This document shows positions 1 to 64,000 of a DNA stretch of 64,000 bases, one piece after another (within the stretch, counting starts at the first letter, position 1; the number at the start of each line of letters is the position of its first letter). The position numbers and the translations under genes were made by a program. The DNA comes from Acidobacteriota bacterium. Lineage in GTDB: Bacteria; Acidobacteriota; Blastocatellia; UBA7656. The notes below the pieces were generated by a model that was given only the letters and a program-made list of their open reading frames with translations, did no database searches and was not told the DNA's origin. The stretch lies in assembly GCA_038040445.1 (NCBI GenBank), contig JBBPIG010000003.1, positions 1-64,000 of the forward strand. The letters are read 5' to 3'.

Positions 1-108
1 GAGTCCGGACGGGCTTTCGCTGGCTCGTTGGCTATGGACAGGAGACTCCTGACGGAGTCCGGACGGGCTTTCGCTGGCTCGTTGGCTATGGACAGGAGAC
101 TCCTGACG
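1..108. repeat. 54-bp tandem duplication downstream of ppdK
   Basis: A 54-bp unit (1-54) is repeated exactly at 55-108, ending 7 bp after the ppdK stop codon. The array may continue to the left of the window. The unit carries the short palindrome AGGAGACTCCT next to GGAGTCC, so the transcript could fold. It sits where a ppdK terminator would be expected, but there is no T-tract. Confidence 0.9.
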
Positions 109-115
109 GTGTCTT

Positions 116-2890
116 TCACGCGGTATGCGAGATAGCTTGCTCGCTCCCCAACGCTGCTTGGGCCGCCGCCAATCGAGCGATCGGCACTCGAAACGGCGAG
201 CAGGACACGTAGCTCAAGCCGATTCGATGACAGAAGCCCACCGATGAAGGCTCGCCTCCGTGCTCGCCGCAGATGCCGACCTTCAAATCGGGACGGGTTG
301 CGCGGCCGCGCTCAGTTCCGATCTTTATCAACTGGCCGACGCCTTCCTGGTCGAGTACCTGGAATGGGTCCTCATTGAAGACCCGGTTCTCGATGTAGTT
401 CAGCAGGAACTTCGGGGAGTCGTCCCGCGAGATTCCATAGGTCGTCTGAGTCAGATCGTTCGTGCCGAATGAAAAGAACTCCGCCTCCTGGGCGATCTTG
501 TCCGCGGTGAGCGCCGCGCGTGGAAGCTCGATCATTGTGCCGACCAGGTATTCGATTTTCTGTTTGGTTTCGTCCATTACTTCCTGAGCGACTCGGCGCA
601 CGATTTCGGATTGTAGCCTCAACTCGTTCACGTCGCAGACCAGCGGGATCATGATTTCGGGCAGCACCTTTACGCCTTTCTTCTGGGCGCGGGCCGCTGC
701 TTCGAAGATCGCTCGCACCTGCATCTCGGTTATCTCGGGGAAGACGATTCCCAATCGGCAGCCGCGATGCCCGAGCATCGGGTTCGCTTCGTGAAGCGAC
801 TGCACGCGCTCCCACAGATGCTGCGGCTTTACTTTGAATTTTCGCGCCAGCTTGCGCGTTTCGATTTCATCGTGAGGCAGGAACTCGTGGAGCGGCGGAT
901 CGAGCGTGCGAATCGTCACCGGCAGTCCATCCATCGCCTTGAATATTCCCTCGAAGTCCTTGCGCTGCAGCTTGAGCAAGCGCGCGAGCCCGCCCTTGTA
1001 CATCCGCTTCGGCTCTTCGATTTGCAGTTTTCGCTTCCTGCGCGCGCGGCTGAGTTCCTCGACTTTCTTCGGCGCGGTAGCTCGGCGCAATTCGTTTTCG
1101 ATCACCGCAAGCTCGCGTTCGAGCTTCTTGTAGTCGAGCGAGCCGAGAATCATTTCGCGAACGTAGTCGATGCGATCGCCTTCGAAGAACATATGCTCGG
1201 TGCGGCACAGCCCGATGCCTTCAGCGCCGAATTCGCGCGCGACGGTTGCGTCATCGGGCGTGTCGGCGTTTGCGCGAACGCGCATGGTTCGGAACCTGTC
1301 TGACCATTTCATCAAGGTCCTGAAATCATCACCAAGCTCGGGATCGATGAGCGGCGCCTGTCCTTCGATCACCCGGCCGCTGGTGCCGTCAACGGTGATC
1401 CAGTCTCCGCGTCGAATGCGTATTTCGTTAACGGTGAATTCGTTCTTGTCGTAGTTGATCGCGATTTCGCCCGCGCCTACGACGCAAGGCTTGCCCCAAC
1501 CGCGCGCGACCACGGCAGCGTGGCTGGTAGGTCCGCCGGTCGAAGTTAGAATTGCCTGCGCGGCGTCCATGCCTCGCACGTCTTCGGGTGAAGTCTCGCG
1601 CCGAACCAGGATGACGGACTTGCCTTCAGCGGCCCACGCTTCGGCTTCTTCGGGTGTGAACACGACGCGGCCGCTTGCCGCCCCGGGGCTGGCGTTGATG
1701 CCGCGAGTGAGAACGTTAACCTGGGCCTTCGGGTCGATCATCTTGTGAAGCAACTGATCGAGATCGCCGGCCGGGACGCGAAGCACGGCGGTGCGTTCAT
1801 CGATCAAGGCTTCGCGGGCCATGTCGATCGCGATCTTGACCGCTGCCGGACCGGTGCGCTTTGCGTTTCGCGTTTGAAGCATCCAAAGCTTGCCGCGCTC
1901 GATCGTGAACTCGATGTCTTGCATGTCGCAATAGTGGCGTTCGAGACGGTTGGCGACTTCGACAAACTGGCGGTAGATTTTCGGCATTTCCTGATTCAAC
2001 TCGTCGATCGGTTTGGGAGTGCGGATGCCGGCGACCACGTCTTCGCCTTGCGCATTGGTAAGATAATCGCCGAACAGTTTCTTCTCTCCAGTAGCCGGGT
2101 TGCGAGTGAAGGCCACGCCGGTGCCCGAGTCGTTACCCATGTTGCCGAAGACCATCGTTTGGATATTGACCGCAGTGCCGAGACCATCGGGAATCCTCTC
2201 GCGCCGCCGATAAGCTTTAGCGCGGTCGCCGTTCCATGAACGGAAAACCGCCTTCACAGCCTCTTCGAGCTGTTTGAAAGGATCTGTCGGAAACGGCTTG
2301 CCTGTATGGTCCTTGACGATCTTCTTGAAGTCTTTGCACACGCGTTTCAGATCGTTCGCCGACAAATCGGTATCGAGCTTGGCGCGAGCCTTCTGTTTCG
2401 CGGCGCCAAGAGCGTGCTCGAATAGGTCTCCATCGATGCCCAGCACGATCTTGCCGAACATCTGAATGAAGCGCCGATAAGAGTCGTATGCGAACCGCTC
2501 GTTCGAGGTAAGACGGGCCAGGCCTTTGAGGGTTTCGTCGTTGAGACCGAGGTTCAATACCGTGTCCATCATTCCCGGCATCGAGAACTTTGCGCCCGAC
2601 CTGACCGATACGAGCAGAGGATTGGAAGGATCGCCGAACTTCTTGTCGGTGGCGCGTTCGATCTGGAGCATCGCGCCGAGGGCCTGGCCCCACAGGCCTT
2701 CGGGGAACTTGGCGCCCGCGGAATAGTACGCGTTGCAAGCTTCGGTGGTGATGGTAAAACCGGGCGGAACAGGCAGCCCCGCATTGGTCATCTCGGCCAG
2801 CCCCGCGCCCTTGCCGCCCAGCAGGTCTTTCATATCTCCGCGCCCGTCAGCTTTACCGGTCGCGAAGAGGTAAATGTACTTTGTCGCCAT
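116..2890 (-). CDS. ppdK: Pyruvate, phosphate dikinase
   Basis: Cytoplasmic enzyme interconverting pyruvate + ATP + Pi with phosphoenolpyruvate + AMP + PPi. The 924-residue product has the full family layout: an N-terminal ATP-grasp region starting with 'LLGGKGAGLAEM', the central phosphohistidine domain with 'GGPTSHAAVVAR' (catalytic His around residue 460), and the C-terminal PEP/pyruvate TIM barrel with 'GTMIELPRAAL', 'FGTNDLTQ' and the catalytic Cys motif 'CGEHGG'. It is a little longer than the usual 870-900 residues. An insert rich in Lys/Arg and Glu near residues 600-640 accounts for part of this. It is monocistronic: its start lies about 118 bp from the remnant gene at 3008, with a good sigma70-like promoter between. 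With the pentose-phosphate genes further on it fits a gluconeogenic or PPi-linked glycolytic role. Confidence 0.97.
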   Translation of the reverse strand: MATKYIYLFATGKADGRGDMKDLLGGKGAGLAEMTNAGLPVPPGFTITTEACNAYYSAGAKFPEGLWGQALGAMLQIERATDKKFGDPSNPLLVSVRSGAKFSMPGMMDTVLNLGLNDETLKGLARLTSNERFAYDSYRRFIQMFGKIVLGIDGDLFEHALGAAKQKARAKLDTDLSANDLKRVCKDFKKIVKDHTGKPFPTDPFKQLEEAVKAVFRSWNGDRAKAYRRRERIPDGLGTAVNIQTMVFGNMGNDSGTGVAFTRNPATGEKKLFGDYLTNAQGEDVVAGIRTPKPIDELNQEMPKIYRQFVEVANRLERHYCDMQDIEFTIERGKLWMLQTRNAKRTGPAAVKIAIDMAREALIDERTAVLRVPAGDLDQLLHKMIDPKAQVNVLTRGINASPGAASGRVVFTPEEAEAWAAEGKSVILVRRETSPEDVRGMDAAQAILTSTGGPTSHAAVVARGWGKPCVVGAGEIAINYDKNEFTVNEIRIRRGDWITVDGTSGRVIEGQAPLIDPELGDDFRTLMKWSDRFRTMRVRANADTPDDATVAREFGAEGIGLCRTEHMFFEGDRIDYVREMILGSLDYKKLERELAVIENELRRATAPKKVEELSRARRKRKLQIEEPKRMYKGGLARLLKLQRKDFEGIFKAMDGLPVTIRTLDPPLHEFLPHDEIETRKLARKFKVKPQHLWERVQSLHEANPMLGHRGCRLGIVFPEITEMQVRAIFEAAARAQKKGVKVLPEIMIPLVCDVNELRLQSEIVRRVAQEVMDETKQKIEYLVGTMIELPRAALTADKIAQEAEFFSFGTNDLTQTTYGISRDDSPKFLLNYIENRVFNEDPFQVLDQEGVGQLIKIGTERGRATRPDLKVGICGEHGGEPSSVGFCHRIGLSYVSCSPFRVPIARLAAAQAALGSEQAISHTA

Positions 2891-2957
2891 TGGATCTCCC
2901 GTCTTGAAACGAAGCGGTGGTTCACAGTGAGAAACTATTGAGAAGAGCTAAACTAAT

Positions 2958-2986
2958 CGAATAGTGGATGGCGCAGTGGTTGTCAA
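2958..2986 (-). promoter_or_regulatory. Predicted sigma70-like promoter of ppdK
   Basis: On the minus strand a perfect -35 TTGACA (2981-2986) is followed after 17 bp by TATTCG (2958-2963). It lies about 70 bp upstream of the ppdK start, the only gene it could serve. Confidence 0.45.
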
Positions 2987-3007
2987 GCAAAGCGACTGAC
3001 TCGCTCG

Positions 3008-3412
3008 TCAGGCAATAACCGAAACCATATCGAGCGACTTCGCTGCCAGCGACTGGTGGCCGATGAGGGTGGCCTTGCCGAGAGCTTCGGCCCTGGTGAT
3101 GCCTTTGGTGAACAATCTCCATGCGACGTCTTGATCTATCACAACTTCGGCATCGGCGGGTTTCGTGACGTCGACGTAGAGACCCCAAGCGCCGTTCTCC
3201 CGCAACAGAACCCATCGGCCGCCGGCGTCGCCGGATATCGCTAAAGCTACAAGCGTGCCTTCTTTCGCCTCGACGTTTCTGTACGTCCGCGGTAGCGCTC
3301 GGACAAAAGCGTCGAGGAGCGGCGCGAAGAACTTCGGCTCTTTCAAACCAGGCTTACCGGCGGCGTCGCGGATTTGTTGTTGATGATGCCGTGGGTGGTA
3401 TTCCCGAAGTTT
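3008..3412 (-). pseudogene. Truncated DinB/MDMPI-type protein (C-terminal remnant)
   Basis: The reading frame gives 'EYHPRHHQQQIRD' followed by an intact C-terminal domain of the mycothiol-dependent maleylpyruvate isomerase (MDMPI)/SCP2-like type ('WRLFTKGITRAEALG', 'VIDQDVAW'). The first motif is the metal-binding last helix of a DinB four-helix bundle, which normally ends a domain of about 150 residues. Here the frame hits a TGA at 3413-3415, so almost all of the DinB domain is missing. A TTG at 3346 could start a 112-residue protein consisting of the C-terminal domain only. The break coincides with a partial copy of a palindromic element (3425-3459), suggesting insertion or rearrangement there. 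Probably non-functional, though the short frame could still be translated. Confidence 0.7.
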
Positions 3413-3424
3413 TCACAGTCTCTG

Positions 3425-3459
3425 TCAGAGGTGATGCGCGAAAACCTGACGCGCACCCG
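3425..3459. repeat. Partial copy of dispersed palindromic element
   Basis: This 35-bp stretch matches the right half of the palindrome at 9692-9744 and its flank (TCAGAGGTGATGCG, then GAAAACCTGACGCGCACCCG) with only about two mismatches. A degenerate left arm (AGTTTTCACA) is visible around 3408. It sits exactly at the broken 5' end of the DinB-type gene. Confidence 0.75.
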
Positions 3460-3540
3460 ATTTCGATTAGATTCTTACTTGAGGCAACGATCATCATTTC
3501 GACTAGATGTTTACGTGAGGCAACGGGAGAAGTGAAGCGC

Positions 3541-5007
3541 TCACCTGTTCGAGAATAGTTCGAGCGAGGTCAACACGAATTCCACCCCTGAGCTTTGTCC
3601 TTTCACTGGAACGTCCAGCTTTTTATGTAGCCACCACTCGGATGTTTCCTTCTCGGACCTTCGTGTGAGGTGTCGCGCGCGAAATTCCCCGGCCGGTGTG
3701 CGAATCGATTCGTCACCCTTTGCTTCACAATTGACCGTGGCCAGCGTGCCCAGCGCCTTATCAAACTCTAGCGGAGTGGCATAACTGGAAATCTGATAGC
3801 GATCTCCGTCCTGCGGCTGCACGAAGCCTTGCGCAGCGATTGACGGCGATGAGAGGAAGAACCGCTGCGGGACTTCAAGCGTTTGCGATATCACTCCGGA
3901 AACGCTCCCTCGCATGCGAGCCGTCATGGTTTTGCCGTCGACGTTGAATCGGGTGCGGGTTCGGTCATCTCCCTGGAGCTTTGTTATTTCAGCGAACGAG
4001 AGCCGGCGTTTTGCGTCCACGCGGTGGAAGACCTCAGTCGTCAGCTCGCCCATGGTTATCCGGCTGTGAACGAGGTAGCCGCCCTCTGAGGTGCTGAACA
4101 ACTCCCACTGTTCGGCGCCGATTTGCTTGCCGTCGCGATCACGATATGAATAAGCGCCGCTAGCTATCTTTGGTCCGTGCTCCGATCGCCCGTTGTTGAC
4201 CGGGTGCTTTCCGCTGAGTATCGCGGCAAGATCTTCTTCCATTGTCCCCGCCGCCGGGGTCTCGACTATGCGATCGAGCTCGCGCCCTCCGCGTTCGACA
4301 ATCACGGTAGGAACGTTAGTGATGCGGCGGGGCTGAACGGTATCAACCGGTTCGCGGAACTGATTGTCTATGCCGATGAGCTTGACTTGAATCTTGTCAT
4401 TAGCGGCGGCGCCCAGTGCCTTGATCAATCTGGGAATGTAGTTCTTGCTGTCCGGGCACCACGTGCCCAGCGCAACCGTGACGGTCGTGTCCTTGTCATT
4501 GGATTTGATCGCGGCGACTGCTAGAGCGTTGGGCTCATAGTTTTTCATAACCGAGCGCCAAACCGGGACAGTCTCCCAGAGCTTGTCCATGGTCAGCTCG
4601 CCCGTAGCTCCTGGATGCGCGCGAATCAGCACCGGCTTTCCGTCCACGACAAAGAAATAGATGGGCCCATCCACGCGGGTGAATTTGCCAACAGCCTTGA
4701 TCGCGCCGGCTGCTTCAGACGTGGCAGTCGTGCGGTCGGCTCCGAACTGAAAGAGGTCCTTCGACATAGTGCCGACCGTATGCGCGGCCACGTCCAGCAC
4801 GATCGCGGACTCGAGTTTTGGCGAGAGCAGAGCAAGCCGCGAAGGCGAATCGCTCGTTAGAACCTGAGCGCCTCGATCGAGCTCATTGTCGACGTAAACA
4901 TCGCGCGTGGTATCGGTCCAGTTGAGCGCGGGGACATTACCGGTTTGTGCTGAGCCTACAGCGATGCTGGCTACGAAGAACAGCGCGAGAATGATCTTGA
5001 CTCTCAT
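3541..5007 (-). CDS. Exported thioredoxin-like protein (WCPDS motif)
   Basis: Predicted secreted protein of 488 residues. The start chosen at 5007 gives a clean signal peptide ('MRVKIILALFFVASIAVG', then Ala-Gln). An upstream in-frame extension to 5325 reads as low-complexity Arg/Ser sequence and overlaps the next gene, so I reject it. Residues of roughly 155-245 form a thioredoxin-fold segment with 'LGTWCPDSKNYIPRL' (CPDS instead of CGPC) and a later cis-Pro region 'ITNVPTVIVERGG'. The N-terminal 150 and C-terminal 240 residues match no family I recognise; the C-terminal part is beta-rich and resembles secreted DUF3108-like proteins only loosely. CPDS should lower redox reactivity because the second Cys of CxxC is absent, so a binding or peroxiredoxin-like role is as likely as disulfide exchange. 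The 292 bp upstream contain no other gene I can support. Confidence 0.7.
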   Translation of the reverse strand: MRVKIILALFFVASIAVGSAQTGNVPALNWTDTTRDVYVDNELDRGAQVLTSDSPSRLALLSPKLESAIVLDVAAHTVGTMSKDLFQFGADRTTATSEAAGAIKAVGKFTRVDGPIYFFVVDGKPVLIRAHPGATGELTMDKLWETVPVWRSVMKNYEPNALAVAAIKSNDKDTTVTVALGTWCPDSKNYIPRLIKALGAAANDKIQVKLIGIDNQFREPVDTVQPRRITNVPTVIVERGGRELDRIVETPAAGTMEEDLAAILSGKHPVNNGRSEHGPKIASGAYSYRDRDGKQIGAEQWELFSTSEGGYLVHSRITMGELTTEVFHRVDAKRRLSFAEITKLQGDDRTRTRFNVDGKTMTARMRGSVSGVISQTLEVPQRFFLSSPSIAAQGFVQPQDGDRYQISSYATPLEFDKALGTLATVNCEAKGDESIRTPAGEFRARHLTRRSEKETSEWWLHKKLDVPVKGQSSGVEFVLTSLELFSNR

Positions 5008-5299
5008 TTGTCGCTCGCTTTCAGAGTGTATTCGGTTTGGCGCCAGAATTATCTCACGATATGTGTCATCAGTCTTGCGCCGCTTCAAGAAGGGGTCCCC
5101 AAGTCCATATTGACTGCGCCGCCTTTGAGTGAGAAGTGCACTGACGCTGACAGCGGCGGCGCTTTGGCTGCGGCCGAGGCTGGATCGCTTTTTGAAAATG
5201 GACCGTCTCGACTGCGAAGCAAAAGCGGCGGCGTAGATGTCGCCCGAGTGAAATGTAGCGAGGTGCCGCCGCAGTCCCAATGGACTGCGCTTCGGAGTT

Positions 5300-6019
5300 T
5301 CAACTGCTGAAATGGAAAAACACATCTTCGAACGGCGCGTCGCTCATTCCGGCGGCGGCTCGAAGCGCCGACGGAGAGTCTTCGGCAACCAATACGCCGG
5401 TTCTCATTATGCCTACGCGGCTGCTGATTCGTTCCACAAAACTCATGACATGTGACGCAACCAATACGGCGCGTCCGGCGCGGCGCTCGTCTTCGATGCG
5501 AAACCTCAGCTTGCGCATCATCTCGACGTCCAATCCATTGAGTGGCTCATCCAATATGAGCAACTCGGCGGCGCCGAGCATCGCGGCCGCGAGCCCGAGC
5601 TTCTTCCGCATGCCCAGCGAATATCCCCCCACGAGTTTGTTCCGAGCCGGGTCTAGTTCGAAAAAATTCAGCTCTTCCGGGATCCTCGTCGAGGCGGCAT
5701 CCTTCAACCCTGCAACCAGCTCCAGGTACTCTCTTCCCGTCAGGTGTTCATACAGGATCAGCTCTTCGGGCAGATAGCCCAGATGCTTTCTCGTTGAGGG
5801 CGCGCGATGCGAGATGTCTTCACCGCAGACCAACACCCGCCCCGCGTCCGGCTCGGTGATTCCGACAAGCATCCTCAGAAGAGTCGATTTCCCCGCACCG
5901 TTGGCCCCGACAAGCGCGTAAACCTCACCGCGCAGTATCGACAGGCTCACGTTGTCGACCGCAACAACATCGCCATAACGCTTGGTCACGCCTTCGACTG
6001 CTACGAGCGTATCGCTCAC
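5300..6019 (-). CDS. ABC transporter ATP-binding protein
   Basis: ATPase subunit (239 residues) of an ABC-2 type transporter, acting at the cytoplasmic face of the inner membrane. Visible motifs are Walker A 'GANGAGKST', signature 'YSLGMRKK', Walker B 'LLILDEPLNGLD' and the H-loop 'VASHV'. I start at the GTG at 6019 because the protein then begins directly with 'SDTLVAVEGVTKRYG', as in the family, and overlaps the stop of the upstream permease gene by 4 bp (GTGA), a sign of translational coupling. The longer in-frame extension would overlap the permease by about 100 bp. The substrate cannot be inferred from sequence. Confidence 0.93.
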   Translation of the reverse strand: MSDTLVAVEGVTKRYGDVVAVDNVSLSILRGEVYALVGANGAGKSTLLRMLVGITEPDAGRVLVCGEDISHRAPSTRKHLGYLPEELILYEHLTGREYLELVAGLKDAASTRIPEELNFFELDPARNKLVGGYSLGMRKKLGLAAAMLGAAELLILDEPLNGLDVEMMRKLRFRIEDERRAGRAVLVASHVMSFVERISSRVGIMRTGVLVAEDSPSALRAAAGMSDAPFEDVFFHFSS

Positions 6020-7455
6020 TCGGCCTCCGTGATCAGGTAGTAGCGCGCTCGCTGGCGCCCTCGCGCAAGGAGAGAGTGCATCACCTGCGGATAAGCCACA
6101 AGACCGACGGGCCACAGCATTGCGGCCAGCAGTCCCAACGCCAATGCGAGCGAGCCAAGCACGATGATCGCCAGATCCGGCCGAGTTGGCATCTCAAAAG
6201 ACAGCGCGCCAATCAGCGAGCTTACCAGCCACCACAACCAGAGACATTCAGCAAGGAGCGGGAGCGCGTAGAACATCGGGACATTTCCAGTGAGGATGCC
6301 TGCACACCAAATCATGAGCGGCGCGGGTGTTGTAACAAACCGCGCATAGCAGATTTTCGCTTGCAAGAGGTCGAGACCCGTCGTTCCGGCTGCGCGTTCA
6401 AGCCACATGTGCGGCAGCTCGTACGCTACCAGCACCGGTGACAACGCGGCTAACGTGACGACGGTCAATACGCAAGCTATCTTGATCGCCACTACCGGCG
6501 GCAGCCACGTCGCGTCGAGCCACGCAGTTTCGCGGATGGCCGGGGGCAGGAAGTCCGTTGTGAGCGCAGCTATCAGAGCCAGTGTACAGAGCGCGGTGAC
6601 TGCGAATACTACGTACACTGCCGACGAGAATGCGCGAGCGGTCAGTTGCAGATCGCGCGCGAGCTGCGCCGCAACCGAAGGTGAGAGTCTTCGACAAATA
6701 GAGTCGGCGATCGGGATGGTTGAGCGGTTGGACGGTTGCAGCCGCCTGGCATATTCGATGTCCGGACCACGCCACCGTTCATTCAAACGATGGGCGAGAT
6801 AGTAGACAGTCAGAATCCAGACGAAAGACGCGGCAGATAGCCAGAGGTGAGCGCGTGATGAAAACATCGCCGGCTTGAGCACCATCGTCAGCAGTGAACC
6901 TCCAAGAATTCCGTTGAACAACAAAACAAGAATCGCTGCGATTGCCGCACCCGTGTTCTTCTTGTGCCCCCAGTGAATCCAGTTGAGCGCGGCCAGCGTT
7001 TCGGAGAGCGAAATGATGGCTACCAAAGAAAGAAGCAGAGGAAGATCAAGCGCGCGAATCGAATCGATTTCGCTGAACGACGCGCGCGCGATCAACGCCA
7101 CGGCTGCGACTGCCAGGGTTCGAGCGACCCGCGTCGCCAGGGCCGCGTGCATATGCGCTGCCGCGGAAACGGGAAGGGAGTCGAAGTAGGATTCGGGACG
7201 GCGCAGGTGATAGATTTCCGCGCTGGCGCGTGAAAGGCTCAATCCGAAGAGGCTTAAGTTGAAAAGCGTCGCAAGCGTGATGGCAATCAGAGGCGAGGGT
7301 TGCCAGTCAGGCAGATTCTCGGCTAGCCGCAAGGCCGTAAAGTAGGTCGTTCCCAAAACAACCGGCGCCAGTATGAGCCACGCGTACACATGTTGCCGCG
7401 CCCAGCGTAGCTGAGCGCGAACGGACGCGCCGATCAGCAGCAATGATTTCTTCAC
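6016..7455 (-). CDS. ABC-2 type permease, multi-spanning membrane protein
   Basis: A 479-residue protein with about ten to twelve hydrophobic segments, for example 'AWLILAPVVLGTTYFTALRL' near the N-terminus and 'LAIIVLGSLALALGLLAAML' near the C-terminus. It forms a two-gene operon with the ATPase that overlaps its stop codon, so it is the probable transmembrane half of that transporter. It resembles ABC-2 permeases of unknown substrate found beside single ATPases in Acidobacteriota. The only extra gene nearby, an FKBP isomerase 25 bp upstream, does not point to a substrate. Confidence 0.8.
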   Translation of the reverse strand: MKKSLLLIGASVRAQLRWARQHVYAWLILAPVVLGTTYFTALRLAENLPDWQPSPLIAITLATLFNLSLFGLSLSRASAEIYHLRRPESYFDSLPVSAAAHMHAALATRVARTLAVAAVALIARASFSEIDSIRALDLPLLLSLVAIISLSETLAALNWIHWGHKKNTGAAIAAILVLLFNGILGGSLLTMVLKPAMFSSRAHLWLSAASFVWILTVYYLAHRLNERWRGPDIEYARRLQPSNRSTIPIADSICRRLSPSVAAQLARDLQLTARAFSSAVYVVFAVTALCTLALIAALTTDFLPPAIRETAWLDATWLPPVVAIKIACVLTVVTLAALSPVLVAYELPHMWLERAAGTTGLDLLQAKICYARFVTTPAPLMIWCAGILTGNVPMFYALPLLAECLWLWWLVSSLIGALSFEMPTRPDLAIIVLGSLALALGLLAAMLWPVGLVAYPQVMHSLLARGRQRARYYLITEAE

Positions 7456-7480
7456 GTCGAAAGCCTGACGAGCGTCACGG

Positions 7481-8011
7481 CTAGTTCACACCCAGCAGCT
7501 CTATCTCGAATATGAGAGTGGCGTTAGGCGGAATCTTTGGTGGGCGTCCGGCGGCTCCATAGGCAAGGTTGGGTGGAATTATCAGTCTTCGCTTGCCGCC
7601 CACCTTCATCGTCATTATGCCCTCATCCCAGCCATCGATCACCGCTCTGGTGCCGATGAGAAAGGTGTACGGCTGGCCGCTATCGACTGAGCTGTCAAAC
7701 TTTGTTCCGTTTTCAAGTGTGCCGGTGTAGTGCACAGTCACATTTCTACCGGGCTTCGGGCTTTCTCCTGTGCCGACAACCTCGTCGATGTATTTTAGTC
7801 CGGATGCCGTGGTCACTTGAGAGCCGGCGACAGGGGCTGAGCCTTGCAGTATGACGAATAGCCCTGCAAAGAGCAGACCTGCCGCTACCAGCGCGATGAC
7901 TGTGAAGACAGCGATTCTTTTGGTCGTTTGTTGAGATTGCTTCTTTGAGGAATGGCTAGTGCGGGATGATTTTCCGCCTCGGCTGGTTTTTCGTTTTCGA
8001 CTCTTCGGCAA
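7481..8011 (-). CDS. FKBP-type peptidyl-prolyl cis-trans isomerase, membrane-anchored
   Basis: Folding catalyst with a basic, Ser/Lys-rich cytoplasmic tail, one transmembrane helix ('[18 protein letters not shown]') and a C-terminal FKBP domain of about 105 residues. Domain hallmarks are '[18 protein letters not shown]', '[15 protein letters not shown]' and 'IPPNLAYG', with the drug/prolyl-pocket Tyr, Phe, Asp, Trp and Tyr retained. I choose the TTG at 8011 because AGGAGAAAAAGC precedes it and the protein then begins '[13 protein letters not shown]'. An ATG at 8068 would add 19 residues without a better ribosome site. Topology suggests the isomerase faces the periplasm. Confidence 0.88.
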
Positions 8012-8069
8012 AGCTTTTTCTCCTATGAAGGAAGTTCGTACCCGTTTACTTGATAGACTATGAAACAAA

Positions 8070-8099
8070 CTTCAGCCTGAAGGCGGTACTACGAACTCC
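8070..8099. repeat. Half copy of the 10896-10999 palindrome family
   Basis: The sequence CTTCAGCCTGAAGGCGG followed by TACTACGAACTCC matches the right arm of the palindrome at 10965-10999 at about 26 of 30 positions. Only one arm is present, just upstream of the FKBP gene. Confidence 0.7.
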
Positions 8100-8114
8100 T
8101 TAACCTTGCTTTAG

Positions 8115-9605
8115 CTATTTCGCGGTAACAGGCGCCCGAATCGCCCGGCCTGGATTGACGCCCTGTTGGAGCTTAGCATCTTTCACAACAAACACGCCGC
8201 CGACCAACACATGCTTGATGCCCTCAGAATACTTTGCCGGTTCTTCGAAGGTCGATCTATCGATGATCAGGGCGGGGTCGAATATCGTGAGATCGGCGTC
8301 GGCGCCGGCTCGAATGCGCCCCTTATTCTTCATCATCGGCGCGAGGCGTTCCAGTCTTTGGGCAGGCATTATGGTCATCTTGCGCAGGGCATCCATTAAA
8401 GTCAGCGCCCTTTCGCCGCGCACGTAGCGTCCTAACACGCGCGCATAGGCGCCTGAACCTCGTGGGTGGCCCTTGCCGTTTTGCAGACCTCCGTCGCTGG
8501 CGATCATGGTGATCGGACTCGCGACTGACATTCGCGCGATCTCCTCGGGAATCGAGTGGCCAATGACGCCGCCGCCTGTCTTCCGATACCTCGCAAAGCT
8601 TTCGGCCGTCAATCGCTCACCGGTCGCTACCCATTGCAGGTCCTTGTAGTCTATGCCCAGCGCCTCCTGCCATCCTTCATCGTAAATGGCAGACTCGATG
8701 TTTGTCTGCGTTGCCGTGTATGGGTAGCACTCCGTCGTAACGTCGAGACCGCGCGACTGCGCCTCGGTGATCATTTGAAGCAGGAGCGGAGTCGCGCGAA
8801 GACCCATGCTGCTGATGTGAACTACGTGCAGCGGCGCGCCGGTAGTCGCCGTAGCCGCGAGTACTTCTTCAAGCGCGCGGACGCTATTGTTAGGTTCCTT
8901 CAAACCAGCGTAGCGCATATGCACGAAGCACGGCGCGGCGTGCTTCGTGGCCACGCGGAACATCTCCAGAATCTCCCAATGCGAAGCGGCGGCGGTATAG
9001 TTGATGCCGAAGCCGACCCCGAGCGCGCCTTGCTTCAAGCCTTGCTCGATTTGCCGCTTCATCTCTTCGATCTCCGAGTCCGAGGCGGCCTTGTGCGCGG
9101 CATCTCCGCTTGGTAAGAACGCGCCCGGATCGCGCATCACAGCGATGCGCACCGGAATGTGGCCGATGCTCGCGCCGTGGTTGACTAACGCCTTGCCTTC
9201 ACGCGCGCCATACCACTTCTCCGCGTTGCCGGTTCCGACCTCAAGCTCGAGTGCGGTGGTCACTCCGTCCATCGCCTTGAAGCGATAGTTCTCCTGATCC
9301 TGGCCGTGCGAGTGCAGATCGATGAAGCCCGGCGCGACAACGAGTCCGGTTGCGAGGACGGTTATGCGGCCCCTTAAGCTCTTCTCGGTGATGGCCTGGA
9401 TGATGCCGTTGCTGATGCCGATATTGCGGATTGCGTCGAGCCCGGACTCTGGATCGACGACTCGGCCGTTAAGGATCACGACGTCGTAGTCGGACTGCGC
9501 TGCCGGCGAAACGACTTCGCCTTGCAGAACCACTGAGACCGTGAGCAGGGCGCAGCACAATACGACAGCAGTGCGGCGCCTGGCATGTGAAGTGCGATGA
9601 TTCAT
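8115..9605 (-). CDS. Exported amidohydrolase, N-acyl-D-amino-acid deacylase-like
   Basis: A 496-residue metal-dependent amidohydrolase with an N-terminal signal peptide ('AVVLCCALLTVSVVLQG'), so probably periplasmic. The family pattern is clear: an N-terminal beta-sandwich strand 'YDVVILNGRVVDPESGLD', the first metal-binding motif 'FIDLHSHGQD', a central 'HVVHISSMG' and the C-terminal 'IMPAQRLERLAPMMKNKGRI' and 'GADADLTIFDPA' strands that close the sandwich. D-aminoacylases and D-glutamate deacylases hydrolyse N-acyl-D-amino acids. Substrate specificity is inferred from overall resemblance only, and a dihydroorotase-like or prolidase-like activity is possible. It is divergently arranged with the serine hydrolase at 9831 across a promoter region with a perfect 16-bp inverted repeat. 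Confidence 0.82.
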   Translation of the reverse strand: MNHRTSHARRRTAVVLCCALLTVSVVLQGEVVSPAAQSDYDVVILNGRVVDPESGLDAIRNIGISNGIIQAITEKSLRGRITVLATGLVVAPGFIDLHSHGQDQENYRFKAMDGVTTALELEVGTGNAEKWYGAREGKALVNHGASIGHIPVRIAVMRDPGAFLPSGDAAHKAASDSEIEEMKRQIEQGLKQGALGVGFGINYTAAASHWEILEMFRVATKHAAPCFVHMRYAGLKEPNNSVRALEEVLAATATTGAPLHVVHISSMGLRATPLLLQMITEAQSRGLDVTTECYPYTATQTNIESAIYDEGWQEALGIDYKDLQWVATGERLTAESFARYRKTGGGVIGHSIPEEIARMSVASPITMIASDGGLQNGKGHPRGSGAYARVLGRYVRGERALTLMDALRKMTIMPAQRLERLAPMMKNKGRIRAGADADLTIFDPALIIDRSTFEEPAKYSEGIKHVLVGGVFVVKDAKLQQGVNPGRAIRAPVTAK

Positions 9606-9646
9606 GAAAGCCCCCGTTCTACATATCGATCAACATAGAAGCGGAG

Positions 9647-9675
9647 AATATGGAATCCGAGCCGGGCCTTGTCAA
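9647..9675 (-). promoter_or_regulatory. Predicted sigma70-like promoter of the amidohydrolase gene
   Basis: Minus-strand TTGACA (9670-9675), 17-bp spacer, CATATT (9647-9652), placed about 42 bp upstream of the start codon. Confidence 0.45.
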
Positions 9676-9691
9676 GTGGAAAGCCTTGGGC

Positions 9692-9744
9692 GTGCGCGTC
9701 AGATTTTGCACATCAGAGGTGATGCGAGAAAATCTGACGCGCAC
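9692..9744. repeat. Perfect 16-bp inverted repeat between divergent genes
   Basis: GTGCGCGTCAGATTTT (9692-9707) is exactly complementary to AAAATCTGACGCGCAC (9729-9744), with 21 bp between. It lies upstream of both the amidohydrolase and serine hydrolase genes, immediately behind the predicted minus-strand promoter. The right half recurs at 3425-3459, so this is a dispersed element rather than a gene-specific operator. Confidence 0.85.
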
Positions 9745-9830
9745 CCGCAACCCGGGCTGTGGAGAGATTCCAAGTCTCTTGGTATGCTTGGAGTCCTCGC
9801 GGCAGCCTAAGAAGACCGAAAGGAATAACA

Positions 9831-10886
9831 ATGAGACAGACGGAAACTCTAGAGCGGAGAACCATGATCAGTTTGTCCCTGGTTCTGGCGCTATTGCTGA
9901 GCGCTACCTGTTTTGCGCAAACAGCTACCAGCTCGCGTGCGGCGAGTGATCCTGCGCTTCAAAGACTCGAGCGCGAAATCGCGCGAGTGTCGGCGGTATC
10001 GGGCGGCGTCGTTGGCGTAACTGCGATCCATCTCGAAACAGGCCGCCGGGTATCAATGAACGGGTCCGATCGCTTTCCGATGGCGAGCACATTCAAAGTC
10101 CCGATCGCGGTTCAGCTTCTGACTCGAATCGACAAGGGCGAAGTGAAACTCGACCAGATGATCGATATCAAGCAGAGCGATCTGCATCCAGGCAGCGGAA
10201 CGCTTAGCGACCTGTTTAACAAAGGCGGGCTGGCGCTGTCAGTGCGAAACTTGATGGAGTTGATGCTTCTGATCAGCGACAACAGCGCGACGGATGTCTT
10301 ACTACGCACCGCTGGGGGAGCGGACGCGGTCACCGCTCGCATGCGATCTCTGGGTATCGATGGGATTAGCGTGAATCGCTCGACCGCGCAATTGATCGCC
10401 GACCGGGCGGGCGTTACGAGTCTTCCGCCGGAGGATCAGTGGAACCCGGTCGTCTTCTTCGTAGCGTTCTCGGCGGTGAAGCCCGAAGACCAAAAGGCCG
10501 CGGCGAAGAAATTCGACACCGATCCTCGCGATACCTCGACTCCGGATGGTATGGCCGCTCTGCTTGAGCAGATCTATCACAAAAACATTCTAAAGCCAGA
10601 GAGCTCGGCCCTATTGCTGGACATCATGCGCAGGTGCAGGACTGGTGATATGCGGCTCAAAGGGCTGATCCCGCAGGGAACCGAAATCGCGCACAAGACC
10701 GGGACGATCGGCGGGAGTACAAACGATGTCGGGATCATTGCGCTTCCGGACAACGCCGGGCACGTAGCTATTGCGGTGTTCGTAAAGTCATCTGAGAAGG
10801 ACACCGCCGCCCGCGAACGAGGGATAGCCGAAATTGCCCGAGCGGTGCACGATTTCTTTCTGTTCCAGCCTCGCCCTTCTTCATGA
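9831..10886 (+). CDS. Class A beta-lactamase-like serine hydrolase (atypical omega loop)
   Basis: Periplasmic serine hydrolase of 351 residues. The start is ATG 9831, preceded by AAGGAATAACA. A second ATG at 9864 opens directly on the signal peptide 'MISLSLVLALLLSATCFAQ' and is an alternative. The three active-site motifs of class A beta-lactamases are present: S-T-F-K (nucleophile Ser about 86, Lys 89), S-D-N (149-151) and K-T-G (289-291). The downstream 'DPRDTSTPDGMA' motif is also conserved. However, counting back from that motif, the position of general-base Glu166 is Gln in 'KPEDQKAAAKKF' and the ExxLN signature is missing. Activity on beta-lactams is therefore doubtful; a peptidoglycan-related or diverged lactamase function is possible. 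Confidence 0.85.
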   Translation: MRQTETLERRTMISLSLVLALLLSATCFAQTATSSRAASDPALQRLEREIARVSAVSGGVVGVTAIHLETGRRVSMNGSDRFPMASTFKVPIAVQLLTRIDKGEVKLDQMIDIKQSDLHPGSGTLSDLFNKGGLALSVRNLMELMLLISDNSATDVLLRTAGGADAVTARMRSLGIDGISVNRSTAQLIADRAGVTSLPPEDQWNPVVFFVAFSAVKPEDQKAAAKKFDTDPRDTSTPDGMAALLEQIYHKNILKPESSALLLDIMRRCRTGDMRLKGLIPQGTEIAHKTGTIGGSTNDVGIIALPDNAGHVAIAVFVKSSEKDTAARERGIAEIARAVHDFFLFQPRPSS

Positions 10887-10895
10887 GGAGCTCCC

Positions 10896-10999
10896 GTTCA
10901 GGGTTCGTAGTCCCGCTTTCAGGCGGAAGTTTGTGAAACGACGTCTCCGCCAATCGAGCTACGAGCTTCCGCCTGAAGGCGGGACTACGAACCCTGAAC
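10896..10999. repeat. Long palindrome after the serine hydrolase gene
   Basis: Left arm 10896-10930 and right arm 10965-10999 are complementary at about 33 of 35 positions (GTTCAGGGTTCGTAGTCCCG... against ...CGGGACTACGAACCCTGAAC), with a 34-bp loop. It begins 10 bp after the stop codon, so the RNA could act as a terminator or 3' stabiliser. A half copy lies at 8070-8099. Confidence 0.9.
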
Positions 11000-11358
11000 T
11001 CGAATCTGGCTTGGGAACGTTCGATTGCCCCGTCTTTTGTGCTTTGTGGCTTGGGCGGTTTGTGAGAGACTTGTCCCCGACAAGGGTCGTGGGCACTCAG
11101 CGCAAGGCTTTTGTTGAGCCGCTTGAATCCGTTTCGCTGCGGCTGGCGTAAACTGAGTTTGAAACTAAGAGTGGTCCAATTTCCCGCGCGATCTGACGCG
11201 GATTCTTGATCCGAATGGCATTATCCGATCGCTTGATAGTGCGTGTGTCGGCTGCTATCGAGACGCGTGGCTAGTACACTCGAAACAGTTCGACTTGGAA
11301 GAAGACGCGGCTTCGAAGCCGGTATCATTTAATCACCAAGAAGGAGAGTACAAACTGT
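11000..11358. other. Intergenic stretch upstream of the globin gene
   Basis: No convincing gene is visible. A weak promoter-like TTGATA (11233-11238) with TATCGA 17 bp further on could serve the globin gene, and AAGGAGAG just before the start is a good ribosome-binding site. Confidence 0.4.
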
Positions 11359-11820
11359 ATGCGTAAGAAACTGATGGTAGTCGCGATCGCGGCGGCAGTG
11401 GCAATGGGATGTTTCAGCATCGCATCCGCCGAGGCGAAGGATAAGAAGGCAAAATCGCTCTACTCCCGGCTCGGGGGTAAGAAGGCCATCACCGCCGTCG
11501 TCGGTGAGTTTGTCAACAACTGCGCAACTGACACGCGGATCAACAAGTTCTTTGCCGACACGGCCAAGGATCCGAAGCGGCTTGCGAAGTTCAAGAAGAA
11601 CCTTATAAACCAAATCTGCCAGGCGAGCGGTGGACCCTGCAAGTATACGGGCAAAGCCATGAAGCCGGCTCACAAGGGTATGGGCATTACGGACGCAGAC
11701 TTCACCGCGCTGGTTGAGGACCTTGTGAAAGCGCTGGACAAGTTCAACGTCGGTGCGACTGAGAAGAACGAGCTTCTTGGAGCGCTAGGCGGGATGAAGG
11801 GCGACATAGTCGGGCAGTAA
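11359..11820 (+). CDS. Exported group 1 truncated haemoglobin
   Basis: A 153-residue protein with an N-terminal signal sequence ('[19 protein letters not shown]', likely cut after Ala-Ser-Ala) followed by a truncated haemoglobin of about 125 residues. Typical features are 'LYSRLGG' at the start of helix A, the distal-side '[10 protein letters not shown]' with 'KYTGKAM', and the proximal His in '[12 protein letters not shown]'. Most TrHb1 proteins are cytoplasmic NO or O2 handlers, so export to the periplasm is unusual but recurs in Acidobacteriota. An 'AMGC' stretch could be read as a poor lipobox; I favour signal peptidase I. It is monocistronic, with a strong hairpin after the gene. In this genome it could protect periplasmic haem proteins from NO, an inference only. 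Confidence 0.88.
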
Positions 11821-11887
11821 GCTCAAATCAAGAAAAGGGGAATGAAGCACCGGCGAGCACGCCAACGTTTCCTCTTTAAAACTAGAA

Positions 11888-11921
11888 GACGCCTGCGGAG
11901 AACGAAAACTCCGCAGGCGTC
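11888..11921 (+). terminator. Hairpin terminator of the globin gene
   Basis: GACGCCTGCGGAG (11888-11900) and CTCCGCAGGCGTC (11909-11921) pair perfectly over 13 bp with an 8-nt loop, 67 bp after the globin stop. The following sequence is only moderately T-rich (GACTTCTTTGC). Confidence 0.7.
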
Positions 11922-12364
11922 GACTTCTTTGCTTAGGCCACACTCCTCAAGAATACTCAATCCTCAGACTCCCAGATCGTTTCAATCTCTTTTCCTTTCT
12001 AAAGTAACATTCTCCTTTCTAAGGAAGGTTTCGCGAAGGCGCCGCCTGTTTCCTAGAGGTGGCGCAGACGGGCAAGCACAAACCGACTGCCAGTTTGAAT
12101 TTTGAAGTAGATAGGCGCTACAACCAGTGGGCTCTCTGCTCGGCGCAAATTCGTACACTGACCGGGTCTGTCTATCCGTCTTCCTTGACGTGGACAAGCG
12201 TTCAAGGCCGGCCAGGGGCAAGGTAGTGGGTGGTGGTGTGTGTCCTGAAAAATAGTCGGACACACGTTCTCCAAGGCTCCACTAGCATCGCGCCTAGGCG
12301 GGCTTATTAGTTGATAAATCTCCGTATCGTGCCTGTTCAACCATGCATTCCAGATCGCGACTCT
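11922..12364. other. Intergenic stretch between convergent genes, with a hairpin
   Basis: No gene recognised. GTGTGTCC (12238-12245) and GGACACAC (12258-12265) form a perfect 8-bp stem that could end transcripts of the convergent DUF11 gene. A short direct repeat, CCTTTCTAA, occurs near 11996 and 12013. Confidence 0.45.
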
Positions 12365-14410
12365 TCATTGGGCTGTGAGCAAAGTGCTTGAGATTCCGCC
12401 ATTGCTATTGCGAATCGTTAAAAGGGGAGTCTTTCCGGGTCCTAGTAACTCCGCCACACTCTTGCCACCAAGTAATGGTCCCTTCTGGATAACTACCGAC
12501 TCGTTCTTCAGGCGCGCTGGCTTCTTAAACCTAACTCCATCTACGAAGATTTCGAGAGGGTCACTGAATCCTTTCCCTCTGATTGTCAGTCTGGATGAAA
12601 CCTCTATCTCCTCTAAGGCAGGCCCACCTGGCACACCGGCCCCAGTACCAGGATTTGTTTCTACCTCGTTGGATGTACTACAGCGCCAGACGGCGGTTAC
12701 AGCGTAGAAGGATCCAATCGCCGCGACAGGAATATTGGTCTTGTATATCGCTGTAAAGGCCGCCCCAACGGCCGTAATAATCTTGACTAGATTCGCTGGT
12801 ATTGTTTGCACCAGTGGGGTATTCGACTGATATATGTTAAACCCTTGCAGCGTACATGTGGCCTGAGGGAAGACAAAAGTATCGCCAAGAGATTCGCTAC
12901 CAAATATATCCGAGTTAGCGAACGCTGATGAAGCGGGGTTCACCCTCAGGTCTCGTGGGGCGGGAGTAGGGTCCGATAGAGTCGACGGTTGCAGCACCCA
13001 AGAGAGTTCTACTAGGCCCCCGCCTCGAACTGATTTCCGATCAACTGCTGTATTGTTATCGTCATTCGGATCGTCCGACCCCGAGAGCTGAAGCGGTATT
13101 GAACAAACTGCCCGAGGAAACTTCTCCCCAACAGATCCATCAATAATTTCAACTTTATTCATCAGGACCGAGCCGGCCGGAGTAAGAACATTAACCTTTA
13201 TCGCGATCGTGAACGATTCGCCTGCGAGAAGACCGGTGCCACCTATGATCGCGCCGCTGGAACCGACTCTAGGCGTTATGAAACCACTCCTGCTCGCGCT
13301 TATTGAGGAGAAGGTTGTGCCGACAGGAAGTATGTCAAAGAGGGTAAAAAAGGCAGCCGCGTCCGGGCCTGCGTTTCTCACGGTAATGTTATACGTAACC
13401 TGTTCGCCAGGGGCGGCAGATTCAGAAGAAGCTGTGCTTGTTACAGATAAATCAGATTTAGGCAATCCCGGTAGTTCGGGCGCGACACTCACCGTTTCAT
13501 CTGCCACGTTGTCACTCGGGTTTGGATCGCTTAACGTGCCGACAACGCTCGCGGTATTCTTTATTTGTGTACCCGGCTGTGCCGTGACCTTTACAACCAG
13601 CCAGACCAATGCCGAGGAACCGGAAGGTATTGCTCCTAAAGAACAAGCAATCACGCCGTTCCCGCCCACCGGGGGTGCCGTGAATCCCCCCTGACTTATC
13701 GCAACGGCATTAAAGGTCGTCCCGGTCGGTACAGAATCTGTAACGGTAACACCGGTCGCAGTCTCCGGTCCGGCGTTGGCAACTTTGATTGAGTAAACTA
13801 GCAGGGCTCCGCTGGGCACCTCGCCAGCGGAACTAGAATTAGTTATCGATAAATCCGCTCCCTGAGTCCGATCAGGCCCTAGCAAAGTGATCAGGGGAAA
13901 GCAGGCGCCTGTAGGGAAACCATCGTCGCTGGTACCGGAAATAGTCAATGCCACGTAGCCACTTTGCCGGCCATTCAAGCCGACACAAAGATTCGCACAC
14001 ACTTGCGCGAACGCCGGAATCCGGTTGCTACCGGGACCACAATTAGCAACAAAGCCGGCAAATTCAGCGCCTGTATTATTTCGAGAACCTATTTGGTTGA
14101 AGTTATTGTCATAGAAAGTCAAATTGAGATTTTGTATAGTAGCGCCCACTCCTCCTATTTCTGCAACGGTAACCTTGAAATCCCAAGCGGGGCTGGTCCC
14201 ATTACATGAGTTTTTGGATTGAGGTACAAAGGTAGAATCGATTGTCCCCCGAAGCTGCGCGCCAGCAGCACTATGCGGAGATTCATTGGTGTAAGCGGGG
14301 CCCTCAAGCCGGCTAATAGTAGATCCTATTCCTCCAGTATAAGTAGAGGGCAGCACACAAAAAACCAAGAAAATACATATGATGAGGAAACAAACAATAC
14401 TAGGCTTCAT
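12365..14410 (-). CDS. Secreted DUF11-repeat protein
   Basis: Predicted 681-residue secreted protein of unknown function. The start at 14410 is preceded by AGGAGAAGCAGAT and opens a signal peptide ('MKPSIVCFLIICIFLVFCVL'). Two DUF11 (conserved repeat, Ig-like) domains occupy roughly residues 180-305 and 320-440, each with the family marks 'ADLSITNSSSAGEVPSGALL' / 'SDLSVTSTASSESAAPGEQV', 'NAGPETATGVTVTD' and a 'DPNPSDNVA'-type end. The N-terminal 170 residues contain four Cys and look like a separate beta domain, and the C-terminal part ends with an IPT-like strand pattern ('LTIRGKGFSDPLEIFVDG'). Such proteins are typically cell-surface or extracellular. Codon use is slightly more AT-rich than its neighbours. 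Confidence 0.8.
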   Translation of the reverse strand: MKPSIVCFLIICIFLVFCVLPSTYTGGIGSTISRLEGPAYTNESPHSAAGAQLRGTIDSTFVPQSKNSCNGTSPAWDFKVTVAEIGGVGATIQNLNLTFYDNNFNQIGSRNNTGAEFAGFVANCGPGSNRIPAFAQVCANLCVGLNGRQSGYVALTISGTSDDGFPTGACFPLITLLGPDRTQGADLSITNSSSAGEVPSGALLVYSIKVANAGPETATGVTVTDSVPTGTTFNAVAISQGGFTAPPVGGNGVIACSLGAIPSGSSALVWLVVKVTAQPGTQIKNTASVVGTLSDPNPSDNVADETVSVAPELPGLPKSDLSVTSTASSESAAPGEQVTYNITVRNAGPDAAAFFTLFDILPVGTTFSSISASRSGFITPRVGSSGAIIGGTGLLAGESFTIAIKVNVLTPAGSVLMNKVEIIDGSVGEKFPRAVCSIPLQLSGSDDPNDDNNTAVDRKSVRGGGLVELSWVLQPSTLSDPTPAPRDLRVNPASSAFANSDIFGSESLGDTFVFPQATCTLQGFNIYQSNTPLVQTIPANLVKIITAVGAAFTAIYKTNIPVAAIGSFYAVTAVWRCSTSNEVETNPGTGAGVPGGPALEEIEVSSRLTIRGKGFSDPLEIFVDGVRFKKPARLKNESVVIQKGPLLGGKSVAELLGPGKTPLLTIRNSNGGISSTLLTAQ

Positions 14411-14537
14411 ATCTGCTTCTCCTGTGATGATCAACGTTGTCAGAGTAAGCCGCTAGGCTCCGGCTTAAAGCTAAAAGCGGCGAGGTGGACTCACAACCCA
14501 AGTTCAGCACCCGCTCAAACTCTTGGCAGTCGCAGCG

Positions 14538-14565
14538 AGTCTATCAGAATCCCTAGGGCTGTCAA
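14538..14565 (-). promoter_or_regulatory. Predicted sigma70-like promoter of the DUF11 gene
   Basis: Minus-strand TTGACA (14560-14565), 16-bp spacer, TAGACT (14538-14543), about 130 bp upstream of the start codon. Confidence 0.5.
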
Positions 14566-14658
14566 TCACAAACGCGGAGCGGAAGTCTCTCTTAACAAAC
14601 CAACGTCATGATGCGAGGCAAGCCGCGCGAAGCACAAATTGCGAAGGGAGGCTATCAG

Positions 14659-14695
14659 GGAGGCCGGAGCGCCGGTTCTCGGCGCTTCGACCTCC
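14659..14695. terminator. Hairpin downstream of the GlcG-like gene
   Basis: GGAGGCCGGAGCGCC pairs with GGCGCTTCGACCTCC (two mismatches, 7-nt loop). The T-run TCTTTTT follows on the plus strand, so the orientation fits plus-strand termination better. It may work as a bidirectional stop for the minus-strand gene ending at 14710. Confidence 0.5.
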
Positions 14696-14709
14696 TCTTT
14701 TTCGTTGCG

Positions 14710-16719
14710 CTAGCGATTGGGATGCCGGGGAAACTTTACGTAGGGCAACCGGACGCCGCGAACAAAGACCCGGTCGGAGCGAATGTCCAGTGGCGCTTCA
14801 AATCCGGCGCTTCCCATCGTGGAGACCAGATCGTCCTGATCCACGCCGTCGCCGCTTACGCCAATGGCGCCCGCAAGCCGGCCGTTCTTGAATAGCGGCA
14901 CGCTCCCGGGAAAAATCTGAATACCATTCTTGAGGCTCGAAATGCCGGTGCAATCCGCGGGGCTGAAGGCTCCGGTGGTGACGAACCTCCCTATCGCGGC
15001 AAGCAAAAGGTCGAGCTGCAAGCCGTCGTTGAACGGGCTGAAGTCCTCAATCGGAACAGAAAAGGGTCCGTTTTCCGTGTCGTCAATTCCGTCCGGGAAG
15101 AATGGGCGCTCGAGAAAGCCTTGCGCCCGGTCGGAGAAGGCAACGGACCCGTCGAGCTTCACTCCGTCCTTGCTCGCCGCGTCAGTGTAGCGTCCCATTC
15201 CTCGCGAGCGAAGATCGGCGCCCGCCGACGCTTTGCTGAAAAAGGCAGCCGTGCGGGCCTTTTGCACGCAAACATCGAAGCCAAATATCGGCGCGTCGAT
15301 CGTGCTGAAGATTCCGAGTACCGTTCCGTCAACGTCGACCACTGAGATGTTAACCTCTGTCGCGCTGTTCAAAGGCTGTCGAATAGCCGCTCGGGTGATG
15401 AACGCTTGCCTGGCTGCCTGAGCGATGATCTGTTGAACGTCGCTCTTGCTCAACACCGAGCCCCCGCTGAAAGGAAAGAACCGGCTGTCAACTCGCCCCG
15501 CCGGTGCGGAGGAATCGATGGTCGCAACAGTGAACCTGGATGGTTGGGCGTCTCTGATCCCGGGAGCGAGAGCCCCAAGGGTTACGACCTGGCCGCTCAA
15601 TTGATCGAAGGGCGTAGCTTGAGTTTGCGGCGGCATCGGCGTGTTGACGAACGTAAATCTGATACCGTTTACGATGATCTTGTCGCCCTGAATCTCCGGT
15701 GGTGTTTCGAAGCCTCGAGTGGCAGCGCGCGCGATCAGTTCCTCGACTGGTTGATCGTCATCTGCCGGGTCCAGGTCTAACGTGTAAGCGCCATCGCCTT
15801 CAACCCCGATTCCGCCGACTTGGATCCCATTCTTGTAGAGCGCGATTCCTCCTGGATCCGCGGCGAGCCCCAGCGGTGACCGAGCGTTGATATCACTGCA
15901 GATAAGAAACTGCGAGAACTGGACGCCGAACAGCGGACCGCCTGTTTGGAAATTGACGCCGGGCGGGAAGTGCTCTTGCACGATGAAGCTTGCAGTGCGA
16001 GTCGTGAAGCTGTGGCCCTGGCTGCTGAGGAACGCGCCGGTCACCGCCTTTGAGATAGCGGCAAGAGTCGCACCGTCCGAGACTGGAAGCACACCGAGGC
16101 GCAGCCCGTCGAGTCCACAGATCGGATTGTTGATAGTGTTGCTCCCAGAGCACCGCCTGCCGCCGCCTATCGTAATATCGTTGCGGGCGCCAGTCATTCT
16201 GAAGATGCCAAGGATGTTGCCCTCCTTGTCGGTGACCGCGATGGTGACTTTCAGTCCACTTGCGTCAGCCTGAGCTGCCGCCTGCGAGATTATCTTCTTC
16301 ACGTCGTCGGCGGTGAGCTTGCTCTCGTCGGCGGCGATCTCGACCGTGATGTGAACCATCGCCGAGGCAGTACCATCCGGATTGGTGACGGTTACGTCGA
16401 TCCCTTCGGTAATATCTGCGGCCGCAACCTCGTAGATGACGATTTTTGTCGAGCCTTTTACCTTGGCGCGAGCAAAGCTGATCGAGCCGTGCGCGTTATT
16501 GAGGGCAACGGTTGCGCCCTTCTGGAAATTCTGGCCTTTGATGATCAGTCTGCCGCCGTCCGGGTCATAAAGCGCGGTTTCCGAAGTGATTTGGGGGACG
16601 GGACCGGATTGGATTAACCAGGCGAGAGAGTGTCCGCTGAGGGCGACCATCACGATTGCAATCAGCGCTGCGATCGTTCTGGTGATTCGATACTTTCGAA
16701 CCAAATCCCGGATTGCCAT
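14710..16719 (-). CDS. Secreted protein with IPT-like and two GlcG/HbpS-type (DUF336) domains
   Basis: Predicted exported protein of 669 residues; start at 16719 is set by AGGAGGATAAG. After a signal anchor ('IAALIAIVMVALSGHSLAWL') comes an IPT/TIG-like strand region (about 50-130: 'RLIIKGQNFQKGATVALNN'). Two GlcG/HbpS-like haem-degrading-family domains follow, opening with 'LTADDVKKIISQAAAQA' (about 132) and 'LSKSDVQQIIAQAARQA' (about 421). Each contains the 'VTDKEGNILGIFRM'-type strand and ends in 'GVSGDGVDQDDLV'-type sequence. Both carry large insertions relative to the 140-residue family norm. HbpS binds haem in Streptomyces; whether this protein does is unknown, though the haem-rich neighbourhood makes it worth testing. 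Confidence 0.78.
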   Translation of the reverse strand: MAIRDLVRKYRITRTIAALIAIVMVALSGHSLAWLIQSGPVPQITSETALYDPDGGRLIIKGQNFQKGATVALNNAHGSISFARAKVKGSTKIVIYEVAAADITEGIDVTVTNPDGTASAMVHITVEIAADESKLTADDVKKIISQAAAQADASGLKVTIAVTDKEGNILGIFRMTGARNDITIGGGRRCSGSNTINNPICGLDGLRLGVLPVSDGATLAAISKAVTGAFLSSQGHSFTTRTASFIVQEHFPPGVNFQTGGPLFGVQFSQFLICSDINARSPLGLAADPGGIALYKNGIQVGGIGVEGDGAYTLDLDPADDDQPVEELIARAATRGFETPPEIQGDKIIVNGIRFTFVNTPMPPQTQATPFDQLSGQVVTLGALAPGIRDAQPSRFTVATIDSSAPAGRVDSRFFPFSGGSVLSKSDVQQIIAQAARQAFITRAAIRQPLNSATEVNISVVDVDGTVLGIFSTIDAPIFGFDVCVQKARTAAFFSKASAGADLRSRGMGRYTDAASKDGVKLDGSVAFSDRAQGFLERPFFPDGIDDTENGPFSVPIEDFSPFNDGLQLDLLLAAIGRFVTTGAFSPADCTGISSLKNGIQIFPGSVPLFKNGRLAGAIGVSGDGVDQDDLVSTMGSAGFEAPLDIRSDRVFVRGVRLPYVKFPRHPNR

Positions 16720-16805
16720 CTTATCCTCCTGAAGCGTGTTCAATCCAAGCGACGTTCAACTTGAGGCATTGCGTTACAAGCTACGCGCTTGTTTCTTCGC
16801 GCGGC

Positions 16806-16834
16806 AGTATAGCGAATGTGTAATTGGGCCGCAA
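16806..16834 (-). promoter_or_regulatory. Predicted sigma70-like promoter of the GlcG-like gene
   Basis: Minus-strand TTGCGG (16829-16834), 17-bp spacer, TATACT (16806-16811), about 87 bp upstream of the start codon. Confidence 0.5.
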
Positions 16835-16867
16835 GCACTTAGCCCTTCACTCGGAAGCACGTGAATC

Positions 16868-16903
16868 GCCGAGCGGACCACTACGCGGGTTCGTCCGCTC
16901 GGC
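16868..16903. terminator. Hairpin after the TonB-dependent receptor gene
   Basis: GCCGAGCGGA (16868-16877) and TCCGCTCGGC (16894-16903) form a perfect 10-bp stem, 14 bp beyond the receptor stop codon at 16918. There is no T-tract on the minus strand. Confidence 0.5.
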
Positions 16904-16917
16904 TGCTGAGCTTTTGT

Positions 16918-19900
16918 TTAGAAAGAATACTTGAGCGCAAATTGAATCGTGCGCTTAGGCACTCTCGTGTCGACAAACAGATGGTTGTCCTCAGTGCCCG
17001 GTTCTATCGTGTAGCCTCCGAAGAACAGTTGGTGCACCGGAATACCGAAGTTTGTTCTGTTGAACACATTGAAAAACTCGCTTCGGAACTCGAGCTTGTG
17101 CCTCTCATTGAATCTGAAAAACTTATTGACCGACAGATCGACCGTTGCAACTCCCGGCGCTCTGAAGCCATTGCGTCTACCTGTGCTCGGGTTCGTAGGT
17201 CCAGATCCCGGGTCGACTCTATCCGTGAGGTTACCGTCGAGATTCAGATCGCAGCAGAACAACACCGAGTAGGGCTGGCCGGTCTGGAAGGTCCCAATGC
17301 TGCCAACCTGCCAACCACCCAGGATCTTGTTCTGTTCGAAGACGGGCAAATCCCAGATCAGACTATAGACGAAGCGATGGCGCACATCGTAGTTTGCGTC
17401 GGCGCGTTCGGCCCTGCGATCGAAGCTGTTTTGCGGCAACGCGCGCGCGCCCTCGAGATCGAACAGATCCGACACCTCATCTATTGCGTGCGACCAGGTG
17501 TAGGCTGTCGTGAATTGAACTCGTCTCGCGAATCGCTTGATAAGCTGGAGCTGAAGACTGTGGTATGTCGAGTTGGCGTCCGACTCAATTGAATTGAACG
17601 ATCCGAGCAGGGGAAACGGCCTCAGATCTTGAAGGTTAATATTCGGTGGAATGCTTTGCCCAAAGAGGACCGGGAATAAGACATTGGGAAGCTCGCGAAC
17701 GCTTTGCGCCAGAGCCTGGTTTACCAGCGGTATGGCGTTCGGTCCAAGGTTCGGTGTCGCAAACCTTAGCAGGTGAGCGCCCCTGGTTCCCACGTATGCC
17801 GCAGAAACCAGAAAGTCTTTGCCGAACTGATGCTCGAGCGTGAGTCCCCACTGTTGCGAATATGGCGTCACCAAATCGTTCGAAGGAAGAACGAACCCGG
17901 GTCCGGCCGCAAGATTGGTTAATAAGGAGGCTGCCAGCACGCCAGCAACGGCACCGCCGGTCTTAGTGTCAAACGTGTTCAAAGTTCCTTTGACCGCAAA
18001 GAGCGCTGACGGGTTGGCTGCGACAAACGGGTGCGACACCGCTGCGCTTCCCTCGGGATCGTTCAAGTCAAAGTTTGTATTGAACCCTCCAAGGTTGATG
18101 GTCAGGAAGCTGGGGAACACATTGCGGGACTGGCTGATGACCGCGCCGAGAATCTGATCGTAGTAGATGCCGTAGCCGCCCCGAACGGAAGTCTTGCCGC
18201 GACCGAACGGGTCCCAGGCAAAAGCTACGTGAGGCGCGAAGTTGTTCTTGTCCAACTTGAATATGTTCTTGCGCCCATCCAGGAACTGCTCGAGACCGGA
18301 ACGGCCGAATGCCGCTTTCTCGGTCGCCTCGAATTCTTTCACTTCCGAGGAATCAAAAGTAGATTCGATAAGGCGGTCGGCCTCCTTTGGCACCGTGTTC
18401 AGTTCGTATCTCAAACCAAGGGTGAGAGTCAGATTAGAACGAACGCGAAACTGATCCGAAAAGAAGAAATCGTTCTGCCAGTACCTGAGCCGAATCTTTG
18501 AATCGACATTGCCATTAGTCAGGGTTTGGAAGAACCCCGTGGCCGCGCCTGCTGCAAGATAGTCCTTGCCGAAATAAAACGGCACAGGGTTACCGAAGCT
18601 CATGGCTAGCTGCTCATCGGAAAAGTCGAGTGCGCCGCTGAAGACGGCAAGCGGCCGGAAATTCCGATCTAGAAAACTGTTGAGGCGAGTCTGGCGGATG
18701 TCGAACCCGCCTGTGAGCCTGTGTCTGCCCTTGCTGGTTATTATCGTGTCGGCGTACTCGAATGTGTTGTTAGTCCTTCCCTGCGGGAAGTTAAAGACAT
18801 CCACTCCCAGCGGACTGAAGCCCGAAGCCTTGACCTGCCCAATCGGACCCGTGCCTGTACTCGCAAAAACGCCCGGGATAGGGCCAAATCCGCTCTCTGT
18901 ATCGCTCGCGACCTGGAGGAATGTGGGAGTCCCGCTGATGGTAGCGTTGAACAGAAGCCGCGCGTTCAGAAGGAACGGCACATTGGGGAATGTGCTCGAT
19001 GGCAGCAGGAACGGATCCCGAACCTCCTTAAATCTCAGATCGGTCCTTCCAAAAGAAAAGCGAAACTGATTTGCAGTGGCCGAAGAGATCGCGCTATTGA
19101 ATGACACCGCGAGGTCTCGAGTGATTACCAGCGCCCGAAGGCTCGAGAAAAGCGCTTCCCCGGTTACCGGTAGAATCGTGTCATCATCGGTGGAGTTGTA
19201 ACGGCCGGTCAGACTGTGGTCTCTGCCAAAGGCTTTCAGATTATGATCCAGCTTCACTGAGTAAATCGTGCCATCGGCGCTCGCCGGAAGGATCTCGGTG
19301 AACGTGTTTTTGCGATAGGGGCCGAGTGGGTTGTTTGGAAACGGGAAGAGGCTCAAGAACGAATTCCCGGTCAGCGACGCCGGAAGTACGCGAGCGCCGT
19401 TTACCAACCTGAGCCCCGTGCCTCCTGAGCTAAAGACGCCACGTTCGTCAACGGTCGGCACCGCAAAGTGAGATTCGCGAGCCGCGTTGATGTCCTGATG
19501 CTCTACAGAGCCGAAGAAGCGGGTACGTGCTCCCAGGGGACCGCCGAAGACCAGGCCGTATTGCCCACGCGTGTATGAATTCTTCCCATCGACGGGATTG
19601 GGAACTGTTAACGGTGAGCCGTTGAGGAATGCCGTGTTGCCGTTGTTGCCGCTGAGCGTGTAACTTGCCGGCCCTCCGGAAAGGTCAAACGTATCCTGAG
19701 CCCTTAAACCCTTGCTAGTCAAAAATCCGTAGAGAGTACCGTGGAAGCTCGAGCCTCCGGAGCGCGAGACTACATTGACCTGGGCACCCATGTTGCGCCC
19801 GTACTGTGGTTCAGGCAAAAGCGTGGAGATTTGAAACTCTTGCACACTCTCAATGGACTGTGGCACAAGCGACGTGAATCCCTGGCGGCGCACGCCTACC

Positions 19901-20673
19901 TCTTCATCGTTGTTGTCCGACCCGTCAATCGTGAAGTTGTTCGAGCGGCTGCGTAATCCATTGACCGAGAATTGCCCGGTTGTGCCGACGCCCGGCCCGA
20001 TGCCCGGTCCGACATTTGTCCCGATGGACAGAGGCGGCGGAGCGACGCCGGGAACCAGGAATGCAAGGTCATCGAAGCTGCGAACACCGGGCAACGGCAG
20101 AGACAACAAGGATCTCTCGTCGAAGTTTCCACCTCTGGTAGCGTTCGACGTGTTGGCCAACAAGGCGACATCCGACTCATCCGTTGTTGAAGCCTGTCTG
20201 GGCGTTGGCGGTGGTTGCGTCGCTGGCGGCCTGGTTGTCGGCGGAGGTGTACCCGGAGGTGGAGTCACCGGAGGGGGCGCGGCCACGCCCGCCTTTCTCA
20301 GGATGATTGGGGGCGGCTGGTCCGCGCGCTCAGTATTGGTGATATGAATGAGAAAGTTGGTTATCGAGGAGTTCCTGGGATCGGCGTCGTTCTCATACCC
20401 CTGTTTCGCGGCGGTGATTCGGTACCTGCCCGCAGGTAGAATCCCGACGTAATAGATTCCCTGATCGTTACTGACCGTTGTGCGCTCGATCCCAATCTCC
20501 TCGTGAGTGACTGTGACAACGGCGCTCGGCAAAGGATCGAGGGTTGTCGCTTCGAATACGCGCCCTTGAATAGCTCCTGTGTTTTGGGTCTGCGCGATGA
20601 CGTGTGGAAAGTAGATGCTCGACAATGAGAGCGCGACTAACAAAGCAAAGGTCTTCGAGGCGGTTCTGCACAT
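16918..20673 (-). CDS. TonB-dependent receptor with N-terminal carboxypeptidase-regulatory-like domain (Oar-like)
   Basis: Outer-membrane protein of 1251 residues. It has a signal peptide ('TFALLVALSLSSIYFPHVIA'), then a CarboxypepD_reg-like Ig fold ('GAIQGRVFEATTLDPLPSAV', about 32-120) and a Pro/Thr-rich linker (about 130-165, repeated PPPTP-like units). Next is a plug domain ('GQFSVNGLRSRSNNFTIDG') and a large beta-barrel ending in aromatic 'FALKYSF'. This architecture is strongly expanded in Acidobacteriota and Bacteroidota; Oar of Myxococcus is the named relative. Substrates are usually unknown, with glycans or protein/peptide cargo proposed. The pro-rich linker is longer than usual. It is preceded by a probable promoter at 20710-20738 and is followed by the hairpin at 16868. 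Confidence 0.92.
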   Translation of the reverse strand: MCRTASKTFALLVALSLSSIYFPHVIAQTQNTGAIQGRVFEATTLDPLPSAVVTVTHEEIGIERTTVSNDQGIYYVGILPAGRYRITAAKQGYENDADPRNSSITNFLIHITNTERADQPPPIILRKAGVAAPPPVTPPPGTPPPTTRPPATQPPPTPRQASTTDESDVALLANTSNATRGGNFDERSLLSLPLPGVRSFDDLAFLVPGVAPPPLSIGTNVGPGIGPGVGTTGQFSVNGLRSRSNNFTIDGSDNNDEEVGVRRQGFTSLVPQSIESVQEFQISTLLPEPQYGRNMGAQVNVVSRSGGSSFHGTLYGFLTSKGLRAQDTFDLSGGPASYTLSGNNGNTAFLNGSPLTVPNPVDGKNSYTRGQYGLVFGGPLGARTRFFGSVEHQDINAARESHFAVPTVDERGVFSSGGTGLRLVNGARVLPASLTGNSFLSLFPFPNNPLGPYRKNTFTEILPASADGTIYSVKLDHNLKAFGRDHSLTGRYNSTDDDTILPVTGEALFSSLRALVITRDLAVSFNSAISSATANQFRFSFGRTDLRFKEVRDPFLLPSSTFPNVPFLLNARLLFNATISGTPTFLQVASDTESGFGPIPGVFASTGTGPIGQVKASGFSPLGVDVFNFPQGRTNNTFEYADTIITSKGRHRLTGGFDIRQTRLNSFLDRNFRPLAVFSGALDFSDEQLAMSFGNPVPFYFGKDYLAAGAATGFFQTLTNGNVDSKIRLRYWQNDFFFSDQFRVRSNLTLTLGLRYELNTVPKEADRLIESTFDSSEVKEFEATEKAAFGRSGLEQFLDGRKNIFKLDKNNFAPHVAFAWDPFGRGKTSVRGGYGIYYDQILGAVISQSRNVFPSFLTINLGGFNTNFDLNDPEGSAAVSHPFVAANPSALFAVKGTLNTFDTKTGGAVAGVLAASLLTNLAAGPGFVLPSNDLVTPYSQQWGLTLEHQFGKDFLVSAAYVGTRGAHLLRFATPNLGPNAIPLVNQALAQSVRELPNVLFPVLFGQSIPPNINLQDLRPFPLLGSFNSIESDANSTYHSLQLQLIKRFARRVQFTTAYTWSHAIDEVSDLFDLEGARALPQNSFDRRAERADANYDVRHRFVYSLIWDLPVFEQNKILGGWQVGSIGTFQTGQPYSVLFCCDLNLDGNLTDRVDPGSGPTNPSTGRRNGFRAPGVATVDLSVNKFFRFNERHKLEFRSEFFNVFNRTNFGIPVHQLFFGGYTIEPGTEDNHLFVDTRVPKRTIQFALKYSF

Positions 20674-20709
20674 GCATTCTCCTCCCGTATCAAACGAACT
20701 GCTGGTGAC

Positions 20710-20738
20710 AGAATAAAGAAGGTCGTGGTGCCTTCCAA
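20710..20738 (-). promoter_or_regulatory. Predicted sigma70-like promoter of the TonB receptor gene
   Basis: Minus-strand TTGGAA (20733-20738), 17-bp spacer, TATTCT (20710-20715), about 37 bp upstream of the start codon. Confidence 0.4.
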
Positions 20739-20853
20739 TAACCGAGTTGATTCACTGATCCGGTCAAGATCCGGGAACGGATTTTGACCCCACGCAGGAT
20801 AGCACGAGGAGAATCGGAGCACCAGCGCACTAACCATGGCCGAACTCTGTCTG

Positions 20854-23445
20854 TTATTTGGCGGGAATGATGCTCACGAATTGAACGACAAATTCCTCTC
20901 CGTCTTTTGTGCCAAACCCGATCCGTCCATTAGAGAAAGTGGAATCGGTCACCAGGCTGAAAGGTTGGGGCTGAGTGGCTTTCGGGTTGCTCTTCACTTG
21001 AAGCAAGTGTTTTATCTGCGGCCCGTTCGCCTCGATGATGATGTGAAACTTGTCGCCTGGAACACCGAGGTTTTCAGGGACCGTAAATGTCTTCAGCAGA
21101 TCTGACTTGCCATTCTGGTAGAGGAATGTGTGGAACTTGTTCGGCGATGAGGCGCCCGGTCCCGTAAGCTGAAAGAGATAGCATGTGCTTTCATCCTGAC
21201 CGCGCAGGACCCAGACCGCTCCTTTGCCGTTGCCGAAGATCAGGTCAAACTCCATCCTGAAGTCTTTGTAGCTTGTATCTTTAATCAGCCCTATGCCTGG
21301 GCCTTGCACCTTCAACTTGCCGGAACTTGATTGCCAGGACTTCGGCGCATTCCAGAACCTAAGGCCTGCGTCGAAGGTATCGACAAACTCTGGAGAGAAG
21401 ACTGTGCGATTCAGCGCCAGTTTTATCTCGGCAGGCCCGGCGCTGAAGGTCTGAGCCTTCTCTGCCGGTTCGTACTCATTCTTCTTCGCGCGTATTCTGT
21501 GCTGGCCTGGCGCGAGATTCGAAATTCTGATTTCGCCCTTCTCATTCGCGCGGCCTCCATAGTTGTCGTCGATGTAGATCTCGGCTTCGGGTTCCGTCTT
21601 CACGATCAGCCCGACCAGAGCCGCCTTGAACTCAGCCCCAATATACTTTGTTCTGCCGTCTTCGACATCTACTTCTCTGGTCCATTCAACTTGATTCTGT
21701 ATGACTCTCAGTTTGTGGCGGCCTGCCGCCACATCGGCCAACTCGATTAGTTTTTCCTCTTTCCTTAAGCTCACGCTTAGAGGTTTTTGATCGTCGATCA
21801 ACACGGTCGCGCTGGGGTCAACCCCGCCGATCTGAATGACGCCCCCTAGCGGAGTCAGTTCGACTGGCACTGCCTCGTCGGTCTCTAACTTGATGCCTGA
21901 GATTCTCTTTAGCGAGTATTTGGCTGCGCTGACTTCGATGTCGTAAAGGCCCGGGGGAAGCTCTGCGCGGAATTTGTTATCGACGCTCTGACCCTGCACA
22001 GGCCTTAGCGCGGCATCGCGCGGCTTAACAACAACGCTGGCTGGAGTGTTGGTTATGACTATCAGCACTCCCTTCGGAGCCTTTGAGGGTGCCGTATCTG
22101 TCTTGACCGCGAGAGGCGGAGCAGGCGGCTGAATCCGTCGAACAGCGATCTCGGCGAATCTTCCCGTCGGATACTCTTTCAAGTACGCTTGGTAGTCCGA
22201 GACATTCTTACTGTTTCGGACTCTTTCCCATAAGGCATCTTCACCTAGCCGCGTCGCGAAGCTCGCGTTCTTTCCTGTCGGAAATCTTTTCAGATAGTTG
22301 TTGAAGTCCGCCGGGTCTTTACTGTTTTGTATGCTCTCCCAAAGCGCTTGCTCGGTAAACATGCCGCCGGGATATTTCTTCAGGTAATCCCGGAAGGCAA
22401 CGGGACTATTCTTCGATTGAGCAATTTCCCAATCGCTCCGTTCGACTGCAGCGGGATCAACGATCGCCACATTCTCCGGTGCCGCGACTTTTGAAAGCAC
22501 CAGGTCGTTAGCCCTGTAGCCTTTCATCACGGCATATGGCTTTTGTACCTTGCCCGCTCCCAGGTCGAGGCGTATGCGCTTCGGCACCTGATCCTGCAAG
22601 TAAGTCAGGAGGCTGCTTAGCGTCACCTCGCCCTTCTCATTTGCCGCCGCGCCCTTCAACCCTTCGACAAGCGCCCAGGAAAAATACCCCTGCTTCTTCT
22701 CTTTGTATTCGTATGCGCGACTGCCTACGTCTGTCGCATAGAGCGTGGCGAAAGCTTTTACTTCGGAGTTAGCTTCTTCAAAATTGAAATGCTTAGTGAA
22801 CCTTTGGGTGAGCTTGTTATCAGCATCGCCGCGTCCGGCCGACGGATCATTCCGGCACGCGTCGAGGATCAATACCACCTGCCCAACTCCGGTCTCGTCG
22901 ATGCGCTTTCGCATGTCATCTACATTGATTGAACTCTGTTCGAGGAGCGAGACATCGTTACTGAGTTCTGCATCCGAGGGAAGTAGGTAAGCCTGGTCGC
23001 CGCGCTCTATTCCGTGCCCGGCGAAAGCGATCAGCAACAAACCGTCCTTCGGCACCGCTCCGCGCAGGTTCGATAACTGTCTCAGAATCTTGTTGCGCGT
23101 GGGTCTTCGCTCTGTCGGTTGATCGGCGGTGAGCAGCTTCACCTGATCCCGTGGGAAGCCTGCATACTGAACCAGAGCTTCGACGATTGCTTTAGCGTCG
23201 TTTGACGCGCCCTCGAGCTTGTTGATTTGTGAGTCCTCGTATTCATCCACGCCGATCACCAAGGCGAATCGCTTGGAACTGCTTGGCAGAGCTTCGATCG
23301 GTTTCGAGGGCTGAACTCGCATGCCGCGGCCATCTTTTTGTGTCTGAGCCGCGCGATTTGCCGCACCGCTCGTCGCGTTGCAAAGGCAGATCGCAGCCGT
23401 GGCTATAAAAATAAGGGAGCGAAGATACGAAGGCTTTCTTTTCAT
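20854..23445 (-). CDS. Secreted caspase-family (C14) protease with PEGA and C-terminal beta-sandwich domains
   Basis: An 863-residue exported metacaspase-like protein. The start at 23445 gives a signal peptide ('SYLRSLIFIATAAICLC'); the frame extends further upstream without a signal. The caspase p20-like domain (about 55-290) starts 'RFALVIGVDEYED' and has the catalytic dyad His (about 144, 'FAGHG') and Cys (about 197, 'LDACRND'). Residues of about 345-450 hold three repeats of the type 'YLKKYPGGMFTEQALWE'. PEGA-type domains follow ('VVVKPRDAALRPV', 'LIVKTEPEAEIYIDD'), and a C-terminal region (about 690-863) resembles the concanavalin-like DUF1080 fold ('FRMEFDLIFGNGKGAVW'). Surface-anchored proteolysis or regulated cell lysis are family-level guesses only. 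It is divergent from the cytochrome cluster across a 556-bp spacer. Confidence 0.87.
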   Translation of the reverse strand: MKRKPSYLRSLIFIATAAICLCNATSGAANRAAQTQKDGRGMRVQPSKPIEALPSSSKRFALVIGVDEYEDSQINKLEGASNDAKAIVEALVQYAGFPRDQVKLLTADQPTERRPTRNKILRQLSNLRGAVPKDGLLLIAFAGHGIERGDQAYLLPSDAELSNDVSLLEQSSINVDDMRKRIDETGVGQVVLILDACRNDPSAGRGDADNKLTQRFTKHFNFEEANSEVKAFATLYATDVGSRAYEYKEKKQGYFSWALVEGLKGAAANEKGEVTLSSLLTYLQDQVPKRIRLDLGAGKVQKPYAVMKGYRANDLVLSKVAAPENVAIVDPAAVERSDWEIAQSKNSPVAFRDYLKKYPGGMFTEQALWESIQNSKDPADFNNYLKRFPTGKNASFATRLGEDALWERVRNSKNVSDYQAYLKEYPTGRFAEIAVRRIQPPAPPLAVKTDTAPSKAPKGVLIVITNTPASVVVKPRDAALRPVQGQSVDNKFRAELPPGLYDIEVSAAKYSLKRISGIKLETDEAVPVELTPLGGVIQIGGVDPSATVLIDDQKPLSVSLRKEEKLIELADVAAGRHKLRVIQNQVEWTREVDVEDGRTKYIGAEFKAALVGLIVKTEPEAEIYIDDNYGGRANEKGEIRISNLAPGQHRIRAKKNEYEPAEKAQTFSAGPAEIKLALNRTVFSPEFVDTFDAGLRFWNAPKSWQSSSGKLKVQGPGIGLIKDTSYKDFRMEFDLIFGNGKGAVWVLRGQDESTCYLFQLTGPGASSPNKFHTFLYQNGKSDLLKTFTVPENLGVPGDKFHIIIEANGPQIKHLLQVKSNPKATQPQPFSLVTDSTFSNGRIGFGTKDGEEFVVQFVSIIPAK

Positions 23446-23814
23446 AGGAGAATTTCCTGCGGTACTGTCCGTTGCAAAGCAATAGCTGTCGATAGCTCTT
23501 CTTTGTCCTCTCAACAAATGAGGCAAGACCGATCTCTTGCGACTAATCGAGTGAGTCCGAGCGATAACCTGACTGGCTGCCTTAAGCATAACAGCTCGAT
23601 TAGTCTACCATACGCAGCGGCCTAACTTAAGGTTCTTGAGACTCAAGCCCAGGGATTAACGCCGACAGATTCGAAGTGGCTATCCTTGAGTTTTCGCGCA
23701 TTCTGAAAAGGTTCAGTGAAAAGTCGCGTTGCGCGACCGACGTGCGGTCGATTGCACGCGGACCCATGCTGGCGGCCGTTTCTGTGACCGAGTCCGAAAT
23801 CTCTAGAAGGTTTT

Positions 23815-23836
23815 GGATCATTGCTGGATCATTGCT
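23815..23836. promoter_or_regulatory. Tandem 11-bp direct repeat upstream of the cytochrome promoter
   Basis: GGATCATTGCT occurs twice without a gap (23815-23825, 23826-23836), ending 2 bp before the predicted -35 element. The 11-bp period places both copies on one face of the helix, as in activator-binding sites. No cognate regulator is encoded in the window. Confidence 0.5.
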
Positions 23837-23838
23837 GG

Positions 23839-23867
23839 TTGACTCCGAGCATCACTCCATATAATAT
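23839..23867 (+). promoter_or_regulatory. Predicted promoter of the multihaem cytochrome cluster
   Basis: TTGACT (23839-23844) is followed by TATAAT (23860-23865; 15-bp spacer) or by the overlapping TAATAT (23862-23867; 17-bp spacer). It is the best sigma70-like match in the region and points at the first cytochrome gene at 24002. Confidence 0.5.
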
Positions 23868-24001
23868 CGGCGCGATCATTTTCGAGTAGCGGGTGTTCGG
23901 TGTCTGATATTTCTCATCACAAGCGCAATGCTTCATAGCTTGTAATCAGGCTGTACTGGTAATCATTTCCCGACGTTGGGTCATCGATTGTGAGGCGCGG
24001 A

Positions 24002-26305
24002 ATGAGACTCAAACTGGTAGTCGTCGCCATTTATGGGCTGTTGCTATTTCTGCCCGTCGGCTTCTCGATGCGCTCGCTGGCTTTTTCTGATAGCGACGAA
24101 CAGGGGCAGGGGAAAACTCAATTCACTCCGATCGCCTTCGATACGACCGGCAGAAGGGGTCTGGTCCTTTTCAACCACAAGACCCACGAAGCATTGCTTA
24201 ATCCCGATCCGAACTTTCCTCATAAAGCACCCGAGGGCGTCGCCTGCATCGGATGCCATCACTCGGTAAAAGAGGAAACCACCAGAGCTCAGTTTCAAAA
24301 GTGCACAGCTTGCCATAAGGACGAGGGCAATGCCACGAACCCGGACGATCGCGAAGGCTACGATCTGAACTCGCGAGAGGCTTTTCACCGGCTCTGCATC
24401 AGTTGCCATCGCGCTTCAAACCTCAAAGCCTCGAACGCTCGATTCCGCGACGTCGGGTTCACGAAGTGCGCCCAGTGCCACGACAATCAAGCTGAGCCTA
24501 TGCAGTTGGCCGCGCAGCCCGAAGTCGTTCCGCCGCCGGATGAAGAGCCTGAAGCGCCTCCGTCTCTTGGCAGACCAGTCGAGATCTTCACAACGCCCAT
24601 GGACCCGCCGCGAGGTTACGCTGGCGGCTCCCGCATAGACACTCCGACGCAGACGTCGCCTGATTCCATTCCGAGCCCGGACCGCTGGCGCATCGGTCTT
24701 CCGGAAGATCCCCGCTTTGAGCAAGGCAAGTGGTACAACCCCTATCGCCAGAACGTGCTCAAGGGCGATTATCCGATATACAAGCAGCAGAATTTTCTCG
24801 TACTGACTCTTGAGAGTGACACTCTTGCTATTTTTAGGCGGCTGCCTCTGCCGAGCGATATGAGCAGCGCGCGCCCCGACAGCGCGGAGTTCTTCGGCCG
24901 GGGCGTGAATGAGTTCTTCCGTCAGAACTTCACTCTGGGCATCGAATTCTTTAACGGCGATGCAGCGTTCAAGCCTATCAATTGGCGGTTCCGGTTCACA
25001 CCCAACTTCAATATCAACTATTTCAACACTCAGGAAAACGGCATCGTCAACATTGACGTTCGCAGACAGACGAATCGAACCGACAGCTACACGGGCTTCC
25101 AGGAGTTGTTCACCGAGTTCAAGATCGGAGACACAACCAAGCTCATGCCGTTCTTGCGCGGGGCAGGGAGCGACGGCGGCAAGAGTCCCTATTACGATTC
25201 AACCTTCATTCGCACAGGCATACAGCAGTTCATTAGCGATTTTCGCGGGTTCATCTTCAACGATTTCAACCTGGGTGCGCGGGTGTTTGGCCAATTCGCA
25301 AACAACCGATACAACTTCAACGCAGCCTATTTCCACCTGCTCGAGAAAGACACCAACAGCGAGTTGAACACCCGCGTCAACCTCAGCGAGTTCCGCAATC
25401 AGACGGTGTTCATCGCCAACCTCTTTCGCCAGGACACCAAGTGGAAAGGCTACACCACTCAGTTCAGCTTTCACTACAACAACGATCGACCGAGCAGGCA
25501 CTTCGACGAAAACGACTTCCTGGTTCGGCCCGGGTTGTTCGGCTCTGTCAGAGAGCACGGGATAAAAGCTTACTACCTTGGCTGGGCCGGCGATGGTCAC
25601 ATCGGCCTCAACAATATCTCGCACGCTTTTTATCAGGCGTTCGGCCACGACTCGTTCAATCAAATCGCAGGCAAGAGGACAAGCATCAACGCGCAACAGG
25701 CGGCAATCGAGTTGTCGCGTGACAGAGATTGGCTGCGGTACAAAGGATCGTTCTTCTTCGCATCGGGCGACAAGGAGCCGTTTGACGATAGGGCAACCGG
25801 CTTCGACGCGATTGTGGACATCCCTGAATTCGCCGGAGGGAAATTCAGCTACTGGAACAGCCAGGGCATTCGCCTGCTCGGCACCGGAGTCGGTTTGAAG
25901 AGTGGCGAGAGCCTGTTGCCTACCTTGCGCAGCAGCAAGTTTGAAGGACAGGCCAGCTTCGTCAATCCTGGAATCTTCCTATACAATCTGGGAATTGAAG
26001 CCGAGCTGACTCCGAAGCTTCGCGGCATAGCCAACATCAATTATCTGCACTTCCATCACACGGAGTCGTTGAAGGAAATCCTGTTTCAGCCGAATATCCG
26101 CAAGAGCATCGGATTCGACTACGGGGTCGGCGTCCTCTATCGGCCTTTCCTGACAGAGAACTGGATCATTCAGGGCGGGTTCTCATCGCTGATACCCGGA
26201 GCAGGGTTCAACGACATCTACACTTCAAATTGCACCGGACAGGGATGCGGGCAGCGGTCCAAGACTCTCTTTTCGTCATTCATACGCTTGAAGTTTACTT
26301 ACTGA
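24002..26305 (+). CDS. Tetrahaem cytochrome c fused to an outer-membrane beta-barrel
   Basis: A 767-residue protein with a signal peptide ('MRLKLVVVAIYGLLLFLPVG') and four CXXCH haem sites between about residues 80 and 162 (CIGCH, CTACH, CISCH, CAQCH), with extra His in 'FNHKTHE' for axial ligation. A Pro/Glu-rich linker follows (about 170-215). From about 245 to the end it has alternating amphipathic strands typical of an outer-membrane barrel, ending 'FIRLKFTY'. The cytochrome half is a paralogue of the free tetrahaem protein at 30542, down to the signal peptide. Porin-cytochrome conduits normally use separate barrel and cytochrome subunits; here both are in one chain. I start at ATG 24002; a GTG at 23990 would add only four residues. 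It is the first gene of the cytochrome cluster, 36 bp before the decahaem gene. Confidence 0.85.
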   Translation: MRLKLVVVAIYGLLLFLPVGFSMRSLAFSDSDEQGQGKTQFTPIAFDTTGRRGLVLFNHKTHEALLNPDPNFPHKAPEGVACIGCHHSVKEETTRAQFQKCTACHKDEGNATNPDDREGYDLNSREAFHRLCISCHRASNLKASNARFRDVGFTKCAQCHDNQAEPMQLAAQPEVVPPPDEEPEAPPSLGRPVEIFTTPMDPPRGYAGGSRIDTPTQTSPDSIPSPDRWRIGLPEDPRFEQGKWYNPYRQNVLKGDYPIYKQQNFLVLTLESDTLAIFRRLPLPSDMSSARPDSAEFFGRGVNEFFRQNFTLGIEFFNGDAAFKPINWRFRFTPNFNINYFNTQENGIVNIDVRRQTNRTDSYTGFQELFTEFKIGDTTKLMPFLRGAGSDGGKSPYYDSTFIRTGIQQFISDFRGFIFNDFNLGARVFGQFANNRYNFNAAYFHLLEKDTNSELNTRVNLSEFRNQTVFIANLFRQDTKWKGYTTQFSFHYNNDRPSRHFDENDFLVRPGLFGSVREHGIKAYYLGWAGDGHIGLNNISHAFYQAFGHDSFNQIAGKRTSINAQQAAIELSRDRDWLRYKGSFFFASGDKEPFDDRATGFDAIVDIPEFAGGKFSYWNSQGIRLLGTGVGLKSGESLLPTLRSSKFEGQASFVNPGIFLYNLGIEAELTPKLRGIANINYLHFHHTESLKEILFQPNIRKSIGFDYGVGVLYRPFLTENWIIQGGFSSLIPGAGFNDIYTSNCTGQGCGQRSKTLFSSFIRLKFTY

Positions 26306-26341
26306 TCTCGATCAGCATCGTGTACGCGCCGGGAGATCCGA

Positions 26342-29300
26342 ATGAAAGTATCGAAAAATGCGCTCAAGCTTCTGTTGATCCTCGTGATCGTCGGCCTCTA
26401 CGGATTCTTCGTTCTTGCAGGCTCGATGACGAAGGCAGACTCGTCGAAGCGGCCGGCTGATTCGAACGGGGCCGACGCCTCCACACAGAATCCGCCAGCA
26501 ACGCAAACGGCGCGGCCGGTCCAGGCGGCCGGGCTGTTCGGCGAAAGCCCGGAAGAAGCCATGCGCCGAAGCGTAGGCTGCATCGATTGCCACAAAGGCA
26601 TAGAAGATATGCACAACGGGGTGATCAGCCTCGGCTGCATCGATTGTCACGGAGGAGATGCGAACGCTCGTGCGCAGGGCACGCAGAAAGGATCTGCCGG
26701 ATACGAGGGCGCTAAGAAAGCAGCGCACGTTAAGCCACGATTCCCCGACCGGTGGAAGACGTCTGCTAACCCTGAACGCCCTTACTCTCTCACGCTTGAA
26801 GAGAGCCCTGAGTTCATCCGGTTCGTGAATCCTGGCGACCTGCGCGTGGCGCAACTGAGCTGCGGCACAACGGAATGCCACTCCGGCGACGTGCATAATG
26901 TGAAGAAGAGCATGATGGCGACGGGCGCGATGCTCTGGGGCGCGGCGCTCTACAATAACGGAGCGTTCCCGTTCAAGAATTACAGATTCGGCGAAAGCTA
27001 CGGGCCGGATGGTAAGCCTCAGAGACTGCAGACCGCTCCGCAGCCCACCGCGGAAGAGACGCAAAAGAAAGGCATTCTCGCGTACCTTGAACCGCTCCCG
27101 CGCTGGGAGATGTCCCAGATGAGCAACATCCTGCGCACGTTTGAGCTTGGCGGGCGCAAGGCTGCTGAGATCGGGATTCCCTCTATCGAAGAGCCGCCCG
27201 GAAAACCGACGCAGAATCTATTGAGCCCGCGAGGACTTGGAACGAACCTGAGAACCGACCCGGTTTACATTGGCCTGCAAAAGACTCGCTTGCTCGATCC
27301 GATGCTGTCCTTCATGGGAACGAACGATCAGCCGGGAGATTACCGTTCGAGCGGCTGCACTGCTTGTCACGTCGTCTACGCGAACAACCGCAATCCATTT
27401 GAAGCAGGACCGTATGCGGCGCACGGCCACACGGGCGAAAGCGCGAGCGCCGATCCGACTATTCCAAGGGGCGAGCCCGGTCACCCCATCAAGCATCAGT
27501 TCACCAGGGCTATTCCATCAAGCCAGTGCGTAGTATGTCACATGCACCCGGGAACAACTGTGCTGAATTCTTACTTCGGCTCGATGTGGTGGGACCTCGA
27601 GACTGACGGCGAAGAGATGTACCCAAAGGAAGAAAAGAAACTCAGCGCCGAGCAACGCCGCGAGATTATTTTGCGCAACCCCGAAGAGTCCGCGCTTAGA
27701 GGCAAGTGGGGCGACGTCGAGTTCTTGAAATCGATTCGGGATGAAGTTAATCCGAAGCTCAAACACACCCAGTTTGCAGACTTCAACGGGCACGGATGGG
27801 TCTACCGCTACGTTTTCAAACATGATCGGAAAGGGAACCTGCTCGACGCCGGCAACAACGTCATCGCTGACGTAACCAATGAAAAGCTGCAGCGCGCAGT
27901 GAATGAGCCTGTTGGCGATGGTTCTTCGCGGGAGGGCGTGCCGGTTCACCTGAAGGACATTCACGAAGAGAAGGGGATGCACTGCGTGGATTGTCACTTT
28001 AAGCAGGACAATCATGGCGACGGAAAGCTCTACGGTGAAGTGCGCGCCGCTATCGAGATTGATTGCATTGACTGTCACGGGACGATTACCAAGCGGGCAG
28101 ATCCGACTTCGCGAGATGCATTGACCACTGCAGCCGCGGGCGGCAATCGCATGCTCGACTACCGGAATCTTCCTTCGCGCAAGGATCGGTTCTTCAAGAA
28201 GGACGGTAAACTGTTTCAGCGCGGGGCGGTCGCGAAAGACCAAGAAGGCAAGCCGCTCGTCTGGGAAGTAAGGCAGGTGATGGATAGCATCACGCCCGGA
28301 AACGAGCACTACAACGAGAAGGCCGCGCTCGCCAAGACGATTCTCAAGGACGGAAAGACCTGGGGCAGTGCGCCGAAGGATGACGTTCAGCTTGCGCACG
28401 CAAACAAGAGCATGACCTGCTTCACCTGTCATACCTCGTGGACGCCGAGTTGTTTCGGCTGTCACCTGAAGCAGACGGCGAACCAGCAGAAGCCGATGCT
28501 GCACAACGAAGGAACGGAGTCGCTGCGCAACTACTCGTCTTACAACTTCCAGACCTTGCGCGACGACGTCTTCTTGTTGGGTAAGGACGGCACGGTGACC
28601 GGACGGCGGGTGGCGCCGGTGCGTTCCGCCTGCGCGGTTTTTGTAAGCTCTCAGAATGCGAATCGCGAGTGGATTTACTCGCAACAGCAGACGGTCTCCG
28701 CGGAGGGATACAGCGGCATATCTTTCAGCTCGCACTTCCCGCATACCGTGCGAACGACCGAGACCAAAGGCTGCGCCGATTGTCACCTCTCTGAAAACAA
28801 CGATAACAATGCGTACATGGCAATGGCCCTGATGCAGGGAACCAACTTCTATAACTTCATCGGGCGATTCATGTACGTGGCGCAGAAAGAACACGGCTTT
28901 GAGGCAGTTGTCGTCACCGAGCGCGACGAGCCGCAAGCGGTCATCGGAAGCTCTTTGCACAAGCTGGCTTTCCCTGAGGAATACAAGAAGCATTTAGAGC
29001 TTAAGAAGGAACTGGAGGAGTTTTACGAGCATCCGGGCAACGACGTTGGCACGAACCTCACGCTATTCAAGAAGGAGAAGACCGAAGTCTTGATGCTGCA
29101 GCACCGAGGCGAGTTTCTATACGCGGCGACCGGCGAGGGCGGCCTCAGAGTCTACGATATAGCCAACGTGGATCAGAAGGCCTTCTCGGAGCGAATAACC
29201 ACGGCCCCGTTCTCGCCTCTCGGGCAGCGGCTCTATGTCAAAACGAAGTACGCGACCGCGGTGGCCACACCGTCGACCACAGCCGTCGATCCTACACGTA

Positions 29301-30475
29301 AGCACTATCCGCAGAACGAGGAATGGGAGAACCGCGACGACAAGCAGGGGATAAATCTGATTTATGCGTTCCTCTACGTCGCGGACAAGTATGAGGGGTT
29401 GGTCCTCGTAAATGTGGCCACGCTGCTGGATGGGAATCCGAGGAATAATTTCCTCAAGCGGGCGCTCACCTGGAACCCGAACGGAATTCTGAACGGAGCT
29501 AACAACATCACGGTTGCAGGCTCCCACGCCTACATAACCTGTGACCGAGGCCTGGTGGTCGTCAATATAAGCGACCCGCTCAAGCCTCGCGTTGTCGGCG
29601 AATTCGGCGCGCCGTTCATAAAGAACGCGCGAGCTGTTCAGGTGCAGTTCCGGTATGCGTTCGTGACCGACTCGGAAGGCTTGAAAGTCGTCGACGTGAC
29701 CAATCCTGATAGTGGGCGCGCGGTGAGCGGCGCAGTCGTGCCTCTTTCGGATGCTCATAATCTGTATCTGGTGCGCACCTACGCATACGTGGCGGCCGGT
29801 AAGCAGGGGCTGGCGATCATCGACATAGAGAATCCCGAGAAGCCCCGCCTCGATCAGATCTTCAACGGCGAAGGCGACATCAAAGACGCGCGCGACGTCA
29901 AGGTCGGCATGACGAATGTGAGCCTTTTCGCCTATATTGCCGACGGCGAGCACCATGCCATGCACGTCGTTCAACTGACTTCGGCCGAGCAGCCGGACAA
30001 CTATGGCTTCAGCCCGCGCCCGCGGCCTGAGCTTATCGCGAGCAAAGAGACGCTCGGCCCCGCGCTATCGATCTCGGAAGGCGTGGATCGCGACCGCGCG
30101 GTGGACGAGAGCGGCAACCAACTGTCCGTTTTCGGGCGCAGGGGCGCGAGGCCCTTCAACGCGGCCGAAATGCAGCGAATGTACATGATCAACGGCGCTA
30201 TGTTCACGGTTCCCAACATCAAGGACGGAAACAAGAAGGAGAACAAGGACATTCGCCGGTTCTTCGGCGCGCCAAAGACCTCGGACGGGGCGACCACCGA
30301 TTCGACGCCGAAGGTTGAACGCAAGAACGCGGATGAGACGAAGTCCGGGCAATCGAACGAGCCGAAGAGCCCCGCGAAGGAAGCGCGGATGCGTAACGCC
30401 GCCCAGTTGTCGAGCCTCGCCTTTATGTCATTGCCGCTCGCAGCCGTGTTGTTCCGGCGACGCAGACGACGATGA
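26342..30475 (+). CDS. Decahaem cytochrome c with LVIVD beta-propeller and C-terminal anchor
   Basis: A 1377-residue exported protein, the largest of the cluster. An N-terminal signal anchor ('[18 protein letters not shown]') is followed by nine CXXCH sites (CIDCH twice, CTACH, CVVCH, CVDCH, CIDCH, CFTCH, CFGCH, CADCH) spread over about residues 78-820. One further CX4CH site, C-G-T-T-E-C-H, lies near residue 180. The C-terminal third (about 920-1220) has LVIVD-type propeller repeats ('[11 protein letters not shown]', '[16 protein letters not shown]', '[12 protein letters not shown]', '[14 protein letters not shown]'). The chain ends with a short hydrophobic segment and six Arg ('[17 protein letters not shown]'), like C-terminal sorting or anchoring signals of the MYXO-CTERM/GlyGly-CTERM kind. 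I infer a surface-exposed electron carrier tethered to the envelope. Haem binding by the CX4CH site is unproven. Confidence 0.88.
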
Positions 30476-30541
30476 TGTGGTGTTGGCAATGAGCGGACGT
30501 TTAACGGCGAGGCAACGCTTGAAGTTGACGGAGAAGATTAG

Positions 30542-31060
30542 ATGAGACTGAAGCTGGCTGTTCTTATCACTTACGCGCTGGGCGTGGCGTTGCCCGTGGC
30601 TTTCGGCGCCGGGCTGTTCGCTAAGGCGGCCGAGCAACAGACAGAAAGCGGTTATGCGCCGAAGGTGATCAGGCTTGACGAGAAGGGAAGACGCGGCGTG
30701 GTCTTCTTCGATCACAAAGGCCACGAATCGCGCCTAAGCCCGGACTCGAATGCGCCACATCCGGCAAAGAAAGGGGCCGCGTGCTCCGGTTGCCATCACT
30801 CGATTAGCTCGAGGGGAATCCCGCAGTTGTACAAGTGCAACGTGTGCCATCACCGGAAGGACGGCGATCCGCGTAACCCAAAGAATCGAGAGTTCGATGA
30901 GGTGATGGCCGAAAGGGCATTTCACGATAGTTGTATCGAATGCCACAGGGTGGCCGAGAAGGGGCCCACGACATGCAGCGGCTGTCATAAGGCGGGAGTT
31001 CAGCCCGGCACTCTCGGCACAATAAGGGCGCTCGATAGTCAAGCTGGGAGCAACGATTAA
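30542..31060 (+). CDS. Periplasmic tetrahaem cytochrome c (class III-like)
   Basis: A 172-residue protein with a signal peptide ('MRLKLAVLITYALGVALPVA') and four CXXCH motifs (CSGCH, CNVCH, CIECH, CSGCH), two of them CXXCHH. It aligns along its whole length with the cytochrome part of the barrel fusion at 24002: shared 'GRRGVVFFDHKGHE'-type sequence, 'CSGCHHS' and 'AFHDSCIECHR'. The small size suits a soluble periplasmic shuttle between inner- and outer-membrane modules. It is separated from the decahaem gene by 66 bp and followed by a palindrome. Confidence 0.92.
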   Translation: MRLKLAVLITYALGVALPVAFGAGLFAKAAEQQTESGYAPKVIRLDEKGRRGVVFFDHKGHESRLSPDSNAPHPAKKGAACSGCHHSISSRGIPQLYKCNVCHHRKDGDPRNPKNREFDEVMAERAFHDSCIECHRVAEKGPTTCSGCHKAGVQPGTLGTIRALDSQAGSND

Positions 31061-31074
31061 GTTCAGAGTTCTAA

Positions 31075-31160
31075 GTTTAGAGTTCAACCTTCAGGTTGCA
31101 TAGCGACACGCAAGCTGAAGCTTGAACTCTAAACGGCAAGCTGAAGCTTGAACTCTAAAC
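31075..31160. repeat. Palindrome with duplicated right arm inside the cytochrome cluster
   Basis: Left arm GTTTAGAGTTCAACCTTCAG (from 31075) pairs with CTGAAGCTTGAACTCTAAAC at 31115-31134 and again at 31141-31160, so either of two right arms could close the hairpin. It fills the junction between the tetrahaem and octahaem genes and ends 11 bp before the ribosome-binding site of the latter. Confidence 0.85.
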
Positions 31161-31181
31161 AGGACTTGCTCGGAGGATAAC

Positions 31182-32150
31182 TTGGCGATGTTGCGAGTCA
31201 AAAAGAGCATCTTCGCTTTGGCCTGCTTTCTGGCGGCGGGAATATACTTTGGGTTCCCGTCTCACGCAGAAGACGACGCCGCTGCGGCCAACGCCCAACG
31301 GCCGAGACGAGTCGGCGGCGAGCGCGCCACTTTCGATCACAAGCGAAAAGATCACGCCAAGGTCACTTGCAACGTCTGTCATCGGGTGACGCCGCAACAG
31401 ATGGAAGTCGTGTCGTTCCCGGCCCATCCGACGTGCGTCAGTTGTCACAACTTCGCCCAGGAGTTCTTCAAAAGGGGGGTCGCCTTCTGCGGCGTCTGTC
31501 ATCAGGGCGGGCCGACTTCAAAGATGAGTTCTGCGCTATTCGACTTCAAAGAGAAGACGAATAAGCTCCACGCCGTCCTCGGAAGCGATTTCGGCATAGA
31601 CTTTTCGCATCCGGCTCATCGTAAACCGCTGCCGGAGGATTTTGTGTTTCGGCCGGTCACTACGATCCCGTCTGACGCACCGCAGACCAAGCTTACCGCC
31701 GGGCAAACTGCCCGATGCACTGATTGTCATCAGAGGATCAAGAAGGCGAACGCCGGCGAAAATGAAATGACGATCGAGAAGGGCCACTCGACTTGCTTCC
31801 AGTGTCACGGCATCAAGCCCGATACCGCCGCTCGAGAAAAATTCCCGTACATGAACGACTGCAAAGAGTGCCACGAGATTGGCGGCCCAAAGGCTACGCA
31901 CCTGGCCTCGATTCGCGACTTCAGCCACGCCGACCACGAGTATGACATTCGCCCAAGAAGAAAAGTCGATTACCAAGTGAAGCGATCACCAGACTTTCTG
32001 TGCGCCGAGTGTCACAAGTCCGTGGACCAGGCGAAGAAACTTACGGACATACGGATGCCTGAAGAGACCACTTGTGGAGCATGTCACAGCGGCCGGTTAG
32101 GGCTCCCCGACGCTTTGGCTCGTGATGTATTGGATAAGCTGAGACAGTAG
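31182..32150 (+). CDS. Periplasmic octahaem cytochrome c
   Basis: A 322-residue exported protein with signal sequence 'SIFALACFLAAGIYFGFPSHA' shortened by cleavage after Ala. It has eight CXXCH motifs (CNVCH, CVSCH, CGVCH, CTDCH, CFQCH, CKECH, CAECH, CGACH). Additional His residues in 'ATFDHKRKDHAK', 'IDFSHPAHRK' and 'RDFSHADHEYD' are likely distal ligands, a pattern of cytochrome c7/class III-type multihaem carriers. Start choice: GGAGG (31172-31176) lies 5 bp from TTG 31182 and 11 bp from ATG 31188; I keep the TTG but either is possible. It is followed after 23 bp by the nonahaem lipoprotein gene. Its role is inferred as a periplasmic electron bridge. Confidence 0.88.
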   Translation: MAMLRVKKSIFALACFLAAGIYFGFPSHAEDDAAAANAQRPRRVGGERATFDHKRKDHAKVTCNVCHRVTPQQMEVVSFPAHPTCVSCHNFAQEFFKRGVAFCGVCHQGGPTSKMSSALFDFKEKTNKLHAVLGSDFGIDFSHPAHRKPLPEDFVFRPVTTIPSDAPQTKLTAGQTARCTDCHQRIKKANAGENEMTIEKGHSTCFQCHGIKPDTAAREKFPYMNDCKECHEIGGPKATHLASIRDFSHADHEYDIRPRRKVDYQVKRSPDFLCAECHKSVDQAKKLTDIRMPEETTCGACHSGRLGLPDALARDVLDKLRQ

Positions 32151-32173
32151 ACAGAGTCGCAGAGGGCGGCAAG

Positions 32174-33067
32174 ATGAGAAACGACACTACGAGAAGGCTG
32201 AAACTTATCATCACCTGCGCGGCGGCGATTCTTGTCATCGGCGGGCTGGCCTGCAAAAGCTCAAAGCAGCCGACCGCCAACAAGGCCGCTGAAACGCCTC
32301 AGCCCGCGCCTCAAACGGCTGCCCCGTCACCGTTCGATGTAAAAGAATCCGTGGTGATTGAGCGCACCTCACCCTTCAATCACACGCGCGCCGAGCACCA
32401 GACAAAGACAAAGGATTGCGCCTTCTGCCATCAGCGTTTGGACAACAGCGTCACGCCGGTGTTCCCCGGCCACTCGGCTTGCATAGAATGTCACGCAAAA
32501 GATTTTACAAATACATCGAGTCAAATGTGCGTCGTATGTCACAAGGCTCCAGTTGACGCTCAAGGGACAAGAATAAGTTTTCCGGGGAAGATGAGTGAGT
32601 TCGGCGTCAAAGGGTTCTCGCACAAACAGCACATGGACCCGAAGAAGATGGCTGGCGAGACTGAGACTCCGAAGTGCAGCACCTGCCATCAGTCTACCGA
32701 ACGTGCCGCGGCGAGTTTTCCGAATCATCAGCAGTGCTATAGCTGCCATGTTCATCAAACAAATCAGAAGTTCGGCGAGTGCGGGGTCTGTCACGCCGAC
32801 ACAAAGCTCGCTTTGAAGTTCACAAGGGGTACCGGGTCGGCATTGGGCTTATATAATTTCAAGCACGGGCCTCATACGAAGAAGGCAAGTTGCGATAGAT
32901 GCCATCACCAGATCGAAACCGCGCCGAAACAGGTGCGCGCTGATATTCAGACGATCAGCGCCGGGCGAGGTCAGCGTCATACCTCGGCCTGTTGGAGCTG
33001 CCACGTTCAGGCTAAAGAGTCTGTTTGCACGAAGTGTCACCGCGGTTCCCTGCCGTTTTCCTTTTAG
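32174..33067 (+). CDS. Nonahaem cytochrome c lipoprotein
   Basis: A 297-residue protein with a lipoprotein signal: hydrophobic 'LIITCAAAILVIGGLAC', whose 'GLAC' is a good lipobox, then a Lys/Ser/Pro-rich linker. Nine CXXCH motifs follow: CAFCH, CIECH, CVVCH, CSTCH, CYSCH, CGVCH, CDRCH, CWSCH and CTKCH. Paired His in 'SPFNHTRAEHQ', 'FSHKQHMD' and 'FKHGPHTK' precede haem sites as in class III cytochromes. The lipid anchor could place it on the inner face of the outer membrane next to the barrel fusion, or at the inner membrane. A palindrome begins 8 bp after its stop codon and a promoter-like sequence follows, which may end the first transcription unit. Confidence 0.92.
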   Translation: MRNDTTRRLKLIITCAAAILVIGGLACKSSKQPTANKAAETPQPAPQTAAPSPFDVKESVVIERTSPFNHTRAEHQTKTKDCAFCHQRLDNSVTPVFPGHSACIECHAKDFTNTSSQMCVVCHKAPVDAQGTRISFPGKMSEFGVKGFSHKQHMDPKKMAGETETPKCSTCHQSTERAAASFPNHQQCYSCHVHQTNQKFGECGVCHADTKLALKFTRGTGSALGLYNFKHGPHTKKASCDRCHHQIETAPKQVRADIQTISAGRGQRHTSACWSCHVQAKESVCTKCHRGSLPFSF

Positions 33068-33074
33068 GTTGCAC

Positions 33075-33162
33075 TGTAAGGGCGGCGCTCCGTGACCGCC
33101 CCTTCTTGCCGAGATGGTTTCTCCTGCGAAAGAGGGGCGGGCCACGGAGGGCCGCCCTTACA
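33075..33162. repeat. Long GC-rich palindrome after the nonahaem gene
   Basis: TGTAAGGGCGGCGCTCCGTG at 33075 pairs with the region ending CACGGAGGGCCGCCCTTACA at 33162 (about 30 of 33 positions), with a loop of about 22 bp. It starts 8 bp after the stop codon and could act as a terminator between the haem genes and the cNMP/Fe-S gene. Confidence 0.88.
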
Positions 33163-33234
33163 GGTAACCAACCATGAGTGTGCGGCCCGAGACGCCGCCT
33201 CGTGCCAGCCGCTTGCACGTTTGATAATCACGTT

Positions 33235-33263
33235 TTGCGTTACAGCGAGTGTACAGGTAAATT
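33235..33263 (+). promoter_or_regulatory. Predicted promoter of the cNMP/Fe-S/cytochrome b gene
   Basis: TTGCGT (33235-33240), 17-bp spacer, TAAATT (33258-33263). Transcription would start about 15 nt before the ATG at 33285, leaving room for the GGGTGA ribosome site. This suggests the inner-membrane module can be transcribed separately from the cytochromes. Confidence 0.4.
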
Positions 33264-33284
33264 CTTTGTCGCCGGGTGAGCCGT

Positions 33285-35723
33285 ATGCCGAAAGAACAAA
33301 AGAGCCGTCGCGAAGTCATTAATGCGATCAAGACCCTTCCAGCCATCTCTGCTCTTATGTCCGCGCACGACGGTCACTACGACTATGAGCTCGATCTCGA
33401 AGTCACGGTATACGGGCGCAACTACGGTGGCAAGAAGGTAGGTCCCTACTTCCGCCTGCTGAACTATGAGCCCGGAGAGGCGGTTATGGTTCAGGGGGAA
33501 TGGGGCGGCAACACCTTGTTCTTCCTCGTCGCCGGCGCTCTGGAAGTCTACGTCCGGGCGCCCAACGAGCAAGACGTGAAAGTCGCGGAGTTGACGCCGG
33601 GCACTCAGTTCGGAGAGATGAGCGTGCTGGCGGGCGTTCCTCGCAACGCCACTATCAAAGCGCCGCCGGACAAGCCCGCCCAGGTCCTCGAGATTCACCG
33701 CCCGGCGTTGCGTCTGCTTCGCAAGCTCCCCAAGTTTGGCGAGAACCTCGACAACACATATCGAACTCACGGCAGAGATGCCGCGCTTGAAAGCCTCAGA
33801 CTCACCGGCGGGCTGACCCCCGAAATGACGAGCGAGCTGCGGGGTTATTCCTTGTTCCGGGTGTTCGCGAAAAACCATGTCCTTTTCCGCGAGAATGAGC
33901 GAGTCAATCGAGTCTACATCATTAAGGAGGGATGGGCGCGCCGGACGCAATCAGTGTCAGGCAGAGAGGTCGAAGACTTCGTGGGTCACGGCTTCTGCTT
34001 TGGTCTCGAAGGCGCTGTGAAAGATTCAAGCTGGCCTTACACCGTGACGCTGATGGGCCGCACTGAAGTCGTTGAAATATACACCTCGAAACTGCGTGAG
34101 AGACATGCGCTCAGAGAAGCGCTGCTCAAAGTGCTCGGCACCAGTGTGCCACCCGCAATCGGCTCTTTTGTTAACTACAAGCCTGCTGTTCACGACGCGA
34201 TGCTCGCCGCTCAGGAGAGGCTCATCGAGACGGGGCTCGTGGACGGAACCAATCTGCTGGTGATGGACATGGACCTGTGTGTTCGCTGCGGCAATTGCTC
34301 GCTCGCGTGCCACAAGATTCACGGCCAATCCAGACTCATGCGCAGAGGCGTTCACGTCACCCGCCTTGAAGCCCCTCGCGCGAGTGCCGTTCAAAGCGTG
34401 CTTTCGCCCGAGGTCTGCATGCATTGCGCGGATCCCGAATGCTTGACCGGCTGCCCGACCGGGGCGATCGGCCGATTCGATCTGGGTCAGGTCGATATCG
34501 ATCCCAAGACGTGCATCGGATGCGGCGACTGCGCGACCCAGTGTCCTTACAACGCGATATCGCTGGTCCCGCGCAGACCGAAAGCCCCTGCTCCAGGCGC
34601 CGTCAGTTTCAAATCGAAGCTTCAGGAATTCCTGAGAATCAAACCCGATCCGATTCCGCCGCCGGTTGACACTACCGAAGACCTCGTTGCGATCAAATGC
34701 AACCTGTGCAGCGACCGCACGTCGATGAACCCTCCGGGCGCAAAGACCCGAGCGTACAGTTGTGAAGAGAACTGCCCCACGGGAGCGCTCGCGCGCGTCA
34801 GGCCGCGAGAATATTTCACCGAGATCGGCCAGATCGAAGGCTTGCTGCTGGTCGATAAGACTCATGCCTACGGGCGTAACATACACAAGTCCGATCCGCC
34901 GAAACGCTTGATTCATTTGGCAGGCATATTGTTCACCGTGCTGGCGACCGCCGCAACAATCTTCGGACTACAGCAATATGGACTGGGCGAGCGCATCTTC
35001 AGCTTCCTGAACATGCGCTGGATCACGGGCATAGCCGGCCTCGTTGGAATCGCGGCGGTGATGACTTATCCGGTGAGGCGGCAGATCTACACCAAGCGCG
35101 TAGGGCCGCTGCGCTATTGGATGCTGGCGCACGCTTATGTGGGAATAATCGCGGGGATGTTGATCCTGCTGCACGGCGGCACTCATTCCGGGGGCGCGCT
35201 CACCACTGCGCTAATGGTCTGCTACGATCTGGTCATCTTCACTGGCATACTGGGAATCTTTATCTACTTTTTCGCGCCTCGAAAGCTCACGAAGATTGAA
35301 GGCACGCCGCTCCTGATCGATGATCTAAAAGACCGGCGCGAGGAGTTGCGGAAGGAGATTGCGGAGATCGGCGGCCAGGCAGCCGGACCGCTTCAAAGCA
35401 TCGTGAAGGACAAAGTGGTGCCGCGTTTTGTCTCGTTCGGTTTTCTGTTGCGGCAGTTTCTCGGCCGAAAAGATCTGGACGAGATGGTTGAATCAGCAAA
35501 GGCGGGATTCAACCAGGAGCGGGCAAGTCTGGCGAACGAGAAAGACCGGCACAAGTTGGATCGCGCCATCGAAGCCGCCGCGACGCTGCGCCGAATTGAC
35601 GCGTTGATCTATCTGCATCGCTCGTTGAAAGTGTGGCTGCCGCCGCACGTGGCGACCACTGCCTTGATGCTGGCGTTGATGATCGTTCACATCATACAAG
35701 TTGTTTACTATGCCGCGCGGTAG
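33285..35723 (+). CDS. cNMP-binding, four-cluster Fe-S and cytochrome b-like membrane fusion protein
   Basis: An 812-residue protein in three parts. (1) Two cyclic-nucleotide-binding folds: the first (about 50-145) keeps a full phosphate-binding cassette 'FGEMSVLAGVPRNAT'; the second (about 185-285) has lost the Arg-Ala part ('FGLEGAVKDSSWPYT'). (2) A DMSO-reductase-B/HybA-like electron-transfer domain (about 330-500) with four Cys groups: CVRCGNCSLACH, CMHCADPECLTGCP, CIGCGDCATQCP and CNLC...CEENCP. (3) About five membrane helices (from about 542) with His suited to b-haem ligation in 'LAHAYVGIIAGMLILLHGG' and 'HVATTALMLALMIVHIIQ'. Start ATG 33285 has GGGTGA at ideal distance. I infer a quinol- or ferredoxin-linked electron entry gate responsive to a cyclic nucleotide. 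No signal peptide, so the sensors and clusters are cytoplasmic. Confidence 0.87.
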   Translation: MPKEQKSRREVINAIKTLPAISALMSAHDGHYDYELDLEVTVYGRNYGGKKVGPYFRLLNYEPGEAVMVQGEWGGNTLFFLVAGALEVYVRAPNEQDVKVAELTPGTQFGEMSVLAGVPRNATIKAPPDKPAQVLEIHRPALRLLRKLPKFGENLDNTYRTHGRDAALESLRLTGGLTPEMTSELRGYSLFRVFAKNHVLFRENERVNRVYIIKEGWARRTQSVSGREVEDFVGHGFCFGLEGAVKDSSWPYTVTLMGRTEVVEIYTSKLRERHALREALLKVLGTSVPPAIGSFVNYKPAVHDAMLAAQERLIETGLVDGTNLLVMDMDLCVRCGNCSLACHKIHGQSRLMRRGVHVTRLEAPRASAVQSVLSPEVCMHCADPECLTGCPTGAIGRFDLGQVDIDPKTCIGCGDCATQCPYNAISLVPRRPKAPAPGAVSFKSKLQEFLRIKPDPIPPPVDTTEDLVAIKCNLCSDRTSMNPPGAKTRAYSCEENCPTGALARVRPREYFTEIGQIEGLLLVDKTHAYGRNIHKSDPPKRLIHLAGILFTVLATAATIFGLQQYGLGERIFSFLNMRWITGIAGLVGIAAVMTYPVRRQIYTKRVGPLRYWMLAHAYVGIIAGMLILLHGGTHSGGALTTALMVCYDLVIFTGILGIFIYFFAPRKLTKIEGTPLLIDDLKDRREELRKEIAEIGGQAAGPLQSIVKDKVVPRFVSFGFLLRQFLGRKDLDEMVESAKAGFNQERASLANEKDRHKLDRAIEAAATLRRIDALIYLHRSLKVWLPPHVATTALMLALMIVHIIQVVYYAAR

Positions 35724-35772
35724 ATCTATAGACCGGTCGCCCGTCGTTGCACTCTAATCAGGGTACGAATCA

Positions 35773-38700
35773 ATGGCTACTAAGAGTCGTTTCATCATAA
35801 AGCGAAGAGACAAGTCGGTCGACGACATCCTCCTCGAAAGTGAAGGGCTGACCATCGGCCGGCTTACCGGCAATGACCTGGCGCTCAATAACCGCGCGGT
35901 CTCTCGCACCCACGCCGGGATAAGAGAGTTCAACGGCGAGTACTGGATCTTCAATCTGTCTGAATCAAACGGCACCGTGCTCAACGGCTGGCTCGTGGAC
36001 AAGACGCCGCTGTTGGACGGCGATGTTATTCAGATAGGTCCGTACTCTCTGCTGGCCAATTACGCTCAGGGGGCGTTGTCGCTCACTGTCCAGATAGATA
36101 CCGAAATCCATCCGGTCGAGGGCGGCGCGACCCGCATGCTGTTTGAAGAGGATCTGGGCAAGACGGTGATGGTTCAGATTCCCGCGGGCGTCAAGAAGCA
36201 GGCGGTTGCGCCCGGCGGCACCGAGAGATTTCAATTGGGAACGGGCCTGTTCAGCGCGGTGCCACCCGCGCTTGATCAGCAGGCGCTCAACGTTTTCTGG
36301 GACAAGCGAAAAAGAGAGGCGGGAAAGATTGCTCCGCAAAGCCTGCTTCATCCGAGAACCAACAAGAAAGTCGGCAAAGCGCAATTCAACTGGCGTCCCT
36401 CCCTCGATCTGCGGCGAATCTGGCGCAAGTCATATTTTTACTGGGGCGCCGGCGTTGTCGCGCTGCTCTCTATCATCGCAGTGATTATCTACGAGAACGC
36501 TTATTCGCCGGGCCCGGTCTCGTTGGCTCATACCTCGTCGCAGATGTCTGCCCGCGCGATTGCCCTAAAGCCAAATGAAAACTCCTGCTCGAATTGTCAT
36601 GGCGTGAGCGAAGGCATGCAGGACAAGTGCGTCACTTGTCATACGACGCCGGCAAATCAAACGGCGCCGGCATTCCTACCCGTCGTCTTCGACAAGCACG
36701 CTCGCGAAAACATCGGCTGCACGGGTTGCCATGTCGAGCACAGAGGCGCGAGCTCCGACTTTGGACTCAAGAGCAACCAGCTTTGCTCGAACTGCCATAA
36801 CGGGAGCTACACCATCAAGACCGGCGACAAGACGGGACAGGCCTTGCCCGTCGCACACGGCGGCACGGTAGGCTATCCGGTGACCAACGGCAAGTGGGCT
36901 AAAATGCTGGATGCCGATCAACTTCGGGTGAGGGACCTCCCCGACACATGGGCGGGGCCAACCTTTGATTCAAATCGCCAGTTCCACTCCATTCATCAAC
37001 TCGGCCGGATGAACAACCGGATGAGCTGCAAAGACTGCCACACCTCAGGGGTGCGCGGTGAAGCGAGCTTCCGCGACTCGCCGAAGGCCGAGTGCGCTAA
37101 GTGCCACGACCTCGTCGCCGGCGCGACAGGCACGCAACGCGTCCAGGCGAATTGCTACACGTGCCATCGGCAGCACGGACGCAGCGAAGACCTGTTGCAG
37201 CTTGTGGCTGAGGCAAAAGACGATCGGAGGATCAAAGAATACTTCAACAAAATCGATAGCGGCAAAGATGAAGTCGGCAAGCGATTGGCGACGGCCAGCG
37301 AGAATCTGTTTTCGGGTGTTGGCGGCGCAGACCAGATCCGCCAGGACAAAGACACTCTGAGCGCGACCGTGCTTTCATCCTTCGGCGGGTTGCCGTGGTA
37401 TGGTTGGGTCGGACTGGTCGGAATCCTGCCGATTGCGGGTCTCGCGGTGATGGCGGTTGGAACCGTGCGCCGCAAATACTCCTTGCAGAATGTAAAAGCG
37501 GACGCCGCGCCGAACGAGAACGAGGTAGCAAGAGCGCTCACAGGCGTGCTCGATCTGGAGAAGCTGAAAGCCGAGGAGGCTCCGTATCCGCATCCGGTCA
37601 TAAACCAGGCGACCTGCATAGGCTGTCACGCTTGCGTGGAAGCCTGTCCGCACGACGTGCTTGCGATAGTCAACGGCGTCTCAACGCCCATCAATCCCGA
37701 TCAGTGCATGGAAGACACCAGTTGCCAGGTCGAGTGCCCCACTAATCCGAAGTCGTGCGTCGTCATCAACACCAAGAAGAAAATCCCAGAGAGAAAAGTC
37801 CCGAAGCGAGACCAGCGATTCAAGACCAATGTCGAAGGTATCTACCTGATCGGAGATGTGTCCGGCGTTCCTCTGATCAAGAACGCGATCAACGAGGGCG
37901 GCACGGTCATCGATTCCATTGCCGAAGACATCAAGAAAGAAGGCGCCAACGGCAAAGCTGAGTACGATGTCGCGGTCGTCGGCATCGGACCGGCGGGGTT
38001 GTCGGCTGCGGTTATTGCCAAACAACGCGGTTTGAAATACATCGCCATCGAGCAAGACAAGATAGTGGCCACCATCCAACAGGTCTATCCCGCGGGCAAG
38101 TATGTTTTCTTCAAACCCGACACAGTTGAGACGAAAGGCGGCATCCCGCTCCCGGGCCCCGGCGACTCGAAAGAGAACATGCTCAAGGGCTGGCTCGGTG
38201 CGATGATGTCGAACGGCGTCGTCATCAACGAAGAGGAAAGCTGCAAAGACATAAAACCGGAAGACGGGGTCTTCACCCTCACAACCGAGAAGGGAAAAGC
38301 CAAAGAGAAAGCCACCTACAAGGCTCGCAAGATCATCATCGCGATCGGCAATCGCGGCACGCCAATGAAGCTTCGAGTGCCGGGCGAGGACCTCAAGGTG
38401 ATGATGACGCCGCCGCCCATAATCCCAAAGTTCTGCCCGGGCTGCGGGTCGGGCCGCAAAGGCGCGCAGCAGTTCTGCGTCGTGTGCGGCGCGCCGTATC
38501 CGGTCAAGAATCAGCCCGCTTACGAAACGGGCAAAGTTCAATTCAAGCTCTCCGACCCCGATGACTACGTAAACAAGAAATGCATAATCGTGGGGGCAGG
38601 GAATTCGTCCATAGAATCCGCGGTTGATCTGGCCGGACTCAAGCGCGACGGCGAAAAAATCACTTTCACCCGCAACAACGATGTGACCCTGGTCGTCCGC

Positions 38701-38943
38701 AGCGATTTCAAGGGGGACCTCAAGCTTGGCAACAAGATGAACGTCTACGACTGCATTGACGCCGGGAAGATCAAGGTCTTCTTCCGAACCGAGATCAAAG
38801 AAATCACACAAAACGAAGTCGTGCTTATGGATGTGCGAAGCAAGGAAGAGAAAGCGCGGCTCGCCAACGATTTTGTGTTTGCGCTGATTGGCGGCGAGAA
38901 GCCGACGAAGTTTTTAGAGGGGTTGGGGATCAAAGTAGGATGA
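35773..38943 (+). CDS. FHA-heptahaem cytochrome c-ferredoxin-flavin reductase fusion
   Basis: A 1056-residue single chain. Residues of about 1-100 form an FHA phosphopeptide-binding domain ('IGRLTGNDL', 'SRTHAGI', 'SESNGTVLNG'). A transmembrane helix (about 222-241) leads to a periplasmic segment with seven CXXCH sites (about 272-465: CSNCH, CVTCH, CTGCH, CSNCH, CKDCH, CAKCH, CYTCH), and a second helix (about 541-563) returns to the cytoplasm. There follow a ferredoxin domain (CIGCHACVEACP at about 615, then a second Cys group), a segment with 'VEGIYLIGDVSG', and a YpdA-like FAD/NAD(P) oxidoreductase (FAD motif 'VVGIGPAGLSAA' about 733, NAD motif 'IIVGAGNSSIES' about 937). A CPGCG...CVVCG zinc ribbon (about 888-905) is inserted. 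Topology permits electrons from NAD(P)H to cross to periplasmic haems, or the reverse. The GDVSG segment normally follows the NAD domain, so the flavin fold looks circularly permuted. Confidence 0.85.
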   Translation: MATKSRFIIKRRDKSVDDILLESEGLTIGRLTGNDLALNNRAVSRTHAGIREFNGEYWIFNLSESNGTVLNGWLVDKTPLLDGDVIQIGPYSLLANYAQGALSLTVQIDTEIHPVEGGATRMLFEEDLGKTVMVQIPAGVKKQAVAPGGTERFQLGTGLFSAVPPALDQQALNVFWDKRKREAGKIAPQSLLHPRTNKKVGKAQFNWRPSLDLRRIWRKSYFYWGAGVVALLSIIAVIIYENAYSPGPVSLAHTSSQMSARAIALKPNENSCSNCHGVSEGMQDKCVTCHTTPANQTAPAFLPVVFDKHARENIGCTGCHVEHRGASSDFGLKSNQLCSNCHNGSYTIKTGDKTGQALPVAHGGTVGYPVTNGKWAKMLDADQLRVRDLPDTWAGPTFDSNRQFHSIHQLGRMNNRMSCKDCHTSGVRGEASFRDSPKAECAKCHDLVAGATGTQRVQANCYTCHRQHGRSEDLLQLVAEAKDDRRIKEYFNKIDSGKDEVGKRLATASENLFSGVGGADQIRQDKDTLSATVLSSFGGLPWYGWVGLVGILPIAGLAVMAVGTVRRKYSLQNVKADAAPNENEVARALTGVLDLEKLKAEEAPYPHPVINQATCIGCHACVEACPHDVLAIVNGVSTPINPDQCMEDTSCQVECPTNPKSCVVINTKKKIPERKVPKRDQRFKTNVEGIYLIGDVSGVPLIKNAINEGGTVIDSIAEDIKKEGANGKAEYDVAVVGIGPAGLSAAVIAKQRGLKYIAIEQDKIVATIQQVYPAGKYVFFKPDTVETKGGIPLPGPGDSKENMLKGWLGAMMSNGVVINEEESCKDIKPEDGVFTLTTEKGKAKEKATYKARKIIIAIGNRGTPMKLRVPGEDLKVMMTPPPIIPKFCPGCGSGRKGAQQFCVVCGAPYPVKNQPAYETGKVQFKLSDPDDYVNKKCIIVGAGNSSIESAVDLAGLKRDGEKITFTRNNDVTLVVRSDFKGDLKLGNKMNVYDCIDAGKIKVFFRTEIKEITQNEVVLMDVRSKEEKARLANDFVFALIGGEKPTKFLEGLGIKVG

Positions 38944-38955
38944 GCAAAGCCAAGC

Positions 38956-39070
38956 CATTTTCCATTTTTCATTGCGATTTTCCATTTGTCATTTTCAATT
39001 CAGCTCAAAGGGTCAAGGAACCAGGGATTGAAATGGCAAATGGAAAATCGCAAATGGAAATTGGAAAATG
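38956..39070. repeat. AT-rich palindrome of TTTCCATT-like units
   Basis: Left arm 38956-38997 (CATTTTCCATTTTTCATTGC...) and right arm 39030-39070 (...GCAAATGGAAATTGGAAAAT) pair imperfectly, and each arm is itself built of short ATTTTCC-like units. It begins 12 bp after the stop of the FHA-cytochrome gene and its composition is far more AT-rich than the surroundings. Confidence 0.85.
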
Positions 39071-39110
39071 ATTGCAAAGACCAGAATTTCACATGTCCCA
39101 TTGAGCTCGG

Positions 39111-39119
39111 TGCTATAGT
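39111..39119 (+). promoter_or_regulatory. Possible extended -10 promoter of the phosphodiesterase-cyclase pair
   Basis: TGCTATAGT (39111-39119) matches an extended -10 element (TGn plus TATAGT) 38 bp upstream of the GTG at 39158. No good -35 is present. Confidence 0.35.
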
Positions 39120-39157
39120 ATCTGAGGTCGAGGGCCCGACAGACGGAGGCAACGCGC

Positions 39158-39928
39158 GTGAGAATCAGACTTCTGCCGAGCAGCGCCGGACGCCAGTCGC
39201 AACTCCAGTGTTTGACCTCATTCATCATCGACGAACGAGTGGCGATTGACGCGGGCAGCATAGGGTTCGCGTTCTCTCCGGGTGAGATCGGCACCGTCCG
39301 CCATATCATCGTCACCCACTCGCACAGCGATCACACCGCTTCCTTGCCGATATACGTAGCCGAAGCATTCAATGTGCTCAACGATCCAATCATCATCTAC
39401 GGCAGTATTGAAGTGATAACAGTGCTCAGGCAACACGTCTTCAACGATCACGTGTGGCCGGACTTCGAAAAGATTCAGCTCAACAACGGCAGCGGACCCA
39501 CGGTTGAATTTCGCGAGCTCGAGGCGAGACAGACATTGAACATCGCCGGCATTGACGTGACGCCGATTCCGGTCAATCACCTCGTACCGACTTTCGGGTT
39601 GCTGGCGCAGAACGAAGTGGCAGCCGTGCTGTTCACTTCCGACACCTATAGCACCGACGAAATTTGGGAGGTGGCGCGGGAGGCTGTGCACTTGAAAGCA
39701 GTCTTTGTCGACGTTTCGTTTCCGAATGAGATGGGCGAGCTGGCTGCGGCGTCGAAGCACCTTACGCCGGAGTTGTTGGCCGTTGAGTTGAAGAAGCTCA
39801 AGCGCGAGGTTGAGGTTTATGCGGTCCACATCAAGCCGACGAACCGTGAAGAGGTGATAAAGCAAATCGCTGCGCTCGACAATCCAAGGGTTTCGGTCGG
39901 CGAAATTGACCGCGTTTATGAGTGGTAA
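39158..39928 (+). CDS. Metallo-beta-lactamase-fold protein, class II cAMP phosphodiesterase-like
   Basis: A 256-residue cytoplasmic protein with the metal site 'VTHSHSDHTASLPIYVAEAF' (about 51-70), a second His in 'VNHLVPTFG' and 'FTSDTY' later on. The stretch around HxHxDH with following Thr/Ala-Ser-Leu resembles class II cyclic-nucleotide phosphodiesterases (yeast PDE1/CpdP) more than lactamases or RNase Z, and the insert 'RQHVFNDHVWPDF' fits that family. The GTG start has GGAGG 9 bp upstream. It lies 12 bp before the nucleotidyl cyclase gene, so one transcript would carry both the synthesising and the degrading enzyme. RNase Z-like or other MBL hydrolase activity cannot be excluded. Confidence 0.75.
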   Translation: MRIRLLPSSAGRQSQLQCLTSFIIDERVAIDAGSIGFAFSPGEIGTVRHIIVTHSHSDHTASLPIYVAEAFNVLNDPIIIYGSIEVITVLRQHVFNDHVWPDFEKIQLNNGSGPTVEFRELEARQTLNIAGIDVTPIPVNHLVPTFGLLAQNEVAAVLFTSDTYSTDEIWEVAREAVHLKAVFVDVSFPNEMGELAAASKHLTPELLAVELKKLKREVEVYAVHIKPTNREEVIKQIAALDNPRVSVGEIDRVYEW

Positions 39929-39940
39929 CGGACGGGGAGT

Positions 39941-41584
39941 ATGCCTGCAAAGATTGTCATTAAGAATTCCGAATCTGGGCACTCGTTTGAGTTCGATCTC
40001 ACGCGAGATGAGACCCAAATTGGGCGCTCTGCCGATAACAACGACGTCGTGCTTGAGGAGAGCCAGGTCTCGCGTCAGCACGCAGTAATCAAACGGAACC
40101 GCCAGGCTTTTACGCTCGTCGATCTGAACAGCGCTAACGGCACGTTCATGAACGGGCAGCGCGTTAAAGAGCACCTGCTGCGAAACGGCGACTCGTTTTC
40201 GATAAGCAAGTTCACGGTCGAATTCAAAGATGCTGCGGAGTCGCCTTCGGTCAGGTACTCGAGCCGCGAGATCGAAGGTACGATGGTGATGCGAACCCCT
40301 AGCGAAATAATGTCGGTCATCCCGCGGATGGACAAGTCGGCGATATCTCAGGCTGACCCGGGTGCGAAATCCGTTTTGGGTTACGTCGAGGTGCTGAGGA
40401 AGAAGGCCGAGACGCTGGCGCGCATTTACGAGCTGAACCAGATGCTCGGGTCGGACTTCTCTCAGGAGGACATATTCAGGAAGGTCAGCGAGATGGTCTT
40501 TCGCTTGACACCGGCGGATCGCTTCCTGGTGTTGCTGAAGGATTCGGATAGCGGCGAGCTATCGACCGTCGCCGCCGAGTTCCGCAACCCCGGCAGTGCG
40601 CAGGCGGGCGCCCAGGTCACCATCAGCAAGACGGTCGTGGATCGTGTGATCACCGAGCGGATTTCGGTGCTGTCGTTCGACACGCTCTCGGACCAGCGCT
40701 TCGTGGAGGCCAAGTCAATCGTGATGCAAAACATCTCTTCGGTGATGTGCGCACCGCTGCTCAGAAAGAACGATGTACTGGGAGTCATTTATGTTGATTG
40801 CCAGGAGACGATGAAACTGCTCAGAGAAGACGACCTCGATCTGTTGAATGCGGTGGCGGCTGAGACGTCTATCGCCGTGGACAACGCTCTGACTCACAAG
40901 CGGCTGGTTCGCGAAGAACTCGCGCGCGCGAAGTACCGCCGCTTCATGCCGCCTCACGTCGTCGACGAGATTCTTAAGAGCCCCAACACGCTTCTCCTCG
41001 GCGGGACAAACAGCTGCATAACGGCGCTGTTTTCCGACATTCGCGGCTTCACCTCTATGTCCGAGAAGTTGAAGCCTCAGGTCGTGGTTCAGATCCTCAA
41101 CGAGTATTTCGCGGACATGACCCCCATTGTTTTCGACCACCAGGGACTGCTGGACAAGTTCATGGGAGACGGGTTGATGGCGCTGTTCGGAGTCCCATAC
41201 GCCTGTGACGCTGCGGCGTCGAATGCCGTGGCTGCGGCGATTGCGATGCAGCGCCGGATGACTATGGTGAATGACGACCTGAGAGCGTTGGGGCTGTCGG
41301 AGATCGCCATCGGAATCGGTGTCAACACGGGAACCGCGACGGTCGGCTACATCGGATCCAGGGATCGAACTGACTATACAGCGATCGGCGACGCCGTGAA
41401 CCTCGCCGCTCGGCTTGAGAAACGAGCAGGCGCCGGGCAAATAATAATTAGCCGCTTCACGTTTGAAGCGATAGGCGACGGATTTGCGGTGAAACCGTGC
41501 GATCAGATAATGGTCAAGGGTAAGCAGGAACCCGTTCAAATATACGAGGTGCTCTGGCAAGAAGCTAGCGAGTCGCCGGGTTAG
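39941..41584 (+). CDS. FHA-GAF-class III adenylate/guanylate cyclase
   Basis: A 547-residue cytoplasmic signalling enzyme. An FHA domain (about 1-95: 'IGRSADNNDVVL', 'SRQHAVI', 'NSANGTFMNG') is followed by a GAF domain (about 155-315, ending 'AAETSIAVDNA') and a class III cyclase domain (about 345-545). The metal-binding Asp pair is present in 'FSDIRGFTSM' and 'KFMGDGLMALFG'. The purine-specifying positions are Lys in 'LDKFMGD' and Thr in 'DYTAIGDAVNLAAR', which points to ATP, hence cAMP. The transition-state Asn and Arg of 'AVNLAARLE' are intact. Its FHA domain suggests input from a Ser/Thr kinase (none is encoded here); GAF could sense a ligand. Its stop overlaps the convergent MscS gene by 4 bp. 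Confidence 0.92.
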   Translation: MPAKIVIKNSESGHSFEFDLTRDETQIGRSADNNDVVLEESQVSRQHAVIKRNRQAFTLVDLNSANGTFMNGQRVKEHLLRNGDSFSISKFTVEFKDAAESPSVRYSSREIEGTMVMRTPSEIMSVIPRMDKSAISQADPGAKSVLGYVEVLRKKAETLARIYELNQMLGSDFSQEDIFRKVSEMVFRLTPADRFLVLLKDSDSGELSTVAAEFRNPGSAQAGAQVTISKTVVDRVITERISVLSFDTLSDQRFVEAKSIVMQNISSVMCAPLLRKNDVLGVIYVDCQETMKLLREDDLDLLNAVAAETSIAVDNALTHKRLVREELARAKYRRFMPPHVVDEILKSPNTLLLGGTNSCITALFSDIRGFTSMSEKLKPQVVVQILNEYFADMTPIVFDHQGLLDKFMGDGLMALFGVPYACDAAASNAVAAAIAMQRRMTMVNDDLRALGLSEIAIGIGVNTGTATVGYIGSRDRTDYTAIGDAVNLAARLEKRAGAGQIIISRFTFEAIGDGFAVKPCDQIMVKGKQEPVQIYEVLWQEASESPG

Positions 41585-42972
41585 CTCAGGCCGAAGAACC
41601 GCTGGATGCGCCGAAGAATGGCATTCCTCTGAACGTGCTTCTCCTGTTCCGGCACCGCGCGGGCGTACTCATCGAGTCGTGTCTGACGCTCCGCTATCAT
41701 GAGGCTGAGCCCTTCGGCCAGCGCGGCGTTGTCGTCCAGCAGCCGCTGTAGAATCCCTTTGGTGATCTCGAGAGTCTCGACTTCGTTGACCGCAATCACA
41801 TCTGCGTTCCTCGGCTCACCCGTTAGCAGGGCCATTTCTCCAAAGAAGTTTCCCGGCTTAAGCTCCGCCACTTGTTGTGCGTGACCGTCGCCGCTTGGTA
41901 GCCGCACTTCAACGTTGCCACGATAGATGACAAACATTGAATCGCCCGGAGCGCCGCGCCGCAGTATCAACTCGCCGGGAGCATATACGGCCTTGATGGC
42001 CGACCGCGCTACGGCCTCTTTCTCCTCGGCTGAGAGCGGCGCGAAGATTTCTACCGACCCGATGACCTTGTCGTAAGCGTCTTCTTGAGGCGTGACCAGC
42101 GGTTCCTGCTGCTCGAGCAAAACGTGGCGAATGGGGAAAGGAATCTCGATATCGTTGCGCCGATAGATGTACCACATGTGCTGTCTTATCGCAGCATCGA
42201 TATCGTGAATCCACAGGTAGTCTTTGACCCAGTAGAGAATCTCGTAGACGATGCTCGAGTCTCCGAAGTCGCCCATTCGAACGACCGGCGTCCTCTCGCT
42301 GGCCACGTTGGGGATCGATGCCACTGTTTCCCGTATCAGTCTGATGACTTTCTGCGGCGGGATGCGGTAGGGCGCTGGGACGCGCAGGATTCGCCGGTTC
42401 AGATTGTTGAAGCGGAAAACCTCCAGCGGCTCGCGCGCAACTTTGCTGTTGGGGAAAATGATTGTCGTGTTGTCGTTGGTTCGGATGGTAGTAGTGCGCC
42501 AGGTGAGCGCTTCGACTCGCCCGAGCATGTCCTGGATTCGAATAGCGTCGAGGACGTGAAACGGCTGTTCGATGTGTATCGACAGCCCGGCAAAAAAGTT
42601 CCCCAGCGTGTCCTGAAGCGCAAGTCCGATGATGACCGAGAAAATAGTAGACCCCGCGACGAACCCCAATCCGCCGCCTTCCGGTTTCCAGACCAATCTG
42701 TAGATCAGCAGAAAGAAGACCAAATAAAGCACCACTGATAGAAGGACGCGCAACAGTTGAGGCGCATCGCGGCCGCTGCGCCGCTTAAAGACGACGTCGA
42801 ACAGCACGACCCCGATCGCCCGTACGAGCGCCATGCTCAACACGGCAAGCATAGCAGTGAGCAGGTATATCGAGACGTTCGGGCTGATCAGGCCGGGCCT
42901 TAGCCACTCGATAGCGGCGTATACGAGAAGTAGCAGCAGGCTAATGGTAAGCGGAAGGGTTATTCGCTTCAT
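41581..42972 (-). CDS. MscS-family mechanosensitive channel with C-terminal cNMP-binding domain
   Basis: A 463-residue inner-membrane protein. Four N-terminal hydrophobic segments (for example 'TLPLTISLLLLLVYAAIEWL') lead into the MscS pore helix and beta domain ('VIIGLALQDTLGNFFAGLSI', 'EQPFHVLDAIRI', 'FPNSKVA'). The last 150 residues are a cyclic-nucleotide-binding fold with an intact phosphate cassette 'FFGEMALLTGEPRNADV'. Related cyclic-nucleotide-gated MscS channels (bCNG) are known; gating by cAMP is therefore plausible. The frame extends to a TTG at 43011, but ATG 42972 starts cleanly before the first helix. It faces the cyclase gene tail to tail with a 4-bp overlap. Confidence 0.92.
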   Translation of the reverse strand: MKRITLPLTISLLLLLVYAAIEWLRPGLISPNVSIYLLTAMLAVLSMALVRAIGVVLFDVVFKRRSGRDAPQLLRVLLSVVLYLVFFLLIYRLVWKPEGGGLGFVAGSTIFSVIIGLALQDTLGNFFAGLSIHIEQPFHVLDAIRIQDMLGRVEALTWRTTTIRTNDNTTIIFPNSKVAREPLEVFRFNNLNRRILRVPAPYRIPPQKVIRLIRETVASIPNVASERTPVVRMGDFGDSSIVYEILYWVKDYLWIHDIDAAIRQHMWYIYRRNDIEIPFPIRHVLLEQQEPLVTPQEDAYDKVIGSVEIFAPLSAEEKEAVARSAIKAVYAPGELILRRGAPGDSMFVIYRGNVEVRLPSGDGHAQQVAELKPGNFFGEMALLTGEPRNADVIAVNEVETLEITKGILQRLLDDNAALAEGLSLMIAERQTRLDEYARAVPEQEKHVQRNAILRRIQRFFGLS

Positions 42973-43080
42973 TGCTCGTGAATGGTACTGCGGCCCAAGC
43001 TCAAAGGCCAAGCGTAGCGCGTGGCTTGCTTCTAAGGTACCTATCGGGCGGAAACAGGCCGCCGCGGCCGGCGCGGCGTT

Positions 43081-43332
43081 TTAGGCCGTTCGTCTGCCGG
43101 TGCGCGAACGAGAACCGGGTTTCGTGAGACGCGCAAGAGTGCGCAAAGCCTCGTTGACGGCGCGAGCATTGGGAAAAACTTCTGCGACGTCAGGGTCTAG
43201 CAACACGAGATTGCTGCCTTCCGCGTACCGTGCCGCGGTGACTCCACGGACGGCTTTCGAGAAATCATATTCTTGGCGCATTGTGTCTGCGTCGACGCTG
43301 CGGGCGGGCGCTTTCGTCTTAGCCTTCCTCAT
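43081..43332 (-). CDS. Small antitoxin-like protein without a partner
   Basis: An 83-residue protein with the pattern 'EYDFSKAVRG' followed by 'YAEGSNLVLLDPDVAEVFP' and 'AVNEALRTLARL'. This matches a very common short bacterial family often found next to RelE/HigB-type or DUF4160 toxins and regarded as an antitoxin. The Arg/Lys-rich N- and C-termini are extra. No toxin-like frame is found on either side: the 43-bp gap upstream leads to opcA and downstream is the MscS gene. Probably an orphan antitoxin or a DNA-binding regulator. Confidence 0.65.
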   Translation of the reverse strand: MRKAKTKAPARSVDADTMRQEYDFSKAVRGVTAARYAEGSNLVLLDPDVAEVFPNARAVNEALRTLARLTKPGSRSRTGRRTA

Positions 43333-43375
43333 AGCTTCTTCTTTCAGAACGCGTCGACTGACAACCGAGAACTGA

Positions 43376-44518
43376 CTACTCTTTCAATGCCTTGATCAGC
43401 TCTCCCGCCGCCAGCACCGCCTGCTCGTACACCCGGTCGTGACCCAGGATCTCGATCTCTTTTCCGACTAGTTCGCTCTCGCTCAGACCTTCATAGCTGA
43501 GCACTCGCTGCACGCGCATTTCTTCGCCCCGGGCCATCGACGTCTCGATGCGCTTGCCGTCTGCGCTCCTCCTGACGGTGAACACTACCGACTGCTCCGC
43601 CTTGCTTCTCAAGGTCACCAGCGCGAGGTGCCCCGGTTCGATCTCGCGCTGCGTGTGCCTGAACTCGACCCGAATCTTTCGGCCCTCCGCCGAGCACTCA
43701 AAACTCGTCGAGTCCGGAGATCGCTCGGCGGCGTCAGGCTGAACCGTCCAACGCAGGCGGCTTACAAGCCACCCGCCGAGCAACATAGCCCTTGGCGGGA
43801 TCGCCGATTTGTCAGCAAGCGGAGGCGCGTATTCGATGTCAACCTGGTCGAACTGGTCGAGCAACGGGCGATAGTCCAACACGTCATAAAACCCCGCGAG
43901 CAGCGCGCGCCATGCTGTCAGCCGGGCCCAGTTCAAGTCGCTTACCGCAGTCCACCGCGGCGTATCGCGAAGCAATGCTGCCATGCTTGCGATGTCACGC
44001 TCCGGATCATTAAACAATGCGGAGTCGATGATCACTCGATCTGAAATGTCGGCCAGCTTTCGGAACAGCGATTTGTCCAGAATGCGCGGCTCGGCGCGCC
44101 ACCAGAGGTATACGGGCAAATCCGAGAGCAGCAACGGGGTGACCGCGCTGGGCAGGTCGGCCCTCCCGTCACCGGCGGCCGTGATGGTCACCTGTTCGCA
44201 ACAAACCTGCTTTGATGTGCCGGTCGGCAACGTGCACCGTGAAGTCACCTGCGCTTCGAGCCTCGCCTCGGCAGCCCCACGGTCGGCAATCATCAAGACA
44301 GCCCGGCTCGGATGCGAAGCGGTTATGCCGGTGAGCAGATCGTCGATCTCAGCCGCGACCGAGGTGTCCGGCACGTAGACAAGCAGGTTTAGAATCGAAG
44401 AGCGAATGACGCCCTGATCTTCGTCGGCGGAAGCCTGCTGCCACAACGCGGTCAGCTCGCGCTCGAGCGCTGCGACGTCAATCCAGGAGCCAGACGGCGG
44501 TACAGTTGAAGTGCTCAT
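43376..44518 (-). CDS. opcA: Glucose-6-phosphate dehydrogenase assembly protein OpcA
   Basis: A 380-residue protein of the OpcA family, an activator/assembly partner of G6PD first described in cyanobacteria and Actinobacteria. Family marks are the conserved beginning 'WIDVAALERELTALWQ', 'ASHPSRAVLMIADR', 'CCEQVTI' and 'LPVYLWWRAEP'. The start codon ATG at 44518 overlaps the TAA of zwf by one base (TAATG), which indicates translational coupling and agrees with a physical partnership. A longer frame upstream would run through zwf and is rejected. It is the last gene of the pentose-phosphate operon. Confidence 0.93.
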   Translation of the reverse strand: MSTSTVPPSGSWIDVAALERELTALWQQASADEDQGVIRSSILNLLVYVPDTSVAAEIDDLLTGITASHPSRAVLMIADRGAAEARLEAQVTSRCTLPTGTSKQVCCEQVTITAAGDGRADLPSAVTPLLLSDLPVYLWWRAEPRILDKSLFRKLADISDRVIIDSALFNDPERDIASMAALLRDTPRWTAVSDLNWARLTAWRALLAGFYDVLDYRPLLDQFDQVDIEYAPPLADKSAIPPRAMLLGGWLVSRLRWTVQPDAAERSPDSTSFECSAEGRKIRVEFRHTQREIEPGHLALVTLRSKAEQSVVFTVRRSADGKRIETSMARGEEMRVQRVLSYEGLSESELVGKEIEILGHDRVYEQAVLAAGELIKALKE

Positions 44519-46050
44519 TAGGGTCTTCTCCACTCGCGGCCGTCGCGTTGGATCAACTCGTCGGCTTCGGAGGGACCCCACGTGCCGGCTTCGTATTTTG
44601 GAGTCTCTTCTTTCGAGCTCGCCCACGCCTCCAGTATCGGCATCACGATCTCCCATCCGCGTTCGGTCATGTCGCGCCGCGCATACAGAGTCGAATCGCC
44701 AAGAATGCAATCGAGCAGAAGCCGCTCGTATGCTTCAGGCGACGCGACGCCGAATGAAGCGCCATACCTGAAATCCATGTTCACCCATCGAATGCGAGTC
44801 GCCTGTCCCGGGACCTTTGCCCCAATTCTGAGCGTGATGCCTTCATCGGGCTGAACTCTTATGACCAGCACGTTGGGCTCCATCTCTTGCTGCACGCTCT
44901 TGAATAACTGGAGCGGGGCTTTGCGGAAATAAATCGCAATGTCGGTGACGCGCTTGGGCATGCGCTTGCCCGAGCGCAGATAGAACGGCACGTCGGCCCA
45001 GCGCCAGTTGTCGAAATACAGTTTCACAGCGGCAAAAGTGTCGGTCTGTGAATTGGGCCGCACGTCTTTCTCGTCGCGATAGCCAGGCACGGGCTTTCCC
45101 GCCACCGCGCCGGCCACGTACTGGGAGCGCACGGCGAATTCGTCGACCTTATCCTGAGGAATCGGGCGGACGGCTTGCATAGCTTTTATCTTCTCGTCGC
45201 GCACCGCATTGGCGCCCAGATTAATGGGTGGTTCCATTGCTACCAGGGAGACAACCTGAAAAACGTGGTTCTGAATCATGTCGCGAAGCACGCCGGCCGT
45301 GTCGTAGTAGCCACCGCGGCCTTCGACTCCGATCGCCTCGGCGTTGGTGACCTGCACGTGGTCGATATAGCGCCGGTTCCAGATGGGCTCAAAGATGCCG
45401 TTGGCAAACCGAAACACCATCAGGTTCTGCACGGTCTCTTTACCAAGGTAGTGGTCGATGCGATAGACCTGTTCTTCGTCGAAAACCTTGGCGGCGTCCA
45501 CGTTTAGTTCTTTGGCGCTGGTGAGGTCGTGACCGAACGGTTTCTCGATGATGATCCTTGTCCATCCTTTGCCCTGCGGTTTGGCGAGGCTGGCGGCGCC
45601 CAGTTGCTGAATAGCCTCGGCGTACAGGGACGGCGATGTAGACAGGTAGAAGACCCGATTGCCGGCAGTCCCCCGGTCGCGATCCACCTCATCGAGCAAC
45701 TCGCGGATCTTGCGATACGCGTCCGGATTGTTGACGTCGCCCGAGACGTAGTAGATGCCTTTCGCGAAGCTCTCCCAGACCGCCTCGTCGACCCGTTTGG
45801 CTTCGGAGTAAGTCACGATCGCGTCTTTCATTTTGGCGCGGAAATCCTCGTGGCTCATCGGAGAGCGCGCGAAGCCAATGATGGCGAACTCGGCAGGTAA
45901 AAGCCGTTCCTGGGTTAGCCGGTAAAGCGCGGGTACGAGCTTTCTCTTGGTCAGATCGCCCGAAGCGCCGAAGATCACTACCGCGCAAGGTTCAGCCGTG
46001 CGTTCGAGCCTCACACCCTCTCTCAAAGGATTATCGATTGTGCTGGACAT
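44518..46050 (-). CDS. zwf: Glucose-6-phosphate 1-dehydrogenase
   Basis: First enzyme of the oxidative pentose-phosphate pathway: glucose-6-phosphate + NADP to 6-phosphogluconolactone + NADPH, cytoplasmic. The 510-residue chain has the nucleotide-binding 'IFGASGDLTKRKLVPAL', the active-site peptide 'RIDHYLGKETVQN' and the substrate Lys in 'IIIEKPFGHD', all canonical. AGGAACCTAC precedes the ATG. Upstream, a hairpin of AAAGA-type units separates it from gnd1; downstream it is coupled to opcA. Confidence 0.97.
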   Translation of the reverse strand: MSSTIDNPLREGVRLERTAEPCAVVIFGASGDLTKRKLVPALYRLTQERLLPAEFAIIGFARSPMSHEDFRAKMKDAIVTYSEAKRVDEAVWESFAKGIYYVSGDVNNPDAYRKIRELLDEVDRDRGTAGNRVFYLSTSPSLYAEAIQQLGAASLAKPQGKGWTRIIIEKPFGHDLTSAKELNVDAAKVFDEEQVYRIDHYLGKETVQNLMVFRFANGIFEPIWNRRYIDHVQVTNAEAIGVEGRGGYYDTAGVLRDMIQNHVFQVVSLVAMEPPINLGANAVRDEKIKAMQAVRPIPQDKVDEFAVRSQYVAGAVAGKPVPGYRDEKDVRPNSQTDTFAAVKLYFDNWRWADVPFYLRSGKRMPKRVTDIAIYFRKAPLQLFKSVQQEMEPNVLVIRVQPDEGITLRIGAKVPGQATRIRWVNMDFRYGASFGVASPEAYERLLLDCILGDSTLYARRDMTERGWEIVMPILEAWASSKEETPKYEAGTWGPSEADELIQRDGREWRRP

Positions 46051-46066
46051 GTAGGTTCCTCAGATT

Positions 46067-46151
46067 TCTTCGCGTTCTTTGCGAGCCTTAGCGCCTTTGC
46101 GCGAAACCCGGTTTCTCGCAAAGAGCGCAAAGACTCGCAAAGACCGCAAAA
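46067..46151. repeat. Hairpin of TCGCAAAGA-like units between gnd1 and zwf
   Basis: Left arm 46067-46109 and right arm 46110-46151 meet at AAACCCGGTTT with almost no loop. The right arm consists of roughly 9-10 bp units (TCGCAAAGA, GCGCAAAGA, CTCGCAAAGA, CCGCAAAAC). It ends 4 bp from the gnd1 stop and lies about 17 bp from the zwf start, so it would be transcribed in the zwf leader. Confidence 0.88.
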
Positions 46152-46155
46152 CAGT

Positions 46156-47598
46156 TTACTCCTTCGCAAGCTCTTCCCATTCGGTATGAATGGCGGGACC
46201 ATCGGGCTTATCGGTGCGTTGATAAGTGTGTGAGCCAAAGAAGTCTCTTTGAGCTTGCGTCAAATTCAACGGAAGATTCGCCGCGCGATATGTGTCGAAG
46301 TACGCAAGGCTCGCCGACATCGCGGCAGCGGGAATGCCAAGCGACTGCGCGGTGGTCACGGCTTGCCGCCATCGAGGCTGAGCTTCCAACACCCAGGCTT
46401 TGAAGTCGGGATCGATCAACAAATTCGGGAGATCCGGGCGCCGCTGATAAGCCTGCTTGATCTTGTCGAGGAATTGAGCGCGAATGATGCAGCCGCCTTT
46501 CCAAATGCGGCTCATCTCGCCCAGGTTGATGTTCCAGTTGTACTCATCGGACCCGCGGCGGATCACGTTCATTCCCTGGGCGTACGAACATATCTTGCTG
46601 GCGTAAAGCGCGTCGTGAACCGCATCGATCATCTCTTGCTTGCCGCCGGTGTACTTCGCCGCCGGGCCGGTGAGTTGCTTGCTAGCTTCGACGCGTTCGG
46701 TCTTTCGTCCTGAAAGCACGCGCGCATCAAGCGCGGCTTGCATGGTCGGGATCGCGATGCCCAACGAGAGCGCGGTCTCGGCAGTCCATTTGCCGGTACC
46801 TTTCTGACCCGCGACGTCGAGGACCTTATCGACCAGCGCGCCAGCGCCATTTGGGTCCTTGACGGTGAAGATCTTCGCGGTGATTTCGATGAGGAATGAG
46901 TTCAAGTCGCCTTCGTTCCACTTCGCGAAGATATCCGCGAGCTCCGATGCCTGGAGTCCGAGCGCGTTGCGAAGAATATCGTAGGCTTCGGCGATCAGTT
47001 GCATATCGCCGTACTCGATTCCGTTATGGACCATCTTGACGAAATGTCCCGCGCCGTCGGGCCCGACGTAGGTCACGCACGGTCCGTCATCGACCTTGGC
47101 CGCGATCGCTTCCCAGATCGGACGAATTTGCTCATAGGCGTTGGGGTCGCCGCCCGGCATAAGCGACGGTCCCCACAACGCGCCCGACTCGCCTCCCGAG
47201 ACGCCCGAGCCAATGAAGTTGAAGCCGGCGGCTTTCATTTCTTTCTCGCGGCGGCGGGTGTTTTCGAAGAACGAGTTGCCTCCGTCGATGACGATGTCGC
47301 CCGGGTCGAGCAGCGGCTTCAATTGAGTGAGCACGTCATCAACCGGCCCTCCGGCTTTCACCAGGAGGATAATCTTGCGCGGTTTCTCGAGCGATTTGAC
47401 GAAGTCTTCGATGGAATAGGCGCCGATGACCTGTTTGCCTTCGGCGCGATGTAAGAACTTGTCCACCTTCGCGGCGTCGCGATTGTAGACGGCGATGGGG
47501 AATCCGTTGCGCGCGATGTTGAGCGCAAGGTTCTCGCCCATCACTGCCAATCCGATCATTCCAATCTTTGCGAGTTGGGGTTTAGTCTCTGCGGCCAT
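46156..47598 (-). CDS. gnd: 6-phosphogluconate dehydrogenase (NADP-type)
   Basis: Oxidative decarboxylation of 6-phosphogluconate to ribulose 5-phosphate. The 480 residues include the Rossmann start 'IGMIGLAVMGENLALN', the coenzyme strand 'YNRDAAKVDKF' whose Arg is the usual NADP 2'-phosphate contact, the substrate site 'GSGVSGGESGA', the catalytic Lys in 'GHFVKMVHNGIEYGDMQ', and the C-terminal 'QAQRDFFGSHTYQR'. It shares about 60% identity by eye with the paralogue at 49369. Located between pgl and zwf. Confidence 0.96.
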   Translation of the reverse strand: MAAETKPQLAKIGMIGLAVMGENLALNIARNGFPIAVYNRDAAKVDKFLHRAEGKQVIGAYSIEDFVKSLEKPRKIILLVKAGGPVDDVLTQLKPLLDPGDIVIDGGNSFFENTRRREKEMKAAGFNFIGSGVSGGESGALWGPSLMPGGDPNAYEQIRPIWEAIAAKVDDGPCVTYVGPDGAGHFVKMVHNGIEYGDMQLIAEAYDILRNALGLQASELADIFAKWNEGDLNSFLIEITAKIFTVKDPNGAGALVDKVLDVAGQKGTGKWTAETALSLGIAIPTMQAALDARVLSGRKTERVEASKQLTGPAAKYTGGKQEMIDAVHDALYASKICSYAQGMNVIRRGSDEYNWNINLGEMSRIWKGGCIIRAQFLDKIKQAYQRRPDLPNLLIDPDFKAWVLEAQPRWRQAVTTAQSLGIPAAAMSASLAYFDTYRAANLPLNLTQAQRDFFGSHTYQRTDKPDGPAIHTEWEELAKE

Positions 47599-47642
47599 TT
47601 TTGAATTCCTCTCTTTGCCTCAGCGGCGGTTGTTGTATGAGA

Positions 47643-48455
47643 TCATTCTGCGGAATGCTGATCGCCGAGCAGGCGTGTTGCTGCTCCATCGACCATCCAC
47701 AGCAGCGTACCATTGCGGGGACGAATGAGCTGACTCGGATAAAGGTCAGGTTGATAACTTCCTTCCAGTACGTTCTTCAGCGCTTCGGCCTTGTCCTCTC
47801 CTGCTGCGAGAAAAGTCACGTTGCGGGCGTTATTGATCGTAGCTGCCGTCAGCGTGATTCGGTGAGCTTTGAACTTCTCTACGTAGTTCGCGACGACTAT
47901 TTGTTCGCTCGCTTGAAGCGCCGCCGTGTGCGGAAACAGCGAAGCCGTATGGCCGTCGGGACCCATTCCTAAAAACACCAGATCAAATCGCGGAAGGTTT
48001 GAGAGCGGCGAGGTGGCGCTCTTTGTTGCGCCGGGTCCAGCCAGGAAAAACCGGGTGAGCGTTGCTGAATATGCTTCGGCTGCGCGTTCAGGGCCGGCCA
48101 TTTCCGCCGGTATGCGAAAGATATTTTCCGGCGGCACTGGAGCCTTCGAGAGAAGCGCCTCGCTGGCCATGCGATAGTTGCTATCCGGGTGATCGGGCGG
48201 AACGCAGCGTTCGTCTCCCCAGAAGAAATAGATCGAAGACCACGGCACAGTATCAATAAAAGGGTCGGCTGCCAGAAGCGACAACATTGCTCGCGGAGTC
48301 GATCCGCCCGAGAGCGCTACGGTGAACCGGCCGCTGCCGACGACGTATTGGTCGGCTAAACGGGCGAACAGCCGAGCTGCCTTGAGCGCGAGTTCTTCAG
48401 GGTCGCGATAAATGCGAACCTGCCCGCCGGGCTTTTTCAGCATTTTGGTTGACAT
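47643..48455 (-). CDS. pgl: 6-phosphogluconolactonase
   Basis: Hydrolyses 6-phosphogluconolactone, the product of Zwf. The 270-residue protein (DevB/NagB-like fold) shows 'FTVALSGGSTPRAML', 'WGDERCVPPDHPDSNY' and 'FLGMGPDGHTASLFP', the three conserved blocks of the family. Its position next to both gnd1 and zwf completes the oxidative branch. A tandem-unit palindrome lies upstream, between it and ppgK. Confidence 0.95.
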   Translation of the reverse strand: MSTKMLKKPGGQVRIYRDPEELALKAARLFARLADQYVVGSGRFTVALSGGSTPRAMLSLLAADPFIDTVPWSSIYFFWGDERCVPPDHPDSNYRMASEALLSKAPVPPENIFRIPAEMAGPERAAEAYSATLTRFFLAGPGATKSATSPLSNLPRFDLVFLGMGPDGHTASLFPHTAALQASEQIVVANYVEKFKAHRITLTAATINNARNVTFLAAGEDKAEALKNVLEGSYQPDLYPSQLIRPRNGTLLWMVDGAATRLLGDQHSAE

Positions 48456-48484
48456 AACTCCCTATGGGTTCCGGAATGAGAAAC

Positions 48485-48595
48485 ATTGAAAATTGAAAAT
48501 TGAAAAATGAAAAATTCAAATTGCGCGGCCTGCTATGCAGGCCGACTCTTGGCTTTCAATCAGTCTTCAAATTTTCAATTTTCAATTTTCAATTG
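48485..48595. repeat. TTGAAAA-unit palindrome between ppgK and pgl
   Basis: Left arm (48485-48520) repeats TTGAAAA-like units; right arm (48565-48595) repeats the complement TTTTCAA. In the loop is a second perfect stem GGCCTGC-TAT-GCAGGCC (48527-48543). Strongly AT-rich arms in a GC-rich genome. Confidence 0.88.
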
Positions 48596-48613
48596 TCCCG
48601 CACGCTGCGCCGA

Positions 48614-49372
48614 TCAATCTCTCTTCCGCCAGAGCCACGCGCCGCCTCTTACCCCGCACTCGTTCGAGATGGTCTTAACATCCGAGTCGAGCTTGAAGTT
48701 GATCTTCTTGGCATTTCCGCCGCCGACGTATAACCTATCGAAATTCGTCAGCACTCTTAGCGTGTCAATGGCGCGCTTTACGCGTCGATTCCAGGGTTTC
48801 TTGCCTACCTTCTTGCGCGCCTTGTCGCCGATTTGCTGGTCGTACGTCTTGTCTTTGCGGAAGGGAAGGTGCGCGATCTCCAAGTGAGGCGCAATCTGGC
48901 CGTCCATAAACAGCGCCGAGCCGAAGCCGGTTCCAAGCGTGATGACCATCTCGAGGCCTTTGCCTTCGATCGCTCCGTAGCCTTGCATGTCGGCGTCATT
49001 GATCACGCGCACCGGTTTTCCGAGGCGCTCCTCGACGGCGGCTGCGAGATCGAAGCCCTTCAGCATATCTGTGCCCAGATTGGGCGCCGTGATGATCTTG
49101 CCGTGGCGCACGACTCCGGGGAAACCGGCCGAGACATAGTCGAAGCCGGTCAGCGGCTCGACCAGCTTTACGAGCGCATTCACTAGCTCGTCGGGCGTGC
49201 ATGGATGCGGCGTCACCACCCTGAGTCGCTCGGTGATCATCTCGCCGTCCACGTTTAGAATCGCTGCTTTTAGCCCGGTCCCTCCGATGTCGATCGCCAG
49301 GATGCGCGCCTCAGGCGATGGCTGGGTCTGATCGGCCGCAGCCGGTTGTGTAGTTTGTTGCGCTGTTGTCAT
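48614..49372 (-). CDS. ppgK: Polyphosphate glucokinase (ROK family)
   Basis: Phosphorylates glucose to glucose-6-phosphate using polyphosphate (and sometimes ATP), feeding the Zwf pathway. The 252-residue ROK protein starts 'ILAIDIGGTGLKAAILN', has the active-site 'VINDADMQGYG' Asp and 'TLGTGFGSALF'. It also has the block 'HLPFRKDKTYDQQIG', characteristic of polyphosphate-dependent glucokinases rather than ATP-dependent ROK kinases. ATG overlaps the gnd2 stop as ATGA and is preceded by AGGAGGTCAA, the strongest Shine-Dalgarno in the operon. Confidence 0.92.
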   Translation of the reverse strand: MTTAQQTTQPAAADQTQPSPEARILAIDIGGTGLKAAILNVDGEMITERLRVVTPHPCTPDELVNALVKLVEPLTGFDYVSAGFPGVVRHGKIITAPNLGTDMLKGFDLAAAVEERLGKPVRVINDADMQGYGAIEGKGLEMVITLGTGFGSALFMDGQIAPHLEIAHLPFRKDKTYDQQIGDKARKKVGKKPWNRRVKRAIDTLRVLTNFDRLYVGGGNAKKINFKLDSDVKTISNECGVRGGAWLWRKRD

Positions 49373-50838
49373 TTGACCTCCTCGCTTTTATTGATGGGCT
49401 TCTCATAACTTCCCCAATCGGTGTGCATATGGCCGCGCTCGGGATGATCGACCCGCTCGTAGGTATGCGAGCCGAAGTAGTCGCGTTGCGCTTGCGTAAG
49501 GTTCTGCGGCAGCCGCGGCGAGCGATAGCTGTCGAAGTACGATAGGCTCGCGCTCATCGCCGGCACCGGCACGCCGATTCCCTGGGCTGTCTTCACCGCC
49601 AGCCGCCAGTTCGCTTGTGCTGACTGCATCCATCGATTGAACTCATCGTCCAGCAGCAGGTTTGGCAGGTCCGGGCGGCGATTGTAGGCGTTCATAATCG
49701 AATTCAGGAAGCGAGCCCGAATTATACATCCGCCCTTCCATATCCGCGCCATCTCGCTCAGGTTGACGTTCCATTTGTGCTCGTCCGAGCCTTTGCGGAT
49801 CAGGCTCAAGCCCTGGGCGTAGGAACAGATCTTGGAAGCATACAACGCGTCGTGTACGGCACTAATGAGTTTCTGTTTGTCGCCGCGCGAGCGCTGCACC
49901 CGCGTGCCCTTGATCTTCTTGCTTGCAGCCAGGCGTTCGTCTTTCATGCTGGAAAGCACTCGCGCGTCGATCGCGGCGGCGATGGTTGGAATCGGCACGC
50001 CGGCGTCCAGAGCTTCCTGGGTGGTCCACTTGCCCGTGCCCTTTTGTTCGGCTTTGTCGAGCACCAGATCGACCAGCGGCTTAGCGGTTTCTTCATCTTT
50101 CAACCGGAAGATTTTCGCGGTGATCTCGATGAGAAACGATTCGAGTGGGCCGCGATTCCACTCGTCGAAGATATCCGCAAGCTCGTCAGCCTCGAGCCGC
50201 GCCGCTGAGCGTAAAATGTCGTAGGCTTCGGCGATCAACTGCATATCGCCGTACTCGATTCCGTTGTGCACCATCTTTACGAAGTGACCCGCGCCGTCCG
50301 GCCCAACATAAGTGACGCAAGCGCCCGAATCGGTTTTGGCGGCGATCGCTTCAAAGATCGGCCGAATGTGTTCGTACGCTTCTTGCGCGCCGCCGGGCAT
50401 GAGCGAAGGTCCGTGCCGCGCGCCTTCCTCGCCGCCGGACACGCCTGACCCGACGAAGCGCAGCCCTTCCTTGCGCAGCGCTTCTTCGCGCCGCTGGGTG
50501 TCTTTGAAGTATGAGTTTCCGCCGTCGATCAGTATGTCGCCTTCTTCCAGCAGCGGCTTGATTCGCTCGATGGTCAAATCGACCGGCGCGCCCGCTCTGA
50601 TCATCATCATCATTCGGCGAGGCCGCTCCAGCGAGCGCACGAATTCTTCGACGGACTTCGTTCCGATGAACTGCTTGCCCTGATTCTGGTTGACGAAGCT
50701 GTCGACCCATTCGGTCTCGAGGTTCCAGACCGCGACGGGAAAGCCGTGCTCTTCGACGTTGAGCGCGAGGTTGCGGCCCATCACCGCAAGTCCAATCATC
50801 CCGAACTGCGCCTGCTTAGCTTTTACTTCGCTTGACAT
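49369..50838 (-). CDS. Second 6-phosphogluconate dehydrogenase, altered coenzyme motif
   Basis: A 489-residue 6PGDH paralogue with intact substrate and catalytic motifs ('GSGVSGGEEGA', 'GHFVKMVHNGIEYGDMQ', 'QAQRDYFGSHTYER'). The coenzyme-binding turn differs: where gnd1 and E. coli Gnd have Asn-Arg-(Asp/Ser) ('YNRDAAK', 'FNRSREK'), this protein has 'WNLETEW', losing the Arg that holds the NADP 2'-phosphate and gaining Glu. An NAD preference is inferred, as in known NAD-dependent 6PGDHs. Co-transcribed and overlapping with ppgK. The chain ends in a longer C-terminal tail ('YEKPINKSEEVK'). Confidence 0.93.
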   Translation of the reverse strand: MSSEVKAKQAQFGMIGLAVMGRNLALNVEEHGFPVAVWNLETEWVDSFVNQNQGKQFIGTKSVEEFVRSLERPRRMMMMIRAGAPVDLTIERIKPLLEEGDILIDGGNSYFKDTQRREEALRKEGLRFVGSGVSGGEEGARHGPSLMPGGAQEAYEHIRPIFEAIAAKTDSGACVTYVGPDGAGHFVKMVHNGIEYGDMQLIAEAYDILRSAARLEADELADIFDEWNRGPLESFLIEITAKIFRLKDEETAKPLVDLVLDKAEQKGTGKWTTQEALDAGVPIPTIAAAIDARVLSSMKDERLAASKKIKGTRVQRSRGDKQKLISAVHDALYASKICSYAQGLSLIRKGSDEHKWNVNLSEMARIWKGGCIIRARFLNSIMNAYNRRPDLPNLLLDDEFNRWMQSAQANWRLAVKTAQGIGVPVPAMSASLSYFDSYRSPRLPQNLTQAQRDYFGSHTYERVDHPERGHMHTDWGSYEKPINKSEEVK

Positions 50839-50851
50839 AACAAGTCACCTG

Positions 50852-50972
50852 TACGGGCCGCCGTCCGTGGCCGCCCTGGGAGCGCAGGCATCCGTGCCTG
50901 CTTGGCGTTGCGCAAGAAAGAGGCAGGCAGGAATGCCTGCGCTCCCAGGGCGGCCACGAAGGACCGCCCGTA
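50852..50972. repeat. Long GC-rich palindrome between HAD and gnd2 genes
   Basis: Left arm from TACGGGCCGCCGTCCGTGGC (50852) pairs with a right arm ending CACGAAGGACCGCCCGTA (50972) over about 50 bp with few mismatches; loop about 20 bp. It sits between the HAD stop at 50984 and the ribosome site of gnd2. Confidence 0.9.
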
Positions 50973-50983
50973 GAACCCTCTCG

Positions 50984-51808
50984 CTAGTTCGAAGCTGACT
51001 GATAACTACCCAATACGTACTGTTCAATCCCTCTTGCCCAGCCTTCGTCGTCGTTTGAAGTCGTCAGGTAGCTGGCGGCTTCTCGTACTTCGTCGACGCC
51101 CTGGCCCATCGCGATGCTGACGCCGGCTTGCCTGAACATCTCGACATCATTCGGCCCGTCACCGATTACTGCGACTCTTTCGGTGGGGATGTTGAGAAGC
51201 TCAGCCAATCTTACGACTACCGTCCCTTTGTGAATCCCGTGAGAGGTCACGTCGAGGAAGCGAGGCTTCGATTTTGAAGCCGACACTTGATCGGCCAGCT
51301 CGCTCAACACCTGCTGTTCGGCTTGAGCAACCAGTTCAGGTTTTCCCACGACTGTCAGCTTATTGGCATCGCGGGTTATGCGTTCGGCGTAACCATCGAT
51401 CCTTGCTGAGAATCCTGATGTATGTTCTTCGCGATCGACGAACGCATCGCGCCACGGAGCCCACCAGTCAACGTCGTCATAGAGCCACACGCCGATCCCA
51501 AACTGGTCGGCTATGGCTTTGACACTGGCGATGATGGCCGGAGAGATTATGCTGCGAGCAAGCACTTCGCCGTTGCGCTTGACTACAAGCGCGCCGTTGA
51601 AAGCGGCGAAGGGCCCTTGCAGCTTGAGCGCATCGGCGAGCGGCACGATGCTGCGCGGAGGACGCGAGCTCGCCAGCGACAGCTCGATGCCGCGTTCGTA
51701 CAGCTTTGCGGCCGCGGCTTTTGTTGCGTCGGTCACCTCGTGGTTCGATGTGATGAGCGTGCCGTCAATGTCTGATATCACGAGGGCGATGGGCTTGGTA
51801 TTTGGCAT
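50984..51808 (-). CDS. HAD-superfamily Cof-type phosphatase
   Basis: A 274-residue cytoplasmic phosphatase of the Cof/IIB branch. Motif I is 'VISDIDGTLI' (nucleophile Asp), motif II 'SLASSRPP', and motif IV 'VIGDGPNDVEMFRQAG'. 'GTVVRLAE'-like helix sequence gives the Lys context (motif III). Members act on sugar phosphates, FMN or PLP; its place in the pentose-phosphate operon suggests a sugar-phosphate substrate or metabolite repair, unproven. The ATG at 51808 is only 5 bp from a palindrome that fills the whole gap to tal-pgi. The longer frame upstream is translated palindrome and is rejected. Confidence 0.88.
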   Translation of the reverse strand: MPNTKPIALVISDIDGTLITSNHEVTDATKAAAAKLYERGIELSLASSRPPRSIVPLADALKLQGPFAAFNGALVVKRNGEVLARSIISPAIIASVKAIADQFGIGVWLYDDVDWWAPWRDAFVDREEHTSGFSARIDGYAERITRDANKLTVVGKPELVAQAEQQVLSELADQVSASKSKPRFLDVTSHGIHKGTVVVRLAELLNIPTERVAVIGDGPNDVEMFRQAGVSIAMGQGVDEVREAASYLTTSNDDEGWARGIEQYVLGSYQSASN

Positions 51809-51812
51809 AGTG

Positions 51813-51896
51813 CCTGGGAGCGCGGCCGTCCCGGCCGCCTCTTTCCTGCCATTCGTGTTTTGCAATGGGAGCGGCCGGGACGGCCGCGCTCCCAGG
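51813..51896. repeat. Near-perfect palindrome filling the tal-pgi/HAD junction
   Basis: CCTGGGAGCGCGGCCGTCCC with GGCCGC (51813-51839) pairs with GCGGCCGGGACGGCCGCGCT with CCCAGG (51871-51896). The stem runs from the stop codon of tal-pgi to 5 bp before the HAD start, so folding would bury any ribosome-binding site of the HAD gene. Confidence 0.9.
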
Positions 51897-54770
51897 TTAT
51901 CCTGCGTGACCTTGCACGATCGGAAACGCATTCTGGACGATCTCGAGCAGTGTGCGCAGACCGGCCTCGATGTCCGTGCCCAGATGCAGACGAATAGCTC
52001 GACGATGTCGGCTCGCCAGCGACTGAAAATCGCCGAGCGCCTGCGCCTGCTTCAAGATGCCAAATGTAAACGGCTCATTCGGCAGCGGGACATCAACGGC
52101 ATTGTCCGCGGTGACCTGAATGAACACCCCGCTCGCGGGTCCGCCCTTATGAAGCTGTCCCGTCGAGTGCAAAAAGCGCGGCCCGTATCCAGTCGTCGTC
52201 GCAACGTGAATCGCATCGCGCAGATGGGTGCGAATTGCTTGAATCAGCTCTTCGTGCTCGGGCGTCTCCTGAATGTAGTCGAGCATCGCGATGTAGTCGC
52301 CGGCATGCGCCCGCTTGAGGTGCAAGGTGACGAAGCCATCAATTGCGACGCCCGATCCAAGCTCGGTGATCGCCTCGGCGTCACAGTACGCCTTTAAGCC
52401 TCGGCCTTCCGAGCCAAGCTCCTGGTCGGGCAGCGAGCCGTTCTTTTTGAACACTTCGAGAAAGTGCTTGGTGTTGTCTTTGCTCTCTTGCACGTTCGGC
52501 TGATCGAAGGAGTCGATTCCGATGATGGCGCCGGCAACCGCCGTGGCCATCTCCCAAAGGAAGAACTCCTCCCCAAGATCGAGCAGATCGTGAAGCGTTC
52601 TGCGCACGACCGGATGACCCGCGGCTTCCAGAGCGCGCAGCTTCGCTTCCGTATCGGCATTGGGCGCTCCGACTCCGATGTGAACGAACAGGCGATCGTT
52701 GCCGTACACCGACGGCGCGCCAAGCGTCTCGCCGGCGATCGGGATGATTCCTTTGCCTTCCTTGCCGGTGCTCTCGGCAATCAGTTGTTCGATCCACAAA
52801 CCTAACGAAGAAATTTCAGGCGCGATCGACAGCGTCAGCTTATCGCGCCCGGCGTTGGCCATCGTGCCAAGTATCGCTCCAAGCCGGGCGGCTGGATTGT
52901 CCTCGGCGGGAACGTAGTGCATGCAGGCGTGCTGCGCCCGGTCGGCTCGATCAAGCAACGTCTTGAAGTCGAAGCCTTGCAGCGAGGCGGGCACCATTCC
53001 GAAGTACGACAGCGCCGAATAGCGTCCGCCGATGTCAGGCGGGTTGAGGAAGATTCGCCGGAAGGCGTCGCCTTTGGCCATCTCCTCCATCAACGTACCG
53101 GGATCGGTGATTGCGACAAAGTTTTCGCCCGCGCGCTCGCCCTTTATCTCGCGCATGCGGTTGAAGAAATACTTGTAGAACATCAACGGCTCGGTTGTAG
53201 TTCCCGACTTGCTCGCAACAATGAACAGGGTATGTGGCAGATCGACTCCCTCTTCAAACCTCTTTACGGTTGCCGGGTCCGTGCTGTCGAGAACGTGCAG
53301 CTCCGGGAAACCGTCGATCTTGCCGAAGGTCCGGCGAAAAACTTCGGGGCACAAACTGCTTCCGCCCATTCCCAGCAGCATCGCGTGAGTGAATCCGTCG
53401 TTTCTCACACGCTGGCTGAAGGCGGCTAGCTCGCCGGCGTGCTCGACCAACTGATCGACTACTGTCACCCATCCGAGAGCGTTGGCTATGATCTTTTTGT
53501 GAGCCTCATCGTCCTTCCACAGCGTCGCGTCCTTGCGCCATATGCGCCGAATCCACGAGTCGGCTTCCATCTTCTTGATCGCAGCTTTCACGTCATCCGC
53601 GTATGAGCCGAGTTCAGCCTTCATTCGCTCGAGCACGCCGCTGGTTATCGCGGCCTGCTTCGCCGTAATGCTGCCGGTCATTGTGTCGAATGAAGCCATG
53701 AATTGCGCCACGCCTTCATCCTGCAACTGCTGGGTGACTTGCTTGAGGTCGATGCCAATCTCCGCGAGCTTCGCGATTGTCGCGCGCGCTCCGTCGAGAT
53801 CTGTTTCAAGTGTCGCCTCTGTCCGTCCGTGATCGCGCGCGGCGGTATAGGTCGCGGGCGGCACGGTGTTGACAGTGTTGGGTCCGATCAATTCGTCGAC
53901 GTAGTAGGTGTCCCGATACGCGGGGTTCTTGGTGCCGGTGCTCGCCCACAAAGGCCGCTGCATCTGCGCGCCTGCGGCTCCAAGTTTTGCGAAGCGGCCG
54001 GCATTGAAGATTTCCTTGAATTGTTGGTACATCAACTTGATGTTGGCGATCGCCGCTTTGCCAAGCAGCGCGGCGAGCGTGGCCTTTTCATTGTCGTCCG
54101 TCGATCGGCGCATTCTGAATTCGAGCTGACTGTCGATATTTGTGTCGACCCGGCTGACAAACACGCTGGCGACCGAAGCCACGTGATCGAGCGGCTTGCC
54201 GGCCGCGTGTCTTTGCTCCAACCCGCTGATGAAGGCCTCGGCCACCTGATCGTAGGTCTCCTGGGAGAAGATCAACGTGACGTTTATGTTGATGCCCTCC
54301 GAGATCAACGTTCGAACCGCTGGGATGCCTGCCGGCGTCGCTGGGATCTTAATCATGACGTTAGGCCGGTTGACCGCCGCCCAGAGTTTTCGCGCTTGCG
54401 CGATGCTGTTCTCGGTGTCGTGCGCGAGCAGCGGAGAGACTTCGAGGCTCACATAACCGTCGATGCGCTTCGTGCGGTCGTAAACGGGCTTGAGAAGATC
54501 AGCAACCCGCTGGATGTCGTCGATGACAAGCGCCTCATAAATCTCATCGACGCTTTTTCCATCGGCAATCAACTGCCGCATAGCCTGGTCGTAGTCGGTG
54601 CTGCCGACAATTGCTTTTTCAAAGATCGCCGGGTTTGAAGTCACCCCGCGCAAATCATCTTCGCTTATCTTCTTCGCCAGATCGCCGTTATCGATCAGCG
54701 CGCGGCGGACATTGTCATACCAGATGCTTTGACCCGTTTTTTGAAGTTCTACCAATATGTTCTTGCTCAT
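51897..54770 (-). CDS. Bifunctional transaldolase / glucose-6-phosphate isomerase
   Basis: A 957-residue fusion. The N-terminal part (about 1-370) is a transaldolase ('DDLRGVTSNPAIFEKAI', 'IDGYVSLEVSP', Schiff-base Lys in 'NVMIKIPATPAG', 'NINVTLIFS'). The C-terminal part (about 385-957) is a glucose-6-phosphate isomerase ('LLGMGGSSLCPEVF', 'VASKSGTTTEPL', 'GGRYSALSYFG', 'KGIIPIAGETLG'). The fusion links the non-oxidative pentose-phosphate branch to glucose-6-phosphate, letting carbon cycle back to Zwf. Such Tal-Pgi fusions are known in several phyla. It lies 79 bp downstream of tkt, with a GTCTTCG tandem array between. Confidence 0.95.
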   Translation of the reverse strand: MSKNILVELQKTGQSIWYDNVRRALIDNGDLAKKISEDDLRGVTSNPAIFEKAIVGSTDYDQAMRQLIADGKSVDEIYEALVIDDIQRVADLLKPVYDRTKRIDGYVSLEVSPLLAHDTENSIAQARKLWAAVNRPNVMIKIPATPAGIPAVRTLISEGININVTLIFSQETYDQVAEAFISGLEQRHAAGKPLDHVASVASVFVSRVDTNIDSQLEFRMRRSTDDNEKATLAALLGKAAIANIKLMYQQFKEIFNAGRFAKLGAAGAQMQRPLWASTGTKNPAYRDTYYVDELIGPNTVNTVPPATYTAARDHGRTEATLETDLDGARATIAKLAEIGIDLKQVTQQLQDEGVAQFMASFDTMTGSITAKQAAITSGVLERMKAELGSYADDVKAAIKKMEADSWIRRIWRKDATLWKDDEAHKKIIANALGWVTVVDQLVEHAGELAAFSQRVRNDGFTHAMLLGMGGSSLCPEVFRRTFGKIDGFPELHVLDSTDPATVKRFEEGVDLPHTLFIVASKSGTTTEPLMFYKYFFNRMREIKGERAGENFVAITDPGTLMEEMAKGDAFRRIFLNPPDIGGRYSALSYFGMVPASLQGFDFKTLLDRADRAQHACMHYVPAEDNPAARLGAILGTMANAGRDKLTLSIAPEISSLGLWIEQLIAESTGKEGKGIIPIAGETLGAPSVYGNDRLFVHIGVGAPNADTEAKLRALEAAGHPVVRRTLHDLLDLGEEFFLWEMATAVAGAIIGIDSFDQPNVQESKDNTKHFLEVFKKNGSLPDQELGSEGRGLKAYCDAEAITELGSGVAIDGFVTLHLKRAHAGDYIAMLDYIQETPEHEELIQAIRTHLRDAIHVATTTGYGPRFLHSTGQLHKGGPASGVFIQVTADNAVDVPLPNEPFTFGILKQAQALGDFQSLASRHRRAIRLHLGTDIEAGLRTLLEIVQNAFPIVQGHAG

Positions 54771-54787
54771 AGCACATCCTTTCTTTT

Positions 54788-54850
54788 GACGGACGACCGC
54801 CGACGGACGACCGTCTTCGGTCTTCGGTCTTCGGTCTTCGGTCTTCGGTC
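54788..54850. repeat. GTCTTCG heptamer array between tkt and tal-pgi
   Basis: GTCTTCG repeats five times from 54813 to 54847 plus a partial sixth that runs into the tkt stop codon (TAG on the minus strand, 54850-54852). Before it, GACGGACGACC occurs twice (54788-54798 and 54802-54812). Confidence 0.9.
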
Positions 54851-56907
54851 TATTTATGCGCTGCCGTCATGCTCTCGCGGGCTGCGGCGACCACCTTCTC
54901 CACGGTGAAGCCGAATTGCTTCAGCAACTCCTTCAATGGCGCCGACGCGCCGAACTCCCGCCGCGCGATGATGCGGCCGTCTATTCCGGTGTATCTTCGC
55001 CAGCCGAGGCTCGTTCCGGCTTCCACGGCAACTCTGGCTCGCACCGACGCCGGCAGAACCGACTCGCGGTACTCTACGGGCTGGCGCTCGAACAGTTCCC
55101 AACAAGGCATGCTGACGACGCGCGATTTTACTCCTTCGGCCTTCAATTGCTCGTGAGCCGCCACACACAACTGCAGCTCGGAGCCTGTGCCCATAAAGAT
55201 CACTTCAGGCGAACCATCGGAATCGGCAAGCACGTATGCCCCTTGCTTGAGTCCCGAGGCGGCCCCGTACTTCGTGCGGTCCCACGTCGGCAGCGGCTGG
55301 CGGCTGAGTATCAACGCGATCGGGTGATGCGATGAACCCATCATGACCCGCCACGCTTCCGCCACTTCGTTGCCGTCAGCAGGCCGGATTACCAGGAGTT
55401 GCGGAATAGCGCGCAACGATACGACTTGTTCAATCGGCTGATGCGTGGGTCCGTCTTCGCCCACTCCAATCGAGTCGTGTGTGAAGATGTACAACACCGG
55501 GATTTCCATCAGCGATGAGAGGCGAATCGGGGCGCGCATGTAATCCGAGAAGATCAAGAAGCCCGACCCATACGCGCGCACCTTAGAAAGCACCATCCCG
55601 TTCAGTATCGCGCCCATCGCGTGCTCGCGTACCCCGAAGTGAAAATTACGGCCTCCATACGAGCCGGCTTCAAAGTCGCCACCCTCATTCATTCGGGTCT
55701 TAGTCGAGGGCGCCAGGTCTGCCGAGCCGCCAATCAACCAGGGGACACGCGGGGCGATGGCGTTTAACACTTTCTGGCTCGCGTCGCGGCCGGCCACTCC
55801 TTTCTCGTCGGGAGGGAATGTGGGGATGCCTTGATCCCATCCGCTGGGAAGCTCGCCGCGCTGCATGCAGTCCCACTCTTCGGCGAGCGCGGGATGAGCC
55901 GCTTTGTACGCAGCCAGGCGCCCGTTCCACTCGTCTTCGGCCTTGTGGCCCCGAGCGACTGAGCGATCCGTGTACTTGCTCACTTCATCAGGCACGAGGA
56001 ACTTCGCGTCGGGGGGCCAGCCGTAACCCTCCTTGGTTAAGCGAATCTCTTCATCGCCCAAAGGCTCACCGTGCGCTGCCGACGTATCTTGCTTGTTGGG
56101 AGCACCCCATGCGATGTGGCTGTCGACGATGATGAGCGAGGGGCGCTCTGTCTCCTTCAAAGCGGTTTGAATTGCGCGGTCAAGCAAATCAGTATCGTTT
56201 GCGTCGCCCACTCGCAGCACATTCCAGTGATAAGAAGTGAATCGGGCGGCTACGTCGTCGCTAAACGCGAGCGCGGTATTGCCCTCGATGGTGATGTGGT
56301 TGTTGTCGTAGATCCAGGTCAGATTGCTCAGCCGGAGATGTCCGGCAAGCGACGCCGCCTCCTGCGATACTCCTTCCATCATGCAGCCATCCCCTGCTAC
56401 CGCGTAAACGCGATGATTGACTATCTCGTGGCCGGGCCGATTGAAGTGCGCAGCGAGCCATCGCTCGGCTATCGCCATCCCGACGGAGTTCGCCACACCC
56501 TGACCGAGCGGTCCGGTGGTCGTCTCCACTCCAGCCGTCAGACCGTATTCGGGATGGCCCGGCGTTTTCGAGCCCCACTGGCGAAATCGCTTCAGCTCCT
56601 CGAGCGGCAGATCGTAACCCGACAGGTGAAGCATCGAGTACAACAACATCGACGCGTGGCCTGCCGACAGCACGAAGCGATCACGGTTGGGCCATTGTGG
56701 GTTGCGCGGGTTGTGCCGCAGATAGCGGTCCCACAAAACGTAGGCGACGGGGGCGAGAGCCATCGGCGTTCCGGGGTGGCCCGAATTCGCTTGCTGCACC
56801 CCATCCATCGCAAGCGTCCGGATCGTATCTATGCACAACTGGTCAAGCTTGGCATCATGGGTTTCGCCTTGGGTTGCGCCTTCATCGGTCATCAATGCTT
56901 GGCTCAT
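54850..56907 (-). CDS. tkt: Transketolase
   Basis: Thiamine-diphosphate enzyme of the non-oxidative pentose-phosphate pathway. The 685 residues contain '[20 protein letters not shown]', the ThDP/metal motif '[18 protein letters not shown]' with '[10 protein letters not shown]', and the catalytic '[19 protein letters not shown]' block. Start ATG 56907 with AGGAG 9 bp upstream. It is the first gene of the nine-gene pentose-phosphate operon on this strand. Upstream lie three tandem 11-bp AATACCC-like units. Confidence 0.97.
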
Positions 56908-57027
56908 CTGCTCACGCTCCTTTTCACTGAAGTCGCTTCGGTCGGTTGAAACACAAAAATCAACCTCTCCCTCCGCGGGTTAAAGTTGGCCCCGACTGAT
57001 AAGCGACCAACAGCGCGCCGCTTCAAA

Positions 57028-57065
57028 CCAGAAATACCCAAGCAATACCCCAGAAATACAAATGA
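57028..57065. promoter_or_regulatory. Direct repeats upstream of the tkt operon
   Basis: CCAGAAATAC occurs at 57028-57037 and 57050-57059, 22 bp apart (two helical turns). The region can also be read as three imperfect 11-bp units (AAATACCCAAG, CAATACCCCAG, AAATACAAATG). It lies about 120-160 bp upstream of tkt, between it and the DUF2934 gene, and could be an operator. Confidence 0.35.
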
Positions 57066-57084
57066 TCGGGCTCGACTATTCCTA

Positions 57085-57291
57085 TCAGCCACCGTCCCGG
57101 GCTAGCTCGCCCTCGGCTTGCAACCAATCGTCAAGCGGATCGCCCTCGACACCGCCTCGCTCGATGTAGATATGATAGGCGCGTATCGCGATCTCTTCCT
57201 CGGTCGACTGTGTGCCTGGCGTCTCGCCCGGCTCATCAGCCTCTACTGACGAGGTGCCTGGTTGGGTTTTGCCTTTTGCTGTCTTTGCCAT
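57085..57291 (-). CDS. Small DUF2934 protein
   Basis: A 68-residue protein with a Gly/Thr/Pro-rich N-terminus and the DUF2934 core 'EEEIAIRAYHIYIERG' and 'DPLDDWLQAEGELAR'. The family is short, widespread in proteobacteria and Acidobacteriota, and of unknown function. AAGGAGACGAG precedes the ATG at the ideal distance, which supports expression. It is not close enough to tkt to be sure of co-transcription. Confidence 0.85.
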   Translation of the reverse strand: MAKTAKGKTQPGTSSVEADEPGETPGTQSTEEEIAIRAYHIYIERGGVEGDPLDDWLQAEGELARDGG

Positions 57292-57658
57292 CTCGTCTCC
57301 TTCAAGAAAGTCCTGCCTGCTCGCGAGGGCCTCGGCGTCTCGCAGAGACGGACTCTCATGCTAACCAGCGATTACAAGAAGAACTGAGCCAGAGGATGTA
57401 CGGTGAAGAGTCCTGTCAATGATGCCGATTGCTGATGGAGACGTAACCATGACATGGCCTCGATACCCTGAATACCCCTTGGTTGTTGGTTGAAGAGGTT
57501 ATAACTTTTGATCGCCATAGGTCAAACGAAAGCGGGTTCGCGCGGGTCATAATTTAGGGCGATGTTTGAACTCAAGATTGCGACATCGACAACAAACGGG
57601 CATTGACCCTTCGCCGTTTCAACGGTGTCGCGACACACGATGAAGTCTCACTGAAGTA
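57292..57658. other. Intergenic stretch between DUF2934 and nagA
   Basis: No supportable gene, repeat or hairpin. It must include the DUF2934 promoter and the 3' end of the nagA transcript, neither of which I can place. Confidence 0.4.
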
Positions 57659-58879
57659 TCACTTACATAAGGCGAGCACGCCCTCAATTGTCGCAAGGCG
57701 CACGGCAAAGTCGTCCCCGAATGCGATCAGATCCGCGCGCTTGCCTTCCTCGATCGATCCGTGCACGGAATCGATGCCGGCTACGCGCGCGGGAACGAGC
57801 GAGGCCATGCGAACCGCCTCCTGAATCGGTGCTCCAACGTCGATGATGTTCTTGAGCGCTTCGCGCATTGTTATCACCGAGCCCGCGATCGTGCTTTCAC
57901 CGGGCTGGCGAGCGAGACCCGTCCGTCCGTCCCTCACCGTGACCTTTTCGCCCCAGACCGAGAACTCCCCGTCGCCCAGACCCGCCGGCATTATGGCATC
58001 GCTGATCAGCGCCATTCGATCGGCGCCCTTCGATTGATACATCAATCGAAGCACCAACGGATGCACGTGATGAAAGTCGGCTATGCAATCCAGCGTGACA
58101 TCCTCGCGCAACAGGCCCCACGCGACCACGCCCGGCGTGCGATGGTGCAACGGATCGAGCGCGTTCGGAAAGTGCGTGATATGACGTGAACCCGCGTCCG
58201 CGGCCAGATCGAGCGTTTCGAGATCCGCTTGCGAGTGACCGATGAAGGCGCGAACGCTCGCGCGTGAAAGCTCACGCGTGAGATCGAGCCCGCCGCGTGT
58301 CTCCGGCGCAAGAGTCATCAAGCGCGGCACGCCCGAGGGGCGACCGTCACGAGGACCGCCAGTGAACAGCTCTATTGATCGAGCGTCGCCATCGTAGGTT
58401 CTGAAGTGCTGGCGGCGCAAAGCTCCGCAACGGGTCTCGCTCACGAACGGTCCTTCGAAATGAATGCCGAGAATGCGAGCGCCGTGCTGGGGATTGCTGC
58501 TCCGGTACGCTTTGTCTTGTCGCTCGACGTATGAGTTGATCGCTGCCAGCGCTTCACGGTAGCCGCGTTCGTCGGTGGGCACGAGCGTCGCGAAATAGCC
58601 GGTCACTCCTTCGGCGAGCAGGTACTTTGAAAGCTTATCGAGACCGCCCGCGTCTGTTGCTTGAACGTCGACGCCGACCGAGCCGTGTATATGAATATCG
58701 ATCAGCCCGGGCGCGAGGTAGGCACCCTGGAGGTCAATCGACTCTTGCGCGCTCAAACCGGAGGGCGTTTTGTCGTGGGTGAATACCTGGGCGATGCGAC
58801 CTTCGCGAACCAGCACCCCGCCGCGCTGGACGCCGCCTTCGAGTATTACTCTGGCATTCTCGAGAAGTAACTGGGCCAT
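57659..58879 (-). CDS. nagA: N-acetylglucosamine-6-phosphate deacetylase
   Basis: Deacetylates GlcNAc-6-P to glucosamine-6-P in amino-sugar recycling; cytoplasmic. The 406 residues show 'LAPGLIDIHIHGSVG' (metal motif), 'GIHFEGPFVSE' (metal Glu), 'RAFIGHSQAD' and 'HITHFPNALDPLHH' (metal and substrate His), 'DFHHVHPLVLRL', and the catalytic Asp in 'ALISDAIMPAG'. The usual 'NAM' of 'FNAM' is 'NAL'. No nagB or kinase gene adjoins it. A possible micro-ORF pair follows on the opposite strand upstream of its start. Confidence 0.94.
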   Translation of the reverse strand: MAQLLLENARVILEGGVQRGGVLVREGRIAQVFTHDKTPSGLSAQESIDLQGAYLAPGLIDIHIHGSVGVDVQATDAGGLDKLSKYLLAEGVTGYFATLVPTDERGYREALAAINSYVERQDKAYRSSNPQHGARILGIHFEGPFVSETRCGALRRQHFRTYDGDARSIELFTGGPRDGRPSGVPRLMTLAPETRGGLDLTRELSRASVRAFIGHSQADLETLDLAADAGSRHITHFPNALDPLHHRTPGVVAWGLLREDVTLDCIADFHHVHPLVLRLMYQSKGADRMALISDAIMPAGLGDGEFSVWGEKVTVRDGRTGLARQPGESTIAGSVITMREALKNIIDVGAPIQEAVRMASLVPARVAGIDSVHGSIEEGKRADLIAFGDDFAVRLATIEGVLALCK

Positions 58880-58938
58880 AGATCACAAGTCAGGATCACG
58901 AGTGACTAACTCAAACCATCAAGCGCGCCGCGGACCGG

Positions 58939-59043
58939 ATGATATCGATCGTCGAAAGACGGTCTACGTCTCTAGTTTTGGGATTGGCCTCTTCAGTGGC
59001 TGGCTTCATTGTCGGCTTTGAGCGCGCTCAACTGATCACGTAA
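58939..59043 (+). CDS. Possible 34-residue membrane micro-protein
   Basis: An ATG-started frame whose product has a basic start ('MISIVERRSTS') and one hydrophobic helix ('LVLGLASSVAGFIVGF'), ending TAA at 59043. The frame is closed upstream by TGA at 58903-58905 with no other start. No good ribosome-binding site is visible. It is the only coding-like signal in the 310-bp space between nagA and the TlpA-like gene, followed 13 bp later by a second small frame. Not recognised as any family; could be chance. Confidence 0.25.
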   Translation: MISIVERRSTSLVLGLASSVAGFIVGFERAQLIT

Positions 59044-59056
59044 CATTAAAGGCGAG

Positions 59057-59143
59057 ATGAAACTGAGCGAAGCGGTCAATACGTTTGTTGTTCGTCTGCG
59101 AGAACTCATCGTCCTGCTCTATCGGGTGCCGCCAGGTAGCTGA
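59057..59143 (+). CDS. Possible 28-residue micro-protein
   Basis: ATG-started frame with AAAGGCGAG just upstream, encoding an amphipathic peptide ('MKLSEAVNTFVVRLRELIVL'). It follows the previous small frame by 13 bp in the same direction. Function unknown; chance remains the simplest explanation. Confidence 0.2.
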   Translation: MKLSEAVNTFVVRLRELIVLLYRVPPGS

Positions 59144-59189
59144 GGGATGAGCGCTGAGCATTTGCGCCATGAGCGCGAATCACGCATCT

Positions 59190-59741
59190 CTACAGCAACT
59201 GATTGATATCCTTTTCAAGTGCCGAGAGCGGCTGCAGGCCAACGTAGGCCTTCACGACCTTGCCGGTCCGATCCAGCACATAAGTAGTCGGGATACCCTG
59301 ACTGATGTCGTATCCCCTGAATGCGGCCTGAGTCCTGACCATCAGTATCGTGTAGTTGATTCCGTAGGCTTTCATGAACGGAGCGACCGCGGGCGCGCCG
59401 GCGGGGTTTCCGCGCGGAGACAGCGGGTCAATAGAGACGCCGACGATTTCCAGCCCTTGATCCCGGTACTTGTTCTGAAGTGTGATGAGGTCCGGTATGC
59501 CCCTTATGCACGGAGGGCACCACGTCGCCCAAAAGTCGAGGATGACTACCTTGCCGCGAAATGCTTCTAGGCTCTGGTTAACGTCTTCGGTCAACCCGGG
59601 TATTGGCGACACGGCGATGCTTCCTCCGCCGCGTCCAGACATCATGGCGCCGCCGACCACGACTACTGCAACGATCAACACCAGCCCAATTATCAGCGGT
59701 GTTCGCTGTCCCCGCTTAGCATTGCCTTTCGTTCGTGACAT
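59190..59741 (-). CDS. Membrane-anchored TlpA-like thiol-disulfide oxidoreductase
   Basis: A 183-residue protein with an uncleaved N-terminal membrane helix ('PLIIGLVLIVAVVVVGGAM') and a periplasmic thioredoxin/AhpC-TSA domain with active site 'FWATWCPPCIRGIPDL' and cis-Pro in 'QGIPTTYVLD'. The TlpA/ResA group reduces apocytochrome c or other periplasmic disulfides. With 42 haem-binding sites in the window it could assist cytochrome c maturation, although it lies 20 kb away. GAGGAACT precedes the ATG. Confidence 0.9.
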   Translation of the reverse strand: MSRTKGNAKRGQRTPLIIGLVLIVAVVVVGGAMMSGRGGGSIAVSPIPGLTEDVNQSLEAFRGKVVILDFWATWCPPCIRGIPDLITLQNKYRDQGLEIVGVSIDPLSPRGNPAGAPAVAPFMKAYGINYTILMVRTQAAFRGYDISQGIPTTYVLDRTGKVVKAYVGLQPLSALEKDINQLL

Positions 59742-59821
59742 AGTTCCTCAAACTCCACAGACTAGAGTCTTGCCGCGTTCCGGGTAGCTTACCACGAAAC
59801 GCCGCCCGGTTGCAGTCTCTC

Positions 59822-60469
59822 TCATAGGCGTTTACGCTCGCGGACGCGAGAGCTGCTCGCGAAGCGCCGCAGCCTCATCTCTTTGACTCTGAGCGGTCGC
59901 GACCCGGAACGGCGGCGCTCCAGGATTATCCGGCAAACGCCGAGCGCAAGCAGTCGATGCATGAATCGCGCTTCCCACTTCATTACCGGGTTGATCACTA
60001 CTCGCGCGGTGGTCTGAGTGCGCCGCCGCATGTTGAAATGAAACACCAGGAGCGTGGAACAATAAAACTGCTTGTGCACGACAAAAGAGGCTTCGGCTCG
60101 CAAGCGGCTGTCCCACGAACGCATCAAGCAGAAGTTATCGCCTTCGGCCATTTCTATGCGGAGTTCTTCTTTGTTCGGATTCGCTCGCGAGCGCTCGACG
60201 AGAGATGACTCGCCTCCGTCGTCCGAGATAATCGATATGCGTTTGTCGAGCGCGCCGACATTAATATCCCACCGCGTGCCCTCCGCTTCGTAGACCGCGC
60301 GCCGGAACCCGCGCCATCGCAGGCGAGCTATGGTGTGCCCGTTGACGGCAAAAACATGCTGTACGCGGCTGTGACCAACGCGCAGCACGATCACTTCGCC
60401 CGCGCCCATGAAGTCGCGTTCAAAGACTTCGCCGGTCACGGCTATTAAACTTGCTAAGCCTGCTTGCAT
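59822..60469 (-). CDS. Hypothetical protein, basic C-terminus
   Basis: A 215-residue protein with no signal peptide and no family I recognise. It is beta-rich in the first half ('VIVLRVGHSRVQHVFAVNGH', 'TIARLRWRGFRRAVYEAEG'), contains acidic 'RIEMAEGDNFCLMRSW', and ends in a strongly basic tail ('RLRRFASSSRVRERKRL'). The alternation of strands loosely recalls LURP-one/tubby-like beta barrels, but I cannot support that. Third-position GC is like the neighbours, which argues it is a real gene. It sits 41 bp downstream of the ThiF-like gene and may share its transcript. Confidence 0.6.
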   Translation of the reverse strand: MQAGLASLIAVTGEVFERDFMGAGEVIVLRVGHSRVQHVFAVNGHTIARLRWRGFRRAVYEAEGTRWDINVGALDKRISIISDDGGESSLVERSRANPNKEELRIEMAEGDNFCLMRSWDSRLRAEASFVVHKQFYCSTLLVFHFNMRRRTQTTARVVINPVMKWEARFMHRLLALGVCRIILERRRSGSRPLRVKEMRLRRFASSSRVRERKRL

Positions 60470-60510
60470 GATTGATATGACCTATAGGACCTATGATGTA
60501 GAGAAAATGT

Positions 60511-61563
60511 CTATGCTCCGATGTACCGCGCATATAACCCGCGCGCCACTGCTGGATCGGTGGTTCCTCGAATAATGCTGCGAGCATCCCGGAACACCGT
60601 GATGTCGTAGCCCTCAACTCGAAACCTCAGCAAGAAATCATTGAAAGCAACTTCACCGGCTGACTTCAAACGCTCGGCAAGAGCTGCGAAGTCGATCGCT
60701 CCCGCGCCCACCCGCGCTATCTGAACAGCGTTGCGTCCGCAAAGTGTCGTCGTTACCTGCCGGCCGGCGCCGCGTAAGAACTCGAACTTGGCCAGACAGC
60801 AAACGGGGCACTGGTCACCGGCGTCGAAGCTCGATAGGTCGAGTCTGTTGAACTGAAAATCCCAAAGGTCGATGCGTATCAACGAGCGATGAAGCTTGTC
60901 CATCTGACCCGTGAGCAGCTTGAGCGCTTCGGCAGCCTGAATCGAGGCGATCGTTGTCACGATCGGCATTATCACACCGGCGGTGTCGCACGTCGGGCCC
61001 GAGCCCGGCTCGGGCACTGCTTCGAGCACGCAGCGCAGGCAAGGCGACTCGCCCGGCACGATCGTCATCGTCAATCCGTAAGACCCGACGGCCGCGCCAT
61101 ACACCCACGGTGTTTTAGACTTGACGCACGCGTCGTTTATCAAGAAGCGTGTTTCGAAGTTGTCGGTCCCATCCAGGACGAGGCTCGCGCCCGCGATGAT
61201 TTCTTCGATGTTCTCGAAGTTCACGTCGGCGATCACGGGCTCGACTTCGATGTCCGAGTTGACGCGGGCAATTCGCGATGCCGCCGCGACTGCCTTAGGT
61301 AAGCGGTTCAGCGCGTCGCTTTCTTCGAACATGATCTGGCGCTGAAGGTTTGACTCTTCGACGAAGTCGCGGTCGACCAGAACCAGATGGCCAATGCCGG
61401 CGCGGGCGAGCGTTTCTGCTTGAACCGCGCCGAGCGCGCCGCAGCCGATGATGACGACCTTCGATTGAGCAAGACGAGCCTGGCCTTCTTCGCCGATGCC
61501 TTCGAAAAGAATTTGCCTGGAGTATCTGTCTTCGCTTGCCACTCGTTCTCTTTTTTGTTTCAT
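60511..61563 (-). CDS. ThiF/MoeB/HesA-family adenylyltransferase
   Basis: E1-like enzyme that adenylates the C-terminus of a ThiS/MoaD-type sulfur carrier for thiamine or molybdopterin synthesis. The 350 residues show the nucleotide motif 'VVIIGCGALGAVQAETLARA', the adenylation Arg block 'NLQRQIMF', 'DGTDNFETRFLINDAC', and two zinc Cys pairs (CLRC about 170 and CPVC about 245). The conserved catalytic-region 'GPTCDTAGVIMP' Cys is present, as is a C-terminal domain of about 90 residues typical of the longer MoeB/ThiF forms. No rhodanese domain is attached and no carrier gene adjoins, so I cannot separate ThiF from MoeB. ATG 61563 chosen; the region before it reads poorly. Confidence 0.88.
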   Translation of the reverse strand: MKQKRERVASEDRYSRQILFEGIGEEGQARLAQSKVVIIGCGALGAVQAETLARAGIGHLVLVDRDFVEESNLQRQIMFEESDALNRLPKAVAAASRIARVNSDIEVEPVIADVNFENIEEIIAGASLVLDGTDNFETRFLINDACVKSKTPWVYGAAVGSYGLTMTIVPGESPCLRCVLEAVPEPGSGPTCDTAGVIMPIVTTIASIQAAEALKLLTGQMDKLHRSLIRIDLWDFQFNRLDLSSFDAGDQCPVCCLAKFEFLRGAGRQVTTTLCGRNAVQIARVGAGAIDFAALAERLKSAGEVAFNDFLLRFRVEGYDITVFRDARSIIRGTTDPAVARGLYARYIGA

Positions 61564-61719
61564 CGATGATGTCGGGCTTCTCAATTCTACACTGCGAGAC
61601 GAGAGGGCAGAAGGGAGGTTATTGCGCTGTCTAGATATCTATCGAAAAAAGGAAGAGTACCGGAAGGGTTCCAAACTGAAAGGGAGCGTTTTGGCTGCGC
61701 GCCCGCAGGGCCAGGAGAA

Positions 61720-62577
61720 TCACTTGCTGAAGACTTGCTCGTCCAGCGCTTGATTGTGCAGGACTTGCTCGACGGCGATGTTCCAATCGAACACTATCGT
61801 TCCGGTTGAAGTCTGCACGTTGAGTTGGAGCCTGTACTTGTAGGGTAGCATAAGCTCGTTGACTGCCCGAAAATCGTCGAAGTCTTCAACGAATTGATAA
61901 TAGTCCTCTTGAAATCTGTTTGAATCCCTGGGACCCAATCCGAGCCGCGCAGGAACCTTGAACTCATATACCGTGCGCACGTGTTGAAACGTCGCCGCGT
62001 CGAAAAACAAGGTTACCTTCAAGTCGGATACCTTCTGCGCGCGATAGCCAACCTCGTGGAGCTGACGCCCTTCGATTTTTTTCAGCCCGCGATACTCCAG
62101 CTTTGGTTTCAGTTGGTCAACTCGCAGCATTGCCCAGGCAATCGAAAGAGTTCCGCCGAGCAGGCCTTCCTTCAACGGCAAATTTTGCTGTTCGAGGTAC
62201 AGACTGAGCGCTGAGCGGCGGCCGCTGGGCAAGTGACCGGTAAGAACCTTGGAACCGTCAAAGCCAAACTGTTCTCCCGGATACTGTTGCGAGGGGAACG
62301 TCAGGCTGTAGCGCAGCTTCACACCAGAGGAAGCCATTGCGGCTTGTCCATCGATGTTACCCGTGGCGCCGATGCGGCTGATCAGCTTCACCGGTCCGGT
62401 GACGACGCGGTTCTTCGGGAAGGCGCGGGCTTGAGCGCTGCCTATCGCGTCGAGGTGATGAGCGAGCAGTTCTTCAATAGTCAGCTTTTTCTCTTGCGCG
62501 GAAGCCGAAGCACAAAGCATCACCGCCGCGATGCCCGCGAGCGCGCACGCACCAACCTGCTTGATTAACGAACTCAT
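61720..62577 (-). CDS. Exported LolA/LolB-fold-like protein of unknown function
   Basis: A 285-residue periplasmic protein with signal peptide 'ACALAGIAAVMLCASASAQ' and a start defined by AGGAGTAAAACAAT. The rest begins 'LTIEELLAHHLDAIGSAQA', the pattern of 'outer membrane lipoprotein-sorting protein'-type families in Acidobacteriota, and continues as antiparallel strands ('LRYSLTFPSQQYPGEQFGFD', 'KVTLFFDAATFQHVRTVYEF', 'YKYRLQLNVQTSTGTIVFDW'). Function unknown; LolA-like lipid or lipoprotein carriage is a fold-level guess. Confidence 0.7.
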   Translation of the reverse strand: MSSLIKQVGACALAGIAAVMLCASASAQEKKLTIEELLAHHLDAIGSAQARAFPKNRVVTGPVKLISRIGATGNIDGQAAMASSGVKLRYSLTFPSQQYPGEQFGFDGSKVLTGHLPSGRRSALSLYLEQQNLPLKEGLLGGTLSIAWAMLRVDQLKPKLEYRGLKKIEGRQLHEVGYRAQKVSDLKVTLFFDAATFQHVRTVYEFKVPARLGLGPRDSNRFQEDYYQFVEDFDDFRAVNELMLPYKYRLQLNVQTSTGTIVFDWNIAVEQVLHNQALDEQVFSK

Positions 62578-62712
62578 ATTGTTTTACTCCTAAAGCTCAG
62601 GTCAGGGAACTCTCCGATTATTACGGGCCACTCGGATGCGCTCGTTTTAATCTGCCGCGGTGGATTTGTCAACGAAAGCCGGGGTCAACGGCGCGCCCGA
62701 GGCAAGGACGCG

Positions 62713-62741
62713 TTGCGTGGCATCAAACCATCGGATATATT
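62713..62741 (+). promoter_or_regulatory. Predicted sigma70-like promoter of smpB
   Basis: TTGCGT (62713-62718), 17-bp spacer, TATATT (62736-62741). The predicted start near 62748 leaves a leader of about 49 nt before the smpB ATG. Confidence 0.45.
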
Positions 62742-62796
62742 CTTGTGCGAATCGAGTCGGCGCTTATTGAGTTCTTAAGCTCACACTCTTCTCCCT

Positions 62797-63255
62797 ATGG
62801 CGATTGAAAAAGTGGTGGCGACCAATCGAGAGGCCTATCACAACTTCCACATACTCGAGACTCACGAATGCGGCGTCGCGCTTACGGGCACGGAAGTGAA
62901 ATCGGCTCGCGAGGGACGCTGCAACCTGAAGGACGGGTATGCACAGATACGCAAGCAGGAGGCCTGGTTGATGAACGTGCACATCAGCCCGTACAGTCAC
63001 GGCAATCGCGACAATCACGAGCCGACGCGCGCGCGAAAGCTGCTGCTGCACCGGGCCGAGATAGACAAGCTCGCGGGCAAGGTCCAGGAGAAGGGCCTCA
63101 CGCTGGTTCCGACGAAGATGTATTTGAAGGACGGGCGCATCAAGATCGAGCTGGCCGTCGCCAAAGGAAAAAAGCTTTACGACAAGCGCGAAACCGAAAA
63201 GCGGCGTGAAGCCGACCGAGAGGCCCGCGCAATGATGAAGGAAAGGAGCCGTTGA
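62797..63255 (+). CDS. smpB: SsrA-binding protein SmpB
   Basis: tmRNA partner in ribosome rescue. The 152-residue protein has the family blocks '[20 protein letters not shown]', '[16 protein letters not shown]', '[18 protein letters not shown]' and the basic C-terminal tail '[16 protein letters not shown]'. The ATG has no clear Shine-Dalgarno (CTTCTCCCT precedes it). The ssrA gene was not seen in the window. A heptamer palindrome starts at its stop codon and separates it from pepA. Confidence 0.96.
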
Positions 63256-63358
63256 TTGCCGATTGCCGATTGCCGATTGCGGATTTGGGAAGATAAGCGA
63301 CACGAACGCCTCTTCCTTCACTCTCAATCGCCAATCGCCAATCGCCAATCCGCAATCG
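63254..63358. repeat. GATTGCC heptamer palindrome between smpB and pepA
   Basis: GATTGCC repeats three times with GATTGCG and GATTT from 63254, overlapping the smpB stop codon. CAATCGC repeats three times with CAATCCG and CAATCG to 63358, ending 5 bp before the pepA start. The two arms are complementary apart from one position per unit. Confidence 0.9.
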
Positions 63359-63362
63359 AAAG

Positions 63363-64000
63363 ATGGAAGTAAGAGCTGAGTTTGCGAAATTCTACGACGT
63401 CGAAGCCGACGCCCTGGTTGTTACGATCTACGAAGGCGAGAAGGCGGACGAAGGCGCGCTCAAAGAGCTGGACGAGCGCACAGACGGAATCGTCAACCAG
63501 ATACTGGGCACCGACGAGATGCGTGGCAAGCAGGGTGACATGGTCTACGTTCATCGTCCGGGAAAACTCCGGGCCGGGCGACTGCTGCTGATTGGGGCGG
63601 GCAAACGCGAAGATTTCTCGGTGAACACAATTCGCAAAGTGACCGGTTCGGCCGCGCGGTTTCTACGCGGTAAGGGCGCGCGCTCGATGGCCGTTCTTCG
63701 CCGTTCTCAACTCGATATTGGCAACAGCGCTCAGGCTGCTGTCGAAGGGGTTTTGCTGGGATTGTTCGAACCCGATATGTACAAGACCGAGAACAAGGAA
63801 GAGCGCAGGATCGATGAGTTGGTTCTCGTTGCTGCAATGGCGGGTTCGGAAGAGGCGCTTGCCAGCGGGGTCGAACGCGGGCGGATCATCGGCGAAGCGG
63901 TCAACCTGGCGCGCGAGCTTTCAAACGAGCCAAGCTCGACTCTGACGCCGTCCGAGCTCGCCGAGCGCGCCAAGGAAACAGCAAGCAAGTTCGGGCTCGA
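63363..64000 (+). CDS. pepA: Leucyl aminopeptidase, N-terminal part (runs off the window)
   Basis: The first 212 residues of an M17 cytosol aminopeptidase. Visible are the regulatory N-terminal domain ('DALVVTIYEGEKADEGALKE', 'GDMVYVHRPGKLRAGRLLLI', 'VNTIRKVTGSAARFLRGKGA') and the linker to the catalytic domain 'EAVNLARELSNEPSSTLTPS'. The metal-binding residues lie beyond the window end. The ATG lies only 5 bp from the palindrome, so its ribosome site would be within that repeat. Confidence 0.88.
   Translation, partial: MEVRAEFAKFYDVEADALVVTIYEGEKADEGALKELDERTDGIVNQILGTDEMRGKQGDMVYVHRPGKLRAGRLLLIGAGKREDFSVNTIRKVTGSAARFLRGKGARSMAVLRRSQLDIGNSAQAAVEGVLLGLFEPDMYKTENKEERRIDELVLVAAMAGSEEALASGVERGRIIGEAVNLARELSNEPSSTLTPSELAERAKETASKFGL

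Follow-up and report, generated by a model that had tools for sequence, protein, structure and literature searches.

A multihaem gene block in an Acidobacteriota genome with cyclic-nucleotide-binding and FHA domains built into predicted electron-entry proteins

Gene content of the locus

The window, which is the whole 64-kb stretch of DNA analysed, contains a block of ten genes (g1 to g10; Table 1), all of which lie where the initial annotation had placed them and encode domains that score above the Pfam cut-offs. These are CIII and C7 cytochrome domains in the exported proteins, two cNMP_binding matches with ferredoxin domains in g6, FHA, Cytochrome_C7, Fer4 and Pyr_redox in g7, FHA-GAF-Guanylate_cyc in g9, and MS_channel with cNMP_binding in g10. 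No tRNA or Rfam elements were found in the 64-kb window, and its promoter and terminator scans gave results near chance.

Table 1 Predicted genes of the block and the companion gene u3
Gene	Position	Strand	Predicted product and remarks
g1	23990..26305	+	Outer-membrane beta-barrel with N-terminal four-haem domain; ATG at 24002
g2	26342..30475	+	Exported nine-haem LVIVD-repeat protein; C-terminal hydrophobic stretch and RRRRRR, sorting-signal-like
g3	30542..31060	+	Periplasmic four-haem class III type cytochrome; Pfam and CXXCH motifs
g4	31182..32150	+	Periplasmic eight-haem c7-type cytochrome; Pfam and CXXCH motifs
g5	32174..33067	+	Nine-haem c7-type cytochrome with lipobox IGGLAC; probably a lipoprotein
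g6	33276..35723	+	CNB-CNB-four [4Fe-4S] ferredoxin-dihaem cytochrome b, inner membrane; ATG at 33285
g7	35773..38943	+	FHA-TM-seven-haem periplasmic domain-TM-2[4Fe-4S]-YpdA-like FAD/NAD(P)H domain
g8	39158..39928	+	MBL-fold class II cAMP phosphodiesterase-like protein; lineage-specific neighbour
g9	39941..41584	+	FHA-GAF-class III adenylate cyclase; lineage-specific neighbour
g10	41581..43011	-	MscS channel with C-terminal CNB; judged outside the system
u3	14710..16743	-	Exported double HbpS-like protein; two genes between u3 and g1-g2

The g1 protein has a signal sequence, four CXXCH motifs, a Cytochrom_CIII match in Pfam (E = 1.8e-8) and an aromatic C-terminal residue. Its AlphaFold model places strands over residues 262-770, the barrel being of moderate confidence (mean pLDDT 54), and the best Foldseek matches are AlgE and Occ porins (E = 4e-14). 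The strands, the porin match and the terminal aromatic residue together point to a predicted beta-barrel, which is conserved in 15 aligned relatives. The adjacent g2 protein matches LVIVD (E = 6.7e-21), carries an export signal and shows 42-74% identity across the phylum. Searches of Pfam, NCBIfam and PDB with the g1 barrel and full-length g2 returned no match to MtrB, MtrA, MtrC or the Geobacter Pcc proteins, and only weak matches to generic cytochrome domains. The u3 gene, overlooked in the initial annotation, encodes a protein with an HbpS-like match (E = 4.9e-20); its homologues adjoin g1 and g2 in Blastocatellia and in other classes, making it a conserved companion in many relatives.

CXXCH strings number 42 over g1, g2, g3, g4, g5 and g7 (4+9+4+8+9+8), as had been counted before, but equating these with 42 c haems overstates the total by one. 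The eighth string of g7 (CIGCH, residue 615) sits inside the C-terminal ferredoxin motif CX2CX2CX3C, and where g7 is split in relatives the FHA-haem half has seven haem motifs; the number of predicted c haems is therefore 41.

The predicted inner-membrane pair consists of g6, which matches cNMP_binding (E = 1.3e-28) and Fer4_7 (E = 2.9e-11) and is modelled by AlphaFold with a mean pLDDT of 80, and g7, which matches FHA (E = 2.6e-13) and Pyr_redox_3 (E = 7.5e-32) and has transmembrane helices at 221-239 and 546-564. The 16 cysteines of the g6 ferredoxin part are invariant among relatives, as are the b-haem ligands H619, H633, H791 and H805 where present. There are no CXXCH motifs in g6, which sets it apart from multihaem c quinol oxidases of the CymA, CbcL or ImcH kind. 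The FAD domain of g7 is closest to the bacillithiol disulfide reductase YpdA.

These parts occur together. Immediately downstream of g6 lies g7 in 56/56 testable Blastocatellia loci, and among 147 genomes of the class 67 have both g6 and g2, 72 have neither, and 2 and 6 have a single one of them; related genomes were counted as independent in this and in the linkage statistics below. Chloracidobacterium carries g6 on one chromosome and g2 on another. The FAD domain belongs to the haem/FHA protein in this locus, whereas other families have it joined to the CNB protein and Pyrinomonadaceae encode it separately, a variable placement that marks these parts as one complex.

Sensor domains and their recurrence

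The first CNB domain of g6 (CNB1) contains the phosphate-binding cassette FGEMSVLAGVPRNAT, in which Glu114 is kept in 86/88 sequences and Arg123 in 85/88 (~97%). With a Glu for the ribose and an Arg for the phosphate, CNB1 has the predicted make-up of a nucleotide-binding cassette, and CNB proteins of other architectures also retain canonical cassettes. The nearest solved relatives are the regulatory CNB tandems of PKA and PKG. In the second domain (CNB2) the nucleotide-binding Glu and Arg are both lost. The FHA domain of g7 in the window has the Gly-Arg, Ser-x-x-His and Asn-Gly residues; across its relatives G29 (71/71), S44 (68/71) and N71 (70/71) are nearly constant, while Arg30 is found in only 52/71 and lost in 19, or about a quarter. 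The CNB1 Arg is itself replaced in three relatives (G009, L068 and G051b). With His at this position in G009, a member of the same family, and so many g7 relatives lacking the FHA Arg, sensing would not be universal.

The proposal that sensory CNB and FHA domains sit on inner-membrane electron-transfer proteins is borne out by their conservation over the class and by their recurrence, in other fusions, beside the same conduit. Elsewhere in Acidobacteriota, g1 and g2 adjoin CNB redox proteins of different construction (FAD-CNB-CNB-FeS with an FHA-decahaem protein, CNB-CNB-CNB-FeS, and NDH2-CNB). Outside the class, a CNB redox protein, of one of two other architectures, lies within ~10 kb in 10/12 g1-g2 loci on contigs >15 kb, where ~0.7/10 would be expected by chance, and both exceptions lie at contig ends. 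One family within the class has an NDH2-CNB protein together with an MBL-cyclase pair beside the conduit, and relatives in Myxococcota include CNB-CNB-FeS and FHAx3-FAD proteins. The repeated appearance of such fusions beside g1 and g2 makes the joining of sensors to electron entry a recurrent and selected feature. Given this recurrence in rearranged proteins, the sensors look like a real, previously undescribed control on electron flow.

Cyclase, phosphodiesterase and channel genes beside the conduit

The g9 protein matches Guanylate_cyc (E = 1.7e-26) and has the residues of a class III cyclase: metal-binding Asp D366 and D410, the adenine-selecting Lys K406 (with T480), and the transition-state residues N487 and R491. 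Its closest solved cyclases are 2w01, CyaB and the CyaC-type 1wc0. The g8 protein scores 66.8 bits against PDEase_II (cut-off 23.7), has the HxHxDH motif as HSHSDH, and is closest among solved structures to yeast PDE1 (E = 3.6e-6); against the NCBIfam equivalog for cyclic nucleotide-degrading phosphodiesterase it reaches 27.9 bits, where the cut-off is 400.

The initial annotation had counted the cyclase, the phosphodiesterase and the MscS channel as parts of the system, and had named conserved neighbourhoods lacking them as evidence against it. Such neighbourhoods are what most relatives have, without the cyclase and MBL genes. For the channel the claim fails: no MscS-CNB gene was found beside the conduit in the relatives examined, and we leave g10 out of the system because its ortholog in a related genome (G203, L150) adjoins OpcA, G6PDH and 6PGD, pentose-phosphate genes on another contig. 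For the enzymes the outcome is divided. Cyclases of the g9 type occur in 131/147 genomes of the class, conduit or not, and their presence is not associated with that of the conduit (Fisher p = 0.29), so the cyclase was rejected as a dedicated partner. Linkage points the other way. The cyclase and MBL phosphodiesterase genes adjoin the conduit in several families. A genome encodes few class III cyclases (1-6), yet one lies near the conduit in six families and ≤16 kb from g2 in 9/19 genomes examined, and an unbiased subset gives 3/10 near g2 against 0.2 expected. Near g6 in G063a and L097, weaker matches to cyclases were left uncounted because the catalytic residues are absent (QSNRKR), and the upstream gene in L126 encodes FHA-DUF4388 and no cyclase. 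The case for the cyclase and phosphodiesterase as parts of the system is thus the weaker one.

Post-translational control had been argued from the lack of a transcription factor nearby. This reasoning is weak because at least five Crp/Fnr-like proteins are encoded elsewhere in the same genome; the direct fusion of sensors to the electron-transfer proteins is the better argument.

In one alternative, the CNB and FHA domains serve for docking or assembly, or recognise another ligand, the complex functions without cAMP control, and the cyclase and phosphodiesterase are unrelated neighbours. The degenerate CNB2, the three relatives with a replaced CNB1 Arg, the loss of FHA Arg30 and the presence of cyclases irrespective of the conduit would all fit. 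However, a mere scaffold would not need the cassette Glu and Arg, which are kept in CNB1 and in the differently built fusions, while CNB2, within the very same proteins, exemplifies a relaxed domain, and cyclase linkage to the conduit exceeds chance. We regard this alternative as rather unlikely.

A candidate gated electron conduit

We consider it probable, judging from gene content and conservation, that the locus, found in a widespread lineage of soil bacteria, encodes a trans-envelope electron conduit running from the inner membrane to the cell surface or back, whose entry complex carries built-in sensors and is gated by cAMP and phosphothreonine. Electrons from menaquinol (via cytochrome b), from NAD(P)H (via FAD) or from both would enter g6-g7 and pass through the g7 haems to g5, g4 and g3 and then to g1 and g2 outside, or would travel in the reverse direction. 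Binding of cAMP to CNB1 would switch the complex between conducting states, CNB2 being a second, degenerate fold. A phosphothreonine partner bound to the g7 FHA domain would do likewise. The FHA-GAF cyclase would supply the cAMP and the MBL phosphodiesterase would degrade it; their genes are adjacent here, and the two enzymes would act in trans in other lineages. More tentatively, and with slightly less than even confidence, we propose that a second messenger directly opens or closes trans-envelope electron flow through CNB and FHA domains fused to the entry complex, a device that may have been built several times in Acidobacteriota on different subunits.

The arrangement resembles the Mtr (MtrCAB, Shewanella) and Pcc (Geobacter) systems in having an outer-membrane barrel, periplasmic and exported multihaem cytochromes and a quinone-linked inner-membrane input. 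It differs in that no sequence relationship of g1 or g2 to MtrB, MtrA or MtrC is detectable (the best folds for g1 being AlgE and Occ porins), that the barrel has a four-haem domain fused to it, and that CNB and FHA domains form part of the input proteins. Like CymA, CbcL/MtrH/MtoC and ImcH, g6-g7 would link the quinone pool to haems in the periplasm. A cytochrome b part is likewise present in CbcL. Each of these three families consists of multihaem c cytochromes (PMC6295460), whereas g6 combines four [4Fe-4S] clusters, a dihaem cytochrome b and two CNB domains, and the c haems lie in g7. The 16-Cys four-cluster ferredoxin and the two His pairs 14 apart in membrane helices recall FdnH/FdnI and NrfC/DmsB-type proteins, but g6 has no catalytic molybdenum subunit, is fused to CNB domains and is partnered by a haem/FAD protein.

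As in the PKA R subunit, PKG, Epac, SthK and the mycobacterial acetyltransferase Pat, a canonical CNB is fused to an effector, so that a cyclic nucleotide acts directly on activity; in g6 the effector is a membrane electron-transfer protein, and we know of no other CNB fused to one. Extracellular electron transfer is known to be controlled through transcription, in Shewanella by cAMP-CRP. Common to both is an effect of cAMP on electron transfer, whereas here the sensor would sit on the electron-carrying protein itself. Searches of the available literature found neither an FHA domain together with multiheme, nor CNB together with c-type cytochrome, 4Fe-4S and cAMP, nor a CNB fused to a membrane electron-transfer protein, and nothing relevant on LVIVD with cytochromes; the Chloracidobacterium genome paper does not mention the conduit proteins (PMC8245765). 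If the gated conduit is real, a fast, ligand-operated switch acting directly on electron carriers would introduce a new principle into bacterial bioenergetics, would give an explanation of the large multihaem gene sets of Acidobacteriota, which are abundant soil bacteria and whose cultured Blastocatellia are mostly aerobic, and would provide, in cAMP, a means of switching bio-electrodes. After this comparison the question can be tested, as it comes down to one CNB domain, one conserved Arg and one predicted effect.

The locus might instead encode an envelope redox or haem-handling system, for example one for oxidative-stress defence in aerobic soil bacteria. The YpdA-like FAD domain, the HbpS-like companion u3 and the lack of full-length similarity to MtrC-type surface cytochromes speak for such a role, to which we give about one chance in four; the 41 haems predicted over exported proteins fit a trans-envelope wire better, as do the barrel with its fused four-haem domain and g2, a large exported haem protein whose tail resembles a sorting signal. 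That ordinary cytochrome and signalling genes lie side by side here by accident, a reading suggested by the lack of g8-g10 beside the conduit in many relatives, is highly improbable as an account of the locus. This reading is already contradicted for g1-g7 by the constant g6-g7 pairing, the g6-g2 co-occurrence and the fusions recurring beside g1-g2, and it holds for g10.

Domain architecture and haem content

The window comes from an Acidobacteriota genome that, judged by its kin, falls in the class Blastocatellia. The ten genes lie at the positions given in the initial annotation, and all their domain matches pass the curated score thresholds. The 42 c haems predicted there agree with the 42 CXXCH motifs counted, but the eighth motif of g7 (CIGCH) falls within the C-terminal ferredoxin of that protein. 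In relatives with a split g7, the FHA-haem protein has seven haem motifs and the FeS-FAD protein at most one CXXCH string; for both reasons the count becomes 41.

The g6 protein, which lacks a signal peptide, contains two cyclic-nucleotide-binding (CNB) domains, 16 invariant cysteines in the same four-cluster order as NrfC/DmsB-type ferredoxins, and a membrane part whose four invariant histidines (619/633 and 791/805, 14 apart within each pair) follow the pattern of dihaem cytochromes b. In g7, an FHA domain and a first TM helix precede the seven-haem domain, which a second TM helix separates from a YpdA-related FeS-FAD domain; judging by hydropathy, and given that haems must be periplasmic, the sensors and FAD are predicted to face the inside. 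The structure predicted for g1 is a barrel of ~18 strands, with AlgE and Occ porins as its nearest matches; the strands are modelled with fair confidence, unlike the N-terminal haem domain. The exported nine-haem LVIVD protein g2 ends in a hydrophobic stretch followed by RRRRRR; this tail, which has similar counterparts in many relatives, looks like a surface-sorting signal. The system resembles porin-cytochrome conduits in its way of working but falls outside Mtr/Pcc by sequence, as g6 does outside CymA/CbcL/ImcH, which are multihaem c cytochromes (PMC6295460).

Conservation and recurrence

Neighbourhoods were compared across 80 loci of public genomes and 12 whole-genome neighbourhoods. The g7 gene directly follows g6 in 56/56 Blastocatellia loci with enough sequence. 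In 12 of these it is fused as in the window, 34 have FHA-haem and FeS-FAD as separate proteins, and in 10 the first part alone was seen. Among 147 genomes of the class, g6 occurs in 69, g2 in 73 and both in 67 (Fisher value 5e-32, a descriptive figure that ignores kinship among genomes). The association is more than linkage, since in Chloracidobacterium the g6-g7 pair sits on contig C1 and g1-g2 on C2.

Outside the class, 15 genomes carry g2, ten of them on contigs long enough to judge, and in all ten a CNB redox protein lies within ~10 kb of g1-g2, where genome-wide CNB density predicts ~0.7 of ten loci. In six of them the set consists of a FAD-CNB-CNB-FeS protein, a cytochrome b encoded on its own, and a ten-haem protein that bears either a single FHA domain or two. 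The other four have CNB-CNB-CNB-FeS and, in its vicinity, a ten-haem protein; cytochrome b was detected in two of these four. No CNB redox protein was found by g1-g2 in G008 and G367, whose contigs stop near g1 or g2, and three more contigs were left out as too short. Within the class, the triple-CNB form occurs in G212, and in G132 and G221 an NDH2-type dehydrogenase carries a CNB at its C-terminus; this dehydrogenase is a candidate cNMP-controlled respiratory enzyme. Myxococcota and related proteobacterial g6 relatives (28% identity) keep CNB-CNB-FeS, with FHAx3-FAD proteins adjacent or near. The partner to which the FAD domain is fused varies from lineage to lineage, which is commonly taken to mean that the parts form one complex. 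Domain content, conservation and recurrence are established directly, and it is very probable that the conduit is conserved and that its entry proteins carry sensors.

Ligand sites and possible cyclic nucleotide supply

The first CNB cassette of g6 has Glu in 86/88 and Arg in 85/88 sequences; the second has no Arg at the cassette position. The FAD-CNB-CNB form usually has two canonical CNBs; two of three are canonical in the triple form, and so is that of NDH2-CNB. One member, G071, has no canonical CNB. PKA and PKG regulatory tandems match the CNB profile better than Crp-type regulators. The FHA residues of the window g7 are complete, the phosphate-contacting Arg being kept in only 52/71 relatives.

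In the proposed path, electrons taken from menaquinol or NAD(P)H would cross g6-g7 and the periplasmic haems to reach g1-g2, or would travel the opposite way, with cAMP at the first CNB and phosphothreonine at FHA acting as switches. We lean slightly towards direct gating by cAMP. A search of open-access literature found no paper in which FHA domains are paired with multiheme proteins, nor any that combines CNB domains, c-type cytochromes, 4Fe-4S clusters and cAMP; the system would be categorically new only if gating were proven.

The g9 protein has class III adenylate cyclase residues, and the MBL-fold g8 fits class II phosphodiesterases. With g9-like cyclases present in 131/147 genomes of the class, whether or not the conduit is there, g9 is the general cyclase of the class. 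The genomes examined nevertheless encode only one to six class III cyclases. One lies within ~16 kb of g2 in 9/19 genomes, a set chosen partly for such linkage; the cleaner figure, outside the class, is 3/10 versus 0.2 expected (P ~0.001). The MBL-cyclase pair adjoins the conduit in families f1 (window, G200, G203), f4 (G132, G221; neither genome has another cyclase) and f69 (G205).

Neighbouring genes

The MscS-CNB channel, initially placed in the system, was rejected: OpcA, G6PDH and 6PGD follow the window copy and adjoin the G203 ortholog (L150), in the same order. Peptidase C14/PEGA-like genes also lie near the conduits of L073 and L133.

Features of the window (bare positions) and of comparison loci
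Feature	Position	Strand	Observation
Exported protein, two HbpS-like domains	14710-16743	-	g1-g2 companion conserved in several classes
Caspase-fold (Peptidase C14) protein with PEGA domain	20854-23589	-	Between HbpS-like gene and conduit
g2	26342-30475		C-terminal tail
MscS-CNB channel, OpcA, G6PDH, two 6-phosphogluconate dehydrogenase genes	41581-50838		
NDH2-type NADH dehydrogenase	L131:2360-3994, L132:10850-12508		Canonical C-terminal CNB; adjoins conduit
Myxococcota-type protein: three FHA domains, haem motifs, FAD domain	L124:3321-7298, L125:5925-9479		CNB-CNB-FeS beside or near
Two proteins with 23 and 22 CXXCH motifs (G384)	L155:4207-8100		Some kb upstream of g1-g2

Follow-up and report, generated by a model that had tools for sequence, protein, structure and literature searches.

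MtrAB, MtoAB and PioAB each consist of two chains, with the barrel sheathing a decahaem cytochrome. The barrel of MtrB/PioB has 26 strands (PMC10654088). Cyc2, which has been described as unique in its fused cytochrome and porin, carries one haem, the motif AXPXFAR[Q/K][T/Y] and a predicted 16-strand OprP-like barrel (PMC8406198). The putative PCC3 and PCC4 clusters encode an inner-membrane protein with five transmembrane (TM) helices and two WX3HX13H motifs, and the three periplasmic cytochromes of PCC4, with 4, 5 and 10 haems, are separate chains (PMC5566968). ExtI, the porin of the Geobacter ext cluster, has been proposed as a possible selenite/tellurite channel (PMC5877670), and in the porin-multihaem clusters of freshwater Verrucomicrobia an 8-haem cytochrome lies adjacent to a porin with at least 20 predicted transmembrane strands (PMC5615132). 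An earlier note on the DNA analyzed here had stated that the known systems use separate chains; this holds for MtrAB and PioAB, but the contrast is incomplete because the single-chain Cyc2, a fused monohaem cytochrome-porin, exists (PMC8406198). Our literature search for multihaem-barrel fusions in Acidobacteriota found no paper.

A tetrahaem c3 domain and an 18-strand barrel in one chain

Within the window, that is, the whole 64,000-nt stretch of Acidobacteriota DNA that was analyzed, the fused gene and the genes downstream of it are organized as listed in Table 1. The fused gene is a single unbroken frame running from the ATG at 24002 to the stop at 26305, and the frameshift between haem and barrel parts that the earlier note had regarded as fatal to its claim is absent. 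An in-frame GTG is found upstream at 23990, and the ATG is the start in relatives. From the N- to the C-terminus, the protein comprises a signal peptide, a c3-type tetrahaem domain, a variable linker of about 60 aa, a pre-barrel segment and the 18-strand barrel, with one N-terminal hydrophobic segment (aa 5–23) detected by hydropathy. Among the fused homologues, the mean identity is 61% in the haem domain and 67% in the barrel, and 38% in the linker. Directly upstream and divergently encoded is a caspase-domain protein with a PEGA domain (20854–23589).

Table 1. Positions of the fused gene, its parts and the downstream genes in the window.
Feature	Position	Strand	Evidence
Fused tetrahaem cytochrome c3/18-strand barrel protein, 767 aa	24002..26305	+	ORF, Pfam, homologues, AlphaFold2
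Signal peptide (about aa 1–30), homologous to that of the free tetrahaem protein	24002..24091	+	Hydropathy peak aa 5–23; match to free protein starts at residue 1
Class III (c3-type) tetrahaem domain (aa 51–162)	24152..24487	+	Pfam, PDB matches, conserved ligands
Variable Pro/Glu-rich linker (aa 163–222)	24488..24667	+	58–67 aa, 38% mean identity among fused homologues
Conserved pre-barrel segment (aa 223–263, DRWRIG...QNVLKGDYPI)	24668..24790	+	Also found in haem-free barrels
18-strand beta-barrel (aa 264–767), AlgE-like fold, no Pfam family	24791..26302	+	AlphaFold2, fold searches, Pfam alignment search
9-haem cytochrome with LVIVD beta-propeller repeats and ExtM-related domain; conserved barrel partner	26342..30475	+	Family matches, neighbourhoods
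Free tetrahaem c3-type cytochrome, paralogue of fused haem domain	30542..31060	+	Pfam, alignment, tree
Octahaem cytochrome with signal peptide	31182..32150	+	Motif count, Pfam, hydropathy
Nonahaem cytochrome, probable lipoprotein	32174..33067	+	GGLAC lipobox, inferred from sequence
Two cNMP-binding domains, 4Fe-4S and five-TM cytochrome b with two WX3HX13H motifs (PCC3/PCC4-type inner-membrane protein)	33276..35723	+	Domains, motif (PMC5566968)
FHA, TM, seven haems, TM, ferredoxin, pyridine-nucleotide oxidoreductase in one chain	35773..38943	+	Domain matches, hydropathy

The four CxxCH motifs of the fused protein are located at aa 82, 101, 132 and 156 (nt 24245, 24302, 24395 and 24467). Pfam Cytochrom_CIII matched aa 66–160 with an E value of 1.9e-8 (35 bits against a cut-off of 22.9), and cytochrome c3 chains in the PDB matched the fused protein with an E value of 7e-6. 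The distal histidines of a class III cytochrome c3 are likewise found, in FxHxxH, in CxxCHH and upstream of the third CxxCH, and these residues (H59, H62, H87 and H129) are kept in 9/9 fused and 20/20 free homologues. With a family match above the cut-off and invariant distal histidines, the four haem sites claimed from the letters alone are borne out.

For the C-terminal part, the structure prediction and strand count that the earlier note had called for gave a closed-type barrel: AlphaFold2 placed 18 strands across aa 264–766, mostly at high confidence, while pLDDT was below 50 for most of aa 28–260, the region of the haem domain and linker, so that the model is informative for the barrel and not for how the haem domain sits relative to it. 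AlgE was the best fold match across the full barrel (Z 27.6, rmsd 2.9 over 359 residues, 12% identity), and the best fold matches among those listed were substrate channels, namely AlgE and Occ/OprD. The barrel thus has the 18-strand AlgE fold, a likeness that alone is not proof of membership in the AlgE family, and it matched nothing in Pfam (searched with a 43-member alignment), the NCBIfam models or the PDB sequences. MtrB/PioB chains were not among the 50 matches listed by the fold searches, an absence that proves nothing. The C-terminus reads FIRLKFTY, which we take to be a typical end of an outer-membrane protein, and we infer an outer-membrane location for the fused protein. Because barrels with an even number of strands usually have both termini in the periplasm, the haem domain would be periplasmic.

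Distribution and origin of the fusion

The same fusion was found in nine further genomes, as eight intact loci and one copy that is truncated at a contig end and starts with the apparent end of the last haem motif, and this recurrence rules out a local assembly artefact. Together with the intact ORF, it confirms that haem sites and barrel belong to one polypeptide. The barrel was detected in 78 of the 162 genomes of the window's class (Blastocatellia), and among these class genomes a haem domain precedes it only in the window's family (7 genomes) and in two genera of another family. In the other copies read in the class, the signal peptide leads into a Pro-rich or carboxypeptidase-regulatory-like N-terminus, without CxxCH. 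The barrel recurs in the wider phylum without the haem domain and also in a second phylum (Verrucomicrobia, Pedosphaera), where it was present in 11 of 387 genomes and haem-free in every copy read. As most lineages make the barrel without a haem domain, the fusion is not needed for its core function. Fused and haem-free barrels occur together in genome G150 (L043 and L044), each followed by an LVIVD cytochrome. Among the weak haem matches of the phylum, the examined ORFs L075–L081 (about 620–670 aa) were rejected as further multihaem-barrel fusions; their N-terminal halves are hydrophobic and their six haems lie in the C-terminal part, which makes them resemble inner-membrane cytochromes rather than barrels.

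In almost every locus that was read, a 9–10-haem LVIVD cytochrome is encoded after the barrel gene. This cytochrome was present in 78 of the 162 class genomes, 77 of which are barrel genomes, so that both are found in 77 of the 79 genomes that have either of them, and the two genomes having only one are both at most 74% complete. In the second phylum, barrel and LVIVD cytochrome were adjacent in 10/10 further loci. This near-constant pairing indicates that the barrel belongs to a redox system with or without a haem of its own. The similarity of the LVIVD cytochrome to ExtM is partial, at 86–90 bits against a family cut-off of 800, and a literature search for LVIVD combined with cytochromes found no relevant paper. 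A hydrophobic stretch plus arginines forms the C-terminus of many LVIVD cytochromes and is missing from others; a sorting signal and a membrane anchor would both fit these tails.

The fused barrels are monophyletic in the barrel tree (support 0.998). In a tree with other tetrahaem relatives, the fused haem domains (81/94) and the same operons' free tetrahaem proteins (96/90) each form a clade, the two being sisters; support for the fused haem clade is moderate. The free protein is homologous to aa 1–160 of the fused protein, signal peptide included; at 43% identity, however, the wording of the earlier note, in which the two were nearly superimposable, was too strong. Its proposal that the fusion arose by duplication of the operon's tetrahaem gene is supported by the two sister clades and the monophyly of the fused barrels. 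Since fused and free domains fall in separate clades, a recent duplication inside the window genome was rejected, and the simplest reading of the trees is that one older duplication and then one fusion took place before the clade diversified. The fused barrels of the other family branch within those of the window's family, a pattern that suggests horizontal transfer of the fused gene.

The operon and the function of the fused protein

The operon resembles a porin-cytochrome system. The protein at 33276–35723 carries the inner-membrane signature of PCC3/PCC4, two WX3HX13H motifs (helices 3 and 5), and the motifs recur in 20 ORFs of related loci; the SGXXG reported for helix 4 reads TGILG in this protein. 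The haem-count set of PCC4 (4/5/10) was not found. Other lineages of the phylum and the second phylum encode a related set, often contiguous, of an Fe-S/cNMP protein, a cytochrome b, a 10-haem protein, the barrel and the LVIVD cytochrome. In the protein at 35773–38943, the eighth CxxCH (aa 615) belongs to the ferredoxin; the protein could carry electrons from NAD(P)H to the periplasm within a single chain, and in L062 its parts are split over two ORFs. An FHA-GAF-adenylate cyclase gene (39941–41584) lies near the cNMP-binding redox protein, and an adenylate cyclase homologue is also found near a free tetrahaem homologue in L045, L056, L057, L058, L060 and L061. This gene proximity suggests that the redox chain may be under cAMP control.

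We consider it reasonably probable that this conserved operon encodes a trans-envelope redox system of the porin-cytochrome type, with the fused protein as its outer-membrane subunit, and that in one clade the porin gained a duplicated periplasmic c3-type tetrahaem carrier at its N-terminus. The inner-membrane modules, namely the cytochrome b with Fe-S and cNMP-binding domains and the FHA-heptahaem-ferredoxin-flavoprotein, would pass electrons to the periplasmic tetra-, octa- and nonahaem cytochromes. The fused haem domain, tethered to the barrel at its periplasmic entrance, would accept electrons from these cytochromes, and either the 9-haem LVIVD cytochrome of the neighbouring gene or a small substrate coming in via the barrel would receive them; electron flow could also run in the reverse direction. 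The haem domain is most likely a tethered periplasmic relay that would serve the barrel and the partner cytochrome. The variable linker between the conserved haem domain and barrel, and the retention of all ligands in the nine intact fused loci, argue for such a relay, while the hydrophobic and arginine-containing tails of many LVIVD cytochromes, which also fit an inner-membrane anchor, and the haem-free barrels of most lineages count against it.

That the fused protein is a single-chain conduit across the outer membrane, in which the tetrahaem domain would plug the barrel and the haems of the LVIVD cytochrome would reach in from outside to complete a continuous wire, appears unlikely. Haem domain and barrel do share one chain, the partnership with a 9–10-haem cytochrome is conserved, and the operon encodes a PCC-type inner-membrane cytochrome b, all of which would fit. 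A folded c3 domain, however, is about as wide as an 18-strand barrel, and four haems alone are too few to span the membrane. In addition, the linker varies in both length and sequence, nothing points to a cell-surface position of the LVIVD cytochrome, and the 18 strands compare with 26 in MtrB/PioB (PMC10654088). Strand number, variable linker and haem number together mean that the conduit proposed in the earlier note is not borne out; a plug or wire through the 18-strand barrel is possible only if the partner adds haems inside it. A complete conduit of novel design across the outer membrane, built from the fused protein and the LVIVD cytochrome, is likewise doubtful; in it, a small 18-strand barrel would carry a covalently attached tetrahaem c3 that passes electrons to haems inserted from the opposite side, a layout different from the 26-strand Mtr and the monohaem Cyc2 systems.

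A substrate channel combined with a reductase is quite unlikely too. Here, the AlgE/OprD-like barrel would take in or export a soluble compound (such as an oxyanion, a metal complex or a redox shuttle), which the haem domain and the LVIVD cytochrome would reduce or oxidize in the periplasm, with no electrons crossing the outer membrane. The substrate channels among the listed fold matches point in this direction, as do the C-terminal hydrophobic tails that could anchor many LVIVD cytochromes in the inner membrane and the ExtM-related domain of the LVIVD cytochrome, ExtM being from the Geobacter selenite/tellurite operon whose porin ExtI is a possible channel (PMC5877670). Against this, a shared fold does not prove function, the barrel matches no NCBIfam model, and the haem content encoded by the operon goes far beyond what a simple periplasmic reductase would require. 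Misassembly, frameshift, read-through of two genes or chance CxxCH motifs before an ordinary porin were rejected as exceedingly improbable, given the same fusion in nine other genomes, the match to the curated c3 family and the conserved haem ligands.

Comparison with known systems

Like Cyc2 and Cyt572 of iron oxidizers, the fused protein combines a signal peptide, an N-terminal c-type cytochrome domain and an outer-membrane barrel in a single chain. Unlike Cyc2, it has four CxxCH rather than one and lacks AXPXFAR[Q/K][T/Y]; its haems are of the c3 type, its fused barrel is AlgE-like with 18 predicted strands instead of a 16-strand C-terminal porin, and it is encoded in a multi-cytochrome operon. 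With MtrAB, MtoAB and PioAB it shares a barrel and a multihaem cytochrome at the outer membrane, but it is one chain with a tetrahaem c3 domain, and its 18 strands do not make up a 26-strand barrel. The operon is like PCC4/PCC3 in having a porin, several multihaem cytochromes including a tetrahaem one, an Fe-S protein (PF13247) and the five-TM protein with two WX3HX13H motifs. It differs from PCC4 in its cytochromes of 4, 8, 9 and 9 haems plus the fused 4-haem porin, in its LVIVD repeats and in its FHA and cNMP-binding domains, with the porins compared by description only. As in the Geobacter extHIJKLMNOPQS cluster (PMC5877670), a porin lies near an ExtM-related multihaem cytochrome, a cytochrome b and Fe-S proteins, whereas the fused haem domain and the LVIVD propeller are not described there, and the barrel has no NCBIfam match. 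The freshwater Verrucomicrobia clusters, also compared by description only, are similar in having a novel porin gene beside multihaem genes, in a phylum that has haem-free relatives of the barrel.

The fused protein looks like part of a porin-cytochrome system and is assigned to none of Cyc2, MtrAB/PioAB and PCC4. The fusion links haem domain and barrel physically, and the near-perfect co-occurrence links the barrel to the LVIVD cytochrome, so that a two-gene barrel/LVIVD module spread over two phyla, of which we found no description in the literature searched, becomes a testable candidate outer-membrane redox system. The idea of a single-chain cytochrome-porin is already known from Cyc2; what is new is a multihaem one, a further cytochrome-porin fusion with four haems, another cytochrome fold and another barrel.

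Follow-up and report, generated by a model that had tools for sequence, protein, structure and literature searches.

The gene at 33276..35723 (+) of the window, the whole 64-kb stretch of DNA analysed here, encodes a protein in which two cyclic-nucleotide-binding (CNB) domains, a ferredoxin region with the cysteines for four [4Fe-4S] clusters and a diheme-type cytochrome b follow one another in one chain (open reading frame, PF00027 and Fer4 families, 50-row alignment). We hypothesise that this core protein and a partner with FHA, 7-haem, Fe-S and FAD-NAD(P) parts, together referred to as the bridge, form an electron bridge from NAD(P)H to periplasmic cytochromes that is gated by a cyclic nucleotide at the first CNB site, a proposal to which we give about an even chance. 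A second messenger may, in this way, gate electron flow towards the cell surface.

In the proposed mechanism the core protein would be the cytoplasm-facing Fe-S and diheme-b half of the transmembrane bridge. Electrons would pass from NAD(P)H to FAD, to Fe-S, to the four [4Fe-4S] clusters, to the two b haems and on to seven periplasmic c haems. A cyclic nucleotide, most likely cAMP, would bind at site 1 only, and site 2, with Trp or Phe in the position of the Arg, would have a fixed structural or coupling role. Occupation of site 1 would shift the CNB pair on the Fe-S module so that electron flow is opened or closed, and the cyclase and phosphodiesterase encoded in the same gene row would set the nucleotide level in this lineage.

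Domain structure of the core protein and its partner

The core reading frame gives 815 amino acids if translation starts at GTG 33276 and 812 if it starts at ATG 33285, the start chosen in the initial annotation, and the latter fits the homologues, most of which start with MP. Pfam finds two cNMP_binding stretches (PF00027, E 1.3e-28), both above the curated cut-off, together with several 4Fe-4S families. CNB domain 1 (33462..33713, +; 56.3 bits) carries its cassette, FGEMSVLAGVPRNAT, at residues 113-126 (33612-33653), with Glu114 and Arg123, and CNB domain 2 (33858..34100, +; 51.8 bits) carries the cassette FGLEGAVKDSSWPYTVT at residues 243-256 (34002-34043), with Trp253 (34032-34034) in the Arg column. 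The DmsB/NrfC/HydN-like ferredoxin region that follows (34263..34790, +) has NrfC/DmsB-type chains as its top sequence matches, and its 16 cysteines form four groups, at positions 335/338/341/345, 381/384/389/393, 413/416/419/423 and 475/478/496/500. All 16 are invariant in the 50 rows of the close set, which consists of the core protein and 49 Blastocatellia homologues with identities of ~45-68%, and conservation at such identities excludes a chance pattern. In the wider set of 70 rows, 20 of them distant proteins, 14 of the 16 are Cys throughout and the last two are Cys or a gap. All 25 of the NCBIfam matches listed fall below the equivalog cut-off for a named subunit (DsrO, for example, reaches 61.9 of 200 bits).

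The C-terminal end consists of five hydrophobic segments by hydropathy (34905..35720, +) and has the appearance of a five-helix cytochrome b region, with no cytochrome family matched in Pfam or NCBIfam. Among the conserved histidines of the core protein (547, 619, 633, 781, 791 and 805), His619 (35130) and His633 (35172) are 14 residues apart, as are His791 (35646) and His805 (35688), which gives His-x13-His in two helices, and these four are invariant in all 25 aligned cytochrome b sequences, 20 of them distant. We take the paired motif, by analogy and from the sequence pattern, to mark two b haems stacked across the helix bundle. Loop charges suggest that the CNB and Fe-S parts face the cytoplasm. 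The core protein has no CxxCH, so that c haems and the membrane part do not share a polypeptide.

In the AlphaFold2 model the CNB pair is most like the tandem CNB domains of PKA-R and PKG (Foldseek, E 4.5e-14), and it superimposes on the single CNB domain of MloK1 with a VIA Z of 14.5 and an rmsd of 2.4 over 128 aligned residues. The model is good for the CNB pair only; confidence is below pLDDT 50 in the Fe-S region and 50-80 in much of the membrane part, so no coupling geometry or surface can be read from it. It placed no cytochrome b fold in a search in which at least a fifth of the matches listed span residues 9-295 only and the other parts were barely probed.

The partner (35773..38943, +; 1056 aa) is made up, from Pfam, transmembrane prediction and CxxCH positions, of an FHA domain, a transmembrane helix, seven periplasmic CxxCH motifs, a further transmembrane helix, a ferredoxin dicluster and an FAD/NAD(P) module. 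A count of eight haems was rejected, as the CIGCH at residue 615 belongs to the ferredoxin motif. Of 55 loci 7 are cut, and in the other 48 its gene is always the next one downstream of the core gene. Residues 888-905 (38434-38487) form a zinc-ribbon-like four-Cys insert, CxxC-x10-CxxC, between the FAD and NAD(P) parts, and the insert is found in loci L007 and L077 too.

The two nucleotide sites in close and distant relatives

The cassette Glu and Arg presumably contact the ribose-phosphate of the nucleotide. At site 1 the Glu114 column holds E in 48 and Q in one of the 49 Blastocatellia rows, and the Arg123 column R in 47 and H in two, whereas at site 2 Arg is found in none of 50 rows (W 44, F 6) and the Glu is also displaced or changed. 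The initial annotation had described tandem CNB domains, the first with an intact cassette and the second without its Arg, on four Fe-S clusters and b-type membrane helices; the domain pair, the intact cassette, the clusters and, as a sequence pattern, the b-type helices are all confirmed by the alignments, but the loss at site 2 extends beyond the Arg. The pairing of a canonical with a non-canonical site on a 4x[4Fe-4S]/diheme-b chain is, moreover, clade-wide. The position that follows Arg123 holds N 18, S 18, A 6, T 5, R 1 and I 1, a distribution that allows no assignment of cAMP versus cGMP.

Relatives of the core protein are found in 36 of 58 related genomes. In the class, 76 of 162 genomes have one (E 1e-100), and in the phylum, with distant types included, 46 of 396 (E 1e-30). 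We examined the loci of 20 of the 28 distant matches. In all 20 cytochrome b has a gene of its own, which overlaps the CNB-FeS gene or comes next to it downstream, and in 19 this gene is followed by one for a 9-10-haem c, the twentieth locus ending at a contig edge. In seven of the 20 loci FAD, both CNB domains and the 4Fe-4S part are found in a single chain (Rosetta-stone fusions). Lineages thus join the same protein parts in different ways, the usual sign that such parts act as one complex. A homologous FAD-CNB-CNB-FeS gene is also present on Sphingobium plasmids, in 12 close records that we count as one event; in the two records inspected it is followed by a cytochrome b, a multihaem c, with 10 CxxCH in the single record where they were counted, and then a calcineurin-like phosphoesterase.

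In a 69-row tree the distant relatives form types I-III, each set apart by a branch with full support. Type I (the FAD-CNB-CNB-FeS fusions, 7 rows) and type II (5 rows) have Arg at both sites, 12/12 together, and type III has Arg at neither site in 8/8 sequences (Q/V at site 1, W/Y/F/S at site 2) and keeps the Fe-S, cytochrome b and c genes. Since type III has lost both Args and still keeps the machine, the latter can do without nucleotide binding. If Arg is ancestral to the CNB domain, the clade of the core protein would have lost the Arg of site 2 and kept that of site 1, a direction of change read from a tree that is unrooted and has long inner branches. The aromatic residues at site 2 of type III and of the core protein's clade may be parallel changes. 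In the type III loci (L148, L150-L155 and L158) the CNB-FeS proteins keep GE though both cassette Args are gone, and these proteins may bind another ligand.

We extend the hypothesis, a little short of an even chance, to NAD(P)H-to-cytochrome complexes found phylum-wide and beyond the phylum, gated by a nucleotide bound to the chain itself, with lineages that have two, one or no sites. The natural series Arg/Arg, Arg/aromatic and none/aromatic makes the gating idea open to test by comparison.

Predicted cyclase and phosphodiesterase genes beside the proposed bridge

After a gap of 214 bp the partner gene is followed by a gene for an MBL-fold protein, a putative class-II cAMP phosphodiesterase (39158..39928, +; PF02112, 66.8 bits against a cut-off of 23.7), in which the metal motif HxHxDH is present as HSHSDH at residue 54; in NCBIfam the protein stays below the equivalog cut-off for cyclic-nucleotide phosphodiesterases (27.9 of 400 bits). 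Next comes a predicted FHA-GAF-class III adenylate cyclase (39941..41584, +; PF00211, 93.4 bits), one of only two PF00211 genes in the 6.7 Mb genome. All six of its catalytic positions are present (D366, K406, D410, T480, N487 and R491), presumably the two metal Asp, the Lys/Thr adenine pair and the Asn/Arg; among 29 orthologues T480 is identical in 28 and the other five in all 29.

Cyclase and phosphodiesterase share the gene row of the bridge in G000, G001 and G005 only, which rules out cyclase linkage as a general feature of the bridge; in these three close relatives it is plausibly one event, the cyclase being encoded apart from the bridge elsewhere. In G002 and G004 the downstream region has a phosphodiesterase gene without the cyclase, ~3-5 kb from the partner. 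In 14 of the 30 cyclase loci examined the phosphodiesterase gene immediately precedes the cyclase, and because 11 of these pairs lie away from the bridge, the two form a class-wide pair whose joining to the bridge was a lineage event. Class III cyclase domains 6-9 kb from the bridge in L041 and L156 were judged incidental. Over 58 genomes, 34 have both cyclase and bridge, 2 the bridge only, 14 the cyclase only and 8 neither (Fisher p 0.004), a co-occurrence that carries little weight, since the genomes are not independent by descent and a single family accounts for five of the ten without a cyclase. G023 and G040 have the bridge and no PF00211 match, in a search that covered class III cyclases.

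The Sphingobium phosphoesterase is nearest to SpdA and CpdA (132.6 and 78 bits, both under cut-off), and its fold differs from the MBL phosphodiesterase fold of the window. That two unrelated phosphodiesterase folds occur beside the same machine is our best, if indirect, support for control by a cyclic nucleotide. Together with the class III cyclase in the same row as the cAMP-phosphodiesterase-like MBL gene, it makes the allosteric control suggested in the initial annotation plausible. One may object that the CNB pair is a structural scaffold, a dimerisation module or a binder of some other ligand, and that the bridge works as a plain NAD(P)H:cytochrome c reductase, free of second-messenger control. 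The type III clade, intact apart from both Args, would fit such a view, as would the rarity of cyclase linkage and the two genomes with a bridge and no class III cyclase. Also against gating are the two Blastocatellia rows with His and the one with Gln in the site 1 cassette, the 14 genomes with a cyclase and no bridge, and the gap of 214 bp ahead of the phosphodiesterase gene. We nevertheless consider the scaffold view unlikely, given the strong retention of the site 1 Glu and Arg in ~50 divergent sequences, the Arg at both sites of every type I and II sequence, and the two phosphodiesterase types that adjoin the bridge. If gating by cyclic nucleotide is true, a bacterium could use cAMP to throttle trans-envelope electron flow within seconds and without transcription, and in a widespread phylum phospho- and small-molecule signalling (FHA, GAF) could be coupled to respiration in the periplasm or outside the cell.

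A second possible cyclic-nucleotide target is encoded on the other strand, an MscS-type channel with a C-terminal CNB domain and an intact GE...PRNA cassette (41581..43011, -). A CNB-bearing, MscS-CNB-like stretch, and so a second CNB effector at such a position, also stands beside the phosphodiesterase-cyclase pair of L180 (5968-6252, G038). The channel gene belongs to a minus-strand row convergent with the operon (41581-54770), which continues with OpcA, G6PD, two 6-phosphogluconate dehydrogenases and a transaldolase-PGI fusion; this oxidative pentose phosphate cluster would supply NADPH beside the NAD(P)H-using bridge.

Proposed electron route and known systems

Five cytochrome genes, all on the plus strand, lie upstream of the core gene within the window. 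The first (23990..26305) encodes a candidate porin-cytochrome fusion, with an N-terminal tetrahaem part (4 CxxCH, PF02085) and a putative C-terminal outer-membrane beta-barrel; 18 long strands are predicted in a model whose mean pLDDT is only 46.6, and the top Foldseek PDB matches are AlgE/OprD-type porins (E 4.8e-13). It is followed by a large multihaem cytochrome with LVIVD repeats (26342..30475; 9 CxxCH and one CX4CH), which has a partial likeness to ExtM (85.8 of 800 bits), by a tetrahaem class III-type cytochrome c (30542..31060), and by two multihaem cytochromes of the c7 type, the first with 8 CxxCH (31182..32150) and the second with 9 CxxCH and a lipoprotein-like N-terminus (32174..33067). 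A promoter and terminator scan showed no decisive operon break: promoter-like sites number 5, with 2.9 expected, and terminator-like sites 14, with 8.8 expected. The minus-strand gene that immediately precedes the cytochrome operon (20854-23589, -) encodes a caspase-like Peptidase_C14 protein with a PEGA domain. The candidate fusion, its outer-membrane location being predicted, points to a trans-envelope route, in which electrons from the seven periplasmic c haems would pass to the small multihaem cytochromes and from these to the porin-cytochrome at the outer membrane. According to one report on wastewater Acidobacteriota, most multihaem cytochromes of the genomes studied there have no known substrate (PMC8100337).

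The initial annotation spoke of a control of electron entry, which is better read as passage, more likely outward, because electron exit from NAD(P)H is at least an equal match to the attached FAD-NAD(P) and multihaem partners. A different role would be that of a CbcL-like quinol:cytochrome c oxidoreductase, or the reverse, with menaquinone as the electron-exchange partner of the b haems and with the Fe-S and FAD parts feeding or tapping the quinone pool. A diheme b beside a multihaem c resembles CbcL as described in PMC6295460, and H547 and H781 are extra conserved histidines in the core protein's clade. The invariant FAD/NAD(P) partner and the Rosetta fusions, however, put a pyridine-nucleotide site in the machine, and we regard such a role as improbable. 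Electrons from an extracellular donor need an input of energy to reach the NAD(P)+ potential, and no donor-oxidising enzyme was identified among the window proteins scanned. An inward flow from such a donor to NAD(P)+ or ferredoxin is accordingly very improbable, even if outer-membrane cytochromes and b haems are able to work both ways and Fe(III) reducers and Fe(II) oxidisers alike have CbcL/MtrH/MtoC homologues (PMC6295460).

For the CNB-CNB-4x[4Fe-4S]-diheme-b architecture no describing paper was found in open-licence PMC text, as judged by title, start of abstract and term counts, and the outward, nucleotide-gated bridge that we favour is best placed by comparison with its parts. CbcL, MtoC and MtrH are inner-membrane cytochromes of extracellular electron transfer with a diheme b membrane part and a periplasmic multihaem c (PMC6295460). 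The bridge resembles them in this combination, its b haems being a sequence pattern, but has the b and c parts on two proteins and adds four Fe-S clusters, FAD-NAD(P), FHA and CNB domains. The four-cluster ferredoxin subunits DmsB, NrfC and HydN share the 16-Cys pattern and are the best sequence relatives of the Fe-S region, which, unlike theirs, is fused to CNB domains and a cytochrome b; no molybdoenzyme was identified among the neighbouring proteins scanned. The tandem CNB regulators PKA-R and PKG and the bacterial fusions MloK1 and Rv0998 share the CNB fold and the canonical site 1 cassette, whereas in the core protein the CNB pair is joined to a redox membrane effector and site 2 has no Arg. 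Finally, the Sphingobium 'cyclic nucleotide-binding domain-containing protein' of NZ_CP020539 has the same module order, with cytochrome b, cytochrome c3 and phosphoesterase genes, and carries Arg in both cassettes. It differs in having FAD fused to the CNB-FeS chain, a separate cytochrome b and another phosphodiesterase fold.

Follow-up and report, generated by a model that had tools for sequence, protein, structure and literature searches.

A multihaem FHA flavoprotein and its di-haem b partner: a probable NAD(P)H link to extracellular electron transfer in Blastocatellia

The 64 000-nucleotide stretch analysed here (the window; contig JBBPIG010000003.1 of assembly GCA_038040445.1, an Acidobacteriota bacterium of the Blastocatellia) contains an ATG-initiated reading frame of 1056 aa, whose product joins a phosphopeptide-binding type of domain, a multihaem cytochrome, a ferredoxin and a flavin reductase in one chain. 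This raises the question of whether such a protein can pass electrons across the membrane by itself, as a first-pass annotation had proposed, and, if not, with which partner and to what end. Pfam and hydropathy analyses bore out the domain order of that annotation, FHA - TM - seven CXXCH - TM - ferredoxin - FAD/NAD(P) domain, and no characterized enzyme of this layout was found, as it had also stated. The annotation had not noticed the circular permutation of the flavin domain, a ribbon insert in it or the constant upstream partner gene, all described below. With the product of the adjoining gene, the chain probably forms a signal-controlled connection by which NAD(P)H exchanges electrons with extracytoplasmic cytochromes, and would thus be an undescribed link in extracellular electron transfer. 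The features on which this reading is built are collected in Table 1.

Table 1. Positions in the window of the focal gene, its domains, its partner and the neighbouring genes.
Feature	Positions	Strand	Evidence or remarks
Focal fused protein, 1056 aa	35773..38943	+	FHA - TM - heptahaem c - TM - ferredoxin - permuted FAD/NAD(P) reductase
FHA domain, aa 27-89	35851..36039	+	Pfam PF00498, E 2.6e-13; whole-genome search; conservation in 54 relatives
TM helix 1, aa 221-239	36433..36489	+	hydropathy; no conserved His/Met/Cys
Periplasmic heptahaem c domain (predicted), aa 253-468	36529..37176	+	seven CXXCH and seven further invariant His
TM helix 2, aa 546-564	37408..37464	+	hydropathy; no conserved haem ligand
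Ferredoxin domain, 2x[4Fe-4S], aa 606-662	37588..37758	+	eight conserved Cys; Fer4 families aa 606-658 (Pfam)
Displaced C-terminal segment of YpdA-like fold, aa 675-723, ...TNVEGIYLIGDVSGVPLIKNAINEG...	37795..37941	+	profile 280-329 of 335
FAD/NAD(P)-binding core, aa 729-1055	37957..38937	+	profile positions 5-273; AlphaFold2 model, fold matches
CPGC-x10-CVVC ribbon insert, aa 888-905	38434..38487	+	missing in many relatives
Constant partner, with two cyclic-nucleotide-binding domains, four [4Fe-4S] motifs and a putative five-TM di-haem b domain	33276..35723	+	Pfam, orthologue alignment, model
Di-haem b membrane domain of partner	34896..35717	+	two WX3HX13H; TGILG on helix 4; signature from PMC5566968
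HbpS-like protein, 677 aa	14710..16743	-	relatives co-occur with module in all three arrangements
Barrel-like protein, 771 aa	23990..26305	+	N-terminal tetrahaem c3-like domain and barrel-like region with terminal aromatic
LVIVD-repeat multihaem cytochrome, 1377 aa, 9 CXXCH	26342..30475	+	47% identity over 1300 aa to Sphingobium-cluster LVIVD
Tetrahaem cytochrome c3-like, 172 aa	30542..31060	+	Pfam, CXXCH count
322-aa cytochrome, 8 CXXCH	31182..32150	+	Pfam, CXXCH count
297-aa cytochrome, 9 CXXCH, lipoprotein-like N-terminus	32174..33067	+	ORF list, Pfam
Class II cAMP phosphodiesterase-like protein	39158..39928	+	co-directional; beside module also in L030, L031, L034
FHA-GAF-class III nucleotide cyclase	39941..41584	+	co-directional; also in L030, L034

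The FHA match scored 50.6 bits, above the Pfam gathering score of 20.7, and the domain carries the usual residues G29-R30, S44-x-x-H47 and N71-G72 (GR / SxxH / NG). In the alignment of 54 relatives G29, S44, H47, N71 and G72 were nearly invariant and R30 was replaced by Ser in 10; the role of phosphopeptide sensor suggested earlier is thus plausible for the focal protein, without being universal among its relatives. The CXXCH motifs start at aa 272, 286, 316, 338, 419, 441 and 461, all between both hydrophobic segments, and cytochrome c3/c7 families of Pfam cover aa 268-466, whereas the eighth match, CIGCH at aa 615, belongs to the ferredoxin as one of its cysteine motifs and is not a haem site. 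Exactly seven conserved His lie outside these motifs (253, 309, 323, 362, 405, 408 and 468), so that with one CXXCH and one distal ligand per haem (7 + 7 His) there are enough ligands for seven bis-His haems. As motifs and further His alike were kept in 53-54 of the 54 aligned relatives, the heptahaem pattern is not due to chance. A search of the haem domain against solved structures matched other cytochromes, though weakly only. The second motif of the ferredoxin is atypical (CMEDTxCQxxCPxxPxxC).

Positively charged residues flank both TM helices at the ends that face FHA and ferredoxin, and c-haem attachment occurs only outside the cytoplasm. These positive-inside flanks would place both termini in the cytoplasm and the c haems in the periplasm, in agreement with the annotated topology. 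The same does not apply to the ‘complete transmembrane electron path in one chain’ that had been read from the sequence, as neither TM helix has a conserved His, Met or Cys in the 54-relative alignment. A bare TM helix is a distance too great for electron tunnelling; thus, the focal chain alone is not a complete transmembrane path, and the idea of a one-chain wire was rejected.

Redox centres within the membrane, which the focal chain lacks, are probably offered by the gene directly upstream. This partner gene precedes the focal gene in all 45 loci whose contig reaches it (in eight others the contig ends first), and its product probably carries out the transmembrane electron step through its C-terminal di-haem b domain. 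Both WX3HX13H motifs (W615-H619-H633 and W787-H791-H805) were invariant in 36 orthologues, as were the 16 Fe-S Cys and, within TGILG, Gly657 and Gly660; the corresponding PCC3/PCC4 form is SGXXG, and Ser is also found in homologous stand-alone proteins of ∼311 aa encoded beside TM-ferredoxin-permuted-YpdA genes in other classes (type C, see below). In the structural model of the partner, helices 541-568, 580-596, 611-633, 641-675 and 788-814 fit five membrane helices, with the WX3HX13H motifs on helices 3 and 5, a helix count that is an interpretation in which further long helices at 681-786 are read as soluble. Since the confidence of the model was poor across the Fe-S part, no structural reading was drawn there, and a fold search with the partner model returned matches filled by cyclic-nucleotide domains. 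The first of the two cyclic-nucleotide-binding (cNMP) domains keeps the FGEM...PRNAT phosphate-binding pattern as read from the sequence, and the second is without the usual phosphate-binding motif.

In its two WX3HX13H motifs the b domain bears the signature described for the inner-membrane protein of the PCC3 and PCC4 gene clusters (He et al., 2017; PMC5566968). That protein has five TM helices, of which helices 3 and 5 each carry a WX3HX13H and helix 4 carries SGXXG; its function was left unexplained, and the authors took it to be a b-type protein with two haems. The present locus has both motifs, TGILG where these clusters have SGXXG, multihaem cytochromes and, as a candidate porin, the barrel-like protein. 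Furthermore, in PCC4 subgroup II a PF13247 Fe-S gene adjoins or is fused to the gene of the inner-membrane protein (PMC5566968), comparable to the fused Fe-S motifs of the partner. Unlike in PCC3/PCC4, the membrane part here also bears two cNMP domains, and its partner is an FHA-heptahaem-ferredoxin-flavin protein; the main text of PMC5566968 names neither an FHA nor a cNMP domain. The small cytochromes of the window have 4, 8 and 9 CXXCH as against 4, 5 and 10 haem sites in the three periplasmic cytochromes of PCC4, and because these haem counts differ we term the cluster PCC3/PCC4-like and not PCC4.

What feeds electrons to this membrane domain would be the flavin part of the focal protein. 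Pyr_redox_3 and Pyr_redox_2 matched aa 731-1055 (E 7.5e-32 and 6.2e-25, Pfam), and both Rossmann motifs and the fold are those of a thioredoxin reductase (TrxR)-like FAD/NAD(P) oxidoreductase. A profile built from 13 non-permuted relatives of the same phylum aligned to the protein in the order 280-329 (aa 675-723), 5-144 (aa 729-875) and 142-273 (aa 918-1055), with the C-terminal segment (i-E 4.8e-11) preceding the FAD Rossmann motif, and a tandem copy of the flavin domain gave a single continuous profile match, 142-329, spanning the joint. Among solved structures the best matches were YpdA/Bdr; the C-terminal part of the query aligned to YpdA 6-269, and the region around aa 690-706 matched, weakly, the C-terminus of YpdA and AhpF. 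The order of these segments identifies the flavin domain as a YpdA/thioredoxin-reductase-like domain that is naturally circularly permuted. An AlphaFold2 model of aa 600-1056 (mean pLDDT 89) had YpdA and TrxR-like reductases as its top fold matches (7a7b, Z 19.7 (VIA), 254 aligned, rmsd 6.1). In this alignment aa 728-1056 correspond to YpdA 1-265 and the YpdA C-terminus is left unmatched, which agrees with the permutation, although a sequential fold comparison cannot in itself demonstrate it.

Having YpdA/Bdr as its nearest solved relatives, the domain might be expected to work as YpdA does, the protein then being a cytochrome fusion of a thiol or bacillithiol disulfide reductase. The catalytic YpdA Cys (GGGPCGL), however, is Ala in the focal protein (GIGPAGL) and A or G in its relatives, and alignments showed the flavin core to be without the TrxR CXXC; a thiol reductase was rejected on the missing catalytic Cys and appears very improbable. 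Likewise, NCBIfam TIGR04018 gave 143.1 bits, below its cut-off of 339.9. Given the Ala and the absent CXXC, an electron-transfer reductase is the best reading of the domain. It thus shares the two-Rossmann fold and its best sequence and fold matches with YpdA/Bdr and the thioredoxin-reductase-like ferredoxin-NADP+ reductases, and differs from YpdA/TrxR-like proteins in being permuted, fused behind a ferredoxin and devoid of either cysteine site. The permuted reductase occurs in at least three phyla, where its only database name is ‘NAD(P)-binding domain-containing protein’, and we regard it as a finding in its own right; the literature search found no description of permuted flavin reductases.

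A genome collection was scanned with two patterns, both derived from the focal family and hence retrieving close relatives only. All of the 54 loci obtained were such relatives except L083, which had a ferredoxin match only; their titles were Acidobacteria, Blastocatellia, Pyrinomonadaceae or Chloracidobacterium, with one MAG labelled Actinomycetota. The layout was kept in about 50 related Blastocatellia loci, either fused or as two adjacent genes. In the tree, 20 sequences (that of the window among them) were fused, and in 33 the FHA-haem and Fd-flavin parts were encoded by separate genes lying next to each other, a distribution for which two state changes suffice and which ruled out a chance fusion or assembly artefact. 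Seven haems were present in both forms, one match showing six. One plasmid-derived row was left out of one of the alignments used for prediction.

As a set, FHA, haems, ferredoxin and flavin domain were confined to Blastocatellia in this family-derived scan. A family restricted to Blastocatellia therefore holds for that set in the scan, but not for the permuted ferredoxin-YpdA core, which a profile search of 396 genomes of the phylum also detected in other classes. There (type C) the core usually lies beside the ∼311-aa b protein and giant cytochromes with up to 46 CXXCH, and an Emticicia plasmid carries the same type with 23- and 40-haem cytochromes. In type B (L094, L104-L107) a non-permuted YpdA-cNMPx2-Fd fusion accompanies the b protein and an FHA-TM-10 CXXCH-TM-FHA protein. 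A type B set lies on the Sphingobium herbicidovorans megaplasmid pMSHV (NZ_CP020539.1, 801-818 kb), where the genes are annotated only as hypothetical or with family-level names. This cluster has in common with the window the YpdA, cNMPx2 and Fd parts, a b protein with two WX3HX13H, an FHA-like decahaem protein and barrel-like, LVIVD and HbpS-like proteins, and differs in that its YpdA is unpermuted and fused to the cNMP-Fd part. Relatives of the HbpS-like protein were found near all three types (42% identity in Sphingobium), and those of the barrel-like protein and the LVIVD cytochrome in type A, in L084 (type C) and in Sphingobium. Going by these gene contents, the parts of the module are independently shuffled across three arrangements.

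The genes from the barrel-like protein to the cyclase lie on a single strand at close spacing, the phosphodiesterase and cyclase genes being last in the row, and thus could form one operon. The barrel-like protein had no Pfam barrel match; it shares 37% identity with a protein of 612 aa from the related Sphingobium cluster.

Starting from the domains, the permutation, the conserved ligands, the constant partner and the recurrence in three arrangements, all of them properties of the sequences themselves, we infer an electron order, a cofactor occupancy and a mode of gating. The focal protein and its partner would form the inner-membrane part of an NAD(P)H : multihaem-cytochrome oxidoreductase, gated by cAMP and phosphopeptide and feeding an outer-membrane conduit, a reading that we consider fairly likely. 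In the cytoplasm NAD(P)H would reduce the FAD of the permuted YpdA-like domain, and single electrons would leave the flavin by way of the attached ferredoxin (2x[4Fe-4S]) for the partner and its [4Fe-4S] clusters. The two b haems of the partner, whether quinone takes part or not, would bring them through the membrane to the seven periplasmic bis-His c haems of the focal chain, and from there the 4-, 8- and 9-haem cytochromes may lead to the barrel, which is porin-like, and to the LVIVD cytochrome at the surface of the cell. Ferric reductase/NOX and MsrPQ-type systems likewise combine a cytoplasmic flavin reductase, two transmembrane b haems and an extracytoplasmic acceptor. The module has these three elements in common with them (a link to FRD is found in PMC5566968), but puts ferredoxins between flavin and b haem, and its acceptor is a multihaem c domain on the flavin protein.

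Outward flow, being downhill in potential and charge, is the direction that we favour with moderate confidence. Conversely, electrons could be taken up from an extracellular donor such as Fe(II), Mn(II) or another cell through barrel and cytochromes to the b haems and quinone and, with energy input, through ferredoxin and flavin to NAD(P)+. PCC3/PCC4 clusters with the matching inner-membrane signature are found in iron oxidizers and were modelled as inward conduits for Fe(II)/Mn(II) oxidation (PMC5566968), so that the direction here could be the opposite one. In addition, cluster 403 in Table 1 of PMC10734462, where it is listed by name, is a ‘Forkhead-associated protein’ with 10 haem motifs from 27 of 87 Gallionellaceae iron oxidizers, which resembles the type B FHA-TM-10 CXXCH-TM-FHA protein as far as name and haem number go. 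Against this, transfer from such a donor to NAD(P)+ would, on general bioenergetic grounds, have to work against the potential as well as the membrane charge, and no coupling device is visible; we regard uptake as rather unlikely.

For the cytoplasmic end of extracellular electron transfer of the PCC3/PCC4 type, the quinone pool has so far been the guess; the present gene sets point to an NAD(P)H/ferredoxin entry point with a testable partner, and suggest control of extracellular electron flow by second messenger and phosphorylation. More tentatively, they may represent a widespread, unrecognized family in which a permuted flavin reductase and ferredoxin feed a PCC3/PCC4-like di-haem b protein, and phosphorylation (via FHA) and cAMP switch extracellular electron flow post-translationally. 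The literature search brought up no description of FHA joined to multihaem cytochromes, of the fused focal protein with its FHA, haem, ferredoxin and flavin parts, of its permuted reductase or of a link to NAD(P)H, and no experiment on any homologue.

The location of FHA, cNMP, cyclase and phosphodiesterase with the redox domains would also suit a redox sensor, in which the periplasmic haems report the external redox state to cytoplasmic FHA and cNMP domains that signal, NAD(P)H turnover being incidental. Yet type C has the redox core without an adjoining FHA or cNMP domain, and a cytochrome chain with a barrel is more than a sensor needs, which makes this improbable. In the gated oxidoreductase that we prefer, the FHA and the two cyclic-nucleotide domains would control when the complex assembles or conducts, with cAMP perhaps supplied by the local cyclase and removed by the phosphodiesterase. 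The loss of the FHA Arg in one clade and the lack of the usual phosphate-binding motif in the second cNMP domain imply that this gating may differ between lineages. The genome has 56 protein-kinase family matches, and these kinases could be the writers of the FHA ligands; cytochrome c assembly genes are present as well.

The permuted YpdA-like flavin reductase domain of the focal type occurs in a further arrangement, in which it is fused to a NosR/NapH-like membrane polyferredoxin, giving proteins of ~780-940 aa in five loci (L088, L089, L090, L091 and L126:7956-10310), and such a fusion is present in Pseudoalteromonas too.

The flavin domain of the focal protein carries a zinc-ribbon or rubredoxin-like CPGC..CVVC insert (window 38434-38487, + strand) that was found in the window's clade and is absent from the Chloracidobacteriaceae relatives. 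An extra insert of ~100 aa within the FAD domain is present in one clade of the split ferredoxin-flavin proteins, including L022:490-2301 and relatives such as those of loci L070, L071, L078 and L080. The copy on the L053 contig, titled as an Actinomycetota MAG, is of the typical Chloracidobacteriaceae kind, and this label is probably due to misbinning because the scaffold name reads Acidobacteria.

Other genes in the window
Product	Position	Strand	Remark
Beta-lactamase-family protein	9759-10886	+	PF13354
Outer-membrane barrel with CarboxypepD_reg domain, 1251 aa	16918-20673	-	
Protein with caspase-like (Peptidase C14) domain, 911 aa	20854-23589	-	Adjoins cytochrome cluster
MscS-type mechanosensitive channel fused to cyclic-nucleotide-binding domain	41581-43011	-	Convergent to cyclase gene
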